Below are positions 1-64,000 of a DNA stretch of 64,000 bases, piece by piece. The notes under the pieces were generated by a model that made no database searches, was not told the DNA's origin, and saw only the letters and a list, made by a program, of their open reading frames with translations. Position 1 is the stretch's first letter. Each line of letters starts with the position of its first letter. A program made the translations under genes and the position numbers. The stretch comes from Sphingopyxis sp. (GTDB lineage Bacteria > Pseudomonadota > Alphaproteobacteria > Sphingomonadales > Sphingomonadaceae). The stretch lies in contig NZ_JAEULM010000021.1 of the NCBI RefSeq assembly GCF_016793825.1, positions 124,001 through 188,000 on the forward strand, written 5' to 3'.

Positions 1-121
1 CCTCGGCGATGTCGGCGCGAAAGCCTGGAGTCTGCGCGTTGGCGAGGTTGTTCGCGATCGCCGTCTGCCGGGACATGCTGCCCCGCATCGCGGTGAGGCT
101 GGTATAGATGAGGCGGTCCAT
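1..121 (-). CDS. flgF: Flagellar basal-body rod protein FlgF, N-terminal part (cut by window edge)
   Basis: Only the first 40 residues are in the window, reading left from an ATG at 121. They begin MDRLIYTSL and carry the rod/hook N-terminal motif with AIANNLANAQTPGF, which is shared by FlgB, FlgC, FlgE, FlgF and FlgG. Its place directly after flgE in a flgB-C-D-E-F run identifies it as FlgF, a proximal rod protein of the periplasmic axle. The rest lies beyond the left edge. Confidence 0.85.
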   Translation of the reverse strand, partial: MDRLIYTSLTAMRGSMSRQTAIANNLANAQTPGFRADIAE

Positions 122-155
122 CTGGATACTCCCGGCAGGCGGCTAGTCGCGCGTC

Positions 156-986
156 TTACGTGCGCATGTTGATGACGGTCTGGGTCAGCGTCGAAGCGCC
201 CTCGATCGCCTTGGCATTCGCCTGGAAATTGCGCTGCGCCGCGATCAGCATCACCAGCTCCTCGGTGATATCGACGTTCGAACGTTCGAGCGTGCCCGAA
301 CGGATCGTCCCCATCGGACCATTGGTCGCGGCATCGATCGTCGGATCGCCGCTTTCACCGGTCGACTGCCAGTGCGCGTCGCCGATCGGACGAAGCGCCT
401 CCATCGCGGGAAAGGTCGCCATCGCCACCTTGCCCAGCACCTGGTCTTCGCCATTTGCGAAGGTCGCGGTGACGAGGCCATCGAGATCGACCGACACGTT
501 GATCAAGGCCGCCGTCGGGTCCGACGGGGCGCCATCGGGAAGAACAAAATCCGACATCCCGGCCAGCGTGCGGTCGGTGACATTGCCGCTGGCATCGACG
601 GGAAGAAGCTGGAGCTTCTGCCCCGTCGAATCCACGACGGTGCCGTCGGGCAGGGGCGAAAAGACGCCATTGCGCGTATAGGTCACCTGATTGCGCGGCG
701 GATCGCCCTTCACGACGAACAGGCCGTCGCCCACGATTGCCAGGTCGAGCGTCTTTTCGCTCGTCTCGTACGAGCCTTGCGTGAACTGCTGGCTGATGCC
801 GATCAGGCGCTGGCCCTGTCCGGCAACCGTCTTTGTCGACTGCGTCGGCGACGATGCGAAGATATCGCCGAACTGCGCCTTGCTGCGCTTGAAGCCGATC
901 GAGTTGGCGTTGGCGATATTGTTGGAGATGACCGACATATCGGTCTGGGCGCCCTTGAGGCCCGAAAGCGAGGTATAGAACGACAT
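156..986 (-). CDS. flgE: Flagellar hook protein FlgE, short form
   Basis: A 276-residue protein with the hook/rod N-terminus (MSFYTSLSGLKGAQ, then SNNIANANSIGFKRS) and the matching C-terminal helix (SNVDITEELVMLIAAQRNFQANAKAI). The N- and C-terminal helices form the D0 domain that polymerises into the hook; the middle forms the outer domains. Typical FlgE proteins exceed 400 residues, so the outer domains here are strongly reduced. FlgF- or FlgG-like identity was considered, but position after flgD and before flgF argues for FlgE. An AAGGA ribosome site precedes the ATG at 986. Confidence 0.85.
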   Translation of the reverse strand: MSFYTSLSGLKGAQTDMSVISNNIANANSIGFKRSKAQFGDIFASSPTQSTKTVAGQGQRLIGISQQFTQGSYETSEKTLDLAIVGDGLFVVKGDPPRNQVTYTRNGVFSPLPDGTVVDSTGQKLQLLPVDASGNVTDRTLAGMSDFVLPDGAPSDPTAALINVSVDLDGLVTATFANGEDQVLGKVAMATFPAMEALRPIGDAHWQSTGESGDPTIDAATNGPMGTIRSGTLERSNVDITEELVMLIAAQRNFQANAKAIEGASTLTQTVINMRT

Positions 987-1010
987 GGACTTATCCTTCC
1001 TGCGAACTGG

Positions 1011-1316
1011 TTAGGTGGTCGGGGCGGCCGGCGTCTGTACGGTCTGCGCGGCCTTGATATCCTTGAGCAGCGCGGTCTGTGCCGAGAGTTGCTCGGAAAT
1101 GCTCTTGAGCGTCGAATTGGTCTCGCTGACCCCGGCCAGGCTGGAGAATTGCGCCATCTGGGCCACCATCTCCTGGTTATCGACGGGGTTGAACGGGTCC
1201 TGCGACGATAGCTGCGCGGTCATCAGACGCAGAAAATCCTTCTGGTCGAGCTGCTGACCCTTGAGCTGGGTGGGCGTGTAGGACTGATATTGCGAAGCGA
1301 TGGAATCGACGGCCAT
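1011..1316 (-). CDS. flgD: Flagellar hook-capping scaffold FlgD, N-terminal domain only
   Basis: A 101-residue protein with the FlgD signature QKDFLRLMTAQLSSQDPFNPVDNQEMVAQMAQFSSL at roughly residues 25-60, followed by a coiled-coil-like stretch. FlgD caps the growing hook and guides FlgE subunits. Most FlgD proteins are about 220 residues, with Tudor-like and FnIII-like domains after this N-terminal part; both are absent here. It sits 2 bases after flgC and 24 bases before flgE in the same operon. The frame ends cleanly at a stop, and I see no leftover C-terminal domain before flgE. Confidence 0.88.
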   Translation of the reverse strand: MAVDSIASQYQSYTPTQLKGQQLDQKDFLRLMTAQLSSQDPFNPVDNQEMVAQMAQFSSLAGVSETNSTLKSISEQLSAQTALLKDIKAAQTVQTPAAPTT

Positions 1317-1318
1317 GA

Positions 1319-1729
1319 TTATTGTCCCAACCGCAGCGTTTCGTTGATCAGGCCCTTTGCGGTTTCGAGGACCTGGACATTGTTCTGATACTGGCGTGCG
1401 GTCTCGACCATCTCGACGAGCTCGGCGGCGCTATCGACGGCCGCCTCCCACACATTTCCTTCCTTGTCCGCGAGCGGGTTCGACGGATCGTGGCGCTTGG
1501 AGGGCGCCATCTTGCTTGTCGTGACCTGATCGACCTGCACCGTGGCGCGGCCCTGTGCGTCCATCACCGTGCGGAACACGGGCTTCAGCGACCGGAAGGC
1601 TTCCTTCTCGCTGCCCGCGACCGTGCCGGCGTTGGCGAGGTTCGACGCGGTGGTATTGAGGCGGACGAGCTGCGCCGACATGGCGCGCCCGCTGATATCG
1701 AAGACCGAGAAATTGCCGTTCATGGTCAT
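1319..1729 (-). CDS. flgC: Flagellar basal-body rod protein FlgC
   Basis: 136 residues, the usual FlgC length. The N-terminus has the rod motif RLNTTASNLANAGTVAGSE and the C-terminus has VDSAAELVEMVETARQYQNNVQVLETAKGL, the FlgC-type closing helix. It forms part of the proximal rod. The start ATG at 1729 overlaps the flgB stop by ATGA, so the two are translationally coupled. Confidence 0.95.
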   Translation of the reverse strand: MTMNGNFSVFDISGRAMSAQLVRLNTTASNLANAGTVAGSEKEAFRSLKPVFRTVMDAQGRATVQVDQVTTSKMAPSKRHDPSNPLADKEGNVWEAAVDSAAELVEMVETARQYQNNVQVLETAKGLINETLRLGQ

Positions 1730-2079
1730 TCGCCCTTGATCGCGCGCGTCAGCGTGTTGACGCGGCCCTGCAGGAACGAAAGGCTCGACCGGTAGGCGAG
1801 CGCGTTTTCGGCGAATGCGGTCTGTTCGGTCGCCATTTCGACGGTGTTGCCGTCGAGCGAAGGCTGGACCGGGATGCGAAAGGCGGTCGCGCCCTCGATC
1901 GCGCCCTCGGTCGAACCGCCCTGCTGGGCGAGATCGAGCGCCTTCGAAAAGTCGAGGTCGCGCGCCTTGTAATTGGGCGTGGCGGCATTGGCGATGTTCG
2001 ACGCGAGCATCATCATGCGCTGGCTGCGAAGCTGGAGCGCCGTCGCATGCAGGCCAAAGAGTTTCTCGGATGCCATCAT
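1726..2079 (-). CDS. flgB: Flagellar basal-body rod protein FlgB
   Basis: First gene of the leftward flg operon, 117 residues from the ATG at 2079 (or the adjacent ATG at 2076). I chose this start because AAAGGAAG lies just upstream and because homology begins here with SEKLFGLHATALQLRSQRM, followed by the rod motif LASNIANAATPNYKARDLDF. The open frame continues upstream to 2217, but that part crosses the sigma-54 promoter and looks non-coding. FlgB forms the base of the rod near the MS ring. Confidence 0.93.
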   Translation of the reverse strand: MMASEKLFGLHATALQLRSQRMMMLASNIANAATPNYKARDLDFSKALDLAQQGGSTEGAIEGATAFRIPVQPSLDGNTVEMATEQTAFAENALAYRSSLSFLQGRVNTLTRAIKGE

Positions 2080-2145
2080 CAACTTCCTTTCACCGGGGCC
2101 CGGACCGGATCGGAACCGGACGCGCGGAAAAACACCAAGGCATGA

Positions 2146-2162
2146 TGCAATGGGCGTGCCAA
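2146..2162 (-). promoter_or_regulatory. Sigma-54 (RpoN) promoter for flgBCDEF
   Basis: On the minus strand the sequence reads TTGGCACG-CCCA-TTGCA, a full match to the -24/-12 consensus (YTGGCACG-N4-TTGCW). It points at flgB, whose ATG is about 67 bases downstream. Rod and hook operons under RpoN are the rule in many flagellated proteobacteria. Confidence 0.88.
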
Positions 2163-2292
2163 AATCAATTTCACCATATTTTCCAGATGATTGGAGAAGG
2201 GTCCGTGCGCGGGCCAATCAGGCCGGACCGGCTCTCGTCAAAAGATTGACGTGGCCTGGCATCCGGGCGCGGAAACCCGCAGCAAAGTCCGA

Positions 2293-2309
2293 CTGGCACG
2301 CATCCTGCA
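2293..2309 (+). promoter_or_regulatory. Sigma-54 (RpoN) promoter for flgA
   Basis: Reads CTGGCACG-CATC-CTGCA, one base short of the -24/-12 consensus with intact GG and GC and correct spacing. It points right, 38 bases before the flgA ATG. With the site at 2146-2162 it forms a back-to-back pair driving divergent flagellar operons from one intergenic region. Confidence 0.8.
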
Positions 2310-2346
2310 ATTTGCTCCGGCGAATGGACCAACAAGGATTACGCCC

Positions 2347-2865
2347 ATGAATCGCCAGATCGCATTCGGGATTGCCGCGAGCCTCGTCGCCCTTTCCGCT
2401 GCAGCCGTCCCCGCCGCCCGCGCGCAGCAGGCAACCGAAGATTGGCAGGCGATCGATGCGTTGACGCAAGCCGTGGCGACCGCGATGGGGCGCACCGCAA
2501 GCCCGATCGACCGGCGGATCAAGCTTGCCCGCTGCCCCGAAAAAGCGTCGGTCACCACGGTCGACGCCCAGACCCTCGCCGTTCGCTGCGCATCGCTCGG
2601 CTGGCGCCTGCGCGTGCCGATGACCGGCCCCGCCGGCGCCACTGCCGCGTCTGCCAGCTTTGCCGCCCCGTCTTCGACCCCGGCCATTCGCCGCGGCGAC
2701 ACCGTGCGAGTGTCGATCGAAACCGACAGCTTTTCGGTCGCCTACTCGGCGACGGCGACACAGGACGGCCGCGTCGGCGAGACGATCGCGCTACGCGGCA
2801 ACGACGCCAGGAACCTGATAAGCGCCATCGTCACTGGTCCTGGGCGCGCACGCCTGATGGACTAG
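2347..2865 (+). CDS. flgA: Flagellar P-ring assembly chaperone FlgA
   Basis: 172 residues from ATG 2347. A Sec signal peptide (hydrophobic stretch ending AAVPAARAQQ) shows periplasmic export. The C-terminal part (AIRRGDTVRVSIETDSFSVAYSATATQDGRVGE and GNDARNLISAIVTGPGRA) is the SAF/FlgA domain. FlgA assists assembly of FlgI into the P ring around the rod. The start is set by the signal peptide and by the sigma-54 site just upstream; upstream in-frame sequence overlaps the promoter. A strong terminator follows at 2970. Confidence 0.9.
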   Translation: MNRQIAFGIAASLVALSAAAVPAARAQQATEDWQAIDALTQAVATAMGRTASPIDRRIKLARCPEKASVTTVDAQTLAVRCASLGWRLRVPMTGPAGATAASASFAAPSSTPAIRRGDTVRVSIETDSFSVAYSATATQDGRVGETIALRGNDARNLISAIVTGPGRARLMD

Positions 2866-2969
2866 GGTCGGTACCCCGGGGTCCTGACCCTGCAGCCCGT
2901 CGAGCGCAAGCGGCGCCTGCCCGCCTGAGACAGGCACGCTCAAAGCTCCAACCCGTCAAGCCCCACTCA

Positions 2970-3011
2970 CCCGGCGGCGTCGGCTTTCCGACACCGCCGG
3001 GCTTCTTTTTC
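2970..3011 (+). terminator. Rho-independent terminator after flgA
   Basis: CCCGGCGGCGTCGG and CCGACACCGCCGGG pair around a CTTT loop (2970-3001), with one bulge or mismatch, followed by a T-rich tract. It separates flgA from the flgM-flgN unit. Confidence 0.85.
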
Positions 3012-3031
3012 ATTTTTTCGGTAACCCGCCC

Positions 3032-3058
3032 TTAATCTCCCGCCGCACGTGCCGTTAA
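3032..3058 (+). promoter_or_regulatory. Sigma-28 (FliA) promoter for flgM-flgN
   Basis: TTAA at 3032-3035 and GCCGTTAA at 3051-3058 are separated by exactly 15 bases, close to the sigma-28 consensus TAAA-N15-GCCGATAA. The flgM ATG is 54 bases downstream. A FliA-dependent flgM promoter is the classic late-gene arrangement. Confidence 0.72.
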
Positions 3059-3111
3059 ACCCTGCTGAGACGTTTCCGCCCAATTTTTCGGCGGGGCAAA
3101 TGGAGGCAGCT

Positions 3112-3408
3112 ATGTCGGGAGACAGCAAGATCGGACCGGTGGGCGGCGTTACCCGCACCACGCCCGTGCGCAAGCTCGCCGGCGGCGCAGACACGGCGTC
3201 CGCCGGCTCGGCCCGCGCGACATCGACCGGCGCCCTTCCCGGAGCCAAGTTGATCCGCCTTGCGAGCGACCTCGCCTCGCAACCGCCGCCCGTCGATGCC
3301 GCGCGCGTCGCTTCGCTGCGGTCCGCGATCATCGAGGGAACCTACACCGCCGACGCCAAGAACATCGCGCTGGCGATGCTCCGCTATGCCCAAGGGCGCA
3401 CCGAATGA
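3112..3408 (+). CDS. flgM: Anti-sigma-28 factor FlgM
   Basis: 98 residues from ATG 3112, chosen for the GGAGG ribosome site at about -9; the frame is open further upstream but crosses the sigma-28 promoter. The C-terminal half (KLIRLASDLASQPPPVDAARVASLRSAIIEGTYTADAKNIALAML) is the FlgM domain that clamps FliA. FlgM holds the late sigma factor inactive until the hook is finished and FlgM is exported. fliA lies 3.6 kb downstream, so sigma and anti-sigma are in the same cluster. Confidence 0.9.
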   Translation: MSGDSKIGPVGGVTRTTPVRKLAGGADTASAGSARATSTGALPGAKLIRLASDLASQPPPVDAARVASLRSAIIEGTYTADAKNIALAMLRYAQGRTE

Positions 3409-3707
3409 TGCCGATGGAGACTATCCAGGCGAAGCTCGATCTTCTGGTCGGCGCGCTCGACGGACAGGATGCCGGCGCAATCATCGCCGCGACCGAAGAT
3501 CTGGCGACCGCGGTGATCCTGTTTCGCGGCGCCGCAATTCCCGACGGCGGCGAAGCACAGGCGCGCACGTTGATCACCCGGACGCTGGCTCAGCTCGAAG
3601 CCGCCGCGATCCGCGTCAACGTGTTGAAGGACTGGACCCGTCAGAGGATTGACGCAAACCATCAGATCCGCGGAACCCACCATCGAGGTTTGGCATTAAG
3701 CTACTGA
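3405..3707 (+). CDS. flgN: FlgN-like flagellar export chaperone candidate
   Basis: 100 residues, mostly helical by composition, overlapping the flgM stop by ATGA. Position directly after flgM, length and helical character match FlgN, the chaperone for hook-filament junction proteins FlgK and FlgL. Sequence identity to FlgN is weak to the eye, so the name rests mainly on context. The segment LEAAAIRVNVLKDWTRQRIDA near the end resembles the closing helix of such chaperones. Confidence 0.55.
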   Translation: MMPMETIQAKLDLLVGALDGQDAGAIIAATEDLATAVILFRGAAIPDGGEAQARTLITRTLAQLEAAAIRVNVLKDWTRQRIDANHQIRGTHHRGLALSY

Positions 3708-3738
3708 TAATAGGCAATTAGTGGCACTGCCCTTCTAA

Positions 3739-3755
3739 ATGGCACGATGATTGCT
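3739..3755 (+). promoter_or_regulatory. Sigma-54 (RpoN) promoter for the transglycosylase-flhA-fliA operon
   Basis: ATGGCACG-ATGA-TTGCT at 3739-3755 matches the -24/-12 consensus with GG and GC at correct spacing, 31 bases before the ATG at 3787. It would place fliA itself under RpoN, making sigma-28 a middle-class gene. Confidence 0.82.
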
Positions 3756-3786
3756 TTTGGTCTGCTGAAACAGCGGAACCATTTGC

Positions 3787-4611
3787 ATGAATTCGATCAA
3801 TCCCTATGCGACACCGGCGCCCGGCGCCGTTCCCGTCCTGGATGCGGTCCAGAATGCATCGGCGCGTACCGGCGTCGACTTCGACTATCTGGTCGATGTC
3901 GCACGGGTCGAAAGCCGTTTCGATCCGAACGCGAAGGCTCCGACCTCTTCGGCGCGCGGTCTCTATCAGTTCACCAAACAGACCTGGCTTGCCACGCTGC
4001 GCCGCCACGGCGCGAGCCACGGGCTCGGCTGGGCGGCGAATGCGATCGGGCAGGACGCATCGGGACGCCTCGGCATCACCGATCCGATGCTGCGCGACCA
4101 GATCCTCGGCCTGCGTGACGATCCTGTCGCAGCGTCGAACATGGCGGCGGCGCTGACGTCGGACAACCAGGACTATATCGAAAGCCGGATCGGCCGCGCG
4201 GCTGAACCGGTCGATCTTTATCTCGCGCATTTTCTTGGCAGTGCCGGCGCTGCGCGGTTCCTGGGTGCCTGGTCCGACAATCCCGACCAGCCGGGAGCGA
4301 CGATGATGCCCGACGCCGCGGCGGCAAACCGCCCGGTCTTCTACAATCCCGACGGCAGCATGCGCAGCCTCGGCGAAATCCGCGAATTCTTCCGCGCCAA
4401 GCTCGAAGCAGACGGCGGCCCCGGCGCAATGCCCGGCGGCCCCGTGCCAACGCCCGGCTGGCGCATGCAAATGGCCAGCGCAAGCGGCGCCGGCGGCGGA
4501 CGCCCGCCGCTTCCCATGATGGATATCCAGCCCATGCCCAAGAAACTGTCGATGGACTTCGCCGCGAGCGCTTACCGCCGTCTGGCTTCCCTGTCGGGAG
4601 GCGCGGCATGA
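3787..4611 (+). CDS. Flagellar lytic transglycosylase (SLT domain)
   Basis: 274 residues. The first 130 residues form a soluble lytic transglycosylase fold: catalytic Glu in ARVESRFDPNA at about residue 42, then the motif SSARGLYQFTKQTW. Such enzymes cut peptidoglycan glycan strands to let the rod through. There is no signal peptide, as is common for flagellar muramidases exported by the flagellar apparatus or by FlgJ-like routes. The C-terminal part is Pro/Gly/Met-rich and low in complexity. First gene of an operon with flhA; its stop overlaps the flhA ATG. Confidence 0.82.
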   Translation: MNSINPYATPAPGAVPVLDAVQNASARTGVDFDYLVDVARVESRFDPNAKAPTSSARGLYQFTKQTWLATLRRHGASHGLGWAANAIGQDASGRLGITDPMLRDQILGLRDDPVAASNMAAALTSDNQDYIESRIGRAAEPVDLYLAHFLGSAGAARFLGAWSDNPDQPGATMMPDAAAANRPVFYNPDGSMRSLGEIREFFRAKLEADGGPGAMPGGPVPTPGWRMQMASASGAGGGRPPLPMMDIQPMPKKLSMDFAASAYRRLASLSGGAA

Positions 4612-6731
4612 TCGGCGGCTTCACGCCGGGCAACCTGACCCGCATCGCAGGCGCCGCGGCCTTGCCCGCGGCGATGCTCATTCTCGTCGCGTTGATGGTG
4701 ATCCCGGTATCGCCGATCATCCTCGATATCAGCTTCGTCGCGAACATCATGATCAGCCTGCTGGTCCTGATGGTCGCGATGCAGGCGTCGAAACCGCTCG
4801 ATTTCTCGTCCTTCCCGACCGTGCTGCTGCTCGCCACCCTGTTCCGCCTGTCGCTGAACGTGGCCTCGACGCGCGTTGTCCTCGTCCACGGGCATGAGGG
4901 CACCGCCTCGGCGGGCCATGTCATCGAAGCCTTCGGCAAGGTGTTGATCGGCGGCGACTATGTCGTCGGCCTCTTCGTCTTTTTCGTGCTGATGATCATC
5001 AACCTGGTCGTCATCACCAAGGGCGCGGGGCGCGTGTCGGAAGTCTCGGCGCGATTCACCCTCGACGCCCTCCCCGGCAAGCAGATGGCGATCGACGCCG
5101 ATCTCAATGCCGGCCTGCTCACGCCCGACGAAGCCAAGACGCGCCGCCAGGAAGTCGCCACCGAAGCCGATTTCTATGGATCGATGGACGGTGCGTCGAA
5201 ATTCGTCAAAGGCGACGCGGTCGCCGGCCTTTTGATCCTGTTCGTCAACATCGTCGGCGGGCTGATCCTCGGCATGTTCAGCCACGGGCTGTCCTTTTCC
5301 GAAGCGGGCAGCACCTATGTCACGCTCGCGATCGGCGATGCGCTCGTCGCCCAGATCCCGGCGCTTCTGCTGTCGATTGCCGCGGCCGCGATCGTCACCC
5401 GCGTCGCGTCGCCGCACGACCTGTCGGGCCAGATCGGCAGCCAGTTCGCATCGCCGCACGTGTGGATGGCGGTCAGCGGGGTTCTGTTCGTCCTCGGCCT
5501 CGTGCCCGCCATGCCGCAAATGCTGATCCTGCCCGCCGCCGCGGTCGCCGGCGGTATCGGCTGGCAGCTCCGCAAATCCGCAAAACTCGCCGAAACCGCC
5601 CCGCCACCTGCGGCGCCGGCGCCCGATCCGCACCATATCGAATGGTCGGATGTCAGCGACATCGGTCCGTGCCAGCTCGAAATCGGCTATGCACTCGTCA
5701 CGCTGGTCGATGAACGCAAGGGCGCACCGCTGATGACGCGGATCACCGGCATCCGTCGCCAGTTGTCGAAAGAGCTGGGGTTCGTCGTCCCGCCGGTAAA
5801 GGTCACCGACGATCTGTCGCTGCCGGGCAATGTGTATCGCATATCGGTCGCGGGGGTCATCGTCGGGGAAGACGAGGTCTTCCCGAACGAGATGCTGGCG
5901 CTCGATTCGGGCGACCTGGTTACCAAGGTCACCGGGCGCGCGTGCAAGGATCCCACCTTCGGCCTCGACGCATTGTGGATTCCCAAATCGTCGCAGAACG
6001 ACGCGATCGCGGCAGGCTACACCGTCGTCGATCCGGCGACCGTGGTCGCAACGCATCTCAACAACAGCATCATCGGATCGGCGTACGAACTCTTCGGGCT
6101 CGACGATGCGCAGGCGCTGATCGACAATCTGAAGACACAATATCCCCAGCTTGCGCAGAGCCTGAGCCCGCAGGGCTATCCGCTCACGCGCGTCGCCGCG
6201 CTGTGCAAGGCGCTTCTGGTCGAGCGCGTGCCGCTGCGCGATTTCCGCAAGATAGCGGAAGCGATGGTCGGCCTCATCGGCCAGCAGCTCGGCGACAACG
6301 ACCTTGTCGAGATGGTCCGTCAGCGGATCGGCGCGCTGATCGTCCAGACGATCGTGCCCAGCCGGATGCCGCTGCCGGTGGTGACATTCAGCCCCGAAAT
6401 CGAAGTGCTGCTCAACCAGGCGGTGCGCGCCAATCCGGGGGCCGAATGGCCATTCGAACATGGCATGGCGATGAAGATCATCGAACAGATCGGCCAGGCG
6501 GTGGAACCGCTGCTCCTGTCGACACGCAGCTTTGCGCTCGTCGCCTCGCCGCTTTGTCGTTCGGCGCTGTCGCGGCTCGTGCGCGCCACGTTCCCCGACG
6601 TCGCGGTGATTTCCTATCTCGAAATACCCGCCAACAAGGCGACCGAGATCGTTGCGACGATCGGTGCCGACGTTCCGCGCCTGACCGCCGGCGAAGAGGC
6701 CCAGATGAAGGACGAGCCCCATGAGAACTGA
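4608..6731 (+). CDS. flhA: Flagellar type III export gate protein FlhA
   Basis: 707 residues, the normal FlhA length. The N-terminal half has eight hydrophobic segments with the FHIPEP-family signature around LLLATLFRLSLNVASTRVVL and the conserved loop SARFTLDALPGKQMAIDADLNAGLL. The C-terminal half is the cytoplasmic domain that docks chaperone-substrate complexes. FlhA forms the nonameric ring of the export gate and helps proton-driven export. ATGA overlap with the gene before; the fliA start lies 11 bases inside the flhA 3' end. Confidence 0.97.
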   Translation: MIGGFTPGNLTRIAGAAALPAAMLILVALMVIPVSPIILDISFVANIMISLLVLMVAMQASKPLDFSSFPTVLLLATLFRLSLNVASTRVVLVHGHEGTASAGHVIEAFGKVLIGGDYVVGLFVFFVLMIINLVVITKGAGRVSEVSARFTLDALPGKQMAIDADLNAGLLTPDEAKTRRQEVATEADFYGSMDGASKFVKGDAVAGLLILFVNIVGGLILGMFSHGLSFSEAGSTYVTLAIGDALVAQIPALLLSIAAAAIVTRVASPHDLSGQIGSQFASPHVWMAVSGVLFVLGLVPAMPQMLILPAAAVAGGIGWQLRKSAKLAETAPPPAAPAPDPHHIEWSDVSDIGPCQLEIGYALVTLVDERKGAPLMTRITGIRRQLSKELGFVVPPVKVTDDLSLPGNVYRISVAGVIVGEDEVFPNEMLALDSGDLVTKVTGRACKDPTFGLDALWIPKSSQNDAIAAGYTVVDPATVVATHLNNSIIGSAYELFGLDDAQALIDNLKTQYPQLAQSLSPQGYPLTRVAALCKALLVERVPLRDFRKIAEAMVGLIGQQLGDNDLVEMVRQRIGALIVQTIVPSRMPLPVVTFSPEIEVLLNQAVRANPGAEWPFEHGMAMKIIEQIGQAVEPLLLSTRSFALVASPLCRSALSRLVRATFPDVAVISYLEIPANKATEIVATIGADVPRLTAGEEAQMKDEPHEN

Positions 6732-7464
6732 GCGCCCCGAACAATTCGGAGCGAGCGCCCGTGCGGCGCGGCCGCATGGCTATGGCGAAAGCGCCGAAGC
6801 GTTGATCGAGGAATATGCACCGCTCGTTCGCAAGATCGCCTGGCAGGTCCATTCGCGCGTCTCGCGCACGAGCGACCTTGAGGATATGATCCAGGTCGGG
6901 CTGATGGCGTTGATCGAAGCAAGCCGAACCTATGAAGAACGCGGTTTCGCGTTCGCAACCTATGCGACGACGCGGATTCGCGGCGCGATGATCGACCAGC
7001 AACGGCGCGAAGCCGATGTCGGACGCGCGGCCATGGCCGCCGCCCGCCAGCTGCAACAGACGCGAGCGACCCTCGAACAGAGGTTGCGCCGCGCGCCGGC
7101 CGCCACCGAAATGGCCGCCGCACTCGACTTGTCGCCCGAGGAGTATTTCGCGCTCGAAAAAAGCGCGACGCACGGCCGCTCGACCTCGCTCGACGAACTG
7201 GTCGACGAAGGCAGTTTCCTGTTCGCCGACGATCGGATCGGCGCAGGCGATGCACTGGAACAGGAAAGCCTTCTCGAGGCCTTGCGTCTCTGCATCGGCA
7301 GGCTCGGCGAACGCGAGCAGATGGTGTTGCAGCTCTACTTCTTCGAGGAACTGAATCTGCAGGAGATCGGATTGGCGCTGGATGTCAGCGCGGCGCGCGT
7401 CTGCCAGATCAAGCGCGACGCCATGGTCAGGATCGATCGCATGATGCGCGACATGACCGATTGA
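6721..7464 (+). CDS. fliA: Flagellar sigma factor 28, FliA
   Basis: 247 residues. Region 2 is seen in RKIAWQVHSRVSRTSDLEDMIQVGLMALIEA and FATYATTRIRGAMIDQQRR; region 4 in LGEREQMVLQLYFFEELNLQEIGLALDVSAARVCQIKRDA. FliA directs RNA polymerase to late flagellar and chemotaxis promoters and is inhibited by FlgM, encoded nearby. It overlaps flhA, so it is translated from the same sigma-54 operon. No flhF or flhG lies between flhA and fliA, unlike in many polar flagellates. Confidence 0.95.
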   Translation: MRTERPEQFGASARAARPHGYGESAEALIEEYAPLVRKIAWQVHSRVSRTSDLEDMIQVGLMALIEASRTYEERGFAFATYATTRIRGAMIDQQRREADVGRAAMAAARQLQQTRATLEQRLRRAPAATEMAAALDLSPEEYFALEKSATHGRSTSLDELVDEGSFLFADDRIGAGDALEQESLLEALRLCIGRLGEREQMVLQLYFFEELNLQEIGLALDVSAARVCQIKRDAMVRIDRMMRDMTD

Positions 7465-7465
7465 T

Positions 7466-7488
7466 CCCGGGCGGCTGGCCTCGCCGGG
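7466..7488 (+). terminator. Possible weak terminator after fliA
   Basis: CCCGG at 7466 can pair with CCGGG at 7484-7488 around a GC-rich loop; only a short T stretch follows. It lies between fliA and the convergent MarR gene. Confidence 0.35.
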
Positions 7489-7505
7489 TTTCGACAGTCT
7501 TGTTT

Positions 7506-8006
7506 TCAGGCGGCGCGGCTGTACCCGCTGCGCATCGCGGCACCGAACTTCTCGAAATAGCTCGCCATGCGTTCGGAGCCCGCGTCGGTAAGCCGGACGA
7601 TCGAACGCCGCCGATCGCGCTCGTCGATCGAGCGTTTGGCAAGTCCCATCGTCTCAAGGGACGCGATCATCCGAAGACCCGACGACAGCGGCACACCGGC
7701 GCCGGTGGCAAGGTCGCTCGCGCTGAGCGCGCGGCCGTTGGCGTTGGCGAGCATCAGGTCGAGCATCATGTCCCATGTGGGGCCCGACATCTGGCTGGTG
7801 CCAAAATGGCTCTTGCGCATGCGCCGCGCCTGGATGCTGAGCGCGAGCTGGTCGACCAGCCGCGGTTCGGCACTATCGGAGGCGAGGCCAAAGCCCGCCG
7901 CGCCGACCGCCAGTTGTTCCTCCGCCGTGCTTTTGGCAAGAAGGTCATGGATCTGATCGATCCTCGACCTGATTTCGGCAATTTCTTGGTTTGAAAACTG
8001 CTGCAT
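7506..8006 (-). CDS. MarR-family winged-helix regulator
   Basis: 166 residues. The middle has a winged helix-turn-helix: TWDMMLDLMLANANGRALSASDLATGAGVPLSSGLRMIASLETMGLAKRSIDERDRRRSIVRLTDAGSERM, with the DERDRRR wing typical of MarR proteins. An N-terminal helix of about 50 residues precedes it. Such regulators usually bind a palindrome near their own promoter and release it on ligand binding. It is convergent with fliA, and the next gene upstream is an unrelated cassette, so its target is not evident. Confidence 0.8.
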   Translation of the reverse strand: MQQFSNQEIAEIRSRIDQIHDLLAKSTAEEQLAVGAAGFGLASDSAEPRLVDQLALSIQARRMRKSHFGTSQMSGPTWDMMLDLMLANANGRALSASDLATGAGVPLSSGLRMIASLETMGLAKRSIDERDRRRSIVRLTDAGSERMASYFEKFGAAMRSGYSRAA

Positions 8007-8033
8007 GAGATGAAACCCTTCGGGCGTTCTTCA

Positions 8034-8447
8034 TCAAGCCCCGGCATTCTCCGTCCGTCTGGTCGAACCCGATGCGTACAGGATCACGAAGAGGATCGGG
8101 TATGAGATATACATTGAAAGCAGCGCGTAGGGACGCGCCAATATCTCCGAAAACATCAGCTTCTGAAGATGCCCAAAGATTGCGATCAGTTGCCAACCGG
8201 TGATCCAGTAGGGCCAGAACCGCTGAGTTTTCAGGGCTATAAACCAGAAGCTCGCGAGCGCGACGATGTCGATCGCGAAGATACTATATTCAATATGCGA
8301 CCAATCCGGAGCAGGAGCCAGGACGGTTGTGCAGACCGAAGCGAGCAAGGCGGTATAAGCTGCCCACCGTTCCAAATGGCCGCCGCGCCACATCGCGACG
8401 GCCACAGTGAGCAGCAATATTCCGTAATAGGTCGCGACGGCCCACAT
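8034..8447 (-). CDS. Small multi-pass membrane protein (unknown function)
   Basis: 137 residues from ATG 8447, chosen because the frame further upstream is Arg/Ser-rich and overlaps the neighbouring gene. Four or five hydrophobic segments are visible (YYGILLLTVAVAMW, AAYTALLASVCTTVLA, FAIDIVALASFWFIAL, ITGWQLIAIFGHL, YALLSMYISYPILFVILYA). No catalytic motif recognised. It starts 16 bases after the gene at 8464-8847 and probably shares its transcript with the membrane-anchored LuxR-type regulator upstream. Possibly a partner in that regulatory cassette. Confidence 0.7.
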   Translation of the reverse strand: MWAVATYYGILLLTVAVAMWRGGHLERWAAYTALLASVCTTVLAPAPDWSHIEYSIFAIDIVALASFWFIALKTQRFWPYWITGWQLIAIFGHLQKLMFSEILARPYALLSMYISYPILFVILYASGSTRRTENAGA

Positions 8448-8463
8448 GATGCGTCCGCTTGCC

Positions 8464-8847
8464 TTACGATGCCTTGGCGAGCGAGAGGTGCGCGACCGCC
8501 GCTTCATCCATGTCGTTGCTGCCATCCTCGACCAGCGAAGCGCTCGCCGGCGGCTTTACGCCGGCGCCGAACATGCGCGTGCCGAGGCCGATCTGCTTTT
8601 GTGTCGCGGTAAGCGAGAGATGCGCGTCGGTGAGGAGTTGGCGTACTTCGCCGGCAGCGGCGAGCGCATGCGCCACCTTGGCCAGCGCTTCCTGACCGAC
8701 GATCGCAGACATGTTGATATCGCGGCGCGCAGCAGGAAGCGTGGCAGCCAAGTTGGCGATACGGATCATGGCTTCATCAATGGCGTCTTCGGCCTGGTGC
8801 AGTTCAGAAGCGATCTTCTTCGCAGCGGAAAGTCGTTCGTTCAGCAT
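8464..8847 (-). CDS. Hypothetical helical protein in LuxR cassette
   Basis: 127 residues from ATG 8847, with AAGGAC just upstream. Rich in Ala, Leu and Glu and almost wholly helical by composition (LNERLSAAKKIASELHQAEDAIDEAMIRIANLAATL...). No membrane segment and no known catalytic motif. The middle gene of a three-gene leftward set: regulator with a C-terminal membrane anchor, this soluble helical protein, then a multi-pass membrane protein. I cannot name a family. A binding partner of the regulator is a guess. Confidence 0.72.
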   Translation of the reverse strand: MLNERLSAAKKIASELHQAEDAIDEAMIRIANLAATLPAARRDINMSAIVGQEALAKVAHALAAAGEVRQLLTDAHLSLTATQKQIGLGTRMFGAGVKPPASASLVEDGSNDMDEAAVAHLSLAKAS

Positions 8848-8895
8848 GTCCTTGGTCCTTGCAAACGAATGCCACCGGAACCCCCCCCGCAGCAT

Positions 8896-9387
8896 TCAGG
8901 TCAAAACACGACCAAGTCCGACAAGGATCGAGTAGAGAGCGGAGAAAGCCAAGATGGTCGCAAATGCGATCAGAATTGGCCAGATTATCCTTTCCATCAA
9001 CCCGTGCCGGTTGGCCGGCTGGGATGCGGTAGGAAACGGCGTGCCTATATCGAAAAGCCGCCGGATCGAACCGTGCCCCGCACCGGCATCATCGGCTGCG
9101 ACACGGTCGCCTAGGTCGAACAATTGATATGTCAAAGGCTGATAAGGAGTAACCTGGTCGAATACACCGTTACGGGAAAGGATCGTCGCGGCTTCTATCC
9201 TGTTGGAAGCATGTAGTTTTTTTAGAGCGCGCCGAACCCGTTCGTCGACCGTATGGGGTGACACATCCATAATGCGAGCAATTTCCTTGGAATTTTTGTG
9301 CTCAAAAACATGCCGCAGCGTTTCGATTTGCGCGGCGGAAAGGAGACTGATGTAATTGTCTGGGTCACCCTGCACGCGGTCGGGCAT
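8896..9387 (-). CDS. LuxR-type helix-turn-helix regulator with C-terminal membrane anchor
   Basis: 163 residues. Residues 15-70 are a LuxR/GerE DNA-binding domain (LSAAQIETLRHVFEHKNSKEIARIMDVSPHTVDERVRRALKKLHASNRIEAA). There is no receiver domain. Residues 70-130 are a linker, and residues 131-160 are a hydrophobic helix (IIWPILIAFATILAFSALYSILVGLG), so the protein is predicted to be tethered to the inner membrane with its DNA-binding end in the cytoplasm. A palindrome and direct repeat lie at 9432-9451, upstream of the start. Confidence 0.82.
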   Translation of the reverse strand: MPDRVQGDPDNYISLLSAAQIETLRHVFEHKNSKEIARIMDVSPHTVDERVRRALKKLHASNRIEAATILSRNGVFDQVTPYQPLTYQLFDLGDRVAADDAGAGHGSIRRLFDIGTPFPTASQPANRHGLMERIIWPILIAFATILAFSALYSILVGLGRVLT

Positions 9388-9431
9388 AGAGCATCAGGGG
9401 TCGAAATCAAGTTACGTGAACGCATGATTCG

Positions 9432-9451
9432 CTAACATGTTACCCTAACAT
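9432..9451. promoter_or_regulatory. Palindrome and direct repeat upstream of the LuxR-type regulator
   Basis: TAACATGTTA (9433-9442) is a perfect 10-base palindrome. CTAACAT occurs at 9432-9438 and again at 9445-9451. A looser dyad GTTACGTGAAC lies at 9411-9421. All are within 65 bases of the regulator's start and may be its own binding sites. The rest of the 269-base gap to 9656 shows no gene that I can support. Confidence 0.4.
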
Positions 9452-9656
9452 CGCGCTACATTGCCGTAACGGAACCGCAAGAACCAGCCCGGAAGAGCAC
9501 GCGACCGGTGCGCCGGCCCGTGCTTCGCGGGACGATCCGGGCATCAGGCAGCGGCAACGGGCGCCGCACTGGGCGTCCCCGCAGGATGCGTTATTTTAAC
9601 ACGGCAATGAGGACGGACCACATGGCGTTGCGGTCCGGCCGAGCACTCATCCGTCG

Positions 9657-10358
9657 TCAGTCGGTGACCCCCGCAAGCCACTCCGCCACCATCAACCGTC
9701 CCGCCGCAACCGCCGCCGGGCCAAGGCGCGCATGTCGCGTCCGCATGGCTGCGGCACTACTTCCAACCTCTTCCAGCGCATCGGGCCATTGTTCGATCCA
9801 TGCCCCGAAGCGCGGATCGAGACCCATCTCCGCATGGAATTGCAGCGCCAGAATATTGGGGTCGCGACGAAAGGCCTGATGCCGATAGGCTGGGCTCGAC
9901 GCCAGCAACTCGACATCGGCAGGAAGATCGAACGTATCGCCATGCCAGTGCAGCACGGCCACGCCCGCAAGGTGACGGAGCGGCGACGCCGTATCGACAA
10001 AGCTCAGGGGGTGGAAGCCAACCTCCTTCGCCCGCCCGGGATAGACGGGAGCACCCAGCGCCGCGGCCATCATCTGCGCACCGAAGCAGACACCGAGCGT
10101 CGGCCGGTTCGCCGCGAGCCGCCGAGCAAGCCGTCGCATCTGGCACGCTATCCAGGGATGGCGGTCGCCTTCATAGACGCCCATCGGCCCGCCCATCATG
10201 ATGAGAAGGTCGGGTTCGACCAGATCGACCGAACCGAACGCCGGATCATCGACATCGATCCGGTCGAGCGAATAGCCGGCCGACTCGACGGGTTCGCGAA
10301 AGCCCGCGATCCCTTCGTGCGGCACATGCCGAATGATTAGTCCCTTTTTGCCGGTCAT
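9657..10358 (-). CDS. Class I glutamine amidotransferase (GMP-synthase-like, stand-alone)
   Basis: 233 residues. The nucleophile elbow LGVCFGAQMMAAALG holds the catalytic Cys at about residue 90; the catalytic His appears in LALQFHAEMGLDPRF near residue 173. This triad releases ammonia from glutamine. No fused synthetase domain is present, as in the COG0518 stand-alone group whose substrates are mostly unknown. It is not PuuD or GuaA by length and context. The nearest neighbours are unrelated. Confidence 0.82.
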   Translation of the reverse strand: MTGKKGLIIRHVPHEGIAGFREPVESAGYSLDRIDVDDPAFGSVDLVEPDLLIMMGGPMGVYEGDRHPWIACQMRRLARRLAANRPTLGVCFGAQMMAAALGAPVYPGRAKEVGFHPLSFVDTASPLRHLAGVAVLHWHGDTFDLPADVELLASSPAYRHQAFRRDPNILALQFHAEMGLDPRFGAWIEQWPDALEEVGSSAAAMRTRHARLGPAAVAAGRLMVAEWLAGVTD

Positions 10359-10585
10359 GGTCCGAAAGAAATGGCGATGAATGGATGGTCTGATGGGCTG
10401 TTTCGTTGCCCGGCCAACTAGCCAGATCCCAGCAACGATGTCACTCTATCTTTGCAGTAGAGATACTGTCGCGGCCCGTAGCGGAGCTTGGCTTCCCTCC
10501 GCGGCGGGCCGCCACGTTCCCGCTATCCTCTATCGCGCGTCTACCGCGTCACTCCGCCCGGCACACTCGACAGGCCCATTTCATT

Positions 10586-10604
10586 CTTGCAAATGACTTG
10601 CATT
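10586..10604. promoter_or_regulatory. Fur-box-like dyad upstream of the small gene and ferredoxin reductase
   Basis: TTGCAAATGACTTGCATTA contains TGCAAATGA and TTGCATT, close to alphaproteobacterial Fur sites, which are built from TGCAAATGA and TTGCAT half-sites. It lies about 40 bases before the ATG at 10644. The rest of the 10359-10643 gap holds no gene I can support. Confidence 0.45.
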
Positions 10605-10643
10605 AACATATAGCGACGCGCTGGTGCCTAGCGGGAGTTCGTC

Positions 10644-11102
10644 ATGTACGCCTATGTCGACCGGACAGTCGAAAGCCTGAGCAACTGCGGGCGCTTCCTG
10701 CTGTGGGCGATGCGCGGTTGGGTGCGCGCTGCCGCTGCCGGGACCTGTCCGCCGGCAGCGCTGCATCGGGGTTTCGCGCATGTTCGCGCCACAGCCGCGC
10801 TGCCCGATTTCCACGTCGCGATGGCGCTTCTGGCGTCCGATTCCCGCGAAACGATCGCTCTCGCACCCATCGACCACACCCACATCGCCGAGGACGAAGC
10901 CCTCCTTCTCTCGCTCTGGCGCACCTCCGCGCGGAGCGATTTGGACGCGGTCTCCGCCACCCTCGCGCTGTTCGTCGCCGACGAAACCGCCCAGCCCGTT
11001 GCAAAGGCATTCGGCGCAGTAGCCGCCGCGCTGACTGCGGCAGGTTTTGACCCACAACAGCTTCTCGCACCCGATCAGATAGAAGAAAGTCCCACCCAAT
11101 GA
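10644..11102 (+). CDS. Hypothetical protein coupled to ferredoxin-NADP reductase
   Basis: 152 residues from an ATG with GGGAG upstream. Alanine-rich and helical, with two cysteines near residues 15 and 36 and no signal peptide or membrane helix. It overlaps the ferredoxin-NADP reductase start by ATGA, so the two proteins are likely made together. The Fur-like site upstream suggests an iron or redox-related job. I do not recognise the family; a reductase partner or an iron-response accessory protein are possibilities. Confidence 0.7.
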   Translation: MYAYVDRTVESLSNCGRFLLWAMRGWVRAAAAGTCPPAALHRGFAHVRATAALPDFHVAMALLASDSRETIALAPIDHTHIAEDEALLLSLWRTSARSDLDAVSATLALFVADETAQPVAKAFGAVAAALTAAGFDPQQLLAPDQIEESPTQ

Positions 11103-11917
11103 GCGATCGTATCGCTGCCGCTGCCAAGCTTGCCCCATCCGCCTCGCTGACCGTCGAGGAGGTGCTGCGCGTGCACCACTGGAACGAGCATCTCTTCAGC
11201 TTCTCGATCACCCGCCCCCAAAGCTTCCGCTTCCGGTCCGGCGAATTCGTCATGATCGGACTTCCCGGCGGCGAAGGCCGGCCGCTGCTACGCGCCTACT
11301 CCATCGCAAGCCCCGCCTATTCGGATGAACTCGAATTTCTGTCGATCAAGGTGGCCGACGGCCCGTTGACCTCGCGCCTGCAACGGATCGGGCCGGGCGA
11401 TCCCATTTACCTCGGTCGCAAACCCACCGGTACGCTGGTTGCCGATGCGTTGCAGCCCGGCAAGCGGCTGTTTCTGCTATCGACCGGGACCGGGTTGGCC
11501 CCGTTCCTCAGCCTGGCGCGCGATCCCGACATCTACGACCGGTTCGCGCAGGTGCAGATCGTCCATTGCGTCCGGCGAGTCAGCGACCTTGCGTTCCGCG
11601 ACACGCTCGAAAGCCAGCTCGCCGGCGATCCGCTGGTGCAGGACCAGGCGCTGCTGCAGTTCCACTATCTGCCGACGGTGACGCGCGAAGCCTTCAGTAC
11701 CGAAGGCCGGATCGGCGCCCTGATTGACGACGGCCGCCTCTTCGGCCACCCGCTCACCGGCCCGGATCACTTCGACCCCGCGATCGACCGCATCATGATG
11801 TGCGGCAGCATGGCGATGATCCGCGATCTCCAGACGCGGTTCGAGGCTCTCGGTTTCCGGGAAGGATCGAACGCCAACCCGGGGGATTTCGTCATCGAGC
11901 GGGCATTCGTCGGCTGA
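11099..11917 (+). CDS. fpr: Ferredoxin-NADP reductase (Fpr type)
   Basis: 272 residues. The FAD-binding motif RAYSIASP is at about residues 64-71 and the NADP-binding motif LLSTGTGLAPFLSLARDP at about 125-142; the protein ends ...DFVIERAFVG, as bacterial Fpr proteins do with their near-C-terminal aromatic residue. It passes electrons between NADPH and ferredoxin or flavodoxin in the cytoplasm and serves oxidative stress and iron-sulphur repair. ATGA overlap with the preceding small gene. Confidence 0.93.
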   Translation: MSDRIAAAAKLAPSASLTVEEVLRVHHWNEHLFSFSITRPQSFRFRSGEFVMIGLPGGEGRPLLRAYSIASPAYSDELEFLSIKVADGPLTSRLQRIGPGDPIYLGRKPTGTLVADALQPGKRLFLLSTGTGLAPFLSLARDPDIYDRFAQVQIVHCVRRVSDLAFRDTLESQLAGDPLVQDQALLQFHYLPTVTREAFSTEGRIGALIDDGRLFGHPLTGPDHFDPAIDRIMMCGSMAMIRDLQTRFEALGFREGSNANPGDFVIERAFVG

Positions 11918-11919
11918 CG

Positions 11920-11957
11920 GCTGCGCGCCGACGCCCGGAACCGGGGCGGCGCGCAGC
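11920..11957. terminator. Hairpin between convergent fpr and phytase genes
   Basis: GCTGCGCGCCG pairs with CGGCGCGCAGC, with an inner CCCGG/CCGGG stem. No T-run follows on the plus strand, so it may act as a bidirectional barrier rather than a textbook terminator. Confidence 0.55.
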
Positions 11958-11969
11958 GATATCGGACGG

Positions 11970-13982
11970 TCAGCGCGCCGGCACGTCCAGACCGAGCGCC
12001 TTCGCAACCCGTTCCCACGGCACCAGCTTGAAATTCTGATGCTCGGGGGGAGAGACGTTGCGACCGTCCTGCGCGACCATCAGACCGTGCGGGAAAGCGG
12101 GGCCCGCCGACAGGCTGGTAACGTCGAGACCATCGGTTTCGGATACGCCATCGATTCCCGCCGCCATGTCGGCACCGATCCGGAACGAGCCGACATAGGC
12201 ATTATCGCCCTCGCGGCGGAAGACGGCGTAGCTGTCGTTGCCCTGGCTGGACACGACCAGATAGCCCTTCCCCCCGTCCATGGCATAGAGGCCGATCCCC
12301 TCCATGTCGTCCTTGAGCGCGGGGTTGTCGGTGACTTTCGCGAGCATATTGCGCGCCGGCCCGCCGCGCGGCTCGGCGCCCTCGCGCCAGATGCCGACAT
12401 CTTCTTCGCCGGTGTAAAGCATCCCCGTCGCGTCGTCGGCGACGCAGCCTTCGACCTGGGTCGCGAACGGCAGGTCGCGCACAAGCTTCGCGCGCACCTT
12501 GCCCGCGGGGGTCGCAACCAGTTCCCATTGACGCATCTTGCCGTCGGTCTGATTGACGAAGACAAAGGTCTTTTTCGTCTTCGCGCTGCGATACATGCAC
12601 AGGCCATAGGGGTCCTTGAGCCCGGTGTCCTGAAGCCCGTCCGCGACGTCGGTCAACTTGCGCGTCGCGGGATCGAGCGCATAGATGGAGATGCCCTTCG
12701 TCGTCCGATTGCTGGCGGTGACGAGCGTGACGTCCCGGCCGCCAAGGCGGAAACCGTTCCGAAGATCGACATTGTTCATACGTCCATCGGGAAGGAACTG
12801 CAGCACCTTGCCGTCCAGATCATAGACATAGAGCCCCGACTGTTTCTGGGTTCCGATCACGACGCTCTGCGCTGGATCGACGGGGTTGATCCAGATCGCC
12901 GGATCGTCGGCCGCATCGCCGCCGGTCTCGACGGGGGTCGTCTCGACCGTCGGCCGCGCGAGCGGCATCGTTTCGGGCGTGGGCACGGTGGGTCGTTCGG
13001 AAAGCCCCGCTGCGGCGAGCAGCGCCGGCCAGCTCGCGATTTTCAGATTGGGGTCTTCGGGCGAGTTGTCGTCGTCGGCGACCACCACCACCGGACCGGC
13101 AATGGTGACGCTGCCCGCATCTTCGACTCTGTCGGCGCCCGCAGCGAGCGATACCGAACCCAGATAGGCATAGTCATCGGCGGGGTCATAAATGTTCAGC
13201 CGGTTCGCCTTGGCATCCGAAACCAGCAATCGCCCATCCGGCGCGATGCCGATACCCTTCGCCTCTTCGGTGATATGGCCGAGCCGGACGATGTCCACGA
13301 TCTCGGGCGTAATTTCGGCTTCCGGCTCGGCGGCGAAGCGCCACACGCCCACGGCTTCCTGCGAGAAGTAGACCGACCCGCGATCGTCGGCGGCGCAATA
13401 GCCGATTTCCGACCCCAACGACCAGCGCCGTGCAATTCGACCGCTAGTTGCGCCCGACGCGTCGGATGCGAGCCCCCATTGCTCGATCTCGCCCCGGTCA
13501 CCGACAAGGAAAAGATAGAGCGTTCCGTCGCGATGGCTGCGCGACAGGCAAAGCCCGGCGACCGTCATCTGAGGCTGGATTCCCGCGAGCGCGATTGGCA
13601 ATGGAACGCCCCCGGCGCCGACGCGAAACAGCTTTGGCGCATTCTCCTTGCCGTCGAGCGCGGCGAGCAGCGCTTCGCCGCCAGGCGCACTGTTCGCGCG
13701 CAGATCGAGCGCGCGGATATTGCCGACCTTGTGCGTCGCGACGCGCTGCCCGGCAAGATCGAAGACTTCGATCCCCGCCGATTCAGCACCAGCAAGAATC
13801 AGCATTCGCGACGCATCGGCGGGATCAGCGACCACGACGGCTCCGTCGGTTCCCGATCCCTGCGTCGCCTGTGTTTCGGCCGAAGCCGCCGCGACGGGGA
13901 CGGGCGCAGCCTGCTGCGCCATGGCATCGACCGCAGGAACGCCAGCCAGCACCGCTGCGATTGCAAAGAAACTCGTTTTCAC
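11970..13982 (-). CDS. Tandem beta-propeller phytase (3-phytase)
   Basis: 670 residues from a GTG at 13982 with GGGAGG five bases upstream. A signal peptide (MKTSFFAIAAVLAGVPAVDAMAQQ) directs export. The C-terminal half (about 345-665) is a full beta-propeller phytase domain: DDPAIWINPVDPAQSVVIGTQK, DGRMNNVDLRNGF and the acidic calcium and phosphate residues along VEGCVADDATGMLYTGEEDVGIW and KDDMEGIGLY. The N-terminal half (about 40-335) is a diverged second propeller. These calcium-dependent enzymes remove phosphates from phytate. Divergent from the inositol monophosphatase gene; start of the phytate/inositol island. Confidence 0.92.
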   Translation of the reverse strand: MKTSFFAIAAVLAGVPAVDAMAQQAAPVPVAAASAETQATQGSGTDGAVVVADPADASRMLILAGAESAGIEVFDLAGQRVATHKVGNIRALDLRANSAPGGEALLAALDGKENAPKLFRVGAGGVPLPIALAGIQPQMTVAGLCLSRSHRDGTLYLFLVGDRGEIEQWGLASDASGATSGRIARRWSLGSEIGYCAADDRGSVYFSQEAVGVWRFAAEPEAEITPEIVDIVRLGHITEEAKGIGIAPDGRLLVSDAKANRLNIYDPADDYAYLGSVSLAAGADRVEDAGSVTIAGPVVVVADDDNSPEDPNLKIASWPALLAAAGLSERPTVPTPETMPLARPTVETTPVETGGDAADDPAIWINPVDPAQSVVIGTQKQSGLYVYDLDGKVLQFLPDGRMNNVDLRNGFRLGGRDVTLVTASNRTTKGISIYALDPATRKLTDVADGLQDTGLKDPYGLCMYRSAKTKKTFVFVNQTDGKMRQWELVATPAGKVRAKLVRDLPFATQVEGCVADDATGMLYTGEEDVGIWREGAEPRGGPARNMLAKVTDNPALKDDMEGIGLYAMDGGKGYLVVSSQGNDSYAVFRREGDNAYVGSFRIGADMAAGIDGVSETDGLDVTSLSAGPAFPHGLMVAQDGRNVSPPEHQNFKLVPWERVAKALGLDVPAR

Positions 13983-14076
13983 TCAACCCTCCCTCTTCTA
14001 TTCGAAATCGCGCCCGGCGAAACGCCGGTCAAACAAGGCGGCGGTAACCGGAGTGACGGGACCGCAACATCATTTC

Positions 14077-14120
14077 AGAATATTTTTTCTATCTTTCTTA
14101 TAAAACAGAACGTATATTCA
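14077..14120. promoter_or_regulatory. Two GGAA-N6-TTCC-like sites between phytase and inositol monophosphatase
   Basis: AGAA-TATTTT-TTCT at 14077-14090 and AGAA-CGTATA-TTCA at 14107-14120 each match six of eight positions of the motif known for the RpiR-family regulator IolR of Sinorhizobium meliloti. Their starts are 30 bases apart. The second ends 4 bases before the monophosphatase ATG. Weaker as single sites than those at 26192 and 27154. Confidence 0.5.
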
Positions 14121-14124
14121 TTCC

Positions 14125-14916
14125 ATGACGATGTCACCCCTTATTTCCGCCATGATCGCCGCCGCTCACGCCGCCGGCGAAGGACTGATCACCGACCGGG
14201 AGCGCATCGCCACGCTCACGATCCACAGCAAGGCCGGCGCCGCCGACATGTTCACCGAGGCCGACCTGAAGGCCGAGGCCACCGTCCGTGAACGGTTGAT
14301 GACCCTTGCCCCCGACTACGGCTTCCTCGGTGAGGAAGGCGGGCTGACGCCCGGCCGCGACGCCGACCATGTGTGGGTGGTCGATCCCCTGGATGGTACA
14401 ACCAACTTCCTGACAGGATCCCCACTCTTCGCCGTCAATATCGCGCTTGCGCGACAGGGCGATGTCATCGCAGGCGTAACCTATGTTCCTGCGATGAATG
14501 AACTTTTCTGGGCCGAGACGGGCAACGGCGCCTGGCTTGGCGAGAAACGCATCAAAATTTCGCCGCGCGCGACGATCGAGGAATCGGTCCTAGGGGTCGG
14601 CATCCCCTTTGCGACCAAGCCTGACCATGAGCAATTTTATGCCGAGATGGAGCGGCTGACCCGGCGCGTCACGGGAATTCGCCGCCTGGGCGCGGGAGCA
14701 ATCGATATGGCTTGGGTCGCCTGCGGCCGGCACGATGCCTATTGGGAACAGAGCGTCAGCGCGTGGGACATGGCGGCCGGGGTCGCGATCGTTCGCGAGG
14801 CGGGGGGGATCGTCACCGACACGCGCGGCGACAAGCTCGACCTGACGAACGGCACGGTGCTGGCGTCGACGCCGGCGATTCATCAGGAGCTGTTGGCGGC
14901 GCTGGCACGGGTTTAG
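14125..14916 (+). CDS. suhB: Inositol monophosphatase family protein
   Basis: 263 residues. The three metal-binding motifs are complete: FLGEEGG (Glu70, Glu71), DPLDGTTN (87-94) and WDMAAG (214-219). The family hydrolyses myo-inositol monophosphates and related sugar phosphates with Mg2+. No signal peptide, so it acts in the cytoplasm. No Shine-Dalgarno sequence precedes the ATG at 14125 (a second in-frame ATG is at 14131). Divergent from the phytase, which fits a last dephosphorylation step after phytate breakdown. A housekeeping SuhB role is less likely in this setting. Confidence 0.88.
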   Translation: MTMSPLISAMIAAAHAAGEGLITDRERIATLTIHSKAGAADMFTEADLKAEATVRERLMTLAPDYGFLGEEGGLTPGRDADHVWVVDPLDGTTNFLTGSPLFAVNIALARQGDVIAGVTYVPAMNELFWAETGNGAWLGEKRIKISPRATIEESVLGVGIPFATKPDHEQFYAEMERLTRRVTGIRRLGAGAIDMAWVACGRHDAYWEQSVSAWDMAAGVAIVREAGGIVTDTRGDKLDLTNGTVLASTPAIHQELLAALARV

Positions 14917-14964
14917 CCAGGAAGGCAGGTCGGGATCTCGCCGGCGCATCAGGCTGATAGGGTG

Positions 14965-14992
14965 AGGTGCCGGCTTTCGCCGGAATGACGGA
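14965..14992. repeat. REP-like dispersed palindrome
   Basis: CCGGC-TTTC-GCCGG at 14970-14983, followed by AATGACGG, is a dispersed intergenic hairpin of a kind common in many proteobacterial genomes. It lies between convergent genes and may double as a terminator. Confidence 0.6.
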
Positions 14993-15018
14993 GTTCGCTC
15001 GAACCCCACCAATTCCCC

Positions 15019-16134
15019 TCAGGGCTTCACCCAGCCGCCCTCCCGATGCGACCGTCTGATCGCGTCGGCGACCTTCTCGACTGCCAGCGCATCGGCGAAA
15101 CTCTTCGCCGCCGAAGGCAGGCCGGCCGCCGCTTCGATCGCGGCCTTCACCTCGATCGTCTTCAAGTCGTTGTAACCGATCTGATGTCCCGACGCGGGGC
15201 AAAAGGCGCCATAATCGCCGTGGTCGGGCCCAGCGCAGATCGTCGTGAATCCGTTGGTGCGGCCGGGGCCCGAACGGTAGAGTTTCAGTTCGTTGAACTG
15301 CTCCTGCGTGAAACCGATCGATCCCTTGGTACCGGTCACCTCGAAGGCGAGACCCATCTTGTGCCCGTTCGCGATCCAGCTCGCCGCCAGCGTACCCGTC
15401 GCACCCCCGGCGAATTCGACCACCGCGTCCATCTGATCGTCGACCGTCACGGCCCGGTCGTTGCCTCCTGCGTCGCGGCGCGTCGGATAAGCGGTATGGA
15501 GCCGCCCCGACACCGACGCGATATCGCCGACCAGATGCTGTGCCATCGCGATGATATGGCTCCCGATGTCGGCAAGCGCACCGCCTGCCTGATCGGGCTC
15601 GCAGCGCCAGTTGAACGGGGCGTCGGCCGATGCCATGAAATCCTCGGCATGGATGCCGCGAAAGGCGGTCACTTCGCCGATCTCACCGCTCGCGATCAGC
15701 TCGCGCGCAAGCACGATCATCGGGTTGTAGAGATAGGTAAAGCCGACTGCGGTCGGCAGTCCGGTCGCTGCGGCCGCGGCCGTCATCGCTTCCGATTCGG
15801 CAATTGTCGTCGCCAGCGGCTTTTCGCAATAGACCGCCTTGCCTGCCTCGAGCGCGGCGATCGCAATCGGCGCGTGGAGCAGGTTCGGGGTTGCGATCGC
15901 GACCATGTCGATGCCCGCGTCGGCGATGGTTTCGCGCCAGTCGCCGCTGGCGCGCGGAATGCCCAGTGAAGCCGCAGCGGCTGTCGCCGTCGGCAAGTCG
16001 CGATCGGCAAGGACGGTCACCCGCGGCGTGCGCGGCAGATCGAACGTCCGGTCCGCAGCGGCAAAGGCGAGCGCGTGGGCACGGCCCATGAAGCCGCTGC
16101 CGATCAGCGCAATATGAAGGGGCGCGCCGCTCAT
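15019..16134 (-). CDS. Gfo/Idh/MocA-family oxidoreductase (second inositol-type dehydrogenase)
   Basis: 371 residues. An N-terminal Rossmann fold (ALIGSGFMGRAHALAF) binds NAD(P); YCEKPLATT near residue 102 carries the EKP motif, and GGALADIGSHIIAMAQHLVGD holds the catalytic Asp/His pair. Longer than the IolG at 27270 and only distantly similar. In this island it could oxidise another inositol isomer such as scyllo- or chiro-inositol, or a sugar derivative; the substrate cannot be read from the sequence. Last gene of the leftward run that begins with the antiporter; its start overlaps the small gene before it. Confidence 0.82.
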   Translation of the reverse strand: MSGAPLHIALIGSGFMGRAHALAFAAADRTFDLPRTPRVTVLADRDLPTATAAAASLGIPRASGDWRETIADAGIDMVAIATPNLLHAPIAIAALEAGKAVYCEKPLATTIAESEAMTAAAAATGLPTAVGFTYLYNPMIVLARELIASGEIGEVTAFRGIHAEDFMASADAPFNWRCEPDQAGGALADIGSHIIAMAQHLVGDIASVSGRLHTAYPTRRDAGGNDRAVTVDDQMDAVVEFAGGATGTLAASWIANGHKMGLAFEVTGTKGSIGFTQEQFNELKLYRSGPGRTNGFTTICAGPDHGDYGAFCPASGHQIGYNDLKTIEVKAAIEAAAGLPSAAKSFADALAVEKVADAIRRSHREGGWVKP

Positions 16135-16331
16135 TCGCCCGCCACCTGGTGAAAACGTTCGCGCAGTCGTTCCAGCGTTTTGCGCTTTACCGGCTGGCCG
16201 TCGCGCAGCTTGTACCAGCTATTCTGGCTGATCCGGTATGTCTCGAACAGGCCTTCGCGGGTCGCGCATGGCAGATGCGCTTTCATTGCCTCGAACTCGT
16301 CGCGCGCGATGGTCACCATCTCGAAACACAT
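16131..16331 (-). CDS. Small conserved-looking protein, HTH-like
   Basis: 66 residues. GGAGG lies 10 bases before the ATG at 16331. The sequence EGLFETYRISQNSWYKLRDGQPVKRKTLERLRERF looks like a helix-turn-helix: a recognition-type helix with aromatic and basic residues. It sits 2 bases after phoD and overlaps the next gene by ATGA, so it is surely translated if the operon is. Function unknown; a small DNA-binding or adaptor protein for the operon is a guess. Confidence 0.68.
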   Translation of the reverse strand: MCFEMVTIARDEFEAMKAHLPCATREGLFETYRISQNSWYKLRDGQPVKRKTLERLRERFHQVAGE

Positions 16332-16333
16332 TT

Positions 16334-17740
16334 CTATTCGCCTCCATAATAGCTGCCGCCGCGCGCCACCCGCTCGCGCCGTTCGAGTTCGTCAGGATCG
16401 ATAACCGCGCGCCAGCTCTGCCGCCCGTTGACCAGATCGGCGGCGCGCAGCACGACAGGCTTGCCCGAACCCGAGGCGCCGATCACATCGCGCACGCTCA
16501 GCGCGACGCGCGGTTCGGGATCGAAGCTGAATTCGAGGAGGCCGAAGTTGGCGCTACGCACGAACGGCTGGCGTAGCCGCACTTCGGGATGCTGATCGAC
16601 GAACTTGGGCGCCAGATATTGCGCAAGCCCCGAACTGACGAGATCGTAGAAATCATAGCCGCCCTTGTCCGACCAGGGCACGCAATTGACCTCGCCCTGG
16701 TGGACATCGCCCGAGATGCCAAAGCAGCCGCCGATCCGTTCGTCGCGAATGAAATCGAGGATTTCGTTCCGTTCGTGCAGATAGGAGGCCCAGCTGTCGC
16801 CGTCCTTTTCGGCGAGCGACCAGCCGGTGCCCGAAGCGAGAATCTTGAACACCGCCTTCGAGGCCTTGAGTTCGCGCTTCAGCCAGGCCTTCTGTCCCAC
16901 ACCGAGCATGGTCTTGGTCGGGCTGTCGGGGTCCGACGGCGCATCGCGATAATAGCGACCATCGAGCATGAAGATGTCGATGGGGCCAAAGCTGTGGCGA
17001 AAGAAGATTCCCGGCGTATCGGGCAGGCCGGCGGCCGGATTGGCCCACCAGCGATCGAACAGGCGGCGCGTCATGTCCTTCACACCGTTGTGGCGATCCG
17101 AATTATTGTAGCCGAAATCATGGTCGTCCCAGACCGCAAGCTGGGGCACCGAACGGAGGAACGGAACGAGCGCCGCGACATTGCGCTGCCGCGAATAGAG
17201 CGTCGAATAGGCTGTCTCGCTGTCGCTGTCGGCGTAGATATTGTCGCCAAGCCACAGGAAGAGGTCGGGTTCCATCGCCGCGATTGCTTCGAACACCGGT
17301 TGTTCGGGATAGAGCTGGACGCGCGCGCACGAACCGAAGGCGATCCGGATCGGACGCGGCCGATCGGGCGCGGTACGGGTGCGATAGGGGAGCGGCTGGT
17401 GCCGGTCGTCGATCCCGTCGGTCTTGACCCGGTAAAAATAGTCGGTGTCGGGTTTGAGCCCGGTCACCTCGACCGTGGTGCAAAGATCATTCTCCTGCGT
17501 TGCGGCGGCGCTCGCGGTCGTCCTGGCGTCGCTGAAGTCTCGCTGCGTCGCATATTCGACGGCGACACCGAAAGCGCCGCTGGCGCGCGACCAGACGCGG
17601 AAACTGCCGGGCGTCGTCGCGCCGATCATCGGGCCATCGAGGAGGCGCGGATAGCCGAGCGTCGCCGCGTATAGCCGGCGTGGAAGCGCGGCCAGGAAGG
17701 CGAGAGCGGTGCCCCCACGCAGAAGGTTTCGGCGGTACAT
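16334..17740 (-). CDS. phoD: PhoD-like alkaline phosphatase/phosphodiesterase, Tat-exported
   Basis: 468 residues from ATG 17740 (GGGGGAG upstream). The N-terminus YRRNLLRGG followed by a hydrophobic stretch is a twin-arginine signal. An N-terminal fibronectin-like domain precedes the metallophosphatase core: FGSCARV (metal Cys), FLWLGDNIYAD, VWDDHDFG with NNSD, and SGDVHQGE. PhoD enzymes need Ca2+ and Fe3+ and remove phosphate from mono- and diesters in the periplasm. It starts 10 bases after the organophosphate antiporter stop and lies inside the inositol island, so it may act on inositol phosphates or phosphodiesters. Confidence 0.88.
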   Translation of the reverse strand: MYRRNLLRGGTALAFLAALPRRLYAATLGYPRLLDGPMIGATTPGSFRVWSRASGAFGVAVEYATQRDFSDARTTASAAATQENDLCTTVEVTGLKPDTDYFYRVKTDGIDDRHQPLPYRTRTAPDRPRPIRIAFGSCARVQLYPEQPVFEAIAAMEPDLFLWLGDNIYADSDSETAYSTLYSRQRNVAALVPFLRSVPQLAVWDDHDFGYNNSDRHNGVKDMTRRLFDRWWANPAAGLPDTPGIFFRHSFGPIDIFMLDGRYYRDAPSDPDSPTKTMLGVGQKAWLKRELKASKAVFKILASGTGWSLAEKDGDSWASYLHERNEILDFIRDERIGGCFGISGDVHQGEVNCVPWSDKGGYDFYDLVSSGLAQYLAPKFVDQHPEVRLRQPFVRSANFGLLEFSFDPEPRVALSVRDVIGASGSGKPVVLRAADLVNGRQSWRAVIDPDELERRERVARGGSYYGGE

Positions 17741-17750
17741 ATACTCCCCC

Positions 17751-19085
17751 TCAGTCGCGCAGCTTTGTGTTCCAGAGCATCGTCGCAAGCAACGTGGCGA
17801 GGACCGAACTCCCGATCCAAAACCCGATCACCGGACCGAAATCATAGACATTCACGCCGTTCGCAATGTGCATGTTGGCGTCAATGAGCGCGCCCGACAC
17901 CTGCTCTTGGATCGCCGCACCCAGATAACTGAACACGCCGACCAGCCCGAGGGCTGCGCCCGCGACGCGCTTCGGACAGATGTCGATCGCGAACAATCCG
18001 CCGAGCGACGTGACGAGCCCCGTCATGCCGAGCCCGAACAGGATCACCGCGACCAGAACCACCGCGGGATTGTTCGGGCCGAAGAAGAGCAGCAACAGAC
18101 CGACGAGTTCAAGGACGCCGAACAGCAGATTGACCGGCGGCCGGCGCGCGCCGAAGAATTTGTCCGACACAAAACCGAAGGCAACGGCGCCCGCCACCCC
18201 CGCGAGCGTGCTCGCGGTCAGCATCGCCCCCGCCTCGGCCAGCGAATAGCCCCGCGCCTCCTGCAGATAGAGGATACCCCAACTGTTGATCGCATAGCGC
18301 GTTACGTAATTGGCCGCGCTCGCCAGCGCGAGAATCCACACCGCCGGAATCGCAAGGATCGACAATTGGGTCGCGAAGACCCCGCGTTCGGGAACATTAC
18401 CGGCCGGCGGCGCATAATGATCGTTCCGCCAGTCGGCGACGGTCGGCAGGCCGAGCGAACGCGGGCGGTCGGCCATCGCATAATAGGCGGCAACCGCCGC
18501 TACCGTGGCTGCGATACCGGGACCCCAGAACCCCCAGCGCCAGCCGCCGACCGCGACAAGCGCGGACACGACCGCAAAGGTCAGCCCTTCGCCGATCGAA
18601 TGCGCCGTCGACCATATGCCATAATAGCGTCCGCGCTCACGGTTCGAGAACCAACTGGCCAGCGCGACGACGCAAGAAGGCGCGCCATAGCTCTGGAACC
18701 AGCCGTTGAGCGCCCACAACATCACCGTGACCCAGAAGAGCGTCGAAAAGCCCATCGCGATATTGCACAGCGCCGACAGCAGCAGGCCGAATGCGAAGAG
18801 CCGTTTCACATTGCTGTGATCGGCCACGAAGCCATTGATCAGCTTGCCCGCCGCATAGGTATAGAACAGCGCCGAGCCGATCATGCCGAGTTCGAGCGGG
18901 GTGAATATCCCCTGGTCGATCAGCGGCTTCTTCACGATGTTGATCGCCAGACGGCAGGTATAGCTGATCGCGTAGGCGAGCGTGATCGTCAGGATGATCC
19001 GCATCCGATAGCTCTTGAAGGCACCGTCGACGCTGTCGTCGGCCCTAACCGGCAAGTCCGGCCCCGTTGCGAAATATCTCAGCAT
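17751..19085 (-). CDS. Organophosphate:phosphate antiporter (GlpT/UhpT family MFS)
   Basis: 444 residues from ATG 19085 (GAGAGG upstream), 12 membrane helices. The first helix has YTCRLAINIVKKPL and a later one NYVTRYAINSW; with this start the arginines are Arg45 and Arg263, at the places where GlpT uses Arg45 and Arg269 to bind phosphate. The segments YAAGKLINGFVADHSN and NGWFQSYGAPSCV are also OPA-family signatures. Members swap an organic phosphate for inorganic phosphate across the inner membrane. As the only inner-membrane carrier of the island, it may take up inositol phosphate. Substrate is inference. Confidence 0.87.
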   Translation of the reverse strand: MLRYFATGPDLPVRADDSVDGAFKSYRMRIILTITLAYAISYTCRLAINIVKKPLIDQGIFTPLELGMIGSALFYTYAAGKLINGFVADHSNVKRLFAFGLLLSALCNIAMGFSTLFWVTVMLWALNGWFQSYGAPSCVVALASWFSNRERGRYYGIWSTAHSIGEGLTFAVVSALVAVGGWRWGFWGPGIAATVAAVAAYYAMADRPRSLGLPTVADWRNDHYAPPAGNVPERGVFATQLSILAIPAVWILALASAANYVTRYAINSWGILYLQEARGYSLAEAGAMLTASTLAGVAGAVAFGFVSDKFFGARRPPVNLLFGVLELVGLLLLFFGPNNPAVVLVAVILFGLGMTGLVTSLGGLFAIDICPKRVAGAALGLVGVFSYLGAAIQEQVSGALIDANMHIANGVNVYDFGPVIGFWIGSSVLATLLATMLWNTKLRD

Positions 19086-19162
19086 CGCCTCTCTCCCGCA
19101 CCGGCGCCCCTCTGTCGTTTCGGGCGTCCGGTGCATGATGCTATTTCATTTTACATACAAAT

Positions 19163-19176
19163 GGAAGATTTGTTTC
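19163..19176. promoter_or_regulatory. GGAA-N6-TTCC-like site before the antiporter operon
   Basis: GGAA-GATTTG-TTTC matches seven of eight positions of the IolR-type motif. It lies in the 107-base gap between mmsA and the antiporter gene, 78 bases before that start, so the antiporter-phoD-small gene-dehydrogenase unit may have its own inositol-controlled promoter. Confidence 0.5.
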
Positions 19177-19192
19177 GTTTATCACAAGCGGG

Positions 19193-20701
19193 TCACGATG
19201 TCGGGATGAGGAAGGCGTTGTCGCCGGCACCGCCATCGGGCCAGCGCTGAGTCACCGTCTTGACCTTGGTCCAGAAGCGCACACCCTCCATCCCATATTG
19301 GTTGATGTCGCCAAAGCCCGACCGCTTCCAGCCCCCGAAGCTGTGATAGGCGACCGGCACCGGGATCGGAACATTGATCCCGACCATGCCGACATTGACG
19401 CGCTGCGCGAATTCGCGCGCGGCGTGGCCGTTGCGGGTAAAGATCGCCACGCCGTTGCCATATTGATGATCACTCGGCAGGCGCAGCGCCGTCTCAAAAT
19501 CGGGCGCGCGGACGATCTGGAGGACCGGCCCGAAGATTTCCTCGCGGTAGGCGCTCATGTCGGTCGTCACATGGTCGAAAAGCGTCGGGCCGACGAAAAA
19601 GCCTTGCTCGTGCCCTTGCAGGACAAGGCCGCGACCATCGACCACCAACTCGGCGCCTTCATCGACGCCGGTCTGGATCCATTGTTCTATGCGCGTCTTG
19701 TGCGCGGCGTTGACCACCGGGCCATAGTGCGCGTCGGGGTCGTTCGACACGCCGACCTTCAACGCCGCCATGGCGGGAATCAGGCGCTCGCGCAGAGCTT
19801 CGGCGGTGGCGTCTCCGACGGGTACGACGACCGGAAGCGCCATGCAGCGCTCGCCCGCCGAACCGAAGGCGGCGCCGCACAGATCGTGGACGACCTGGTC
19901 GAGATCGGCATCGGGCATCACGATGCCGTGGTTCTTCGCGCCGCCCATCGCCTGCACACGCTTGCCCGCTGCGGTGCCGCGACCATAAACATAATGCGCG
20001 ATGTCCGACGAGCCGACGAAGCTGACCGCAGCGATGCCGGGATGGTCGAGGATCGCATCGACCATCTGCTTGTCGCCATGAACAACTTGCAAGATGCCTT
20101 CGGGCAACCCCGCTTCGCGCATCAGCTCGGCGAGGCGCACCGGCACCGACGGATCCCGCTCGCTGGGCTTGAGGATGAAGGCGTTGCCCGCCGCGATCGC
20201 CGGACCGAACATCCACATCGGGATCATCGCCGGGAAGTTGAACGGGGTGATGCCGGCAACGACGCCGAGCGCCTGCCGCATCGCATAAACATCGATGCCG
20301 GGGCCTGCGCCCTGCGTATATTCGCCCTTCAATGCGTGCGGGATCCCGCACGAAAATTCGATCACTTCCAGCCCGCGCAGGACGTCGCCGCGCGCATCGG
20401 CGACGACTTTCCCATGTTCGCTCGCCAGCAGCTCGGCAAGCTCCTGCATGTTCGCCTCGAGCAGTTCGCGAAAGCGGAACATCACGCGCGAGCGGCGCTG
20501 TGGATTAGTCGCCGCCCAGCCGGGCTGCGCGGCCTGCGCGATGGCAACGGCGCGGTCGAGATCGGCGGGAGCCGAAAAGGCGACGCGCGCCTGGACCAGC
20601 CCCGTGCTCGGGTTAAAGACATCACCGGCACGCGCTTCTTCGGGACGCACGGAGCCGCCGCCGGCGGCATCGCCGGCGATGAAGGAATCAATCTGTCTCA
20701 T
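19193..20701 (-). CDS. mmsA: Methylmalonate-semialdehyde / malonate-semialdehyde dehydrogenase (IolA/MmsA)
   Basis: 502 residues, normal length. The aldehyde dehydrogenase fold shows the CoA-acylating MmsA signature: TPFNFPAMIPMWMFGPAIAAGN, MGGAKNHGIVMPDAD and the nucleophile in GSAGERCMALPV (Cys286). In inositol breakdown it converts malonate semialdehyde to acetyl-CoA and CO2; the same enzyme serves valine breakdown. Last gene of the leftward iolC-D-E-B-mmsA operon, 9 bases after iolB. Context supports the inositol role. Confidence 0.95.
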   Translation of the reverse strand: MRQIDSFIAGDAAGGGSVRPEEARAGDVFNPSTGLVQARVAFSAPADLDRAVAIAQAAQPGWAATNPQRRSRVMFRFRELLEANMQELAELLASEHGKVVADARGDVLRGLEVIEFSCGIPHALKGEYTQGAGPGIDVYAMRQALGVVAGITPFNFPAMIPMWMFGPAIAAGNAFILKPSERDPSVPVRLAELMREAGLPEGILQVVHGDKQMVDAILDHPGIAAVSFVGSSDIAHYVYGRGTAAGKRVQAMGGAKNHGIVMPDADLDQVVHDLCGAAFGSAGERCMALPVVVPVGDATAEALRERLIPAMAALKVGVSNDPDAHYGPVVNAAHKTRIEQWIQTGVDEGAELVVDGRGLVLQGHEQGFFVGPTLFDHVTTDMSAYREEIFGPVLQIVRAPDFETALRLPSDHQYGNGVAIFTRNGHAAREFAQRVNVGMVGINVPIPVPVAYHSFGGWKRSGFGDINQYGMEGVRFWTKVKTVTQRWPDGGAGDNAFLIPTS

Positions 20702-20710
20702 CGCTCTTCC

Positions 20711-21502
20711 TTACTGGCGCACGATCCAGTCGTGCGCGGGGTCGTTGCGGAACACCCAGTTGCGTCGGGGCCCCGCCATCACGTTCAGATAATAGAGGTC
20801 GTATCCGTGCGGCGCGCCGACCGGATGGTAGCCGCGCGGTACCATCACGACGTCGCCGTCCTCGACCGCCATCGTCTCGTCGATGTCGCGGTCGTCGGTA
20901 TAGACGCGCTGAAAGGCGAAACCCTGCGGCGGCGACAATCGGTGGTAATAGGTTTCCTCCAGGAAGGTCTCCTCCGGAAAGGCATCGCGATCATGCTTGT
21001 GCGGCGGATAGCTTGACCAGTGGCCGCCGGGGGTCACCACTTCGACGACGAGCAGGCTTTCGGCCTCGTCGGCATCGGACAGAATGTTACGGACATGGCG
21101 CGTGTTGGTGCCCTGCCCGCGTACCTCCACCGTGTCGGAGCGAATCAACCGCACCGCGCCCATGCCAGTTCCTGGCGCAGTGCAGATTGCAATCTCGGCA
21201 TCGGACGCCGCCTCGATCGTGTAGCGATGCCCCGCAGGGACATAGACCGACGTCGCGGCACCGTCGAACACCGTATCGCGTCCGCCGATATCGCCGAAAT
21301 GCTCGCCCCCCGCATCGACCGACACCGTGCCGGTAAGGATCACGAGACACGCCTCGCGCCCGTCTTCTACATGATTGTAACGCGCGCCTGCGGTCAGCCG
21401 GACAATGCGAAAGCCGACATATTTCCAGCCCGCGCTTTCGGGGGTGATGTCGAGCAGCGTTCCATCGTCGTCGGGCGCGTGCGGGCGGACGAGCAGCGAC
21501 AT
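20711..21502 (-). CDS. iolB: 5-deoxy-glucuronate isomerase IolB
   Basis: 263 residues, a double cupin. The metal-binding His/Glu set is in PPHKHDRDAFPEETFLEETYYHR, and RGYHPVGAPHGYDLYYLNVMAGP is a family signature near the C-terminus. IolB turns 5-deoxy-D-glucuronate into 5-dehydro-2-deoxy-D-gluconate, the substrate of IolC. The start ATG shares one base with the iolE stop (TGATG). Confidence 0.96.
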   Translation of the reverse strand: MSLLVRPHAPDDDGTLLDITPESAGWKYVGFRIVRLTAGARYNHVEDGREACLVILTGTVSVDAGGEHFGDIGGRDTVFDGAATSVYVPAGHRYTIEAASDAEIAICTAPGTGMGAVRLIRSDTVEVRGQGTNTRHVRNILSDADEAESLLVVEVVTPGGHWSSYPPHKHDRDAFPEETFLEETYYHRLSPPQGFAFQRVYTDDRDIDETMAVEDGDVVMVPRGYHPVGAPHGYDLYYLNVMAGPRRNWVFRNDPAHDWIVRQ

Positions 21503-22395
21503 CAGACCAGCGCCTCCTCGCGGGCGAGCCGCTTCAGCGTGTCGAGGCCGAGCTGGCTGTACTCGCGCGGATTGGCAATCGCCGGATCCTGTTCGGCCTC
21601 GATCACGATCCAGCCCGAATAATCCATGTCGGCCAGCGCGCGCATGAAAGGCGCATAGTCATAGTCGCCGTCGCCCGGCGCGGTGAACATGCCGCCGACG
21701 ACACCGTTCAGGAAGCTGGTGCCGTTCGCAAGGAACTCGTCATATTTGGCGTTGCGGACATCCTTGCAATGAACATGCGTAACGCGCTCGGGCCGCGCCT
21801 TGATCACGTCGATCGGCTCGATGCCGCCGAACAGGGCGTGGCCTGTATCGAGCACCAGCCCGACATGGTCGCCGGTCGCGTCAAAGAAGCGTTCGAGTTC
21901 GTCCTTCGTCTCGACGATCGTGCCGAGATGATGATGGTAGGCAAAGCGCAGACCGCGATCGGTGATGAAGCGCGCCACCGTATTCAGCCGCTCGCCGAAC
22001 TGCTTCCAGTCGGCAACGGGAAGCACGGGATGCGTGTCGAGCCGGCTGCCGTAGCGGTCGCCGTGCACCGCGTTCGATGTTTCCGCGAGGATGAAAACGC
22101 TCGATTCCATATATTCGAGCAGCGCAAGATGCTTGGACAGCGCCGCGATTTCGGCATCGGCATCGTGCACGAGCAGGTTCGACGAGTACCAGCCGCTGAC
22201 GATATCAAGGCCATAGTTCGCCATGATCGGCGCCAGCGCTTCTGGATCGCGCGGAAATTTGTTGCCGAGTTCGACGCCGTCGAACCCGATGTCGCGTACG
22301 TCGGTGAGCAGTTCATCGAGCGTCGTGTCGCCGCCCAGTTCGCGCATGTCGTCGTTGCACCAGGCGATCGGGCTCACGCCCCAACGGATCGTCAT
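21502..22395 (-). CDS. iolE: Myo-inosose-2 dehydratase IolE
   Basis: 297 residues with an N-terminal WGVSPIAWCNDDMRELGGDTTLDELLTDVRDIGFDGVELG, the standard IolE start, and a TIM-barrel metal site in HHHLGTIVET, LDTGHALF, HVHCKDVR and VIEAEQDP. IolE removes water from 2-keto-myo-inositol to give the diketone cut by IolD. Overlaps iolD by ATGA and touches iolB. Confidence 0.97.
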   Translation of the reverse strand: MTIRWGVSPIAWCNDDMRELGGDTTLDELLTDVRDIGFDGVELGNKFPRDPEALAPIMANYGLDIVSGWYSSNLLVHDADAEIAALSKHLALLEYMESSVFILAETSNAVHGDRYGSRLDTHPVLPVADWKQFGERLNTVARFITDRGLRFAYHHHLGTIVETKDELERFFDATGDHVGLVLDTGHALFGGIEPIDVIKARPERVTHVHCKDVRNAKYDEFLANGTSFLNGVVGGMFTAPGDGDYDYAPFMRALADMDYSGWIVIEAEQDPAIANPREYSQLGLDTLKRLAREEALV

Positions 22396-24227
22396 TTTCT
22401 CTCTCCGTGAATTCGGGTTTCATAAGCACTGCGCGCGGCGCGCACTTCGGCGCGAGTGGACACTTCGGGGACGGCGACGTCCCACCAATGCCCCCCCGCC
22501 CCGGTCGTGATCGCGGGATCGGTATCGATGACGATAACATGGCATTTGTCCGACTGCCTCGCGCGGCCGAGCGCCGCCTCGAGTTCGGCAATCCCGGCAA
22601 CTTTCTCAGCCTCCGCGCCCAGGCTTCGCGCGTGTGCGGCGAAGTCGATATCGGGCAGCACGGCATGCGCCGAATCGGCGAGCAGATTGTTGAACGGGCG
22701 CCCGCCGGTCCCCTGCTGGAGCCGGTTGATGCAGCCATACCCACGGTTGTCGAGCAGGATGACGGTGATCTTCCGATCCAGCATGACCGCCGTCGCCAGC
22801 TCGGAATTCAGCATCAGATAGCTGCCGTCGCCGACCATCACATAGACGTCGCGCGCAGGGGCGGCCATCTTGACGCCAAGCCCGCCGGCGACCTCGTAGC
22901 CCATGCACGAAAAGCCATATTCGACATGATAGCCGCCCGGCCCATGACTGCGCCAAAGCTTGTGCAGTTCGCCCGGCAGTCCGCCCGCGGCGCATACCAC
23001 GGTCGCATCGTCGCTCGCCTGGCGCCACACTGCGCCGATGACCTGCGCGTCGGACGGCAGCGCCGTACCCGGCGCGGTCGCCGCAGCCCAGGCGGTGTTC
23101 CATGCGGCGACCCGGTCACGGTTCGCCCCGCTCCATGCATCATCGACGCGCCAGTCACCCAGCGCTGCGGCAAGCTCCTCCAGCGTCGCGCGCGCGTCGC
23201 CGACAACCGCCTCGGCGCCCTGCTTGACCGCGTCGCCTGCTCCGATGTTGATCTGGATCAGCCGTTTCCCCGCAAACAATGTGCGCGATCCGGTCGTGAA
23301 GTCCTGCAGACGGGTTCCGACACCGACGATCAGGTCGGCGTGCTCCGCCGCGGCATTGGCGGCGCTCGTTCCGGTAACGCCGATACTGCCAAGCGCCTGC
23401 GGGTGATCCCAGACCAGCGCGCCCTTCCCCGCCTGCGTTTCGGCAACCGGAACGCCCGTCCGTGCCGCAAGGTCCGCGAGCGCGGCCTCCGCACGGGAAT
23501 AGAGGACGCCGCCACCGGCGACGATCAAAGGCGCCTTCGCACCGCGCACCGCCGTGACAAGGGCGGCCAGTTCACCCGTGTCGGGGCGCGGGCGGCGGCG
23601 GCGCCACACCCGCGGTGCAAAAAAGCTTTCGGGATAGTCATAGGCTTCGGCCTGCACATCCTGACAGAGCCCGAGCGTCACCGGGCCGCATTGCGCGGGA
23701 TCGGTGAGAATGCCCATCGCGCGCGGCAGGGCATCGAGAATCTGTTCGGGGCGAACGATCCGGTCGAAATAGCGCGACACGGGCCGGAAACAGTCATTCG
23801 CGCTGACCGTCGCGTCGGCGAAATCCTCGATCTGCTGGAGCACCGGATCGGGACGACGGCTGGCATAGACATCGCCGGGCAGAAAGAGCACGGGCAGCCG
23901 GTTCACATGCGCAAGCGCGGCTGCGGTGACCATGTTCGTCGCGCCAGGGCCGATCGAGCTGGTACAGATCATCGCGCGTTGCCGCCGGCTCGCCTTGGCA
24001 AACGCAATCGCTGCATGCGCCATGCCCTGCTCGTTATGACCGCGATAGGTCGGCAGCTCCGCCCCCACCCCGGCCAGCGCCTCACCCATTCCCGCGACAT
24101 TCCCGTGGCCAAAGATCGCCCACACGCCCGCGAAATAATTGAGCAGGGCGCCATCGACCTCGACCTGCTGTGCCGCGAGCCAGCGCGTCAGGGCCTGCGC
24201 CATCGTCAATCGGATATGCTTGGTCAT
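22392..24227 (-). CDS. iolD: 3D-(3,5/4)-trihydroxycyclohexane-1,2-dione hydrolase IolD
   Basis: 611 residues, a thiamine-diphosphate enzyme of the acetolactate-synthase fold. The catalytic Glu is in YRGHNEQGMAHAAIAFAKA and the ThDP/Mg2+ motif is GDGSYLMLNSELATAVMLDRKITVILLDNRGYGCINRLQ. IolD opens the inositol-derived ring to 5-deoxy-glucuronate. ATGA overlaps on both sides (iolC before, iolE after) show tight coupling. Confidence 0.97.
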   Translation of the reverse strand: MTKHIRLTMAQALTRWLAAQQVEVDGALLNYFAGVWAIFGHGNVAGMGEALAGVGAELPTYRGHNEQGMAHAAIAFAKASRRQRAMICTSSIGPGATNMVTAAALAHVNRLPVLFLPGDVYASRRPDPVLQQIEDFADATVSANDCFRPVSRYFDRIVRPEQILDALPRAMGILTDPAQCGPVTLGLCQDVQAEAYDYPESFFAPRVWRRRRPRPDTGELAALVTAVRGAKAPLIVAGGGVLYSRAEAALADLAARTGVPVAETQAGKGALVWDHPQALGSIGVTGTSAANAAAEHADLIVGVGTRLQDFTTGSRTLFAGKRLIQINIGAGDAVKQGAEAVVGDARATLEELAAALGDWRVDDAWSGANRDRVAAWNTAWAAATAPGTALPSDAQVIGAVWRQASDDATVVCAAGGLPGELHKLWRSHGPGGYHVEYGFSCMGYEVAGGLGVKMAAPARDVYVMVGDGSYLMLNSELATAVMLDRKITVILLDNRGYGCINRLQQGTGGRPFNNLLADSAHAVLPDIDFAAHARSLGAEAEKVAGIAELEAALGRARQSDKCHVIVIDTDPAITTGAGGHWWDVAVPEVSTRAEVRAARSAYETRIHGERK

Positions 24228-26164
24228 GCCTCCACCTTAGCACGCCGGGCCGCACGCCAGCCATCGGCGAGGACGCGCAGGTTTTCGGCAAGCGCGGTGA
24301 TCGCAGCTTCGTCGCCGATCGCTCCCGTCAGCCACTGCTGCGCGACATCGTGAAAGATGGTGCGACCGACGGCAAAGCCTTTGACGAGCGGAAAGGGCGC
24401 CGCGGCGACGATGCCGGCCAGCACCTCGTCCTGAGGCGCCGAGAGGCCAAGCAGAACGATACCCCGGCACAACGGGTCATGCCGCAGGATCGCCGCTTCG
24501 CTCGCCGCCCAGGCCGCAGAGTCGGTCGTCGGCTCGAGCTTCCACCAGTCCGGATAGATGCCCAGCGAATAGACATGGTCGATGACCTTGGCGATCGTCC
24601 CGCTGTCGACCGGCCCATGTTTCGACGCGATGATTTCGAGCAGGAATTCGTGCCGGGTCCGGCGGCACGCATCGAACAGCCGCAGGAGCTGGCGATCCTG
24701 CCGCGCGCGCATCTCGGCATCGTCGTCGGGATGGTAGAAGACGAGGCACTTGACGACATGATTGGTCGGCCAGTCGCGCAGCGTCATGCCGACGTCGGGC
24801 GACCCTTCGAAACGCAGCGGACGCGACCCCGGAAACTCGATCGGGCGGCCGATCCAATAGGGGTGGTCGGCCGCCGCCTCCAGCGCACGCGCGCCGAAAC
24901 GGCCATCGAGCAGAACGCCATAGCAGGGATCGCCGGCGCCCAGCCGATGAAGCGCCGCGAGCGCCAGATTCTTGAAGTGATGAACCCCCGCCTCGTCGTC
25001 CTCGCCCAGTTCGGCGAGAAGATCGTCGAACTGGCTGCGATGATCGATCGCAAGGACCGTCAGCTCGTCGCGATCGCCCTGACGGTTGCTGGACCAGTGA
25101 AGCTGTTCCAGTTCGGCGCTCTCGCGAAGGCGGTGAGGCCATCGTCCGGCAAGAAAGCGCTGCAGCTCGTCCCACGAGGCCATGGCCGGCGCGCAACCGT
25201 GACGGGACACGACAAGCGCACCGCAGGCGTTGGCGATCTCGCAGCATTTTTCAAGCGGCATGTCCTTCAGCCAGCCTCGCAGGAACCCGGCCATGAACGC
25301 ATCGCCCGCGCCAAGCACATTGAACACCTCGATCGGAAAGCCGCGCCCGACCACCCCGGCATCGAGCGACGCGGGAATCTCGCCGGGAAAGGCTACGCAG
25401 CCATCGGCACCCCGCTTGCAGACCAGCAGCGCGGTGCTCTCGGCGCGGATCGCGCGCAATGCCGCCAGCGTGTCGGTCGATCCGCCGAGGATATGGATTT
25501 CTTCCTCGGTGCCGACGATCAGGTCGCAAAGCGGCAGGACGCGCTGCAGCGCCTCGGTTACACGGCTGTCGGCGACGAACCGGTCCTCGCCATTGTCCTT
25601 GCCGGCGAGACCCCACAATACGGGGCGGTAGTCGATGTCGAAAATGACGCGACCCCCGGCCGCTCTCATCAGCGTCGCGGCCTTTAGGCTCGCCGCGAAC
25701 ACGCCGGGCTGCGACAGATGCGTTCCGTTGATCAGCAGTGCGCCCGCCGACGCGACGAAATCGGGGTCGATATCGTCGGCGGAGAGCGCCATGTCGGCGC
25801 AATTCTCGCGATAGAAAATCAGCGGAAAGGTGTCGGGATCGCGGATGCCGAGGAACACGAGCGCGGTCAGCCGGTCGGGATCGGACCGAACCCCGCGCGT
25901 CGAAACCCCTTCGCGTTCCAGCTCCTCAACGATGAAGCGCCCGAAATGATCGGCGCCGACGCGGGTGATCAGCCCGGCCCTCAAGCCCAGCCGCGATGCC
26001 CCGACCGCGGTATTCGTTGGGCTGCCGCCAATATATTTGGCGAAACTCGCCATATCCTCGAGCCGCCCGCCGATCTGCTCTCCGTAAAGATCGACCCCCG
26101 CGCGTCCCAGCGTGACGATATCCAGCCGGCGCTTTCCGCCCGATTCCTGCCCTTGTTGCACCAT
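24224..26164 (-). CDS. iolC: Fused 5-dehydro-2-deoxygluconokinase / DUF2090 aldolase-like protein (IolC)
   Basis: 646 residues from ATG 26164; the frame opens at 26200, but AAGGAGAG lies about 15 bases before 26164 and homology starts with LDIVTLGRAGVDLYGEQ. Residues 15-330 are a PfkB-type kinase (GGSPTNTAVGASRLG, YRPVLWG, catalytic GAGD at 285-288). Residues from about 345 are DUF2090, a predicted aldolase-like TIM barrel (LTVLAIDHRSQFDDLL, CYGVLLDGRFG). The kinase phosphorylates 5-dehydro-2-deoxygluconate; the second domain probably cleaves the product, which would explain the lack of a separate iolJ. First gene of the catabolic operon. Confidence 0.95.
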   Translation of the reverse strand: MVQQGQESGGKRRLDIVTLGRAGVDLYGEQIGGRLEDMASFAKYIGGSPTNTAVGASRLGLRAGLITRVGADHFGRFIVEELEREGVSTRGVRSDPDRLTALVFLGIRDPDTFPLIFYRENCADMALSADDIDPDFVASAGALLINGTHLSQPGVFAASLKAATLMRAAGGRVIFDIDYRPVLWGLAGKDNGEDRFVADSRVTEALQRVLPLCDLIVGTEEEIHILGGSTDTLAALRAIRAESTALLVCKRGADGCVAFPGEIPASLDAGVVGRGFPIEVFNVLGAGDAFMAGFLRGWLKDMPLEKCCEIANACGALVVSRHGCAPAMASWDELQRFLAGRWPHRLRESAELEQLHWSSNRQGDRDELTVLAIDHRSQFDDLLAELGEDDEAGVHHFKNLALAALHRLGAGDPCYGVLLDGRFGARALEAAADHPYWIGRPIEFPGSRPLRFEGSPDVGMTLRDWPTNHVVKCLVFYHPDDDAEMRARQDRQLLRLFDACRRTRHEFLLEIIASKHGPVDSGTIAKVIDHVYSLGIYPDWWKLEPTTDSAAWAASEAAILRHDPLCRGIVLLGLSAPQDEVLAGIVAAAPFPLVKGFAVGRTIFHDVAQQWLTGAIGDEAAITALAENLRVLADGWRAARRAKVEA

Positions 26165-26191
26165 CAGTTTCAGACCATCTCTCCTTGGCCT

Positions 26192-26263
26192 GTAACACAT
26201 ATTCCAACTTTAGAATCTTTGCAACAGATGTTTCATGTTGTCGGAATTTGGAATTCTATTTCG
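26192..26263. promoter_or_regulatory. Array of three 29-bp-phased GGAA-N6-TTCC-like sites before iolC
   Basis: GTAA-CACATA-TTCC (26192), GCAA-CAGATG-TTTC (26221) and GGAA-TTCTAT-TTCG (26250) match seven, six and seven of eight motif positions. Their starts are exactly 29 bases apart. The array covers the iolC promoter region and runs into the end of the rpiR gene. The motif is the one published for IolR of Sinorhizobium meliloti; phasing is my observation. Confidence 0.75.
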
Positions 26264-27131
26264 AACGCCGCGATTTTGGGGTGGGCGCGCGCGTCGATTC
26301 GAACGCGAAGTTGATCACCAGCGCCTGCGCGAGGCACATCGATGCCGACAACGAACGGAATTTCCGCACTTCCGACTCGCGCACCTGCAACACATGCTCC
26401 GCAGGCTTCGCGACCGGGCTCACCAGACTGTCGCTGATCGCGAGGACTCGCCCGCCGTTCGCCTTGGCGGCATTGACCACCGCAATCGTCTCTTCGGAAT
26501 AGGGATGAAAACTGATTGCGATCAGCAGGTCGTCGGGACCCATGGCATGAACCTGCTGCAGCCCCAGGCCGCCGACCCCGTCGATGAACACCGCGCGCTT
26601 GCCGGCCTGAAGCAGCGAGTAGGCGATATAGGATGCTACGGGAAAGGATCGGCGAAAGCCAGCAACATGCACCGTGTCCGCCGCGATCAGCAGGTCGACC
26701 GCCGCTTGCATGTCGGCGCCGCTGACCGTCTGCAACAAGTTCTGGATCGCAAGGCTGTTGCCCTCGACGAACTCGGATAGCAGGTTCGCAGGCTCGGCAT
26801 CCTGCGCACTGGTCGTCTGGTCCAACTGGCGCACCCGCTCCGAATAGCCGAGCGCGGCATTGTTGCTGAGCAACCCGTCGCGGAACAGGCGCTGCATCTG
26901 ACTCGCGCCTTCGAACCCGAAGCCCTTGGCAAACCGCACGATCGCCGACGGCTGAACGCCGCAGCGGTCCGCGATGACGGCCAGTGTTTCGAGCGCGATG
27001 TCGTTAGGCTCGTCAAGAATATAGCGCGCGATCTGCTTGAGCCGCTTGCTCAGCGTTTCGTATCGGCTCACGATCTCGGCGCGCAACTCTTCCGCCGAAG
27101 CCGGGGCAGTCGGGACGTCGGTCAACTTCAT
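26256..27131 (-). CDS. iolR: RpiR-family transcriptional regulator (IolR-like)
   Basis: 291 residues. The N-terminal domain is an RpiR helix-turn-helix (KQIARYILDEPNDIALETLAVIADRCGVQPSAIVRFAKGFGFEGASQMQRLF). The C-terminal SIS domain (AADTVHVAGFRRSFPVASYIAY, LIAISFHPYSEETIAVVNAAKANGGRVLAISDSLVSPVAKPAEHVLQV) binds a sugar phosphate or inositol-derived effector. It sits between iolC and the divergent iolG, each with operator arrays, so it is very likely the repressor of inositol catabolism. The symbol is given by context; this is the RpiR type found in rhizobia, not the DeoR-type IolR of Bacillus. Confidence 0.9.
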   Translation of the reverse strand: MKLTDVPTAPASAEELRAEIVSRYETLSKRLKQIARYILDEPNDIALETLAVIADRCGVQPSAIVRFAKGFGFEGASQMQRLFRDGLLSNNAALGYSERVRQLDQTTSAQDAEPANLLSEFVEGNSLAIQNLLQTVSGADMQAAVDLLIAADTVHVAGFRRSFPVASYIAYSLLQAGKRAVFIDGVGGLGLQQVHAMGPDDLLIAISFHPYSEETIAVVNAAKANGGRVLAISDSLVSPVAKPAEHVLQVRESEVRKFRSLSASMCLAQALVINFAFESTRAPTPKSRRSK

Positions 27132-27153
27132 TCTCCCGCTTCATCAAAAAAAC

Positions 27154-27254
27154 GGAATATCTGTTCAAAACTTGTAACGCAACTGTCGCCCTGTGCCATT
27201 TTCCACGCTATAGAATAATTGTTCCATCAGTATGTGAGGTGGAATTTGGTTTCA
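27154..27254. promoter_or_regulatory. 29-bp-phased GGAA-N6-TTCC-like sites between rpiR and iolG
   Basis: GGAA-TATCTG-TTCA (27154), AGAA-TAATTG-TTCC (27212) and GGAA-TTTGGT-TTCA (27241) each match seven of eight positions. The intervals are 58 and 29 bases, i.e. two and one units of 29. The last ends 15 bases before the iolG ATG. The region would control both rpiR (left) and iolG (right). Confidence 0.8.
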
Positions 27255-27269
27255 ACTGGAGAGGTTTGA

Positions 27270-28253
27270 ATGCACGATATCGCACTGATCGGCGCCGGCA
27301 GGATCGGCAAAATCCATGCGGCGAATCTTGCTGCAAGCCCGCGCCTGCGGCTAACAAGGGTCGTCGATCCCTTCCCCGAAGCCGCCGCGGCGGTCGCGGC
27401 CCGCTATGACGCACGTGTCTCGACGATCGAGGAAGCGCTCGCAGATCCATCGATCGCCGGGGTCGTGGTGGCGAGTTCGACCGACACCCACCTTCCCTAC
27501 AGCCTGGCCGCGGCCGAAGCCGGGAAAGCGATCTTCTGCGAAAAGCCGCTTGATCAGGATCTGGCCGCCGCGCGCGAATCGGCCGCGCGCTTCGAAGCGC
27601 TGCGCGCCCGCCTGTTCCTCGCCTTCAATCGCCGCTTCGACCCGAACTTCGCGGCCCTGCAGGCACGGCTTGCGGACGGCGCCGTCGGCGCGCTCGAAAC
27701 GCTGCACATCATCAGCCACGATCCCGCCCCGCCGCCGGTCGACTATGTCACAATATCGGGCGGCATCTTCAAGGATATGGTCATCCATGATTTCGACATG
27801 GCGCGCTGGCTGCTGGACGAAGAGGTGACCGAGGTTTTCGCGAGCGCTTCGGTGCTCGTGGACCCGGCAATCGGCGCGGCGGGCGATTCCGATACCGCAA
27901 AGACCATCCTGCGCACCGCGTCGGGTCGGCTCTGCATGATCTCGTCGAGCCGCCGAAGCGGATATGGCTATGACCAGCGGATCGAGGCCTTCGGGTCAAA
28001 GGGTATGATCCGCGCGCAGAACCAGCTCGAAACGACGGTCGAGACGTGGGGCGAGAGCGGGGCCGCCGCCGACCGCTTCCAGAACTTCTTCCTCGATCGC
28101 TACGCGGTCGCCTATGCCCGCGAGGCCGAACATTTCGCCGACATCCTGGACGGTGGCGCACCGCTCGTCGATTTCCGCGACGGCGTTGCGGCGCTCGCGC
28201 TCGCCGAAGCCGCCGCGCGGTCGGCACAGACGGGCGAGCGCGTGCTGCTGTAA
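27270..28253 (+). CDS. iolG: Myo-inositol 2-dehydrogenase IolG
   Basis: 327 residues, GGAGAGG upstream. The Rossmann motif is ALIGAGRIGKIHAANL; EKP is at 91-93 (FCEKPLDQDL); the family signature FNRRFDPNF is near 120; the catalytic Lys/Asp/His set is K92, D169 and H173 in GGIFKDMVIHDFDMARWL. It oxidises myo-inositol to 2-keto-myo-inositol with NAD+, the entry step for IolE. Divergent from rpiR, with three operator-like sites just upstream. Confidence 0.95.
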   Translation: MHDIALIGAGRIGKIHAANLAASPRLRLTRVVDPFPEAAAAVAARYDARVSTIEEALADPSIAGVVVASSTDTHLPYSLAAAEAGKAIFCEKPLDQDLAAARESAARFEALRARLFLAFNRRFDPNFAALQARLADGAVGALETLHIISHDPAPPPVDYVTISGGIFKDMVIHDFDMARWLLDEEVTEVFASASVLVDPAIGAAGDSDTAKTILRTASGRLCMISSSRRSGYGYDQRIEAFGSKGMIRAQNQLETTVETWGESGAAADRFQNFFLDRYAVAYAREAEHFADILDGGAPLVDFRDGVAALALAEAAARSAQTGERVLL

Positions 28254-28632
28254 TTTGCTGGTCGTCAGCAATTGACCGATTGCGGGGTTTGTCTCCCCTC
28301 CCGCTTGCGGGAGGGGAAAGCGGCTCGCGGCTGCAACGTTCCCCGCCTAAACTGGCTGGGCCTTCGGATAGGCCTTCCTACAATATCCCGCTATGCCGGC
28401 ATCCGCCTGGGGTTCCCTGGCCCTAGGCTCTTTCACTCGGTGGACAAGGACGGTCGCGGCCCGGCTTGCGGGTACCGCCAAAACCTTGCGCGTCCAGCGC
28501 ATTGCGCGGGCCAAATCAGGCCAAATCGCGGATGAACGGGGCTGAACTTTCCTGAACTTTGGAACAAGGCATTGGCGGATTTCCGCTCCTGAGCCGACAG
28601 CACCGCAACCATCGACAGCCGCCAAAAAGAAA
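28254..28632. other. Gene-free stretch between iolG and the first TonB receptor
   Basis: About 380 bases without a convincing gene. It holds a perfect hairpin at 28294-28315 and tandem short repeats near 28509-28560 (GGCCAAATC twice and CTGAACTTT twice, each with 10-base spacing). It may be decayed intergenic DNA. Confidence 0.5.
28294..28315. repeat. Perfect inverted repeat (REP-like or iolG terminator)
   Basis: CCCCTCCCGC and GCGGGAGGGG form a perfect 10-base stem around TT, 41 bases after the iolG stop. No T-run follows. This type of hairpin is common between genes in sphingomonads. Confidence 0.6.
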
Positions 28633-28654
28633 GGGGCCGAGTTTCCCCGGCCCC
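28623..28654 (-). terminator. Rho-independent terminator of the first TonB receptor
   Basis: On the minus strand GGGGCCGGGGAAACTCGGCCCC forms a GGGGCCG/CGGCCCC stem followed by TTTCTTTTT, 25 bases after the receptor stop codon at 28679. Confidence 0.85.
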
Positions 28655-28678
28655 TGCTCCAGTGCGACCCGCAGGGGA

Positions 28679-31219
28679 TCAGAATTTGAACTGGACCCCC
28701 GTCTTGACCGAATAGCCGTAACGTTCGACCTCGTCGGTCCGCGACGAAATGCCCTGGAAGACACGATAGGGTTCATCGTTGAGGTTCGATCCTTCGAGGA
28801 AGATCGTCACATTTTTCACGATGTCGTACCCGATGCGCGCGTCCCACTGATTGAAAGCGCCAACATAGAGGTCGGTATCGGTATCTTCGCCCGGCTCAAG
28901 CAGATAGGCCGAACGGTAGGTGTAGGCGATCCGTGCCGAGAGGCCGCCCTTTTCATAGGAAAGGAAGGCCGACGCCACGCGGTTCGACTGGCTTGCCAGC
29001 GGCAACCGCTCGTCACCGCGACCCGGAATGCCCTTCGCCCGCGATTTCACGAACGTGATGCTGCCGCCGACGCTGAAGCCGTCAAGCGGCGACGGCAGGA
29101 AGCTCAGTTCGGTTTGTGCGTTGATTTCGATGCCCTTGACGAACGCACTGTTGGCGTTGACCGGCATCGTCACCTGCGCATCGACCAGCGCCTGCCCCGC
29201 GAACGTGCCGCTCTGATCGATCGTCGCCGAGTAGATCGGATTTTCGATCGTCTTGTAGAAGCCGGCAATGCTGACGATACCCTTGCGACCGATGTAGAAT
29301 TCGCCAGCAATGTCATAGTTGGTCGAGGTGAGCGGTTTCAGATCGGGGTTACCCCTCGTGACTTCGTTGTCCGCCGTGTTCACGACCGTCGTCGGCGCAA
29401 GTTGTTCATAGTTGGGCCGGCCTATCGCGCGCGTCACCGCAGCGCGCAGAACAAGTGACGGTGTCGCGTTCCAGCGCAGGTTCAGGCCGGGGAACCAGTC
29501 CGAATAGCTTTGCGACCCAAAGCTGTCGTACGCCTTGTCGAGATCGGCGATAGTCGTGGTGTCGAGAATGTCCTTGGCCGCATAATTGCTCTTCGTCTTT
29601 TCCATGCGTACCCCGGGGATCGCAGTGAACTCCCCGAACTTCAACGTCGCCATCGCATAGGCAGCGAAGATCTTTTCGCGGATCAGATAGTCGGCCGCCA
29701 GGCTGTCGCCGACCGTCCCCTCCTCGTCCAGTTCGAACCCGGTCAGATTGGACTGGAAGAAGCCGTCGGCCGCCGGACGGCTGATCGTCGCGCCGAGCGG
29801 GTAGCGGCCCTTGAAGATGCTATCGATCGGGGCACCTGCAACCTGATCGAGCGTGAAATCGTCATCATAGTCGCCATAGATCACCGATTCGGCGTCATTC
29901 GTCTTGCGCCGCCGCGTGTATTTGGCACCGACCTGGATCGAGCTGTCGTCGCCGATGGCGATCGGCGTGCGGAAATCGGTGCGCGCCTGATAGAGATCCT
30001 CGCGCGCGCGGCGATGTTCATAACTTGTTTCGTCGAATTTATACTTGGTCGCATCGAACGCCGCCGCGCTCGACTGATACACCGGGATCGACCCCGACAG
30101 ATCATAGGACCCGGTAATATTCTTTGCGGCAAAGATGATTTCGTCGCGATGCGGGTCACGCTTGTTAGCCTGGGTATAGCTACCCTCGACACGCAGCCAG
30201 CTCGGCCCGAGATCGAATTCGCCGCCAAACGACGAGGTGAAGGTGTCGGAATCTTCTTCGCGCGAGCGCAGGGCGCGCTTTGCCTTGGCGGCGGCGAAAT
30301 CGCCGCTGGTCGCGGTCTGGTTCGTGATTTCCTCGTCGTCCAGGTCGACCTGGAATCCGGGGCGCGATTCCTTGTCCTTATATTTGGAATAGAGGAAGCG
30401 CGCGAAAACCTTCGCATCATCGGTCGGGCGCCAGTCGAAATTGGCGACCGCGCCATAGCGCTGACGGCGGGTGTGATAGTCGCGGAGCGTCTGGCGCAGC
30501 GGCACGAATTCGCCGTTCACCTCCTCCCATTTGCCGCCCGACTGGACGTTCTGCGCCTCGAACTCGCGGTTCGAATAGTTGAGTGCCAACACGACCCCGA
30601 ATTGCCGGTCGGGACCAAAGCGCGATCCGATCGACGCATCGAACTCATAGGGATGCTTGCCGTTCAGGTCGTACTTGCCATAGGCGGCGCGCAGGCTGCC
30701 AAACGTCCCCGGTCGGTCGAAGGCCGACACCGTTTCGATGTTGGCGGCGCCCGCGATCGCATTGGCATCCATGTCGGGGGTCAGGGTTTTCGACACCGTC
30801 ACCGCGCCGATCAGCGCCGAAGGGATATCGTCGAGTTTCACCTGGCGCGAATCGGGTTCGGGAGCGGCCGCGGTCTGACCGTTGAGGGTAACGTTGAGCA
30901 GGTCCGGCGACACCCCGCGAACCGTCAGGTAGCGGCCTTCGCCCTGATCATTGGCGACACTGAGACCCGGCAGGCGCCGCAGCGTTTCGGCGACATTCTG
31001 GTCGGGCAGGCGCCCGACGTCATCGGCGCGCACTTCATCGACCTGCGTATCGGTGTTGCGCTTCGTTTCAAGGGCGGCGCGATCCGCGGCGCGGCGGCCG
31101 CTGACGACAATCGTGTCGTCCTGCCCCGCCGTGGTCGATGCATCCTGCGCCCAGGCACCCGTCGCCGGGACGGCCAGACATGTCGTTAGCAAAAGCGCCC
31201 GTGCGAACCGCCGTGTCAT
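28679..31219 (-). CDS. TonB-dependent receptor, probable phytate or inositol-phosphate receptor
   Basis: 846 residues from ATG 31219 (signal peptide MTRRFARALLLTTCLAVPATGAWAQ). A TonB-box-like segment (DDTIVVSGRR), a plug domain (LPDQNVAETLRRLPGLSV, RYLTVRGVSPDLLNVTLNGQ) and a 22-strand barrel ending in VQFKF are visible. Such receptors import large or scarce solutes over the outer membrane with TonB energy. Between iolG and the two-component operon, with a CTGACA tandem box about 150 bases upstream and a weak RpiR-type site, so phytate or its breakdown products are the likely cargo. Substrate is inference. Confidence 0.9.
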   Translation of the reverse strand: MTRRFARALLLTTCLAVPATGAWAQDASTTAGQDDTIVVSGRRAADRAALETKRNTDTQVDEVRADDVGRLPDQNVAETLRRLPGLSVANDQGEGRYLTVRGVSPDLLNVTLNGQTAAAPEPDSRQVKLDDIPSALIGAVTVSKTLTPDMDANAIAGAANIETVSAFDRPGTFGSLRAAYGKYDLNGKHPYEFDASIGSRFGPDRQFGVVLALNYSNREFEAQNVQSGGKWEEVNGEFVPLRQTLRDYHTRRQRYGAVANFDWRPTDDAKVFARFLYSKYKDKESRPGFQVDLDDEEITNQTATSGDFAAAKAKRALRSREEDSDTFTSSFGGEFDLGPSWLRVEGSYTQANKRDPHRDEIIFAAKNITGSYDLSGSIPVYQSSAAAFDATKYKFDETSYEHRRAREDLYQARTDFRTPIAIGDDSSIQVGAKYTRRRKTNDAESVIYGDYDDDFTLDQVAGAPIDSIFKGRYPLGATISRPAADGFFQSNLTGFELDEEGTVGDSLAADYLIREKIFAAYAMATLKFGEFTAIPGVRMEKTKSNYAAKDILDTTTIADLDKAYDSFGSQSYSDWFPGLNLRWNATPSLVLRAAVTRAIGRPNYEQLAPTTVVNTADNEVTRGNPDLKPLTSTNYDIAGEFYIGRKGIVSIAGFYKTIENPIYSATIDQSGTFAGQALVDAQVTMPVNANSAFVKGIEINAQTELSFLPSPLDGFSVGGSITFVKSRAKGIPGRGDERLPLASQSNRVASAFLSYEKGGLSARIAYTYRSAYLLEPGEDTDTDLYVGAFNQWDARIGYDIVKNVTIFLEGSNLNDEPYRVFQGISSRTDEVERYGYSVKTGVQFKF

Positions 31220-31306
31220 TGTATTGCCTCTCCTCCCCGGCACGACTCCCTGTCGCGCTCGTTCGGACAGCATAATGACATAATTATTCTATATTGCAAG
31301 TGAAAT

Positions 31307-31320
31307 AGAATATATCTTGC
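31307..31320. promoter_or_regulatory. Weak GGAA-N6-TTCC-like site before the first TonB receptor
   Basis: AGAA-TATATC-TTGC matches six of eight motif positions, 88 bases before the receptor ATG. A poorer match (GACA-TAATTA-TTCT at 31277) lies 30 bases away. Taken alone this would not be reported. Confidence 0.3.
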
Positions 31321-31367
31321 ACATCGATGGCGAAAGACACGAATTATCAGGGCGCGGGGCACCCGTT

Positions 31368-31385
31368 CTGACACGAAGCTGACAG
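31368..31385 (+). promoter_or_regulatory. Tandem CTGACA box upstream of the first TonB receptor
   Basis: CTGACAC-GAAG-CTGACAG: two seven-base units with 11-base periodicity, the layout of OmpR/PhoB-family sites. It sits in the gap just past the kinase stop, upstream of the leftward receptor gene. It is oriented opposite to that gene. Confidence 0.6.
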
Positions 31386-31390
31386 AAAGT

Positions 31391-32728
31391 TCAGTCGGAT
31401 AGCGTCCAGTGCACTCGGACCTCGAGTCCCCCGAGCGGCGACCGCGCAAGCCCCAGCTCGCCGCGCGTCGCTTCTGCGAGTTCACGGGCGATCGCCAGAC
31501 CAAGTCCATGGCCTTCGTTCGCCGAATCAAGGCGGGCACCGCGCAGAATCGCTTCGTCGCGTTGCGCCGTATCGAGCCCCGGGCCATCGTCGCCGACGAG
31601 CAGGATGCGCACGCCACCCACGGTCTCCACCGAAACGCGCACGAGGCGGCGAGCATGCCGCGCGGCGTTTTCAAGCAGGGGACCAAGCAGCTCGGCGGCA
31701 TCGTCGCTGGCGAGCGGCAGCGTGGTGTCTTCATCGCAGGCCAGCGAAAAAGCGACGCGCTCGCCAGCCTCGGTCTGTTCGATGACCGCGACGAGGCGTT
31801 CGATCAGCGGCAACGCCAGCGTGCTTCGTCCTTCGTGGACAAGGCTGATCCGCGTCCGCGCCAGTTCGCCGTCGATAGCGGCGCGCACTGCCGCAATCGA
31901 CGAGTCGAGACCGTCGGCAATCGGCACCGCCCCGCTTTCGCGCGCGCGCGCGCTCTGAACAGCCAGCGCGGCGAGGGGCGTCTTGAGTCCGTGGGCCAGA
32001 TCGGCGGCGCGGCGCCTTGCCCGCATCAGATCGGCCTCACGCGCATCGGCGAGCGCGTTTATCGATTCAGTCAGCGGCGCCAGCTCGCGGGGATAAGTGC
32101 CGCCAAGACGGGCCGAAGCGTCGCGGCGGAGTCGCTCGACCTCCTGCCCGACACCGCGCAGGGGACGCAGCCCGAGACCGACCTGCGCCCAGGCCGCGAG
32201 CGCGAGGACGATCCAGAGGAGCGTCAGGAACAGCACCATTTCGCGCCCGAATTCGCGTTGCGCGGGTGCGAGCTTGGCAAGGTCATAGCCCAACTGGACG
32301 ATAACCGCGGGCTCCTGCGGCTGAAGACGGATCGCCCTCTCCATCAACAACAGCCGCTGTCCGAAAGGACCAGCCGTGCGGCGGATATGCCAGGCATCGG
32401 CCGGCGCCGTCGCTGTACGCGGCAGGCGGCTGTCCCACAGCGAAATCGATCGGATCGTCCCCTTGGCGGTCGAGGCCTGCCAATAAAGCCCGCCGGCGGG
32501 AACCGCGAAGCGCGGGTCGGCGGGTTCGGACCCGGCAACCGGCATACCCCCCGACAGGCGAAGGTCGGCAAGCAGCGGCCGAACCTGGACCAGAAGTTCG
32601 TCCTCAACGCGCCGCTCGACATGTCCATTGAACAGCCAGGTCATCGCGAACCAGGCGACGATCAGCGCCAACGCGATCGCAACCCCGGCTCCCGCGATCA
32701 GCCGAAGCCGGAGCGATCCGCTCTTCAT
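31391..32728 (-). CDS. Sensor histidine kinase (PhoQ/QseC-like)
   Basis: 445 residues. Two membrane helices (about 10-33 and 165-184) enclose a periplasmic sensor of 130 residues. A HAMP-like region follows, then the H-box RRRAADLAHGLKTPLAAL (His246) and the ATPase domain with N-box LLGPLLENAARHA and G-boxes GDDGPGLD and GHGLGLAI. It overlaps the response regulator by ATGA, so they form one two-component system. Location between two TonB receptors and beside a phytase suggests that it senses phytate, calcium, iron or phosphate; the signal is unknown. Confidence 0.92.
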   Translation of the reverse strand: MKSGSLRLRLIAGAGVAIALALIVAWFAMTWLFNGHVERRVEDELLVQVRPLLADLRLSGGMPVAGSEPADPRFAVPAGGLYWQASTAKGTIRSISLWDSRLPRTATAPADAWHIRRTAGPFGQRLLLMERAIRLQPQEPAVIVQLGYDLAKLAPAQREFGREMVLFLTLLWIVLALAAWAQVGLGLRPLRGVGQEVERLRRDASARLGGTYPRELAPLTESINALADAREADLMRARRRAADLAHGLKTPLAALAVQSARARESGAVPIADGLDSSIAAVRAAIDGELARTRISLVHEGRSTLALPLIERLVAVIEQTEAGERVAFSLACDEDTTLPLASDDAAELLGPLLENAARHARRLVRVSVETVGGVRILLVGDDGPGLDTAQRDEAILRGARLDSANEGHGLGLAIARELAEATRGELGLARSPLGGLEVRVHWTLSD

Positions 32729-33390
32729 GCGGCGGCCACTGGCAAAAGATAGCCGAAGCCGCGCCGGGTCGTGATCGTATCAGCGCCCAGCTTGCGACGC
32801 AGCCGCGCGATCAACGCCTCGATCGCATTGGCGTTCTCGGCATCGGCGTCGCCATAGAGGTGGTCTGACAATTCGGTCGCCGGCACCGCTCGACCGGCAT
32901 GATGTGCGAGATAATCGAGGAGCCGGTATTCGAGGGGCGACAGCTTGACGAACGCGCCGTCGAGCGTCGCTGTCATGCGATGCGTGTCGATCCGCAGTGG
33001 CCCTGCTTCGAGCGTCGGGCTCGACCGCCCCGCCGCCCGCCGGATCAGGCCGCGAACACGCGCCACCAGTTCCTCCATCGCCCAGGGCTTGGCCATATAG
33101 TCGTCGGCACCGGCCTCGATTCCGGCGACCTTGTCGGTCCATTCGCCGCGGGCCGACAGAATCAGGACGGGAAAGCTGCGCCCCGCATCGCGCCAACGCT
33201 TGACGACCGACAGGCCATCGAGCCGCGGCAGGCCGAGGTCGACGATCGCGACGTCATAGTCCTCGACATCGCCGCTGAACCAGGCCTGCTGTCCGTCTCC
33301 GGCAAGGTCGACGACGAAGCCCGCCGCCGTCATCCCGCGAACGAGCTCGGCAGCAACGACCGGATCATCCTCGACCACCAATGCGCGCAT
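32725..33390 (-). CDS. OmpR/PhoB-family response regulator
   Basis: 221 residues from ATG 33390; a TTG one codon earlier is possible but the ATG overlaps the PepSY stop as TGATG. The receiver domain has the acidic pair VEDDP, phospho-acceptor Asp51 (IVDLGLP) and Lys in YMAKPW. The C-terminal winged helix ends IEALIARLRRKLGADTITTRRGFGYLL. It should bind tandem direct repeats, and three CTGACA-N5-CTGACA boxes lie in the neighbourhood. Partner of the kinase that follows. Confidence 0.94.
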   Translation of the reverse strand: MRALVVEDDPVVAAELVRGMTAAGFVVDLAGDGQQAWFSGDVEDYDVAIVDLGLPRLDGLSVVKRWRDAGRSFPVLILSARGEWTDKVAGIEAGADDYMAKPWAMEELVARVRGLIRRAAGRSSPTLEAGPLRIDTHRMTATLDGAFVKLSPLEYRLLDYLAHHAGRAVPATELSDHLYGDADAENANAIEALIARLRRKLGADTITTRRGFGYLLPVAAA

Positions 33391-33698
33391 CAATCATCCT
33401 CGATCTTGATCACCCGGCCGGTCTTGGCGTCGATTTCGACCTCGCGCACCCTGCCGCCGGCGGTCAGGATTTTCACCTCATATTTGAACCCGAAGGATTC
33501 GCGTTCCAGCTTGACCTTCAGAACGTCACCGGGAACGCGCTCGGTTGCGATCGCGAGGACGCGCGCAATCGGCAGAATTTCTCCCCGCGCCAGAGCCGCG
33601 CTGGCGGCAAGCTGGTCGGCCTTGTCATCCTTCGCAAGCGAAAGGGCGGGGGTGGCGATGGCGGCCATGGCGGCCAGCAGGATCAGGGTCTTTTTCAT
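33390..33698 (-). CDS. PepSY-domain periplasmic protein
   Basis: 102 residues with a signal peptide (MKKTLILLAAMAAIATPALSLA). The rest is one PepSY domain: LARGEILPIARVLAIATERVPGDVLKVKLERESFGFKYEVKILTAGGRVREVEIDAKTGRVIKIEDD. PepSY proteins often precede two-component genes and may modulate sensing in the periplasm. First gene of a PepSY-regulator-kinase operon, divergent from the histidine-acid phytase. Confidence 0.9.
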   Translation of the reverse strand: MKKTLILLAAMAAIATPALSLAKDDKADQLAASAALARGEILPIARVLAIATERVPGDVLKVKLERESFGFKYEVKILTAGGRVREVEIDAKTGRVIKIEDD

Positions 33699-33722
33699 GC
33701 TGGCGATCCTGCCACAGCGGCG

Positions 33723-33740
33723 CTGACATTATGCTGACAT
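33723..33740 (+). promoter_or_regulatory. Tandem CTGACA box between PepSY operon and histidine-acid phytase
   Basis: CTGACAT-TATG-CTGACAT, a perfect seven-base direct repeat with 11-base period, like a Pho box (CTGTCAT repeats). It lies 25 bases upstream of the PepSY ATG and about 95 bases before the phytase start, so it could serve either. Confidence 0.68.
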
Positions 33741-33747
33741 CGCAGCG

Positions 33748-33819
33748 GGAATATTTCTTCGGAGAACCGCATTGATGAAATATATTTTCTGATTTATGTA
33801 ATGTCGATAAATTTGTTCC
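33748..33819. promoter_or_regulatory. Three 29-bp-phased GGAA-N6-TTCC-like sites before the histidine-acid phytase
   Basis: GGAA-TATTTC-TTCG (33748), GAAA-TATATT-TTCT (33777) and GATA-AATTTG-TTCC (33806) match seven, six and six of eight positions, at exact 29-base intervals. They lie between the CTGACA box and the GTG start at 33835. The same spacing occurs before iolC and iolG. Confidence 0.6.
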
Positions 33820-33834
33820 GAACGGGAGAGCGCC

Positions 33835-35067
33835 GTGAAGCGAATGTTCCTTTTGTCGACCGCCCTGCTGGCGGCCTGTGCCGCGCCCGGGCCCGGCACC
33901 GACGCATCGACCCCGGCGCCCGAAGAATCGCTGAAGCTGGAAAAGGTCGTGATGCTGATGCGCCACGGCATCCGTCCGCCGACGAAGGCTGCGGTGGTTC
34001 CGCCAGGCTATTCGACCGAGCGGTGGCCCGACTGGCCGGTCGACTTCGGGCTGCTCACTCCGCGCGGCGCGGCGGGCGTCAAGCTTCTCGGCGAAAGCGA
34101 TCGCGCCTATTTCGGCGCGCGCGGCCTGTTCGCCAGCGGCTGCCCGGCGCCCGGCACGGTCGTCCTGAAGGCTAGCTACAAGGAACGTACGATCAACACG
34201 GCGCAAAGCTGGGCGGCTGGTTTCATGCCCGGCTGCGCGGCCGACGTCACCCACCCGGCGGGTGCCGACGACGATGCGATCTTTCATGGGCTCGACGGCG
34301 GTCCGGTCTCGTTCGACGGCAAACGCGCCTTCAACGCAGCGCTCGCTCAGGCGCCCGAAGGCGGCCTCGCCGCCGAAACCGAACGCCATCGCGGCGAACT
34401 GACGCTGCTGGCAAGAGTATTGAACTGCGCGCTGCCGACGTGCCCTCTCATCGCCCAGCCGAGCCGGCTGGTCGCCCAGCCGCACGACCGCCCCGATCTC
34501 GAAGGCCCACTCGACGTCGGGTCGACCGCCAGCCAGACGCTGCTCCTCGAATATCTCGAAGGCAAACCGATGGCCGAGGTCGGATGGGGCCGCGTCAGCC
34601 GCGCGGAGATCGAACAGCTCCTGCAGTTCCATCCGCTGAAATTCCGCTACGCGAACCGTCCGGGCTATATTGCCGCCGCCGCCGCTGCGCCTATCGTCAG
34701 CGAAATCGTCTCCGCGCTTGGTGGGAAAAGCGCGGCCCGCCTGACCTTGCTCGCGGGCCACGACACGAATGTCGCCGACCTCGGAGGATTCTTCGATCTG
34801 CATTGGCAGGTGCCAAGCTATCCGGCGGACGAGGTCCCACCCGGCAGCGCGCTGGGTTTCGAGCTTGTCAGCAATAGCAAAGGCGACCGCTATGTCCGCG
34901 CCTTTTATCGTTCGCAGACGATGGACCAACTCCGCGCGCTCGAACCGCTGGGCGCCGGCGACTCGCTGTTCCGGCGCTACCTTCCGATTCCGGGATGCGG
35001 AAATTCGGTTGCGGCGACTGCCTGCGGTTGGACCGAATTCGCGCGGCTCGCCGCCCCGCGAGGCTGA
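33835..35067 (+). CDS. Histidine-acid phosphatase, phytase-like lipoprotein
   Basis: 410 residues from a GTG at 33835 with GGGAGAG upstream (ATG 33844 is an alternative). The N-terminus LSTALLAACAAP has a lipobox with Cys15, so it is anchored in a membrane, probably the outer. The active site RHGIRPP is at 43-49 and the proton donor HDTN at 309-312; HDTN is the form in AppA-type phytases. It would form a phospho-histidine and remove phosphate from phytate or sugar phosphates at acid pH. A glucose-1-phosphatase role is the main alternative. Confidence 0.9.
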   Translation: MKRMFLLSTALLAACAAPGPGTDASTPAPEESLKLEKVVMLMRHGIRPPTKAAVVPPGYSTERWPDWPVDFGLLTPRGAAGVKLLGESDRAYFGARGLFASGCPAPGTVVLKASYKERTINTAQSWAAGFMPGCAADVTHPAGADDDAIFHGLDGGPVSFDGKRAFNAALAQAPEGGLAAETERHRGELTLLARVLNCALPTCPLIAQPSRLVAQPHDRPDLEGPLDVGSTASQTLLLEYLEGKPMAEVGWGRVSRAEIEQLLQFHPLKFRYANRPGYIAAAAAAPIVSEIVSALGGKSAARLTLLAGHDTNVADLGGFFDLHWQVPSYPADEVPPGSALGFELVSNSKGDRYVRAFYRSQTMDQLRALEPLGAGDSLFRRYLPIPGCGNSVAATACGWTEFARLAAPRG

Positions 35068-35076
35068 GCCCGCGGC

Positions 35077-37101
35077 CTATCCGCCGAAACTGCGCTGGAC
35101 GGTCAACCCAACATAGCGGCCGCTGCGCAAAACCCGCAGTTCGCGATAGCGCAAGCCGCTATCGCCGCGAACGCCGGCATAAATGTCGCGTGTCCGCGTC
35201 GCAGGGCTGTCGGTCAGATTCTTGCCGAACAGACGGATCGTCCAGCGCGTGTCCGGATGATATTCGGCGAACAGATCGAGCCGTCCGCCCAGACTGTCAT
35301 CCTCGACCTCCTCGACCTTGAAGCTCGTCTCGGTGCGGGCAAAGGCATAGCTTCCGCCCCAGCGCATCTTCCACACCGGAATATCGTGGGTCAGCGAGAT
35401 CCGGGCCTCGACCGGCATGTCCCCCGAGATGCGGCGGCGCTCGCCGGTTGACGGATCGGTGGCCCGACTGCGCCGCGCCAGCAGGTCGGCGGTCACAACG
35501 ACACCCTTCGCGCCGAGACCATCGAGCGGCCATTTCAGCGATGCCTCGACGACGTCGCGACGCGCGTCGCCGATGTTGCCGACCGCATCATAGACGACCC
35601 CATCCGCAATCAGGGGAAGCTGGTCGACAAGGTCCGATATCCATTCGCGCCGGACCGAGGCGGTGAACGAGCCCGCGCCGAACCGCCGTTCATAGGCAAA
35701 TTCAAGACGCCAGAGGCTGTCCGGTTCCAGGTCGGCATTCCCCGCACTGACCGTTCCGTTGGTGAGCGAGGCAGCGCCGACGAAGTCACCGAAATCAAGT
35801 TGCCCGACCTCGCGCTCGAACAACAGGCGCAGCGTCTGATTCGCGGTCGGCGTCCAGCTCAATCGAGCGCGCGGCTTCCAGAAAGCGAGCGTCTTGACGA
35901 GGTCGATATCGCCCGTCTGCGACAGGCGCGACATTTCATAACGCACGCCGATTTCGGCGGTCACATGGGGACCGAGCGGATGGCTGCCCGTCGCAAACAG
36001 TTCGGCGCGGCGCTCCGACACCCGGACATCGGCTTGCGGGAGGATGACCGGCAGGCCGTCCTCGGTGAGCGCATTTCGGCTGTCGAGCGTGTTGAGCGCC
36101 CCTTCGGCGCCAACCTCGATCGTCGTGCCGCCGCGATGATGACGCAGGGCCGCGCGCACGATGGCCTCGCTGGCGTGCGAACGCTCGTCCGAGATGCTGC
36201 TGCCCGACGCCTCCTTCTCGCGATCGATGCCGACCGTCGCGACCGACCGATAGCTTCCTACCACGTCCAGATCCGTGGCCGCGCCCAGCGCCCGCTCATA
36301 GCGCAGCCCGCCTTCATAGGTCCGTGCGTGCTCGCGCTCGCTGCCGGTGATCGCCTCGCTCGCCGGGAAATAGATGGCATAGGCGATATCGGCGAATTTC
36401 CGCTTGTCCTGCACCAGCCCGTTCAGTCGCAGCGTCCCGCCAAGAACGGGCTGCCGGTAGGCGAGCGTCGCCTGCACGACGTCGGCGCCCTCTGGCTGCG
36501 CATAGTCCACCAGCCGCACCGGCGCTCCGTCCGGGGCAAACCGATTGCGGATACCGAAGCCATGCTCATCGTCGATCTCGCGGTACACGGTCCCGAACAC
36601 GTCGATCACGTGGTCATGGCCATGGCTCGCCTGCACCGAAAAGCGCGGCGCTCGGCGGCCATGCCGGTAGAGCGCCTGTTCGGCCTCGATCCGGCCATTG
36701 ATTGCGCCGGCCTTGACCAGCACAACGTTGGCGAGCAGCGCATAACCCTGCATGTCATAGCCGGCCGACCCGGCGCGGATCAGCTCGATCCGCTCCACCC
36801 GGGCCGCAGGCAGGCGTTTCAATATGGCCTCGAGCGTGTCGGTCTTTCCGGCCGGACGCTGGCCGTCGATCAGGACATTGCCCGCCGCGCCCGAATAGCC
36901 GCGCACGTCGGCATCGCCCTCTACAAGCGCAAACCCCGGCAGCAGCGCCACCATTTCATAGGCGTTCGAAGGCTGGGTCCGGTCGAAGAAGTCCTTGTCA
37001 TAGACCGGACCGCCAACCGCAGACGCATCCTGACCGACCGCCGCCGTGCCCGTGCAGAAGCCTGCCCACACCAGCAGCGCTATGCGAATACCATGAGCCA
37101 T
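35077..37101 (-). CDS. TonB-dependent receptor with reduced plug
   Basis: 674 residues with a signal peptide ending VGQDAS. A short plug (FDRTQPSNAYEMVALLPGFAL, VLIDGQRPAGKTDTLEAILKRLPAARVERIELIRAGSAGYDMQGYALLANVVLV) leads into a long beta-barrel ending VGLTVQRSFGG. No classical TonB box is clear. Similar receptors occur beside PepSY two-component sets in sphingomonads. It is convergent with the phytase and has a CTGACA tandem box 88 bases upstream of its start. Cargo unknown, probably linked to the phytate island. Confidence 0.85.
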   Translation of the reverse strand: MAHGIRIALLVWAGFCTGTAAVGQDASAVGGPVYDKDFFDRTQPSNAYEMVALLPGFALVEGDADVRGYSGAAGNVLIDGQRPAGKTDTLEAILKRLPAARVERIELIRAGSAGYDMQGYALLANVVLVKAGAINGRIEAEQALYRHGRRAPRFSVQASHGHDHVIDVFGTVYREIDDEHGFGIRNRFAPDGAPVRLVDYAQPEGADVVQATLAYRQPVLGGTLRLNGLVQDKRKFADIAYAIYFPASEAITGSEREHARTYEGGLRYERALGAATDLDVVGSYRSVATVGIDREKEASGSSISDERSHASEAIVRAALRHHRGGTTIEVGAEGALNTLDSRNALTEDGLPVILPQADVRVSERRAELFATGSHPLGPHVTAEIGVRYEMSRLSQTGDIDLVKTLAFWKPRARLSWTPTANQTLRLLFEREVGQLDFGDFVGAASLTNGTVSAGNADLEPDSLWRLEFAYERRFGAGSFTASVRREWISDLVDQLPLIADGVVYDAVGNIGDARRDVVEASLKWPLDGLGAKGVVVTADLLARRSRATDPSTGERRRISGDMPVEARISLTHDIPVWKMRWGGSYAFARTETSFKVEEVEDDSLGGRLDLFAEYHPDTRWTIRLFGKNLTDSPATRTRDIYAGVRGDSGLRYRELRVLRSGRYVGLTVQRSFGG

Positions 37102-37178
37102 GCGACGAGCCGTTCCTCCGACAAGCGGGCCGTACCCCGCTCTCGGCGCCTTCTTGGACTCGTTCTGCTGACATCTGC

Positions 37179-37206
37179 TCGTCAGACCCCGTCAGCTTCC
37201 TGTCAG
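37179..37206 (-). promoter_or_regulatory. Tandem CTGACA box (three units) before the second TonB receptor
   Basis: On the minus strand CTGACAG-GAAG-CTGACGG (37206-37189) repeats the unit, spacing and GAAG spacer of the box at 31368; a third unit CTGACGA follows 10 bases on. It points toward the receptor gene. Confidence 0.62.
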
Positions 37207-37281
37207 GTCGGCCATCCGCGCAGGTTTCCGGGCAACGGTCGCCAGCGCATCAGCGCCGCCGCGGACGCAGCGATCCTACCG

Positions 37282-38937
37282 CTATTTCCTGTCGTCCCGA
37301 TAATAATATGGCCCCAGCGATTCAACGAGCATCCGGGCATCGAGCGTCCGGGCATTGGCCGCATCCGCCTCGACAAAGCGGATCACGATATCGCTCTTGT
37401 AGCCAGCTGGTATGCGGCTGATCTCGAATCCCTGGCGACTGGTCGTCTGGAAACGCGCATAATCCTCGCGCCCGACGATCTCGAACGCCGGCTTCTTGTT
37501 TTCAAGCGCCAGTTCCGCGGCCCGCAGCAACACCATCTCGCGCACCACGGCCGGCGCAGGCGTCGCTCCGGTCAGCGAAACGCGAACGCTGCCGTCGCCA
37601 TTCTGATTCGCACTGAATCCATCGGTATTGTCGACGCCCTGAAGAAGCGAGACCCCCATCGTAACCGCGGCCCCAACCAGCGCGCCAAGGATATTCGGTC
37701 GCGAACGCTTGTACACCGAGTTGGTTTTGGCGGTCTCAGGCTCGACGACGGCAAGCCAGAGCATCTTGTCGAACAATTGCTTGCGTACGCCCGCTGCCTG
37801 CTCATCTGGAATATCGGATGCCGAGGGCGGCGCGACAAAGGGTCGTGAAGCATCTGGAGACGTCGGCTTGTCGCGCATCGCGACGAAGAGATCGGTCGAT
37901 ATGGAATCGAGCGGCAAACTCTTGTCGTTGATCTGCGCTTCGGCGTCCTGTCGGCGGCCCTCCGCCAGCGCGATGCGCGCGTTGATCCGGATATCATAGG
38001 CCGCAATCAGGTCGCTATCGCCTTTCAGCAGGCGCTTGCGCGCCTCCTCGCCAAGCGTCGCGGAGGCAGAAGAGGCCAGCGTCTCGTAGCGCGATCTGGT
38101 TTCGGCCAGGCTGCGCCTGGCACCCTCGCCATCCCCTGTCGCCGCGCGAGCATAGGCAATAGTCAACCGGCTGCGAAGCTGTTCGCGCGCCGCGTTCAGG
38201 TTCGCCAGCGCAGCACGGGAAGGGTCCTTCTTGTCATCCTCGCTCTCCACCAGCGCTGGGGTGGGAATTTCGAGCTGGGTCATTGCCTTGAAATCGCCCA
38301 GCAGGGCGAGAAAGGATGTCTGGTAGAGAATGAAATCGGGATCGAGACGATTGGCCGACCGGATTGTTGCGGTCGCCTCCTCATCCTGCTGGCGATGCGT
38401 CAGCAGAAGGTGTGCCGCGACCCGCTGCACCTCCACCGCAAAGGGCCGAGCCGCAGCGCTCCGGCGCGCGAGACGCAGCGCCTCGTCGGTTTTGCCCATC
38501 CGGTCGTAGACAAGCGCCCGCACCAGGTCGAGTGATACCGCGAAACTCCGCGCATAAAGCGGGTCAGTCGCACTCGGGCCGGCCGCCACACCGGCCGCGT
38601 CGATATCCTTCAGTGCCTCGTCCAGCTTGCCGCCGCGCACATAAGCCAGAGCCCGCGCCCGCAACAGGTGCGCCCGCCGAAGCCCTTGCGAAGGCAGGAG
38701 CTTCGGGTGTGCCAACGCCGCATCGCAGGCCGAAACGACACCGTTCGTCGCCACCGAAAACTCGCTGAATCGCGCCGCATTGGCCGGCCCGCTCAGCCCT
38801 CCAGGCGATTTTCCCGGCTTGCCCAACCCGTCGCAGCTCGCAAAGATGTCGGAATCCGACGCCTGCGCCGACGGCACAGCAACCCCGGCAAGAATGCCGA
38901 GGCCAAGCATCAGGAACGTGGCGCGCACTGCGGTCAT
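37282..38937 (-). CDS. Exported TPR-like protein of unknown function
   Basis: 551 residues from ATG 38937 (GGGGAGA upstream), with signal peptide MTAVRATFLMLGLGILAGVAVPSAQAS. Residues 60-360 contain repeated helix pairs rich in Ala/Leu (QGLRRAHLLRARALAYVRGGKLDEALKDIDAAG and KTDEALRLARRSAAARPFAVEVQRVAAHLLL), typical of tetratricopeptide repeats. The last 200 residues are a separate region without a family I know. Probably periplasmic or outer-membrane; the partner is unknown. It sits between the phytate island and tRNA-Arg and may not belong to the island. Confidence 0.75.
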   Translation of the reverse strand: MTAVRATFLMLGLGILAGVAVPSAQASDSDIFASCDGLGKPGKSPGGLSGPANAARFSEFSVATNGVVSACDAALAHPKLLPSQGLRRAHLLRARALAYVRGGKLDEALKDIDAAGVAAGPSATDPLYARSFAVSLDLVRALVYDRMGKTDEALRLARRSAAARPFAVEVQRVAAHLLLTHRQQDEEATATIRSANRLDPDFILYQTSFLALLGDFKAMTQLEIPTPALVESEDDKKDPSRAALANLNAAREQLRSRLTIAYARAATGDGEGARRSLAETRSRYETLASSASATLGEEARKRLLKGDSDLIAAYDIRINARIALAEGRRQDAEAQINDKSLPLDSISTDLFVAMRDKPTSPDASRPFVAPPSASDIPDEQAAGVRKQLFDKMLWLAVVEPETAKTNSVYKRSRPNILGALVGAAVTMGVSLLQGVDNTDGFSANQNGDGSVRVSLTGATPAPAVVREMVLLRAAELALENKKPAFEIVGREDYARFQTTSRQGFEISRIPAGYKSDIVIRFVEADAANARTLDARMLVESLGPYYYRDDRK

Positions 38938-39117
38938 GAAAGAATCTCCCCGTCGATCCCTTAGACCGACACCGGCGGAGGACGCGACGGGATTTTTTTG
39001 GAGGTCCGTCCAATTTGAATACAAACAAAGCACCCAGCGCCAGCGGCGCCGGAAAGCCCGCGATCCGAATCCCGGAACCTCGCCAAAATATAGGATTATC
39101 AGTGAATTGCTTGTCTA

Positions 39118-39194
<77 letters not shown>

Positions 39195-39294
39195 TGATAG
39201 AGCGCGGCCTCTAGCAAGAGCGTCGCGCGCCAGCAATGGCCTATCGACCACGGCTTCCGGATATGCGAAGCGGGCTTCAGCGCGGGGAGAGCGT

Positions 39295-40371
39295 ATGCGG
39301 GCGTCCGAACATAGCTGGCCGATGGCCGCCGACCTCTATGGCGAGATGCAGCTTGAAGCGCAGCCGCCCGAAAAGCGGAGGTGGCGCGATTATCTGCCCG
39401 GGGCATTCGTCACGGGCATCGCCGCGCTCGCCGCGGCGTGGCTAGCCGATCATTATGCCGCACCGATCGTGCTGATGGGTTTGCTGATCGGGCTCGCCCT
39501 GTCCTTCCTGTCGCAGGACCGGCGCACTCACGCAGGGCTCGACCTGATGTCGCAGACCGCGCTGCGGTTCGGCATCGTGCTCGTCGGGGCACGAATCACG
39601 GCTGGACAACTCGCGGAACTCGGCCCGCTGCCCTTCGCGCTGCTGGTCCTCATCATGCTCGCGGTGATCATCGTGACCGTGGCAAGTGCCCGGCTGTTCC
39701 GGCAGGACAAACATGCCGCGCTGCTTGCAGGCGGCGCGACCGCGATCTGCGGCGCGTCGGCAGCCCTCGCGCTCTATTCGCTGATCGGGGACAAGCGGGT
39801 GGATCAGGCGCGGTTCACGCTCACTCTCGTCGGCATCACCGTGGCGAGCGCGCTGGCGATGACGCTCTACCCCGTGCTGGCAGCGCAGCTCGGCCTTTCC
39901 GAGAGCCAGGCGGGTTTCCTGATCGGGGCGTCGATTCATGACGTCGCACAGGCGATTGGTGGCGGCTTTTCCTTCTCACCCCATGCAGGTGAAGTCGCGA
40001 CCATCGTCAAGCTGACGCGCGTCGCGTTGCTGGCGCCGATGCTGATGCTCGTCGCGCTCTGGCTCGGGCGCGGGCGCGGGGGAGAAACCGCTGGCGGCAC
40101 CGACAGGCCGCGCATTCCGCTGCGCCTGCCCTGGTTCATTCTCGGCTTTCTCGCCGTTGCGGCCGTCAATTCGCTCATCGCGATCCCGCAACAGGTGCAA
40201 GGGGCGGCCGCCACCGGCGCGCAGGCGCTGCTACTGCTCGCTATCGTCGCCACAGCGATGAAGGCGCGGCTCCACCTGCTGCTCGATCAGGGATGGCGAA
40301 GCTTCGCGCCGATCATCGTCGCAACGCTGACAAGCTTTCTTCTCTCGCTTGCCGCCGCGCTCAGCCTGTGA
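39295..40371 (+). CDS. YeiH-family putative sulfate exporter (UPF0324)
   Basis: 358 residues with about 10 membrane helices (AFVTGIAALAAAWLADHY, PIVLMGLLIGLALSFL, LPFALLVLIMLAVIIVTVA and others). Family signatures: GGATAICGASAALALYSLIGD, FLIGASIHDVAQAIGGGF. Members of this family are called putative sulfate exporters; real substrates are poorly known. Stands alone after the tRNA. ATG 39295 has a weak ribosome site. Confidence 0.85.
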   Translation: MRASEHSWPMAADLYGEMQLEAQPPEKRRWRDYLPGAFVTGIAALAAAWLADHYAAPIVLMGLLIGLALSFLSQDRRTHAGLDLMSQTALRFGIVLVGARITAGQLAELGPLPFALLVLIMLAVIIVTVASARLFRQDKHAALLAGGATAICGASAALALYSLIGDKRVDQARFTLTLVGITVASALAMTLYPVLAAQLGLSESQAGFLIGASIHDVAQAIGGGFSFSPHAGEVATIVKLTRVALLAPMLMLVALWLGRGRGGETAGGTDRPRIPLRLPWFILGFLAVAAVNSLIAIPQQVQGAAATGAQALLLLAIVATAMKARLHLLLDQGWRSFAPIIVATLTSFLLSLAAALSL

Positions 40372-40400
40372 CTGCGTGACGTCACACCGGCGGCGGCGAT

Positions 40401-41159
40401 TCAGCCTTTGGGCAGCGCCCAGCTGACGGTCAGTTGCGTCGCGCGGCGCGGAATATCGAGCTTCGCCTCGCTGAAATTGACCTTTTCATTGGGCGGCAGC
40501 ATCCGCACCGGCGGCTTGATCGTCCAGCTATAGACGATCGTACCCTGCGCATCGCGAAGCTCGGCCAGAATGGGCGGAACCCGCTGCTCGCGGTCGGTCG
40601 GGTTGATGATCACCCCCGAGGCCGCAAAATAGATCGTGCCGTCGGCGAGTTCGCGGTGATCCTGGTTCGGTGGCAGCTCGATCACGAGGTCGGGCTCATC
40701 GGCTATGCCCGGAATCCCGAGACTCTGCGCCCAGCTCGGCAGACCGAACCAGTATAGTGCAGCCGTCGAAGCCAGCATCAGCGCCGCCGCGCTCGCCGCG
40801 ATCCACGTCCAGCGCTTCGCCGGGTTGCGCCGCGGACGGCGGAACGGCAGGGGAGTCTCTTCGGCGGGCGGCTGGACAATCTGCGGCTCGGGCGCCGCAA
40901 AAGCCTGAGGCGGCGGCGGAGCGGCCGCTTCGGCGACAGGTTCGGGCGCAGGCGGTACAACCGGAAGGACGCTCTCCTCGGCAACCGATGCAGGCGCAGG
41001 TTCTGGCGCGGGCGGCGGCGGGACGGTCACCACGGTCGGCGACGGCTCCTGGAACCAGCTATGACGGCAGCTCGCGCAGCGCACGGTTCGCCCTGTCGGT
41101 CCTATCGCCGTATCGGGCACGACATAGCGGGTATGGCAGGACGGACAGGCTAGGATCAT
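40401..41159 (-). CDS. Zinc-ribbon (MJ0042-type) membrane protein
   Basis: 252 residues. The first 40 hold an MJ0042 zinc finger with two CxxC pairs ([27 protein letters not shown]). A long Pro/Ala/Glu-rich linker follows, then one membrane helix ([24 protein letters not shown]) and a C-terminal DUF3426-like domain ([40 protein letters not shown]). Such proteins are common next to ftsEX in sphingomonads; function unknown. Divergent from ftsE. Confidence 0.85.
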
Positions 41160-41347
41160 GACGTCCCTCTAAACACGCCGATTCGCGCGTGGCAAGCGCC
41201 GCGTTGCGGTTCGCGCTTTACCTCGGTGGACAGGCGTGTAACAGGCAGGCGCATGAGCGCTCGGGCTCCCCTCTTGTGCGGTTCCGCAAGGGCGCGATGC
41301 CGCGCCCCGCTGGCGTCATGACTTCGCCTTCGCGCCCGGGCGGTGCG

Positions 41348-42040
41348 ATGGTCGAATTCAATGGTGTCGGGCTGCGATACGGTCCGGACGCGGAGGTGTT
41401 GAGCGACATCAGCTTCAATCTGCAGCCCGGCAGCTTTTATTTCCTCACCGGCCCCTCGGGCGCGGGAAAGACGTCGCTGCTCAAGATGCTCTATCTGGCG
41501 CAGCGTCCGAGCCGTGGCATCGTCCGGCTGTTCGGCGAGGATCTCGTCAGCATGCCGCGTCACCGCCTGCCCGGATTTCGCCGCCGCATCGGCGTCGTCT
41601 TCCAGGACTTCCGCCTGATTCCGCATCTGTCGGCGCGCGACAATATCGCGCTGCCGCTGCGTATCGCCGGGGTGAGCGAAGAGGATCTGGCAGGCCCCGT
41701 GGGCGAAATGCTGAGCTGGATCGGGCTCGACGAGCGTGCGCACGCCTTTCCGCCCACGCTGTCGGGCGGCGAACAACAGCGCGTGGCCATCGCGCGTGCG
41801 GTCATCGCGCGGCCACAATTGCTCGTTGCCGACGAACCGACGGGTAACGTCGATCCCGACATGGCGATGCGCTTGCTGGGGCTGTTCGAAGCGCTCAATC
41901 GTCTCGGCACCACCGTTGTCGTCGCGACCCACGATATCCACCTGATCAGCCGCATCGAAAATGCGCAGATGATGCGGCTCGAGAAGGGCCGTCTGTCGGA
42001 CCCGACCGGCGCGCTTCGCTATCCACCGAACCGCTCATGA
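41348..42040 (+). CDS. ftsE: Cell-division ABC transporter ATP-binding protein FtsE
   Basis: 230 residues from ATG 41348; ATG 41318 is possible, but FtsE homology starts at VEFNGVGLRYG. Walker A is TGPSGAGKTSLLK, the signature LSGGEQQRVAIARAV, Walker B LLVADEPTGNVD, switch His in VVATHDIH. FtsE powers FtsX at the septum to activate peptidoglycan hydrolases. Overlaps ftsX by ATGA. The 41160-41347 gap toward the zinc-ribbon gene holds the divergent promoters; no clear boxes seen. Confidence 0.93.
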   Translation: MVEFNGVGLRYGPDAEVLSDISFNLQPGSFYFLTGPSGAGKTSLLKMLYLAQRPSRGIVRLFGEDLVSMPRHRLPGFRRRIGVVFQDFRLIPHLSARDNIALPLRIAGVSEEDLAGPVGEMLSWIGLDERAHAFPPTLSGGEQQRVAIARAVIARPQLLVADEPTGNVDPDMAMRLLGLFEALNRLGTTVVVATHDIHLISRIENAQMMRLEKGRLSDPTGALRYPPNRS

Positions 42041-42942
42041 TCATTCCCCGCGTTCCCGCCCAGCATCGCCGCCTGCTTCCCGATCGCCGGCTTTCGGGGC
42101 CGACGCCTTGGGTGATCGCAATCCTGATGCTGCTGACGCTGCTCTCCGCCGCGGCGGGTATCGGGCTGGCACGGTCCGCCAACGCGATCGGCGACGCGAT
42201 CGCCGGCCGAGTCACGGTGCAGATCGTCACCGCCAATCCCGTCACCCGTGCTGAACAGGCCATCGCCCTGCGCCGCACGGCGGCGGCACAGCCGTTCGTC
42301 CGCACGGCGCGCGCCGTCGAACAGGCCGAACTTCGCGCCACGCTCGACCAGTGGTTCGGCAGCGCCGAGGGCGACGATCCCGTCCTCAATTCGCTCCCGC
42401 TCCCGGCTCTCGTCGATATCGACTTCGTCGGGGAAGATCGCGCCGGTCACATGACGCAACTACGCGCGCTCGTCGCCCGCGAGGCGCCGGGTGCGCGGAT
42501 CATTCCCCACGCCGAGTGGCTTGGCCCCGTCGCGCGGCTCATCCGTTCGCTTGCCTGGGTCGCCGGGGCACTTGTGATCCTGATGACGCTGGCGAGCGCC
42601 GCCGTGGTGATCATGACCGCCCGCGCCGCCCTCGGCACGCATTATACAACGATCGAGATGCTGCATATGATCGGCGCGACCGACCAACAGATCACGCGCC
42701 TGTTCCAGCGCCGCATCGCGATCGACACGGCGTACGGCATCGCCCTCGGCAGCGTGGTTGCCGCCCTGATCCTGCTGCTCATCGGCTGGCAATGGTCGGG
42801 GGTCACGTCCGGCCTCGCGGAAACGGCTTCGCTTGGCCCTGCCGGCTGGGCGCTCTTGCTGGCGTTGCCGCTATTGGCTATCGCGCTTGCAGCTCTTACG
42901 GCGCGGCAGACGCTGCTCGCCGCGCTTCAGAAGATACTATGA
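42037..42942 (+). CDS. ftsX: Cell-division ABC transporter permease FtsX
   Basis: 301 residues with four membrane helices: one near residue 28-45 (VIAILMLLTLLSAAAGIGLA), then a periplasmic loop, and three at the end (ALVILMTLASAAVVIMTARAAL, AYGIALGSVVAALILLLIGW, GWALLLALPLLAIALAALTA). The conserved cytoplasmic IEMLHMIGATDQQITRLFQRR is typical of FtsX. It transmits FtsE ATP hydrolysis to periplasmic hydrolase regulators. ATGA overlaps at both ends. Confidence 0.92.
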   Translation: MIIPRVPAQHRRLLPDRRLSGPTPWVIAILMLLTLLSAAAGIGLARSANAIGDAIAGRVTVQIVTANPVTRAEQAIALRRTAAAQPFVRTARAVEQAELRATLDQWFGSAEGDDPVLNSLPLPALVDIDFVGEDRAGHMTQLRALVAREAPGARIIPHAEWLGPVARLIRSLAWVAGALVILMTLASAAVVIMTARAALGTHYTTIEMLHMIGATDQQITRLFQRRIAIDTAYGIALGSVVAALILLLIGWQWSGVTSGLAETASLGPAGWALLLALPLLAIALAALTARQTLLAALQKIL

Positions 42943-43469
42943 TCAAGCGCCTGATTTCTCTCCTCTTCCTTGCCTGGGTCCTGGGCTTTGCCTGGTTCGC
43001 CCTGCTGCTGCCGCAACCTGCGCCAGCGCAGAAGACCGAGGCGATCGTCGTGCTGACAGGCGGGCCGGGGCGCATCGATCGCGGGCTCGAACGGCTTGAG
43101 GCGGGCGATGCCAAGCGCCTGTTGATCAGCGGCGTGGCGCGCGAGGTCAAGCCGAAGGAACTCGCCGCCGAGTACAAGCGGCCGCAAAAGCTATTCGACT
43201 GCTGCGTGGCATTGGGGTTCGAAGCCGAAGACACGCGCTCGAACGCGACCGAGGTCGCAACGTGGGTTGCGCGGCGCAACTACAAGAGCGTCCGGCTGAT
43301 CACCACGGACTGGCACATGCGCCGCGCCCAGTACGAAATCGGTCGCGCCGTCGGCGACAAGGTGACGATCGTGCCCGACGCGGTCCGCAGCCAGCCCAAT
43401 TTCGCAACGCTGTTCCGCGAATATCACAAATATCTCGCGGGCCTTGCCGGCGGCATTCTGGGTCTCTGA
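42939..43469 (+). CDS. YdcF/SanA-like DUF218 protein
   Basis: 176 residues from ATG 42939, overlapping the ftsX stop. An N-terminal membrane helix (LISLLFLAWVLGFAWFALLL) anchors a DUF218 domain: AIVVLTGGPGRIDRGLERLEAGDAKRLLISG, then DTRSNATEVATWVARRNYKSVRLITTDWHMRRA. Related proteins (SanA, ElyC, YdcF) affect envelope integrity. Directly between ftsEX and plsC, in one transcript, so an envelope role is likely. Exact reaction unknown. Confidence 0.85.
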   Translation: MIKRLISLLFLAWVLGFAWFALLLPQPAPAQKTEAIVVLTGGPGRIDRGLERLEAGDAKRLLISGVAREVKPKELAAEYKRPQKLFDCCVALGFEAEDTRSNATEVATWVARRNYKSVRLITTDWHMRRAQYEIGRAVGDKVTIVPDAVRSQPNFATLFREYHKYLAGLAGGILGL

Positions 43470-43474
43470 TCGCC

Positions 43475-44221
43475 ATGCGCTACGCGATCGCCCTCGTCCG
43501 CTCGATCCTGTTCTGGATCCTGTTCGTGATCATGAGCAGTATCAGTTCGATCGGTGCCGTGATCTCGCTGCCGATTTCACATCACGGCACGATCTTCTTT
43601 GTCCGCATATGGGCGCAGTTCCATCGGCTGATCTGCCGCTTCGTGCTGGGGCAAAAAGTGGTCGTCGAGGGCGACATGCCCGATATCCCCGTGCTGTACG
43701 TGTTCAAGCATGAAGGCGCTTTCGAGACGATCGAACAGCCGATGCTGTTCAGGCATCCCGCCGTTTTTGCGAAGGAAGAGCTGTTCTCGATTCCCGTGTG
43801 GGGGCAGGCGGCGCGCTTTTACGGCCTTGTTCCGGTCGATCGCGACGGCGGCAGCAAGGCGATGCGGGCGATGCTGGGCGCTGCGAAGGCCGCACTCGCA
43901 AGCGGCCGACCGCTCGTGCTGTTTGCCGAGGGTACGCGCGTGCCACATGGGCTGGCGCCGCCGCTGCGTTCCGGCTTCGCGGGTGTCTATCGCCTGCTCG
44001 GCGTCCCGGTGATCCCCGTCGCGGTGAACAGCGGCCTCGTCTACCCGCCGCGGCGCTGGGTCAAGTGGCCGGGAACGATCACCTACAAGATCGGCGAGAC
44101 GATTCCTGCGGGGCTGCCCCGCGAAGAAGCGGAAGAGCGCGTGCGCGCCGCGATCAACGCGCTGAATCCGCCCGAAGCGTTGCTGGCCGCCAGGCCCGCC
44201 GAGTCCGCGATCGGCGACTAA
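43475..44221 (+). CDS. plsC: 1-acyl-glycerol-3-phosphate acyltransferase (PlsC-like)
   Basis: 248 residues from ATG 43475, five bases after the DUF218 stop. An N-terminal membrane helix (SILFWILFVIMSSISSIGAVISL) precedes the acyltransferase motif VFKHEGAFETIE (His-X4-Glu variant of His-X4-Asp), VPVDRDGGSKAMR and FAEGTRVPHG. The enzyme adds the second acyl chain in phospholipid synthesis at the inner membrane. The motif form KHE/QxxxET is common in alphaproteobacterial paralogues. Confidence 0.88.
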   Translation: MRYAIALVRSILFWILFVIMSSISSIGAVISLPISHHGTIFFVRIWAQFHRLICRFVLGQKVVVEGDMPDIPVLYVFKHEGAFETIEQPMLFRHPAVFAKEELFSIPVWGQAARFYGLVPVDRDGGSKAMRAMLGAAKAALASGRPLVLFAEGTRVPHGLAPPLRSGFAGVYRLLGVPVIPVAVNSGLVYPPRRWVKWPGTITYKIGETIPAGLPREEAEERVRAAINALNPPEALLAARPAESAIGD

Positions 44222-44232
44222 AGATCCTGACC

Positions 44233-45135
44233 CTAGTGCCGCCGGCCGAAATCGGGTGCCGGATCGTCCTGACCCTCGGCAATGATCGAACGGCGGATTG
44301 CACGGGTCCGTGTGAACCAGTCCTCCAGCTTGTCGGCATCGCCGCGCCGGATCGCCTGTTGCAGAACGGTCAGATCCTCGTTGAAGCGTTGCAGCGTGGC
44401 AAGCACGGCGTCCCTGTTGGCGAGAAACACGTCGCGCCACATCACCGGATCGCTCGCCGCGATGCGGGTAAAGTCGCGGAAACCGCCTGCCGAATATTTG
44501 ATGACCTCGCTCTCGGTGACTTCCTCCAGCTCGCTGGCGGTACCGACGATCGTATAGGCGATAAGGTGCGGCAGGTGGCTGGTCACCGCTAGCACCATGT
44601 CATGATGCCCGGCATCCATCGTCTCGACCTTTGCGCCCAGCGCCTCCCAAAATCCGCTCAGCGCCGCCACGGCGTCCACGGGGGCATCCACGCCCGGCGT
44701 GAGAATACACCAGCGCCCCTCGAACAGGGTAGAAAAGCCGGCGGCCGGCCCGCTGTTCTCGGTCCCCGCAACCGGATGCGCGGGAATCACGATATGGTGG
44801 GGCAGCGCCTTGGCCAGCGCGTCGGCGACGCCTGCTTTCGACGAACCGACGTCCGAGATGATCGCATCGACCTTCAGTCCGGGGGCCATCGCCGCCGCGG
44901 CTTCCGCCATGCGCCCCACCGGAACGGCCAGGATCACCAGATCGGCGTCGGCGACCGCGACAGCCGGATCGTCCGCGATCCCGTCGCATAACCCAAGCTC
45001 GCGCGCCTGATCGCGAACCGCGGCGCTGGCATCATGTCCCGACACCGACGCGAATGGCAGACGCTCCTGGACCGCGCGCGCGATCGACGAGCCAATCAGC
45101 CCCAGCCCGACGATCGCGACCTTCCCGATCGCCAT
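44233..45135 (-). CDS. tyrA: Prephenate/arogenate dehydrogenase TyrA
   Basis: 300 residues. The NAD(P)-binding start is VAIVGLGLIGSSIARAVQE; HPVAGTENSGPAAGFSTLFEGRWCILTP holds the catalytic His; SHLPHLIAYTIVG and KYSAGGFRDFTRIAASDPVMWRD are family signatures. It makes 4-hydroxyphenylpyruvate or tyrosine from prephenate or arogenate. No chorismate-mutase or ACT domain. Start shares one base with the hisC stop (TGATG). Confidence 0.95.
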   Translation of the reverse strand: MAIGKVAIVGLGLIGSSIARAVQERLPFASVSGHDASAAVRDQARELGLCDGIADDPAVAVADADLVILAVPVGRMAEAAAAMAPGLKVDAIISDVGSSKAGVADALAKALPHHIVIPAHPVAGTENSGPAAGFSTLFEGRWCILTPGVDAPVDAVAALSGFWEALGAKVETMDAGHHDMVLAVTSHLPHLIAYTIVGTASELEEVTESEVIKYSAGGFRDFTRIAASDPVMWRDVFLANRDAVLATLQRFNEDLTVLQQAIRRGDADKLEDWFTRTRAIRRSIIAEGQDDPAPDFGRRH

Positions 45136-46241
45136 CAGCCGGCGAGCGCCGTACGCAGTGCCGCCGCAAGCCCGCGCGTTTCATCTTCGGTGCCAATCGT
45201 CAGGCGAAGCGCATGCGGCAGCCCCTGCCCGGGAAGCCAGCGGACAATATAGCCCGCCTCCATCAGCCTCCGGTTCACCGTCTCGGCGCTCACCGCGCCT
45301 TCGAAAAGCACGAGGAGGAAATTGGTCGAAGAGGGCACAACCCGCAGGCCATGGTTGCCAAGGCTTTCGATCTCAGCCGTCAGCCAGGCACGCCAGACGG
45401 CATTATGCTCGCGGCTCTGCGCCACGAATTCATCGTCGTCTAGCGCCGCGATCGCTGCGGCCTGCCCGCATCGCGTCACATTGAACGGCGCGCGGATCCT
45501 GTGCAGCGTCGAAATGACGTCGGCGTTCGCATAGCCCCAGCCGATACGTTCGGCGGCCAGCCCATGAATTTTCGAAAAGGTGCGCGTGACCAGCACGTTC
45601 GCCGCATTTTCCGCCAGCTGGAGGCCGCCATCATCCTCGCGATCATCGAGGTATTCGGCATAGGCCTGGTCGAGGACGAGCAGCACATCCGCCGGAAGCC
45701 CGGCGTGCAGCCGCGCAACCTCTTCGCGCGTCGACAGCGTGCCCGTGGGGTTGTTGGGGTTGGCCAGATAGACGACGCGCGTCTTGTCGGTCACTGCGGC
45801 CAGCAACGCATCGACATCGGTTGCATAATCCTTGTCCGGTGCCTCGACCGGCGTCGCCCCGACACGCCGCGCGGCGATCTCGTATACCATGAAACCATAG
45901 CGGACATACAGGATCTCGTCGCCCGGCCCGGCGTAGGCGCTGGCCGCAAGATGCAGCAGCTCGTCCGAGCCGGTGCCGTATATGACGCGCGCCGGATCGA
46001 GCCCGAACTTCGCCGCGATCGCCTCGCGCAGCGCCGCGGCGCCGGGGTCGGGATAGCGCGACAGGTCGCCCGCCGCTGCCAGGAATGCCGCCCGGGCCTT
46101 GTCGCCAGTGCCGAGCGGATTTTCATTCGCGCTGAGTTTTGCCATGGGGCGACCGTCGGCGCCCGCCGACTTGCCGGGAACATAGGGAGCAATGCCGCTG
46201 ATCCACGGCTTCGGGGCGAGGGTTGCGCTGCTGTCGGTCAT
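45135..46241 (-). CDS. hisC: Histidinol-phosphate aminotransferase HisC
   Basis: 368 residues, a class I/II PLP aminotransferase. The PLP lysine is in [41 protein letters not shown] and [30 protein letters not shown] are typical of HisC. With tyrA next to it, it probably transaminates aromatic as well as histidinol phosphate substrates, as known for alphaproteobacterial HisC2-type enzymes. Divergent from metX. Confidence 0.92.
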
Positions 46242-46293
46242 GTCGCGCCGTTAAGCGGCTGCGCGCGCCAAGTCCAGCATCTAGTCCGGCACG

Positions 46294-46322
46294 TTGACAG
46301 GCCCCGCCCACGCGCTTAGCCC
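46294..46322 (+). promoter_or_regulatory. Candidate metX promoter
   Basis: A perfect -35 hexamer TTGACA at 46294-46299 is followed after 17 bases by a poor -10 (TAGCCC). No SAM riboswitch-like folding seen in the 89-base gap. Confidence 0.3.
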
Positions 46323-46330
46323 CGCGCAGG

Positions 46331-47452
46331 ATGGCCAGCCTGCTCCACGAGATCCAGCACCAGAGCGTGACGATTGGGACGCCGCTGCCGCTGGACAGCG
46401 GACAGGTCCTGCCGTCGGTGACGATCGCGTACCAAAGCCATGGCACGCTGAACGCCGACAAATCGAACGCGGTGCTGATCTGCCACGCACTGACCGGCGA
46501 CCAATATGTCGCAAGCAACCATCCCGCGACAGGCAAGCCCGGCTGGTGGGCGCGCATGGTCGGGCCCGGCAAGCCGATCGACACCGACCGCTTTTTTGTT
46601 CTCTGCGCCAATGTGCTGGGCAGTTGCATGGGGACCAGCGGCCCGGCCAGCCCCGATACCGCGACCGGCGCACCGTTTGGCATGAATTTTCCCGTCATCA
46701 CCATCGCCGACATGGTGCGGGCGCAGGCGATGCTGCTCGACCGTCTCGGCATAGCGCGACTTCATGCCGTCGTCGGCGGGTCGATGGGCGGGATGCAGAC
46801 GCTTGCATGGGCCGCGGCTTATCCCGAGCGGCTCGCCTCGGCCGTCGTCATCGCCAGCGCCGCGCGCCATTCGGCGCAGAATATCGCTTTCCACGAAGTC
46901 GGGCGGCAAGCCATCATGGCCGACCCCGACTGGCAGGACGGGCAATATTACGCCAGCGCGCGTGCGCCGACCAAGGGGCTCGCGGTGGCACGGATGGCGG
47001 CGCACATCACCTATCTTTCGGAAGAAGGGCTGACCGAAAAATTCGGCCGCCGCCTGCAGGCGCGCGACAACAAGAGCTTCGGTTTCGATGCCGATTTCCA
47101 GATCGAATCCTATCTGCGGCATCAGGGGCTTGCCTTCACCGATCGCTTCGACGCGAACGCCTATCTCTATATCACCCGCGCGATGGATTATTTCGACCTG
47201 GCCGAACCGCACGACGGACGACTTGCCGGAGCGTTCGCAAAGGCAAAAAATGTCCGCTTCACGCTGGTGAGCTTTGATACCGACTGGCTCTATCCGACGG
47301 CCGAATCGCGCCGGATCGTCCAGGCGCTCCACGCGGTCGGCGCTGCGGCGAGTTTTGTCGAGCTGTCGGCGCCGTTCGGCCATGATTCCTTCCTCCTCGA
47401 CGTGCCCGCGCTGGATCGCATCATGGCAGGTGCACTCGGAGGCGGCTGGTGA
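46331..47452 (+). CDS. metX: Homoserine O-acyltransferase MetX
   Basis: 373 residues, an alpha/beta-hydrolase. The nucleophile elbow is [10 protein letters not shown] (Ser), the Asp is in SFDTDWLYP and the His in [10 protein letters not shown]. The conserved [11 protein letters not shown] and [14 protein letters not shown] segments confirm MetX. It acylates homoserine in methionine synthesis; whether the donor is acetyl- or succinyl-CoA cannot be told from family membership alone. GTGA overlap with metW, its usual partner. Confidence 0.95.
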
Positions 47453-48042
47453 CTCCGCTGCGCCCCGATCTGCGGATCATCGCCGACGCGATTCCCGCCG
47501 GCGTGCGCGCGCTCGATATCGGCTGCGGCGACGGCGCGCTGATGGCAGAATTGCGCGCCCAGAAGCAGATCGACGCCCGCGGGCTGGAGATCGACGGCAT
47601 CGCGATCGAGGCGGCGATGGCGCAGGGCCTGTCGGTCGTGCAGGGCGACGCGAATCACGACCTCGCCGACTATCCACCCGACGCCTTCGACTATGCGATC
47701 CTGTCGCAGACGCTCCAGACCACCGAACGCCCCGACCGCGTGGTGGACGAGCTGTTGCGGATCGCACCGCGCGCTTTCGTAAGCTTCCCCAATTTTGCGC
47801 ACTGGCGCGTCCGCCTGGCGCTGCTGTGGAGCGGCCGCATGCCCGTGACGCGGCTGCTCCCGGTGGCCTGGTACGAAACGCCCAATATTCATCACGTGAC
47901 CGTCAGCGATTTTCGCACGCTCGTTGAGGAAAAGGGCATCAGGGTCGAAGATGCCTGGTATCTGTCGGGCGACAAGCCGACGAGTGACGCCGCCGCCGCG
48001 TGGCGGGCCGAGCATGCGATCTTCCTGATCGCGAGAGCGTAG
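47449..48042 (+). CDS. metW: Methionine biosynthesis protein MetW
   Basis: 197 residues from a GTG overlapping the metX stop. A class I methyltransferase-like fold with glycine loop [15 protein letters not shown] and the family motif [20 protein letters not shown]. MetW pairs with MetX and is reported to be needed for its activity in some proteobacteria. Cytoplasmic. Confidence 0.94.
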
Positions 48043-48101
48043 CGCCCCTGTCGGCCTGAACGGTCGGCGGACCGGAGCGGTCGACAGCCCGATCGATCGA
48101 T

Positions 48102-48764
48102 TCAGTCGCGCTTCTTCAACCCGTTCGCCAGCATATCGTTCGCAATGCGCGCGATCTCGGCAATGTCGGACTCTTCGTCCCACAAGCCATAGCGCATGCC
48201 CAGAAAGACGTTCATCCCGCCGATCGCCCAGGCGTGGATCTCGCCGACGTCAGGGCGGATTTCGCCGCGTGCGGCACCACCTTCGAGCCGCTGCCGCACG
48301 CGCGCAACGGTCGTTTCATAGTGGCGGCGATAGCTGGCATAATCGACGAATTCGGCTTCATCGATGATGCGATAGATCTCCTTGTGCTCGCGCACGAAGT
48401 CCAGATAGGATTCGAGCCCGATCCGCTCCGCGGCAATCTCGTCGGGCGCCGCCTGCACCAGCGGCGTGACATGATCGCGCAGTTGCTCGCTCATGTAGCG
48501 AACAAGCGCCTGAAAGATTTCATCCTTCGAATCGAAGTAGGTATAGAAGCTGCCGAGCGCCGTCCCGGCGCGGCGCGTGATCGCGCTGATCGACGCCTCG
48601 TGAAAGCCACGCTCGCCAAATTCGATCGCTGCCGCGTCGAGCAGCTTGCGCAAAGTCCGCCGTCCGCGTTCGGTGCGCGGCGTCTTGTCGCGGACATCGC
48701 CTCCACCGTCCCCGGTCGCGCTTTCCGCATCCGATGTCCCGGTCGCTGATCGCGGCTGATCCAT
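48102..48764 (-). CDS. TetR-family repressor
   Basis: 220 residues from ATG 48764 (AAAAGG upstream); a further ATG at 48806 has no ribosome site. The helix-turn-helix is TLRKLLDAAAIEFGERGFHEASISAITRRAGTALGSFYTYFDSKDEIFQAL. The C-terminal part resembles regulators of acyl-CoA or steroid genes. Divergent from a TonB receptor, with a 7-2-7 palindrome between them that is its likely operator. Confidence 0.88.
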   Translation of the reverse strand: MDQPRSATGTSDAESATGDGGGDVRDKTPRTERGRRTLRKLLDAAAIEFGERGFHEASISAITRRAGTALGSFYTYFDSKDEIFQALVRYMSEQLRDHVTPLVQAAPDEIAAERIGLESYLDFVREHKEIYRIIDEAEFVDYASYRRHYETTVARVRQRLEGGAARGEIRPDVGEIHAWAIGGMNVFLGMRYGLWDEESDIAEIARIANDMLANGLKKRD

Positions 48765-48854
48765 TGGCCTTTTCCATCTCCCCAATCCGTCGCGCGCCGC
48801 CTCCATCGTGGCTTTTCGGTATCAGTGGCAAGCAAAAAACGACGAACTCAACTT

Positions 48855-48870
48855 CCAAGTTGAAACTTGG
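48855..48870. promoter_or_regulatory. Palindromic operator candidate between tetR and TonB receptor
   Basis: CCAAGTT-GA-AACTTGG is a perfect 16-base dyad, 91 bases before the tetR ATG and about 99 before the receptor ATG. Size and placement fit a TetR operator controlling both genes. Confidence 0.65.
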
Positions 48871-48968
48871 TTCATGTTTCAGTATTGGATATGGCAGGGC
48901 TTGGCAAGACCAGGCCCAAAAAATCAACAAGGGGTGGCAAAGGGCCGCCCCGACAAGGGAGAGACTTG

Positions 48969-51332
48969 ATGCGTCCGTTCGCCCGCCGCCTTCATTCCGT
49001 TATCTGCGCCTCCAGCGCGCTCAGCCTGCTTGCCTTCGCACCGCCAGCCTTTGCGCAGGACGAAGGTGCGAGTACCGACAGCAGCGACGGCGAAATCATC
49101 GTCACCGCGCGCCGCCGCGAGGAATCGCTGCTGGATGTGCCGATTGCCGTCACCGCCTATTCGGGTGCGGCGCTCGAACAGTCGGGCGCGTCGGACATCA
49201 CCGCCATTTCCGATACGACGCCCAACGTCACGCTGGAGAATTCGCGCGCGACCAACTCCACGCTGACCGCCTTCATCCGTGGCGTCGGACAGCAGGACCC
49301 GGTCGGCGGATTCGAAGCCGGCGTCGGCATCTATCTGGACGATGTGTACCTCAACCGCCCGCAGGCCGCGGTGCTCGATATCTATGATGTCGAGCGAATC
49401 GAGATCTTGCGCGGCCCGCAAGGTACGCTTTACGGTCGCAACACCATCGGCGGCGCGGTCAAATATGTCACCAGGACGCTGCCGCAGGACTTTTCGCTGA
49501 AACTGCGCGCGACCTACGGCACCTATGATCAGGCCGAAGGCGTGATCACCGCCAGTGCGCCGGTCGGCGACCTCCTTCGTGTCGGCGGATCGGTGGCGCG
49601 GCTGTCGCGCGGCGGGTTCGGCAAGAATCTGACCACCGGGCTCGACAATTACAACAAGGACGTCTGGGCCGGGCGAGGCACCGTCGAATTCGGCGGTTAT
49701 GGAGAACCCGTCCTGATCCGTATTTCCGGCGACTACACCAGGGACAAGTCGCAGCCGCGCGGCGGCCACCGCCTGATCCGCAGCCTGCAAACCGGAACCC
49801 CTGTACTCGACGACGTCTATGACACCCGTGGCGGCCTCGTCACGCCGAAGCAGGACATCGAAGCTTACGGCCTCGCGATGAACGTCTCCGCCGATCTGTC
49901 GGACAATATCACGCTGCGCAGCATCAGCGCCTGGCGCAAGGACACGAGCTTTGGCCCGATCGATTTCGACGCGCTTCCCGCTGTCGATGTCGACGTTCCC
50001 GGAATCTACAAGAATGAGCAGCTCAGCCAGGAATTCCAGATCCTGTATCAAAGCGACAGGCTGAACGGTCTGGTCGGCTTCTACTATCTGAACGCCTCGG
50101 CGATCACCAATTTCGACGTGCTGCTGTACACCACCGGAAACCTGCTCGGCTTCCCGCAATTCTCGTCCTACACCGGCGGCACGGTCAAGACCGACACATG
50201 GTCGGCGTTCGGCGATTTCACCTATGACATCACCGATCAGCTTTCGATTTCGCTCGGCGGACGTTACACGTCGGACGTGCGCAACGCGCGCATCCTGAAG
50301 CAGCGCCGAATCCTGGGCCCCGATCCCCAGCTTGGCGGCAACGCTCCGATCGCGCTGGTCACCGATTCCGATTTCAGGGGGTCGCGCAAATTCACCAAGT
50401 TCACGCCGCGCGCCTCGATTTCGTTCAAGCCGACCGACGATCATCTGATCTACGCCTCCTATTCGAGCGGCTTCAAGGGCGGCGGGTTCGATCCGCGCGG
50501 CAACTCGACGGGCGCGCCGGATACCAATCGCGACGGCGTACGCAGCTATCAGGAGATTTTCGACTTCCTGACCTTCGACCCCGAAACGGTCGACAGCTAT
50601 GAAGTTGGATACAAGGGATCGCTGGCTGATGGCCGCCTGCGCCTTGCGGTGACCGGCTTCCGCGCCGACTACAAGGACGTGCAGATTCCCGGTTCGGTCG
50701 GTGTCGACAACAATGGCGACGGCGTGTTCGAAACCTTCGCCGGGATCACCACCAACGCCTCGAAGGCCCGGCTGCAGGGCGTTGAGGTTGAGAGCTCCGC
50801 CACGCTGGCGCGCGATTTCGCGGGCGACGGATCGTCGATCAATCTGGCGGGGACGCTTGGCTATATCGACGGCAAATATCTGAAGTTCATCAACAATCTG
50901 GGCGTGGACGTCGCCGATTTCCGGCGCATTCAGAACACGCCCAAATGGACGGCATCGAGCACGCTTTCGGGGCAGTTCCCCGGATTCTCGGGCTCGATCA
51001 ACGCATCGACCACGCTTTCCTATCGCAGCAAGACCACGCAGTTCGAAACCCCCAGCCCCTTCCTCGACCAGAAGGGCTATGCGCTGTGGGACGCGAACCT
51101 CGTCTGGTCGTCGAGCGACGACGGCTTTTCGATCGGCCTTCATGCCAAGAACATATTGGACAAGCAGTACAAGACCTCGGGCTACCAGTTCGTGTCGGTG
51201 AACCCGACGACGGGTGCGCCCATTCTGACGCAAGCCGACAACGTGACGCCAAGCCTGGGACAGGAAGGCGTGGTCACTGCCTTCTACGGCAACCCGCGTC
51301 AGGTCTTCGTCACCGGCACGGTCAAGTTCTGA
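48969..51332 (+). CDS. TonB-dependent receptor, probably for a hydrophobic or organic-acid substrate
   Basis: 787 residues from ATG 48969 (GGGAGAG upstream) with a signal peptide ending PPAFAQDE. TonB box GEIIVTARRREESLLDVPIAV, plug signatures TAFIRGVGQQDPVGGFEAGVGIYLDDVYLNR and RIEILRGPQGTLYGRNTIGGAVKYVT, and a barrel ending VFVTGTVKF. Many sphingomonad receptors of this type take up aromatic or steroid-like compounds. Its neighbours are glutaryl-CoA genes on the other strand and a TetR regulator. Cargo unknown. Confidence 0.92.
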   Translation: MRPFARRLHSVICASSALSLLAFAPPAFAQDEGASTDSSDGEIIVTARRREESLLDVPIAVTAYSGAALEQSGASDITAISDTTPNVTLENSRATNSTLTAFIRGVGQQDPVGGFEAGVGIYLDDVYLNRPQAAVLDIYDVERIEILRGPQGTLYGRNTIGGAVKYVTRTLPQDFSLKLRATYGTYDQAEGVITASAPVGDLLRVGGSVARLSRGGFGKNLTTGLDNYNKDVWAGRGTVEFGGYGEPVLIRISGDYTRDKSQPRGGHRLIRSLQTGTPVLDDVYDTRGGLVTPKQDIEAYGLAMNVSADLSDNITLRSISAWRKDTSFGPIDFDALPAVDVDVPGIYKNEQLSQEFQILYQSDRLNGLVGFYYLNASAITNFDVLLYTTGNLLGFPQFSSYTGGTVKTDTWSAFGDFTYDITDQLSISLGGRYTSDVRNARILKQRRILGPDPQLGGNAPIALVTDSDFRGSRKFTKFTPRASISFKPTDDHLIYASYSSGFKGGGFDPRGNSTGAPDTNRDGVRSYQEIFDFLTFDPETVDSYEVGYKGSLADGRLRLAVTGFRADYKDVQIPGSVGVDNNGDGVFETFAGITTNASKARLQGVEVESSATLARDFAGDGSSINLAGTLGYIDGKYLKFINNLGVDVADFRRIQNTPKWTASSTLSGQFPGFSGSINASTTLSYRSKTTQFETPSPFLDQKGYALWDANLVWSSSDDGFSIGLHAKNILDKQYKTSGYQFVSVNPTTGAPILTQADNVTPSLGQEGVVTAFYGNPRQVFVTGTVKF

Positions 51333-51361
51333 TCGGCAGTTGGAAGAAAAAAGGGGGGAGA

Positions 51362-51390
51362 GGGGCGCCCGCAATGGCGCCCCTTTTTCT
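51362..51390. terminator. Bidirectional terminator after the TonB receptor
   Basis: GGGGCGCC-CGCAAT-GGCGCCCC followed by TTTTT; an A-rich tract on the other side supports use by the convergent CoA-transferase gene. Confidence 0.92.
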
Positions 51391-52522
51391 ATGAAGCCAG
51401 CGGCGGGGCACCGGTCGGCGCGACCATTCGCTCGCCGTCGATGACGATCGGACTCGCGACGCCGTCGATCTCGGCCCCTTCCGGGCGGAAGCGCATCCCG
51501 CGCGCGATCACCTGCGGGTCAGCGAAAACGCCCGCCAGGTCATTGATCGGCCCCGCCGGAACGCCCTCGGCCTCCAGCGCAAGCGATAGCGGCTGCGCGT
51601 CCCAGCCTGCGATCTTCGCCGCAAGCAGCGGGATCAGCTCGGCCCGGTTCGCCAGCCGCGCGGCATTGTTCGCAAAGCGCGGATCGTCGGCCCACTGAGG
51701 TTCGCCCAATATCATACAAAGCTTGCGATACTGGCCGTCATTCCCGACCGCGACGACAAGCTGGCCGTCGGCGGTGGCGAAGGCCTGATACGGCACCACA
51801 TTGGCGTGACCGTTGCCCATGCGCCGCGGCGACACTCCGCTCGCGAGATAGTTGGCGGCCTGGTTGGCAAGCACAGCGACCTGCGAATCGAGCAGCGCCA
51901 TATCGACATGAGCGCCCACGCCCGTGACGTCACGACGTCGTAATGCGGCAAGAATGCCGACTGTCGCGTACATTCCGGTGAAGATGTCGGCGTAAGCAAT
52001 CCCGGCCTTTTGCGGCGGTCCGTCGGGTTCGCCGGTCAGCGACATGAATCCGCTCATCGCCTGAACGATGAAATCATACCCCGCCCGGTGCGCATAGGGA
52101 CCCGTCTGGCCGAAGCCGGTGATCGAGCAGACGATCAGCCGCGGAAAGGCGGCGCGCAATGTCGCCGGATCGAGGCCATATTTGGCAAGCCCGCCGACCT
52201 TGTAATTTTCGATGACGACGTCGGCTCCGCCTATCAACGCGCGGACCTCCGCCTGCCCTGCCGTCGTCGCGATATCGACGGCGACGCTCCGCTTGCCCCG
52301 ATTGCAACTGTGATAATAAGCGGCGCCCAGATTCGTCCCGTCTGCGTCGGTCACGAAGGGCGGTCCCCACGCGCGCGTGTCGTCGCCTGCGCCCGGCCGC
52401 TCGACCTTCACCACGTCCGCGCCGAGGTCGGCGAGCAATTGCCCGCACCATGGCCCCGCCAGCACGCGCGCGAGTTCGACGACGCGCAGGCCAGCCAGCG
52501 GTTTCGGCGCCGGATCAGGCAA
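51389..52522 (-). CDS. gcdG: Class III CoA-transferase, probable succinyl-CoA:glutarate CoA-transferase
   Basis: 377 residues, CaiB/BaiF family: [42 protein letters not shown] at the start and the catalytic Asp in [16 protein letters not shown]. It starts with a TTG that lies 8 bases inside the gcdH 3' end, so it is coupled to gcdH. In Pseudomonas the gcdHG pair handles glutarate; the same order here suggests transfer of CoA to glutarate in lysine or glutarate breakdown. Substrate inferred from context. Confidence 0.8.
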
Positions 52523-53717
52523 AGGCAGACAGGCCCGTGATGGCGCGGCCCAGAATCAAGGCATGGACGTCGTGCGTGCCCTCATAGGTGTTCACGGTTT
52601 CCAGGTTCACGGCATGGCGGATGACGTGATAATCGGCGGAAATCCCGTTGCCGCCGTGCATATCGCGCGCGACGCGCGCGATATCGAGCGCTTTGCCGCA
52701 ATTGTTGCGCTTGAGCAGGCTGATCGCATCGGGGATCAGCCTTCCCTCGTCGATCAGCCGCCCGACGCGCAGGGCCGTTTGCAGGCCCAGCGCGATTTCG
52801 GTGAGCATGTTGGCCAGTTTGAGTTGGACGATCTGGTTCGCCGCCAACGGCCGGCCGAACTGCTTGCGCTCCAGCGTATAATTGCGCGCCGCTTCATAGC
52901 AGAATTCCGCCGCGCCCATCGCGCCCCACCCGATGCCGTAACGCGCGCGGTTGAGGCAGCCGAACGGCCCCTTCAGCCCCGACACATGGGGTAGCAGGGC
53001 ATCCTCACCCACCTCGACCCCATCCATCACGATTTCACCGGTGATCGAAGCGCGCAGGCTGACCTTGCCCTCTATCTTGGGCGCCGAAAGCCCCTTCATG
53101 CCCTTTTCGAGCACAAAGCCGCGGATCGCGCCGTCGTGCGCGTCGGATTTCGCCCACACAACGAACACATCGGCGATCGGCGAATTGGTGATCCACATCT
53201 TCGCGCCCTTCAGCCGATAGCCGCCGGCGATCTTCTCCGCGCGCGTACGCATGCCGCCGGGATCGCTGCCCGCGTCGGGTTCGGTCAGGCCGAAACAGCC
53301 GACCAGCTCGCCCGACGTCAGGCCAGGAAGATATTTCCGCTTCTGCTCCTCACTGCCGTAAGCGTTGATCGGATGGATCACGAGCGAGCTCTGCACCGAG
53401 CAGGCCGAACGGTAACCCGAATCGATCCGTTCGACCTCGCGCGCGATGAGGCCATAGCTGACATAATTCAGGCCCGCGCCGCCATATTCGGGGTCAATTG
53501 TCGCGCCAAGGAGGCCAAGCTGGCCCATCTCGCGCATGATCTCGCGGTCGAAGCGTTCTTCGAGAAACGCCGATGTGACGCGCGGCAGCAACTCGCCTTC
53601 GGCATAGGCGCGCGCCGCGCTCTGGATCATCCGCTCTTCTTCGCTGAGCTGGTCGGCGAGCTGAAGGGGGTCGAACGGGTCGAGGGCTTCGATACGCTGC
53701 GGATCGGCGAGGGCCAT
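52515..53717 (-). CDS. gcdH: Glutaryl-CoA dehydrogenase
   Basis: 400 residues, acyl-CoA dehydrogenase fold. GcdH hallmarks: the [41 protein letters not shown] stretch, [15 protein letters not shown], and [18 protein letters not shown] holding the catalytic Glu. It oxidises and decarboxylates glutaryl-CoA to crotonyl-CoA with FAD in lysine and tryptophan breakdown. The CoA-transferase gene follows with an overlap. Confidence 0.94.
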
Positions 53718-53756
53718 GGGTCGGCTTTCTTCAAGCGCGACCCCTGAAAGGAGTCG

Positions 53757-54662
53757 CTAGGGGGTCGTGACGGCCGGCGGGCGGGCCATCGCGACGGCGG
53801 TTCCGTCGCGCGGCTCCAATATCGCCGCGGTCTCAATGAGGTCAAGCGCGCGACGCGCCTCATGATACCGGCGCGCTTCGATCAGCCATTCGCCCGCCGC
53901 GGCGGCGCCGGGCATCGCCTGCACCTCCGCAATCGCCTTGTCGGCCATCCCTCCGGCAAGGTAGCGGCGTGCGCGGTCGAGCCGTTCGGTGGCACGCGGC
54001 GATTGTGTACCCGCAGGCCGAACAACGAACAGTTCGCCGAGCTCGCGGCGAAGTCCCGTCCACAGGCTGCCATTGTCGCCCTTCCGCCCGACCAGTTCGG
54101 GCGCAATCGCATCGAGTTCGGCGCGCAACTGTTCGAGCGTGACGGGCTCACGAGAGGTTTCGATGATCGTTTTCACCGCATTCGGCTGATCATCCCCGAA
54201 ACGGAGCCGAAGCTGCGCCTCGAGATAGCCAAGCGACAAGCCGCGATCGAGCGCGCGACGCACCGCGAAAGCGACCAGCAGACCCTCGGCGCGCGAGGCG
54301 TTGCCCGAGGCCGACTCGGCCTGAAGAGTGATCCGCGAAAGGCGCTGTTCGAGCTCGGCAACCCGCGCGCCCAGCGCATCGGGATTGTCGATTGGCGCGA
54401 CAACCAGCGCGGCCTTCCCGGTCGACGGGTCGGCGGCCGTCTGTCCCACCACCGCGAGCTGGCCGCCGGCCGACGGCGTCTCGCCGACCACGGTTTCGGT
54501 CTGGGGATCGGCTGCAAGCCAGCGACTCATCGCCCAGCCGCCACCGACCACGCCCGCGAGCAGAAGCACCATCGCGCTGATGAAAAGAGCCCTGAAGGAC
54601 AGTCGCTTAACCGGTACCGCGCCATCCGCCGGCGCGGACGTTTCGATGCTGTCGATTGCCAT
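53757..54662 (-). CDS. Mitofilin-like membrane protein (COG4223)
   Basis: 301 residues from ATG 54662; the frame extends upstream over hemD and is not used. One N-terminal membrane helix (LFISAMVLLLAGVVGGGWAMSRWL), then a coiled-coil (ALGARVAELEQRLSRITLQAES) and a helical C-terminal domain. It follows hemC-hemD in many alphaproteobacteria, where it is the bacterial relative of mitochondrial Mic60 and may shape the inner membrane. Starts 22 bases after hemD. Confidence 0.82.
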   Translation of the reverse strand: MAIDSIETSAPADGAVPVKRLSFRALFISAMVLLLAGVVGGGWAMSRWLAADPQTETVVGETPSAGGQLAVVGQTAADPSTGKAALVVAPIDNPDALGARVAELEQRLSRITLQAESASGNASRAEGLLVAFAVRRALDRGLSLGYLEAQLRLRFGDDQPNAVKTIIETSREPVTLEQLRAELDAIAPELVGRKGDNGSLWTGLRRELGELFVVRPAGTQSPRATERLDRARRYLAGGMADKAIAEVQAMPGAAAAGEWLIEARRYHEARRALDLIETAAILEPRDGTAVAMARPPAVTTP

Positions 54663-54684
54663 ATTTCTCTTTCGAACGACCCCG

Positions 54685-55392
54685 TTATTGGCCCTTTTGG
54701 CATAATTTATGCGCCGCTGCCAACATCGAGGCATCGTCAGGCCGTGCCGCGACGGAGATTTCGGTCCAACCGTCGCCTGCCGCACCCGCCACCGCCGGAC
54801 TGATCGCAACCAGCGAAAGGTGCCGCCGCGCCGCGCCGGCACAGGCGGCAATCCGCCTTGCTCCGCGCGCAGAATGCGCAAGCAGTACCGCGGGCGCGGC
54901 GATCGCATCGGCCCAGCCCACCGGCGGACTGACGGGATCGACCGCATAAACCGGCAGCGCGACCAGTTCCATCCCGCGCGCGTCGAAACTCGATCGATCG
55001 CGACCGCAAAGCCACAGGATTCGTCGAATATTCCGCGACGTCATGGCATCGATCAGCGCCTGCGCGTCGCCCGCGCCCGTCATTTCAACTCGCCGTCCGA
55101 TCTTCTCCGCCGCGGTCGCCGTGGCAGCCCCGACAGCATAGACCGGAAGCTCGGGAAGCGTTGGTCGCTGTGGCGATCCGCCCGGCGACAGGCGCGGACC
55201 GGCGAGTCGAACCGCTTGCGCACTCGTCAGCAGGAGCGCGTCGAAGTCGCCCTCCGGCATGCTCCATTCGATCGGCCGCGCCTCGAACAGCGGGAAATGC
55301 CGGGCATCGATCCCCATCGCCTGCGCCCGCGCAACCGTCGCCATGCCGCCGGGGTCCGAGCGAGTGACAATCAGCGGAAGGCCCTGGATCAT
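54685..55392 (-). CDS. hemD: Uroporphyrinogen-III synthase HemD
   Basis: 235 residues. The family is poorly conserved; visible marks are LPLIVTRSDPGG at the start, FDALLLTSAQAVRLAG, VYAVGAATATAAEKIG and LLAHSARGARRIA. It closes and inverts the linear tetrapyrrole made by HemC. Overlaps hemC by ATGA, the normal order. Confidence 0.88.
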   Translation of the reverse strand: MIQGLPLIVTRSDPGGMATVARAQAMGIDARHFPLFEARPIEWSMPEGDFDALLLTSAQAVRLAGPRLSPGGSPQRPTLPELPVYAVGAATATAAEKIGRRVEMTGAGDAQALIDAMTSRNIRRILWLCGRDRSSFDARGMELVALPVYAVDPVSPPVGWADAIAAPAVLLAHSARGARRIAACAGAARRHLSLVAISPAVAGAAGDGWTEISVAARPDDASMLAAAHKLCQKGQ

Positions 55393-56342
55393 GCGCCAAA
55401 GAGCCGCCGGATCGCCTCGCTGGCATCCCCAAGCAGGCGCCGGGCCAGCGCAGCGGCATCACCCTCTGCCGCGATCGGCGCATGACCGGCGACATGATCT
55501 CCGCCGTCGTCCGAATAGATCTCGGCGTCGAGCCGCAACGATCCATCAGCCTGCCAATGCGCGTGCGCCGCCACGGGCGAGCGACAATCACCGCCCAGCG
55601 CGGCAAGCAAGGCGCGCTCCGCCGCCACCGCTTCATGCGTGGGGCGGTGATCAACTGTCTTCAGCAACGCGAGAATTGCCGGATCATCGGCGCGGCATTC
55701 GATCCCGATCGCGCCCTGCGACGCCGCCGGAAGCAGCAGATCGGCGGCCTGAACGCTGCCGACATCGTGCATTCCGAGCCGGTCGAGCCCGGCCGCGGCG
55801 AGCAGCGTCGCATCGGCATCGCCGGCCGCCAGCTTGGACAGCCGGGTCGCGACATTGCCGCGCAACAGCGTGGTCACGATATCGGGCCGTAATCGCTTCA
55901 CCTGCGCGGCGCGGCGCGGGCTGCTCGTGCCCAGTCGCGCGCCCTGCGGCAAATCCGTAATCGTCGTCGCCGTGATCCCCTCCCGCACCACCAGCCGGTC
56001 GCGCGGGTCGGCGCGCTCCAGCATCGCGCCGAGCGCGAATCGCGGGTCACGAAGTGTCTCGACATCCTTCAACGAATGAACCGCGATGTCGATGTCGCGC
56101 GCGTCGAGCGTCGCATCGAGTTCACGCGTCCACAACGCCTTGCCCCCAACATCGGCCAGCGCGCGATCCTGGATCCGGTCGCCGGTGGCGGTCATCGGCA
56201 TGATTGCGAGCGCTGCGGGGTCAAGCGCATGCGCGCGCGCCAGCGCCGCCGCCGCCATATGCGCCTGTGCAAGCGCGAGGGGCGAAGCGCGGGTGCCGAT
56301 GCGCAGCGGACGCGCGGTTGTCGGAAGCGGGATCGAAGCCAT
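55389..56342 (-). CDS. hemC: Porphobilinogen deaminase HemC
   Basis: 317 residues from ATG 56342 (GGGAG upstream). [14 protein letters not shown] near the N-terminus, [32 protein letters not shown] and the cofactor-binding Cys in [12 protein letters not shown] are diagnostic. It joins four porphobilinogens on a dipyrromethane cofactor. Divergent from tsaD, a common alphaproteobacterial arrangement. Confidence 0.96.
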
Positions 56343-56403
56343 ATCTCCCGCTAGCCGCCCTTGCCCTGTCTGCAAAGGGGCGGGTAAGGAGGCACGCAAT
56401 AAT

Positions 56404-57438
56404 ATGACTCTGATCCTTGGCCTTGAATCGAGCTGCGACGAAACCGCGGTGGCGCTCGTCGATAGCGAGCGACGCATCCTCGCGCATCGCGTCGCGGGTC
56501 AGGAGGACGAACATCGCCCCTTTGGCGGCGTGGTTCCGGAGATCGCCGCGCGGGCGCATGTCGAACGGCTGGCGCCACTGGTTGAAGCGGTGCTTGGCGA
56601 AGCCGACCTGACCCTCGCGGATGTCGATGCGATCGCGGCAACGGCTGGCCCGGGCCTGATCGGTGGCGTGATGGTCGGGCTGGTTACGGGGAAAGCACTG
56701 GCGCACGCTGCGGGCAAACCGCTGATCGCGGTCAACCACCTCGAAGGCCATGCGCTGAGCCCGCGCCTTGCCGATGCGTCGCTGGAATTTCCGTATCTGT
56801 TGCTGCTGGTGTCGGGCGGCCACTGCCAGTTGCTGCTCGTACGCGGCGTTGGCGACTATCGCCGACTGGCAACAACGATCGACGACGCGGCGGGCGAAGC
56901 GTTCGACAAGACCGCCAAGCTGCTCGGCCTCGGCTACCCCGGCGGCCCGGCGGTCGAGCGTCTCGCGGCGCAGGGCGATCCACATGCCGTTGCGCTCCCC
57001 CGACCCCTCGCCGGTAGCACCGAACCGCATTTCTCGTTCGCAGGCCTCAAGAGCGCGGTTGCGCGGACCGCCGCATCGGGCGCGCATCGCACCGCCGACC
57101 TCGCCGCTTCGTTTCAGCAGGCGGTCGTCGATTGCCTTGTCGACCGGAGCCGGATCGCACTTGCGACATGTCCCGAAGCGACCGCTTTCGTCGTAGCCGG
57201 CGGGGTCGCCGCGAACGGCGCGATCCGGTCAGCGCTCACCACGCTCGCAGCACGCTTCGACAAGCCTTTCGTCGCTCCGCCGCTTTGGCTCTGCACCGAC
57301 AATGGCGCGATGATCGCGTGGGCCGGCGCCGAACGCTTTGCCGCCGGCCTGACCGACTCCCTCGACACTGCGGCGCGCCCGCGCTGGCCGCTCGACCCGG
57401 AGGCCGAAGCGGTTCGCGGAGCGGGGGTGAAGGCATGA
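56404..57438 (+). CDS. tsaD: tRNA N6-adenosine threonylcarbamoyltransferase TsaD
   Basis: 344 residues. [15 protein letters not shown], the metal-binding [24 protein letters not shown] and [19 protein letters not shown] are TsaD motifs. It adds the threonylcarbamoyl group to A37 of ANN-reading tRNAs. The ATG at 56404 starts homology directly; upstream in-frame sequence is antisense to hemC. Overlaps gpsA by ATGA. Confidence 0.97.
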
Positions 57439-58427
57439 CGTCACACCATCGTTTCGGGGTGATCGGCGGCGGCGCCTGGGGAACGGCGCTCGCGCAGATG
57501 ATCGCGGCCGAAGGGGCACCGGTCCGGCTGTGGGCACGTGAAGACGATGTGGTCGCGGCGATCAACGGCGAACACCGCAATCCCATGTTCCTGCCCGGTG
57601 CGGCGCTATCGCCCTCGCTTGCCGCCACCGGCGATCTTGCCGACATGGCCGAATGCGACGCATTGCTCGTCGTCGTGCCGGTCCCGTTCCTGCGCTCCGT
57701 ACTCGCGGCCTTGCCGCCATCCGGCGCACCGCTGATCTTTTGCAGCAAGGGCATGGAGGCCGGGACCTTTGCCTTTCCAATCGACATTGCCAACGACATT
57801 TGCCCCGATCGGGCGCACGCCGTGCTGTCGGGGCCGACCTTCGCGCACGAAGTCGCCGCTGGACTTCCCACCGCAATCACGCTGGCAGCCACGGACACCG
57901 AAACCGCCGAAGCGCTCGCGCTCGCGCTCGCCCGTCCGCACTTTCGACCGTACATATCGACCGACATGATCGGCGCCGAAATCGGCGGCGCGGTGAAGAA
58001 TATCCTCGCGATCGCCTGCGGCATCGTCGATGGCGCCGGGCTGGGGCTCAACGCCCGTGCTGCGCTGATCAGCCGCGGATTTGCGGAAATGACCCGTTTT
58101 GGCCTGTCACGCGGCGCGCTGCCCGAAACGCTGGCAGGGCTTGCGGGCCTTGGCGACCTTGTCCTCACCTGCACGTCGGCCAACTCGCGCAACTTCGCGC
58201 TGGGCCAGGGGCTTGGTCGTGGCGAAGCAGCCTCGGCGCTGATGGCCGACCGTCGCACCGTTGCCGAAGGAGCCTTCAGCGCGCCCGTGATTGCCGCCGC
58301 CGCGCGCGCCGACGGTATCGACATGCCGATCACCGATGCCGTCGCACGACTCGTCTCGGGCGAGATTCTGGCGGCACAAGCCATTCAGGCGTTGCTCAGC
58401 CGCCCCCTGCGACCCGAAGGCCGATGA
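57435..58427 (+). CDS. gpsA: Glycerol-3-phosphate dehydrogenase GpsA
   Basis: 330 residues. The NAD(P) loop [74 protein letters not shown] and [19 protein letters not shown] are all present. It makes sn-glycerol-3-phosphate for phospholipids from dihydroxyacetone phosphate. Coupled to tsaD. Confidence 0.97.
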
Positions 58428-58503
58428 TCTCCACGATGGAATTGCCTGCACCGCAGCGCCGCGCTAGATTGCCGGACGGGGATATCAGCAAGGGGCGCGA
58501 GGC

Positions 58504-60036
58504 TTGAGCCAGACGGACAGCGCAGCCGCGCCCTCTCCCGTTCCCACAGAACCCGCGATGGCCGACGCCGATGCCGCCGCCCTTGCCAAGGGCGGCCGCA
58601 CCAATTTCTTCGGCTTCGTCCTCCGCCTCGTCGCGCGCCTGCCCTTCCTCTACTTCGCAGGACGCTGGTACGGGCCCGAAGCGGTCGGACGCTTCGCCTT
58701 TGCGGTTCTCGTCATTGAACTCGTGGCGCAACTTGCAACTCTCGGTCTCAAACGGGGCCTTGCGGAGCAGTTGAGCGCGCCCGACGCCGATCACCGCACC
58801 GTCGTCTGGGACGGCATGTTCGTGGCATTCCTCGCTTCGGCGCTCGGCTCGGTGCTTCTGCTGTTGCTGCCGCACCTGATGTTTCCTGCCGGCGATATCG
58901 ACGGCACCGACCGGTGGATGGCACTGCTGATCTTCGCGATCGCCGGCACCGATATCGCGCTGGCCGCCTGCGCCTATCGGTTCGATATCGGCGCGACGGT
59001 GCGCGCGCGCGCGGTCGTCGAACCGTGGGTGATCAGCATCGCCGCGGCAGGCTTCTGGTTCGTGTCGCCACGCGACGGCCTGATGCTATCCTACGCCGCG
59101 GCCATGATCGGGGCCTTTCTGACGGCGCTCGTGCCGATGATTCGCCATTATGGCGGCCCCCGCGGATGGCAACCGCACCCCGCGCACCTGATCATGGTCG
59201 CGCGCCGCAACGCCCCACTCGCCGCCGCCGATGCGATCGAATGGGGTACGCGCCGCCTCGACCTCTTCATCCTCGGCCAGTTCACGTCGCCGACCATCTA
59301 TGGCATTTATTACATGGCACAGCAGGTCGCTTCGCTGCCGCAAAAGCTGAAGACCAGCTTCGAACCGATTCTGGGGCCCGTGATCACGCGCAACCTTGCC
59401 GAAAACAAGCTTGCGGCCGTTGCCGCACAGGTCAGCCAGGTCGGATTCTGGATCATCGCAGCGCAAGCCGGCGTCGCGCTCGCGCTCGGCATTCCAGGCG
59501 AAGCCGTGATGGGGCTTGTCGGCCCCCAGTTCGTCAGCGGCACCGGCGCCCTCGCCTTCTTGCTCGCGGCCGAGGTCGTCGCAGCGACCGCGGTCGTCAG
59601 CGAAGCGGCGCTCGTCTATGTTGCGCGGCACCGCAACCTGCTGATCAGCCTCGCCACGCTCGCGCTCCAGGCAATCCTCAGCGTCGCGCTGATCCTCGTC
59701 GCGAAATCGTGGGGCCTCGACCCGATCTACTACGCCGTGGCGGTCGCGCTTGCATTGATGCTGGCGCTCGGGTTCGCATCGGTCGTCAAGGCGCGGCTGC
59801 TCGCGCGCGTCCTGAATGCCCCGGTCAACAGCCTGCGCTGGGCGCTGATCTGGGCAACCGCCGGCGCTGCCGTGCTCGGCTGGGGCGCGACGCAATTGCC
59901 CGAATGGGCGGAACTGCTGATCGGTGTCCCGCTGATCCTGGGCATCTATGCGTGGCTAATCTGGACGCGCGGTTTCGGACCCGCCGACCGGGCGCTATTC
60001 AAGAAACACCCCGAGACGGCGACGGCCTCGTCCTGA
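58504..60036 (+). CDS. Polysaccharide/lipid-linked oligosaccharide flippase (Wzx/MOP-like)
   Basis: 510 residues from a TTG at 58504, with ATG 58558 as the alternative start. About 12 to 14 membrane helices fit the MOP superfamily (TNFFGFVLRLVARLPFLYFAGRWYGPEAVGRFAFAVLVIE; GTRRLDLFILGQFTSPTIYGIYYMAQQVASLP). Members flip lipid-linked sugars across the inner membrane. No glycosyltransferase genes are next to it, so its substrate is open. Confidence 0.83.
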   Translation: MSQTDSAAAPSPVPTEPAMADADAAALAKGGRTNFFGFVLRLVARLPFLYFAGRWYGPEAVGRFAFAVLVIELVAQLATLGLKRGLAEQLSAPDADHRTVVWDGMFVAFLASALGSVLLLLLPHLMFPAGDIDGTDRWMALLIFAIAGTDIALAACAYRFDIGATVRARAVVEPWVISIAAAGFWFVSPRDGLMLSYAAAMIGAFLTALVPMIRHYGGPRGWQPHPAHLIMVARRNAPLAAADAIEWGTRRLDLFILGQFTSPTIYGIYYMAQQVASLPQKLKTSFEPILGPVITRNLAENKLAAVAAQVSQVGFWIIAAQAGVALALGIPGEAVMGLVGPQFVSGTGALAFLLAAEVVAATAVVSEAALVYVARHRNLLISLATLALQAILSVALILVAKSWGLDPIYYAVAVALALMLALGFASVVKARLLARVLNAPVNSLRWALIWATAGAAVLGWGATQLPEWAELLIGVPLILGIYAWLIWTRGFGPADRALFKKHPETATASS

Positions 60037-60040
60037 AGAA

Positions 60041-61039
60041 TCAGCCGAGGCGCGCCGCGACCTTGGCCTTCAGGTCGGTCTGCGCGCGCGGGCCCACCTG
60101 CGCGATGATTTCGCGCGCGCATACGGCACCCATCGTCAGAGAGTCGGCGATCGAACGACCTTCGGCATGGCCCGACAGGAAGCCTGCGGCAAAAAGATCG
60201 CCAGCACCCGTCGTGTCCACGACCTGTTCGATCGGTTCGGCACCAACCTCGGTACGCTCCCCGTTCTGGAGCGCGATCGCTCCCTGTGCTCCCCTCGTGA
60301 CGACCAGCAGCGGGACCTGCGCCGCGACGCTCGCCACCGCCGCGTCGAAATCGTCGGTTTCGGCCAGCGCGCAGATCTCCACCTCGTTTGCGAACAGGAT
60401 GTCGAACAGGCCTTCGGCGATCAGCGCTCGGAAATCCGCGCCATGGCGGTCGATGATGAACGCATCCGACAGCGTGAAGGCGACCTTGCGCCCGGCGCCG
60501 CGCGACACATCGATCGCGCGCCGCATCGCCGCACGCGACAGCGGCGGATCCCACAGATAGCCTTCGAGATAGAGGATGGCCGCGTCCGCAATCCACGCCT
60601 CGTCGATCATCGACTGCTCGAGCAGGTGGCTGGCGCCCAGAAAAGTGTTCATGGTCCGCTGCCCGTCCGGGGTGACGAGGATCAGGCAGCGTGCGGTCGG
60701 CGCCCCTTCCTTGAGCGGCGCGGTATCGTATGCGACACCCAGCGCCCGCAGGTCATGCGTGAAAACATGGCCGAGCTGGTCGTCTGCGACCTGCCCGATA
60801 AAGGCGCATCGTTCGCCCAATACCGCCATGCCGGCGAGCGTGTTCGCGGCGGATCCGCCCGATACTTCGACCGCCGGGCCCATCGCCGCATACAGGCGCT
60901 CGGCTTCGGCCGCGTCGATCAGCCGCATCGATCCCTTGGTCAGACCTTCCGCCTCGATCAAGCTATCGTCGGCGCGGGCAAGAACATCGACGATCGCATT
61001 GCCGATGGCAACAACGTCGAAACGGGCGGTGGAGGCCAT
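60041..61039 (-). CDS. Adenosine kinase (PfkB family)
   Basis: 332 residues from ATG 61039 (GGAGG upstream). N-terminus FDVVAIGNAIVDVLARADD, GGSAANTLAGMAVLG and the PfkB signature DTTGAGDLFAAGFLSG with catalytic Asp. This alphaproteobacterial group phosphorylates adenosine or other ribosides. It is convergent with the flippase, whose stop is 4 bases away. Sugar kinase with another substrate is possible. Confidence 0.87.
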   Translation of the reverse strand: MASTARFDVVAIGNAIVDVLARADDSLIEAEGLTKGSMRLIDAAEAERLYAAMGPAVEVSGGSAANTLAGMAVLGERCAFIGQVADDQLGHVFTHDLRALGVAYDTAPLKEGAPTARCLILVTPDGQRTMNTFLGASHLLEQSMIDEAWIADAAILYLEGYLWDPPLSRAAMRRAIDVSRGAGRKVAFTLSDAFIIDRHGADFRALIAEGLFDILFANEVEICALAETDDFDAAVASVAAQVPLLVVTRGAQGAIALQNGERTEVGAEPIEQVVDTTGAGDLFAAGFLSGHAEGRSIADSLTMGAVCAREIIAQVGPRAQTDLKAKVAARLG

Positions 61040-61148
61040 GAAAAATCCTGTGCTGTATGGGGAGACTGCGCGCGCCTTAAGCGGCGAGACGCGCCAAGGC
61101 AAGCGCGGCGCTTGACGAGCCGCCCCAGCCCGCGCCATTCCGTCGGGC

Positions 61149-61829
61149 ATGGCTCATGCCGTTCACGCTCTCCTGCTGGCACTCCGCGACTTGCCGCACC
61201 CGCGCGTGCTGCGCATCCTGGTCCAGAGCCTGATCCTGACGTTGCTGATCTTCACCGCGACTGGAGCCGCAGTCGTTTATGGTGCCCGCTGGGCGCTCGG
61301 TCATTGGCGCTGGCTCGACGGGGTCGAACTCGACATGGCCGGCGTGCTTATCCTGCTTGTCGTCATCGCCGGAAGCTGGCTGCTGTTTCGCGCGGTCGCG
61401 ATCGTCGTTGTCGGTCTGTTCGCGGATTCGATCGTCGCGGATGTAGAGGGTCGTCATTATCCGGCCGCCGCCGCGCGGGCAATTGATGTCGGATGGCGTC
61501 AGAACTTGGGCCTTGCGCTCGCTTCGCTGTCGCGTTTGATCGCCGGCAATGTGGTCGCGCTGCCCGTCTATCTGGTTCTGCTCGTTACCGGGATCGGGAC
61601 GCCTCTGTTCGCGTTGTTCGTCAACGCACTGCTCCTCGGCCGCGATCTCGAAGCGATGGTGCTCGCACGCCACCCCGACCAGCCACGCTTCGCACGGCCG
61701 GTGCGCTGGTCACTGGGGTTGCTATCCGCCGCAAGCTTCGTGGTTCCCGTCGCCAATCTGTTGGCCCCGATCATCGGCGCGGCTATGGCCGTCCACCTGT
61801 TGCACCTGCGGGATGGAAACCGGACATGA
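61149..61829 (+). CDS. EI24/CysZ-like membrane protein
   Basis: 226 residues with four to six helices (ILVQSLILTLLIFTATGAAVVYGA, DMAGVLILLVVIAGSWLLFRAVAIVVVGLFADSIV, LIAGNVVALPVYLVLLVTGIGTPLFALFVNALLLGRDL, LLSAASFVVPVANLLAPIIGAAMAVHLLH). The pattern matches the EI24 domain, which includes the sulfate carrier CysZ. Its role here is unknown. Overlaps the next small lipoprotein gene. Confidence 0.8.
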   Translation: MAHAVHALLLALRDLPHPRVLRILVQSLILTLLIFTATGAAVVYGARWALGHWRWLDGVELDMAGVLILLVVIAGSWLLFRAVAIVVVGLFADSIVADVEGRHYPAAAARAIDVGWRQNLGLALASLSRLIAGNVVALPVYLVLLVTGIGTPLFALFVNALLLGRDLEAMVLARHPDQPRFARPVRWSLGLLSAASFVVPVANLLAPIIGAAMAVHLLHLRDGNRT

Positions 61830-62200
61830 CAATCAAGGAATTGCTGGCGATCGCGGCGGCGACCGGCCTGCTCGCCGGCTGCACCGCGACCCCGCCGCCC
61901 CGCTCGACGCAGCCCGTCACGACGTCGCGGCCACTGGCAACCCCGCCACGGATCGTCCAGAACAACAGTCTGGTCGGGCAGCACGCCAATGCCGCCCTGT
62001 CATTGTTCGGAAAGCCCCGGCTCGACGTCGCCGAGGGGGCTGGCCGCAAGCTCCAGTTCGCGGGAGCCGCCTGCATTCTCGATATCTATTACTATGCGCC
62101 AAAGGCCGGCGCCGACGCCATCGCGACCCACGTCGATGCACGTACGCCCGATGGGCGCGATACCAATGTCGATAGCTGCGTCAGCGCGCTTCGCCGCTGA
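61826..62200 (+). CDS. Small lipoprotein
   Basis: 124 residues. Signal peptide with lipobox LLAGCTATPP (Cys19), a Pro/Thr-rich linker, then a small domain (SLVGQHANAALSLFGKPRLDVAEGAGRKLQFAGAACILDIYYYAP). Two cysteines in the domain may form a disulfide. Family not recognised; probably periplasmic-facing. ATGA overlap with the EI24-like gene. Confidence 0.8.
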   Translation: MTIKELLAIAAATGLLAGCTATPPPRSTQPVTTSRPLATPPRIVQNNSLVGQHANAALSLFGKPRLDVAEGAGRKLQFAGAACILDIYYYAPKAGADAIATHVDARTPDGRDTNVDSCVSALRR

Positions 62201-62202
62201 CG

Positions 62203-63255
62203 TCAGGACGCCAGTTCGGCGAGCGCCCATGCCGCCGCTTCGGCAACTATCGGCGATTCATCGGCGATGAGCACCTCCAGTCGTTCCCGAAACCGCGCGT
62301 CACCGCTGTTTCCGGCCGCAACAGCAGCATTGCGCACCATCCGGTTGCGCCCGATGCGCTTGATCGGCGAGCCGGCAAAAACTTGCCGAAAACCTGCATC
62401 GTCGAGAGCGAGCAGGTCGGCGAGCGACGGTGCGACCAGCTCGGCGCGCGGCAGGAACGCACGATGCCGCGCGGCCGTGTCGGCGAACTTGTTCCACGGG
62501 CACGCTGCCAGACAATCATCACACCCATAGACGCGGTTGCCGATCCCACGGCGGAGGTCGACCGGAATGGGCCCGTCATGCTCGATCGTCAGATAGGATA
62601 TGCAACGCCGCGCATCGAGCTGGTACGGTGCCGGAAAGGCTTGCGTCGGACAGACATGCTGACAGGCGGCGCAACTTCCACATGTGGCGCGCGCAGGCCG
62701 TGACGGCGTGAGGTCGAGGGTCGTATAGATCGCCCCCAGGAACAGCCAACTGCCATGCTCGCGGCTGACGAGATTGGTGTGCTTGCCCTGCCAGCCGAGC
62801 CCGGCTGCGGCGGCCAGCGGCTTTTCCATGACAGGAGCAGTATCGACGAAGACCTTGACCTCGGCTCCCTTCGCCTCGGCAACCATCCAACGCGCGACCG
62901 CTTTCAGCGCCCTCTTCACGACGTCATGATAATCGGCGCCCTGCGCATAGACCGAAATGCGCCCGCGTGCCGGCTCATCCGCGAGCGCAAGCGGATCGAA
63001 AGCCGGCGCATAACTCATGCCCAGCGCGACGACCGACCGGACGTCGGGCCACAGACCCTGCGGCGACCCGCGCTGGCCCGCGCGACTTTCCATCCAGATC
63101 ATATCGCCGTGCCGCCCTTCGGCCAGCCACTCGCCCAGCCGGGCGGCCGTGTGGGGGGCGGCATCTGCGCGCGCGATCCCGAATGCGACGAAGCCATGCT
63201 CACGCGCGACGTCTTCAAGTTTTTGCTCGATGGAAGGCAAGGCTTCGGCAACCAT
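62203..63255 (-). CDS. queG: Epoxyqueuosine reductase QueG
   Basis: 350 residues from ATG 63255. It carries two [4Fe-4S] clusters ([12 protein letters not shown] and [10 protein letters not shown]), the cobalamin-binding QueG core ([46 protein letters not shown]) and the catalytic Asp in VDTAP. A short HEAT-like tail follows. It performs the last step of queuosine tRNA modification. Stop lies 2 bases from the lipoprotein stop (convergent). Confidence 0.95.
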
Positions 63256-63321
63256 TGGCGCTCTATACGGCAAGCGCCTCCTCGTGCCATAGGGGTGTGC
63301 ACCACGATCAGGAACGCCGAT

Positions 63322-64000
63322 TTGACCGAACTTGCCGTTGAGGCCACCGGCCTCACCAAATATTTCGACAGCTTCACTGCGGTCGATCATGTCAATCTCA
63401 AGGTCCCCACCGGCTGCATCTATGGCGTGCTAGGCCCCAACGGCGCCGGCAAGACGACAAGCCTGCGCATGACGCTGGGCATTATCGATCCCGACGAAGG
63501 GATCAGCCGCCTGCTGGGCGGCCACAAGCCCCAGTCGGTCCGCCACCGCATCGGCTATCTCCCTGAAGAGCGCGGTCTTTACCCCGGCATGAAAGCGCGC
63601 GAGGCAATCGCATTCATGGGTGCCTTGCGTGGGCTCGACTGGCGCGAAGGCCGCCGCCGTGCCGGAATCTTCATGACCGAACTCGGACTTGAGCGGGTGA
63701 TCGACGAAAAAATCCGCAAGATGTCGAAGGGCATGGCGCAGATGGTCCAGCTCATCGGATCGATCGTCCACGCGCCCGACCTGATCGTGCTCGACGAGCC
63801 CTTCTCGGGGCTCGACCCCGTCAACCAGGAGCGGCTCGAAATGCTGGTGCGGCGCGAACGCGACCGCGGGGCCACAATTCTCTTTTCGACTCATGTGATG
63901 GCCCATGCCGAGCGATTGTGCGACCGGATCGTGATCATCGCCCGCTCCCAGCACCGCTTTGAAGGCACGGTGGACGAAGCCCGCGCACTGTTGCCGATGC
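63322..64000 (+). CDS. ABC transporter ATP-binding protein (NatA/YhaQ-like), N-terminal part
   Basis: At least 226 residues, running off the right edge. The start may be TTG 63322 (AGGA upstream) or GTG 63295; no ATG fits. Walker A is [10 protein letters not shown], signature [15 protein letters not shown], Walker [15 protein letters not shown], switch His in [11 protein letters not shown]. The SKG form of the signature is typical of the NatA/COG4152 group of Na+ or drug exporters. Permease genes would follow beyond the window. Confidence 0.88.

Follow-up and report, generated by a model that had tools for sequence, protein, structure and literature searches.

Parts of a route from phytate to central metabolism have been described in several bacteria. 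In Caulobacter crescentus, the IolR/iol module comprises idhA, iolCDEBA and the RpiR-type regulator IolR with its palindrome GGAA-N6-TTCC, and free inositol is taken up by IbpA-IatA-IatP (PMC2597717). TonB receptors adjoining phytases, with phytate as the proposed substrate, have been reported from Citromicrobium (PMC3400609) and Flavobacterium (PMC8115612), and the PhoB regulon of C. crescentus holds a phytase and several TonB receptors (PMC11208175). Phytate is described as the predominant organic phosphorus form in soil, where members of Sphingomonas and Caulobacter came to dominate on phytate beads (PMC5017799). A 2026 study of swine isolates found no conserved neighborhood of phytase genes across genera (PMC12838507). 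These statements, and the comparisons built on them, reflect the available portions of the sources. A full-text literature search found no printed description of a whole unit from phytate uptake to catabolism; the claim of an earlier note that such a cluster is not described as a system accords with this for the whole; parts of it are in print (PMC3400609, PMC8115612 and PMC2597717).

We analyzed a 64,000-nt window from the 3.86-Mb genome of a Sphingopyxis sp. (contig NZ_JAEULM010000021.1). Within it, 18 adjoining genes at positions 11970–37101, here called the island, accommodate every family that the earlier note had placed there, all recovered with Pfam and NCBIfam profiles; a PepSY gene had been overlooked, and the dehydrogenase, PhoD and antiporter calls need qualifying. 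The features of a TonB-based nutrient locus occur together, namely receptor, degrading enzymes, inner-membrane carrier, pathway and regulator. We consider it likely, with a probability of roughly 0.7, that the locus serves phytate utilization, drawing both phosphorus and carbon from phytate.

The catabolic core comprises six Iol/Mms enzymes, as proposed earlier, all scoring over curated NCBIfam cut-offs. Five are encoded on the minus strand: MmsA (IolA), the malonate-semialdehyde dehydrogenase (19193–20701; TIGR01722, 643.9 versus a cut-off of 448.5 bits), IolB (20711–21502; TIGR04378, 352.9 versus 205 bits), IolE (21502–22395; TIGR04379, 355.4 versus 290 bits), IolD (22392–24227; TIGR04377, 931.8 versus 715 bits) and the kinase–aldolase fusion IolC-DUF2090 (24224–26200; NF047869, 728.9 versus 600 bits). 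The inositol 2-dehydrogenase IolG lies on the plus strand (27270–28253; TIGR04380, 408.7 versus 355 bits). A second dehydrogenase of the Gfo/Idh/MocA Pfam family (15019–16134, minus strand) falls under the IolG cut-off (113 versus 355 bits) and perhaps serves another inositol isomer. Among the families found in the island, iolI and iolH are absent.

Two phytases of different folds, also named earlier, were borne out by profile matches. The first is a tandem two-domain beta-propeller phytase (BPP; 11970–13982, minus strand) that matches PF02333 over its cut-off in two stretches (415 bits), has 3amr and 1poo as its closest solved chains, is kin to solved 3-phytases and carries, by eye, a Sec-type signal peptide. 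The second is a histidine-acid, AppA-like phytase (HAP; 33835–35067, plus strand; PF00328, 74.5 bits, over cut-off) with a lipobox by eye; its translation contains RHGIRPP and HD, matching the histidine-acid phytase motifs RHGxRxP and HD. At 222.1 bits against the AppA model NF007552, under the cut-off of 585, it is an AppA relative and not an AppA equivalog. The PhoD assignment survives as a family resemblance: the gene at 16334–17788 (minus strand) encodes a PhoD-like phosphatase (PF09423, 102 bits) with a Tat-like signal by eye, but scores far under the NCBIfam PhoD cut-off (55 versus 1000).

Both TonB-dependent receptor genes lie on the minus strand, receptor 1 at 28679–31273 (TIGR01782, 588.8 bits) and receptor 2 at 35077–37101 (PF00593, 55.4 bits), each over cut-off. 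On the same strand, Pfam and NCBIfam place a sensor histidine kinase (31391–32728) and an OmpR-family response regulator (32725–33393), in an operon whose first gene, the overlooked one at 33390–33698, encodes a PepSY-domain protein (PF03413, 50.2 bits; signal peptide by eye) and overlaps the regulator gene by 4 bases. A PhoQ-like reading of the kinase was set aside, the model matches being far under cut-off. The direct repeat TGTCAG-N5-TGTCAG precedes receptor 1 (31368–31384, minus strand) and the PepSY operon (33723–33739, minus strand), and a one-mismatch copy of the form TGTCA-N6-TGTCA lies upstream of receptor 2 (37190–37205, plus strand). Across the whole 3.86-Mb genome, the full repeat has four copies, each ahead of either a gene for an outer-membrane protein or the two-component operon. 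Across loci, it was found in 19 of 23 two-component/receptor regions versus 2 of 196 other regions; the seven receptor-1 relatives that adjoin a BPP gene rather than the kinase gene lack a TGTCA repeat.

Alternatively, PhoB could recognize these repeats as Pho boxes, in which case the receptor half of the island would respond to a shortage of phosphate and the local response regulator would act on other targets. The Pho box has the same spacing, and TGTCA-N6-TGTCA also occurs next to two other genes of the same genome, one of the PstS family and one of the PhoU_div family. In those two copies, however, the first TGTCA is followed by T or C, whereas the four outer-membrane and two-component copies have G there, and the repeat, with one mismatch allowed, precedes PepSY/response regulator genes in 10 of 12 loci. 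We therefore regard PhoB control of the receptor half as possible but doubtful, and favor control by the local system.

A second regulatory layer centers on an RpiR-family regulator of the IolR type (26256–27131, minus strand; Pfam), 67% identical to the RpiR protein beside the iol genes of Caulobacter BK020. IolR-type palindromes lie in the divergent BPP/IMPase promoter region (14078–14119; GAATATTTTTTC at 14078–14089 and GAACGTATATTC at 14108–14119), in the rpiR–iolG intergenic region (27155–27253; sites at 27155–27166, 27213–27224 and 27242–27253) and upstream of HAP (33749–33760). The exact published motif GGAA-N6-TTCC has no match in the 64-kb window (0.92 expected), and with one mismatch 30 matches compare with 20.3 expected, a number reached by 4 of 100 shuffles. 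Because such window-wide counts would not suffice alone, the operator case is carried by comparison across loci, using GAA-N6-TTC, a pattern shorter than the published one and adopted after the sites had been seen. This pattern occurs ahead of rpiR/iolG in all 24 regions (46 sites versus a shuffle mean of 1.75), which were drawn from 23 of 28 island loci, the L040 region being lost to overlapping ORF calls, and ahead of phytase, receptor or IMPase genes in 19 of 35 regions (25 sites versus 1.98). Forty convergent regions contained no site, flanks were also somewhat enriched (11 versus 3.2, shuffle maximum 9), and alternative spacings or triplets gave at most nine matches in any region group. 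Among the eight phytase-less iol loci kept outside these counts, sites precede rpiR or iolG in L012, L014, L016, L019 and L020 and are missing there in L015, L017 and L034. IolR-type sites stand before 15 of 17 island phytases versus 4 of 20 phytases elsewhere. Shared operator-like sites linking phytase and iol genes are thus supported as predicted from sequence, and their presence at most island phytase genes points to carbon-driven control.

How inositol would reach the cytosol is suggested by two further genes. The organophosphate antiporter named earlier (17751–19136, minus strand; likely start 19085) groups with GlpT, UhpT and UhpC, although it reaches none of the specific NCBIfam cut-offs. 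GlpT (1pw4) is its top fold match, and 173 residues are invariant across 17 island antiporters, including R45, K81, H162 and R263; the GlpT pocket residues are R45, K80, H165 and R269. Deeper forks of the antiporter tree did not resolve. The best model match was UhpC (260.6 versus 564 bits), and UhpB-type kinases are the partners of UhpC; a UhpC-like sensor was dropped because no UhpB-type kinase was seen in the island. The inositol monophosphatase (IMPase) gene (14125–14916, plus strand; PF00459, 226 bits, over cut-off) relates to SuhB/IMPase chains, and its matches to the NCBIfam models for HisN and inositol-1-monophosphatase stay under cut-off. The product lacks a signal peptide by eye, indicating a cytosolic enzyme, and contains DPLDGT and WDMAAG, in line with the IMPase motifs DPxDGT and WDxAAG. 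Going by its family, it would act on inositol monophosphate, freeing inositol in the cytosol. The earlier note saw no dedicated inositol carrier in the island; antiporter and IMPase probably fill that role by importing inositol monophosphate; the antiporter could also carry another phosphate ester.

An unlikely alternative puts phosphorus scavenging first, with full dephosphorylation in the periplasm, free inositol entering through an unlinked carrier and the antiporter serving other organophosphates. It accords with the PhoD-like gene in the same gene run, with the phytase and TonB receptors in the C. crescentus PhoB regulon, as far as the available text goes (PMC11208175), and with three sampled genomes that have phytase and iol genes without antiporter or IMPase: G061 and G088 carry a Na+ symporter, G039 carries a gene of the amino-acid-permease family, and all three also have a metallophosphatase. 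Against it, 80 named iol loci, scored at a minimum identity of 40% for the antiporter and 45% for a close IMPase, contained both in 11 cases and neither in 69, five of the latter (L032, L038, L044, L046 and L048) having weaker IMPase kin of 33–39% identity. In two Caulobacter loci that lack a phytase, an ABC importer takes the antiporter's place. No IbpA-IatA-IatP importer was found in the island, and three queries of the window's own genome returned no good inositol carrier: the best match to an IbpA-like protein was 26% identical, Sugar_tr matches span about half of the model, and the Na+ symporter query returned no match, an empty answer that is by itself uninformative. The IolR-type sites ahead of most island phytases likewise speak against scavenging first and for phytate as a source of carbon as well as phosphorus. 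G055, G079 and G091 have a Na+ symporter in addition to antiporter and IMPase, which leaves room for a route besides the antiporter in these genomes.

The neighborhood comparison proposed in the earlier note came out in the island's favor, the association being kept in different genera belonging to two bacterial classes. Among 246 genomes of the window's order, its own included, iolD occurred in 11, and a tandem BPP lay within 15 kb of it in ten; the eleventh has iolD on a 7.8-kb contig. Tandem-length phytases without iolD occurred in G016, G030 and G189; the tally of 12 tandem-phytase genomes leaves out G189 (one 316-bit match, 689-codon frame), and the stricter count including it is 10 of 13 near iolD. 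Of the 13 genomes of the order that bear HAP, only two have it close to the island. A close antiporter (at least 62% identity, a line chosen after the table was seen) was present in seven of the 246, all with iolD within 15 kb; further matches of 36–45% identity in G069, G033 and G063 belong to genomes without iolD. In a class-wide sample of 385 genomes, 56 had iolD and two, the window's own and one other, had the antiporter, both with iolD within 15 kb. Phytases of both folds were found in 9 of the 80 named loci. It appears very unlikely that the locus in fact serves to use glycerophosphoinositol or phosphatidylinositol of other cells, with phytate as no more than a side substrate: GlpT is the closest solved antiporter relative and PhoD enzymes can act on phosphodiesters, but the tandem phytase beside iolD and the paired folds argue for phytate, and none of the 18 genes matched phospholipase or glycerophosphodiesterase families in Pfam.

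The core is common to Sphingopyxis, Sphingomonas, Caulobacter and Lysobacteraceae loci, often rearranged. Since it recurs in other genera and all seven close-antiporter genomes of the order have iolD nearby, we conclude that the phytate island is a conserved unit beyond chance, which is well supported. Inherited linkage without joint function, suggested by the nearly constant gene order within Sphingopyxis-like genomes, is scarcely credible given that loci of Caulobacter, Lysobacteraceae and the f5 group hold this core in a rearranged order, that phytase and iol genes share operators and that both phytase and antiporter were repeatedly gained or lost on the IolD tree, with seven such events for phytase and six for the antiporter. 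Seven short loci were excluded from these tree counts, and a phylogenetically informed comparison of antiporter with phytase on this tree had too few independent pairs (four, median p 0.25). L036 (labeled Rhodanobacter) and L037 (labeled Phenylobacterium) have identical IolD and antiporter sequences under different labels, making a binning error in one probable; we treat the pair as one observation. The Pseudoxanthomonas yeongjuensis locus L022 combines antiporter, IMPase and PhoD with no phytase in the 10 kb examined, and the Sphingomonadales loci L012, L019 and L034 have iol genes with no phytase in the flank examined.

In the mechanism that we propose, TonB receptors would bring phytate, or a metal complex of it, across the outer membrane, and the exported tandem BPP, the lipoprotein-type HAP and the PhoD-like enzyme, judged by family and by signals read by eye, would strip phosphates in the periplasm. 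Inositol monophosphate would enter through the GlpT-like antiporter against phosphate, the cytosolic IMPase would then release inositol, and IolG, IolE, IolD, IolB, IolC-J and MmsA, as their families predict, would take it to central metabolites. RpiR/IolR, acting at GAA-N6-TTC sites, would keep the promoters of iol, phytase and IMPase genes repressed until inositol catabolites appear, a step modeled on C. crescentus IolR and its palindrome, and the PepSY two-component system may control itself and the receptors through TGTCAG-N5-TGTCAG. We give about even odds to the more specific proposal that phytate catabolism here is of a kind not yet described, in which a dedicated GlpT-like antiporter imports inositol monophosphate for phosphate, dephosphorylation ends in the cytosol, phytases are under IolR, and a phytase/receptor/antiporter/IMPase module plugs onto different iol cores, replacing the ABC importer, and has passed from one to the other of the Alpha- and Gammaproteobacteria. 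If true, phytate would be handled as a source of carbon, with phosphate gained in addition. The island offers a named candidate inositol-phosphate importer, and its predicted sites would connect phytase directly with the regulation of carbon catabolism.

CUT loci of Xanthomonas and similar systems combine a TonB receptor, inner-membrane carrier, enzymes and a regulator; the island has the same overall architecture, with a phosphorylated cyclitol as its putative substrate and an organophosphate antiporter as its carrier. That antiporter shares fold and conserved basic pocket residues with GlpT, UhpT and SLC37 proteins, but unlike them the island antiporters are strongly conserved and tied to iol genes and IMPase. 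With the C. crescentus IolR/iol module, the island shares idhA- and iol-type genes, an RpiR-type IolR and, in the shorter form GAA-N6-TTC, a similar palindrome, whereas no phytase, receptor, antiporter or IMPase is given as a member of that module in the available text (PMC2597717). The Citromicrobium and Flavobacterium pairs resemble it in joining receptor and phytase, with no mention of inositol catabolism, antiporter, IMPase or IolR control in the accessible parts of those reports (PMC3400609 and PMC8115612). The PhoB regulon of C. crescentus is phosphate-driven according to the portion available (PMC11208175), whereas the island phytase genes mostly carry IolR-type sites, and unlike the swine-isolate phytases, as far as that source's available text describes them (PMC12838507), the island phytases do have a conserved neighborhood.

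The window covers positions 124001–188000 of contig C15 in a draft genome of 3.86 Mb. Its island (window positions 11970–37101) is filled by 18 genes. These encode a beta-propeller phytase (BPP; 11970–13982, minus strand), an inositol monophosphatase (IMPase; 14125–14916, plus), a second Gfo/Idh dehydrogenase, a PhoD-like phosphatase, a GlpT-like organophosphate:phosphate antiporter (17751–19136, minus), MmsA, IolB, IolE, IolD, IolC-DUF2090, RpiR, IolG, TonB receptor 1 (28679–31273, minus), a histidine kinase, a response regulator, a PepSY protein, a histidine-acid phytase (HAP; 33835–35067, plus) and TonB receptor 2 (35077–37101, minus). The nine genes from RpiR to the second dehydrogenase form a same-strand run in which neighbours overlap or lie no more than 56 bases apart, save for a 199-base gap preceding the second dehydrogenase; BPP/IMPase, RpiR/IolG and the two-component operon PepSY-RR-HK/HAP are divergent pairs. 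Inspection by eye revealed export signals on BPP, both receptors and the PhoD-like protein, a lipobox on HAP and no export signal on IMPase; the PepSY protein, likewise by eye, carries a signal peptide. Upstream of the island lies an unrelated FHIPEP (FlhA-type) gene (4608–6731), and receptor 2 adjoins a gene for a 583-residue protein (37282–39033) with weak TPR and lipoprotein-family matches alone.

The earlier note had named the lack of a conserved neighbourhood in related genomes as a refutation; the neighbourhood does recur. We scanned named genomes for IolD and used tblastn and ORF calls to work out which genes lie in the 10-kb flanks of the best 80 of a larger number of loci, and in what order. 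As far as these flanks reach, Sphingopyxis panaciterrulae, S. granuli and Sphingomonas horti share the island layout, with HAP not found in the flank of Sphingomonas horti; the island is likewise present on a longer stretch of G007, from the window's genus. A rearranged core of phytase, iol genes and RpiR occurs in Caulobacter AP07, Root343 and UNC358MFTsu5.1, together with antiporter, IMPase, receptor 2 and two-component genes, PhoD not being found at these loci. Pseudoxanthomonas koreensis, one Luteimonas MAG and one Rhodanobacter MAG, whose contig ends ahead of any two-component system, also carry the rearranged core. Seven loci (L013, L021, L022, L028, L037, L039 and L040) have a tandem pair of IolG-like genes upstream of RpiR; in the window, a single IolG occupies this place and a further Gfo/Idh gene lies at another position of the island.

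Co-occurrence was counted in an order sample (n = 246) and a class sample (n = 385), both including the own genome. In the order sample, iolD (E ≤ 1e-150) was present in 11 genomes and PF02333 in 84. In 10 of these 11, a tandem BPP lay no more than 15 kb from iolD (the eleventh has a contig of just 7.8 kb). HAP relatives occurred in 13 of 246 genomes and were close to the island in two. By a strict count, 10 of 13 genomes with a tandem-length phytase contained iolD, the others being G016, G030 and G189. A close antiporter (≥62% identity) occurred in seven order genomes, always sharing a contig with iolD and no more than 15 kb from it. In the class sample, iolD was found in 56 genomes and the antiporter (E ≤ 1e-100) in two, namely G428 and the own genome; in each, iolD lies no more than 15 kb away. 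Separately, at locus L117 (genome G069) a TonB receptor is followed directly by an antiporter of 45% identity, and the 14.9-kb contig has no iol match; the locus is perhaps another organophosphate locus.

Among the best 80 iol loci, antiporter (≥40% identity) and close IMPase (≥45%) occurred together in 11 and were both missing in 69, kinship ignored. Phytase was present in ten, nine of which also had the antiporter (kinship again ignored); the tenth, L028, stops at a contig end. Two loci had the antiporter without phytase: L037, which starts at IolG, and L022, a true exception within its 10-kb flank. L036 and L037, labelled as Rhodanobacter and Phenylobacterium MAGs, share identical IolD and antiporter proteins, probably through a binning error in one of them.

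Other iol loci carry different inner-membrane transporters. Caulobacter BK020 and C. hibisci combine a closely similar iol core with a periplasmic binding protein, ABC ATPase and permease in the place occupied by phytase elsewhere, and have neither antiporter nor close IMPase at these loci. On a quick IolD tree, island-bearing Root343 clusters with both of them (SH-aLRT 94, unstarred). At the locus of a third phytase-less Caulobacter, the MAG RYN_457, neither ABC importer nor antiporter route was seen. In five iolD-containing genomes of group f5, a Na+ symporter and a metallophosphatase follow the iol run; G061 and G088 lack antiporter and IMPase, and G055, G079 and G091 have both. In G039 (group f8, L115), a metallophosphatase occurs together with a member of the amino-acid-permease family; this family, possibly another type of inositol carrier, is also present at iol loci L015 and L017. 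The own genome was searched with three queries: the best match to an IbpA-like protein was 26% identical, Sugar_tr matches spanned about half of the model, and the Na+ symporter query returned nothing, an answer that by itself shows little. Every iol type seems to come with a separate way across the inner membrane, the antiporter route being the one accompanied by IMPase. Because of the alternative carriers at other iol loci and the poor carrier matches in the own genome, we propose the antiporter as an importer of inositol monophosphate, which would then be a substrate for cytosolic IMPase.

The antiporter's best PDB sequence match is GlpT (1pw4, 169 bits), also the top fold match of its AlphaFold model (mean pLDDT 86.5; TM 0.80–0.82). 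Across 17 island antiporters, the distant L118 protein being excluded as an eighteenth, 173 residues are invariant, among them R45, K81, H162 and R263, which align with the basic residues of the GlpT pocket. Together these features mark the protein as a strongly constrained organophosphate carrier, its substrate assignment being a proposal.

Island-bearing Gammaproteobacteria are nested on the IolD tree in a starred 25-row set with Alphaproteobacteria, and G152 and G177, from the window's family, cluster with Lysobacteraceae (96, starred). The tree requires seven changes for phytase and six for the antiporter, a pattern that fits transfer of the module, short of proof.

Shared regulation was assessed through palindromes. 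In Caulobacter crescentus, iol promoters are repressed by IolR, and of two copies of the GGAA-N6-TTCC palindrome one raised iolC expression when mutated, whereas mutation of the second changed nothing (PMC2597717). RpiR of the island shares 67% identity with the Caulobacter BK020 protein. Using a relaxed GAA-N6-TTC pattern, chosen after the window's sites had been read and applied to related, non-independent loci, we found 46 sites in 24/24 rpiR/iolG regions of island loci (dinucleotide shuffles: mean 1.75, maximum 6) and 25 in 19/35 phytase, receptor or IMPase regions (mean 1.98, maximum 7). Other island regions had 12 sites in 11/68 and flanking regions 11 in 8/52 (each mean 3.2, maximum 9), and 40 convergent regions had none. 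Control patterns with altered spacing or letters gave at most nine matches in any region group. Sites preceded 15 of 17 island BPP genes versus 4 of 20 elsewhere (Fisher p 4.7e-5, with related loci and a post hoc pattern); two of these four are tandem-phytase genes, from G016 and G030.

A second motif, TGTCAG-N5-TGTCAG, has four copies in the own genome and its backwards control none. Two lie in the island, upstream of receptor 1 and of PepSY-RR-HK; two on contig C18 precede a truncated receptor-2 relative and a Porin_5 gene, there pointing opposite to the gene. In this C18 locus (L130, C18:954–4400), the truncated receptor (135 residues, 62.6% identical) adjoins an IS110-like transposase (family by eye), followed by the Porin_5 gene with its own repeat. 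Across loci, TGTCA-N6-TGTCA with one mismatch allowed was upstream of 10/12 PepSY/RR genes, 6/6 receptor-1 genes behind the kinase and 3/5 other receptor-2 genes, in just 2/196 other regions, and absent from seven receptor-1 relatives adjoining BPP. The looser repeat, with T or C replacing G, also adjoins a PstS-family and a PhoU_div gene in the own genome, so that PhoB may read these repeats, although we consider this less likely than not.

Full-text searches, whose coverage mostly excludes subscription journals, listed nothing that describes the unit as a whole. In the portions available, a review names no inositol-phosphate importer (PMC12482443), an inositol cluster survey mentions phytase twice (PMC9430895) and the phytase neighbourhood was not conserved in swine isolates (PMC12838507). 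In the accessible text of further papers, Sphingomonas and Caulobacter degrade phytate (PMC5017799), a TonB receptor adjoins phytase in Citromicrobium (PMC3400609) and Flavobacterium (PMC8115612), and the Caulobacter PhoB regulon includes phytase and receptors (PMC11208175).
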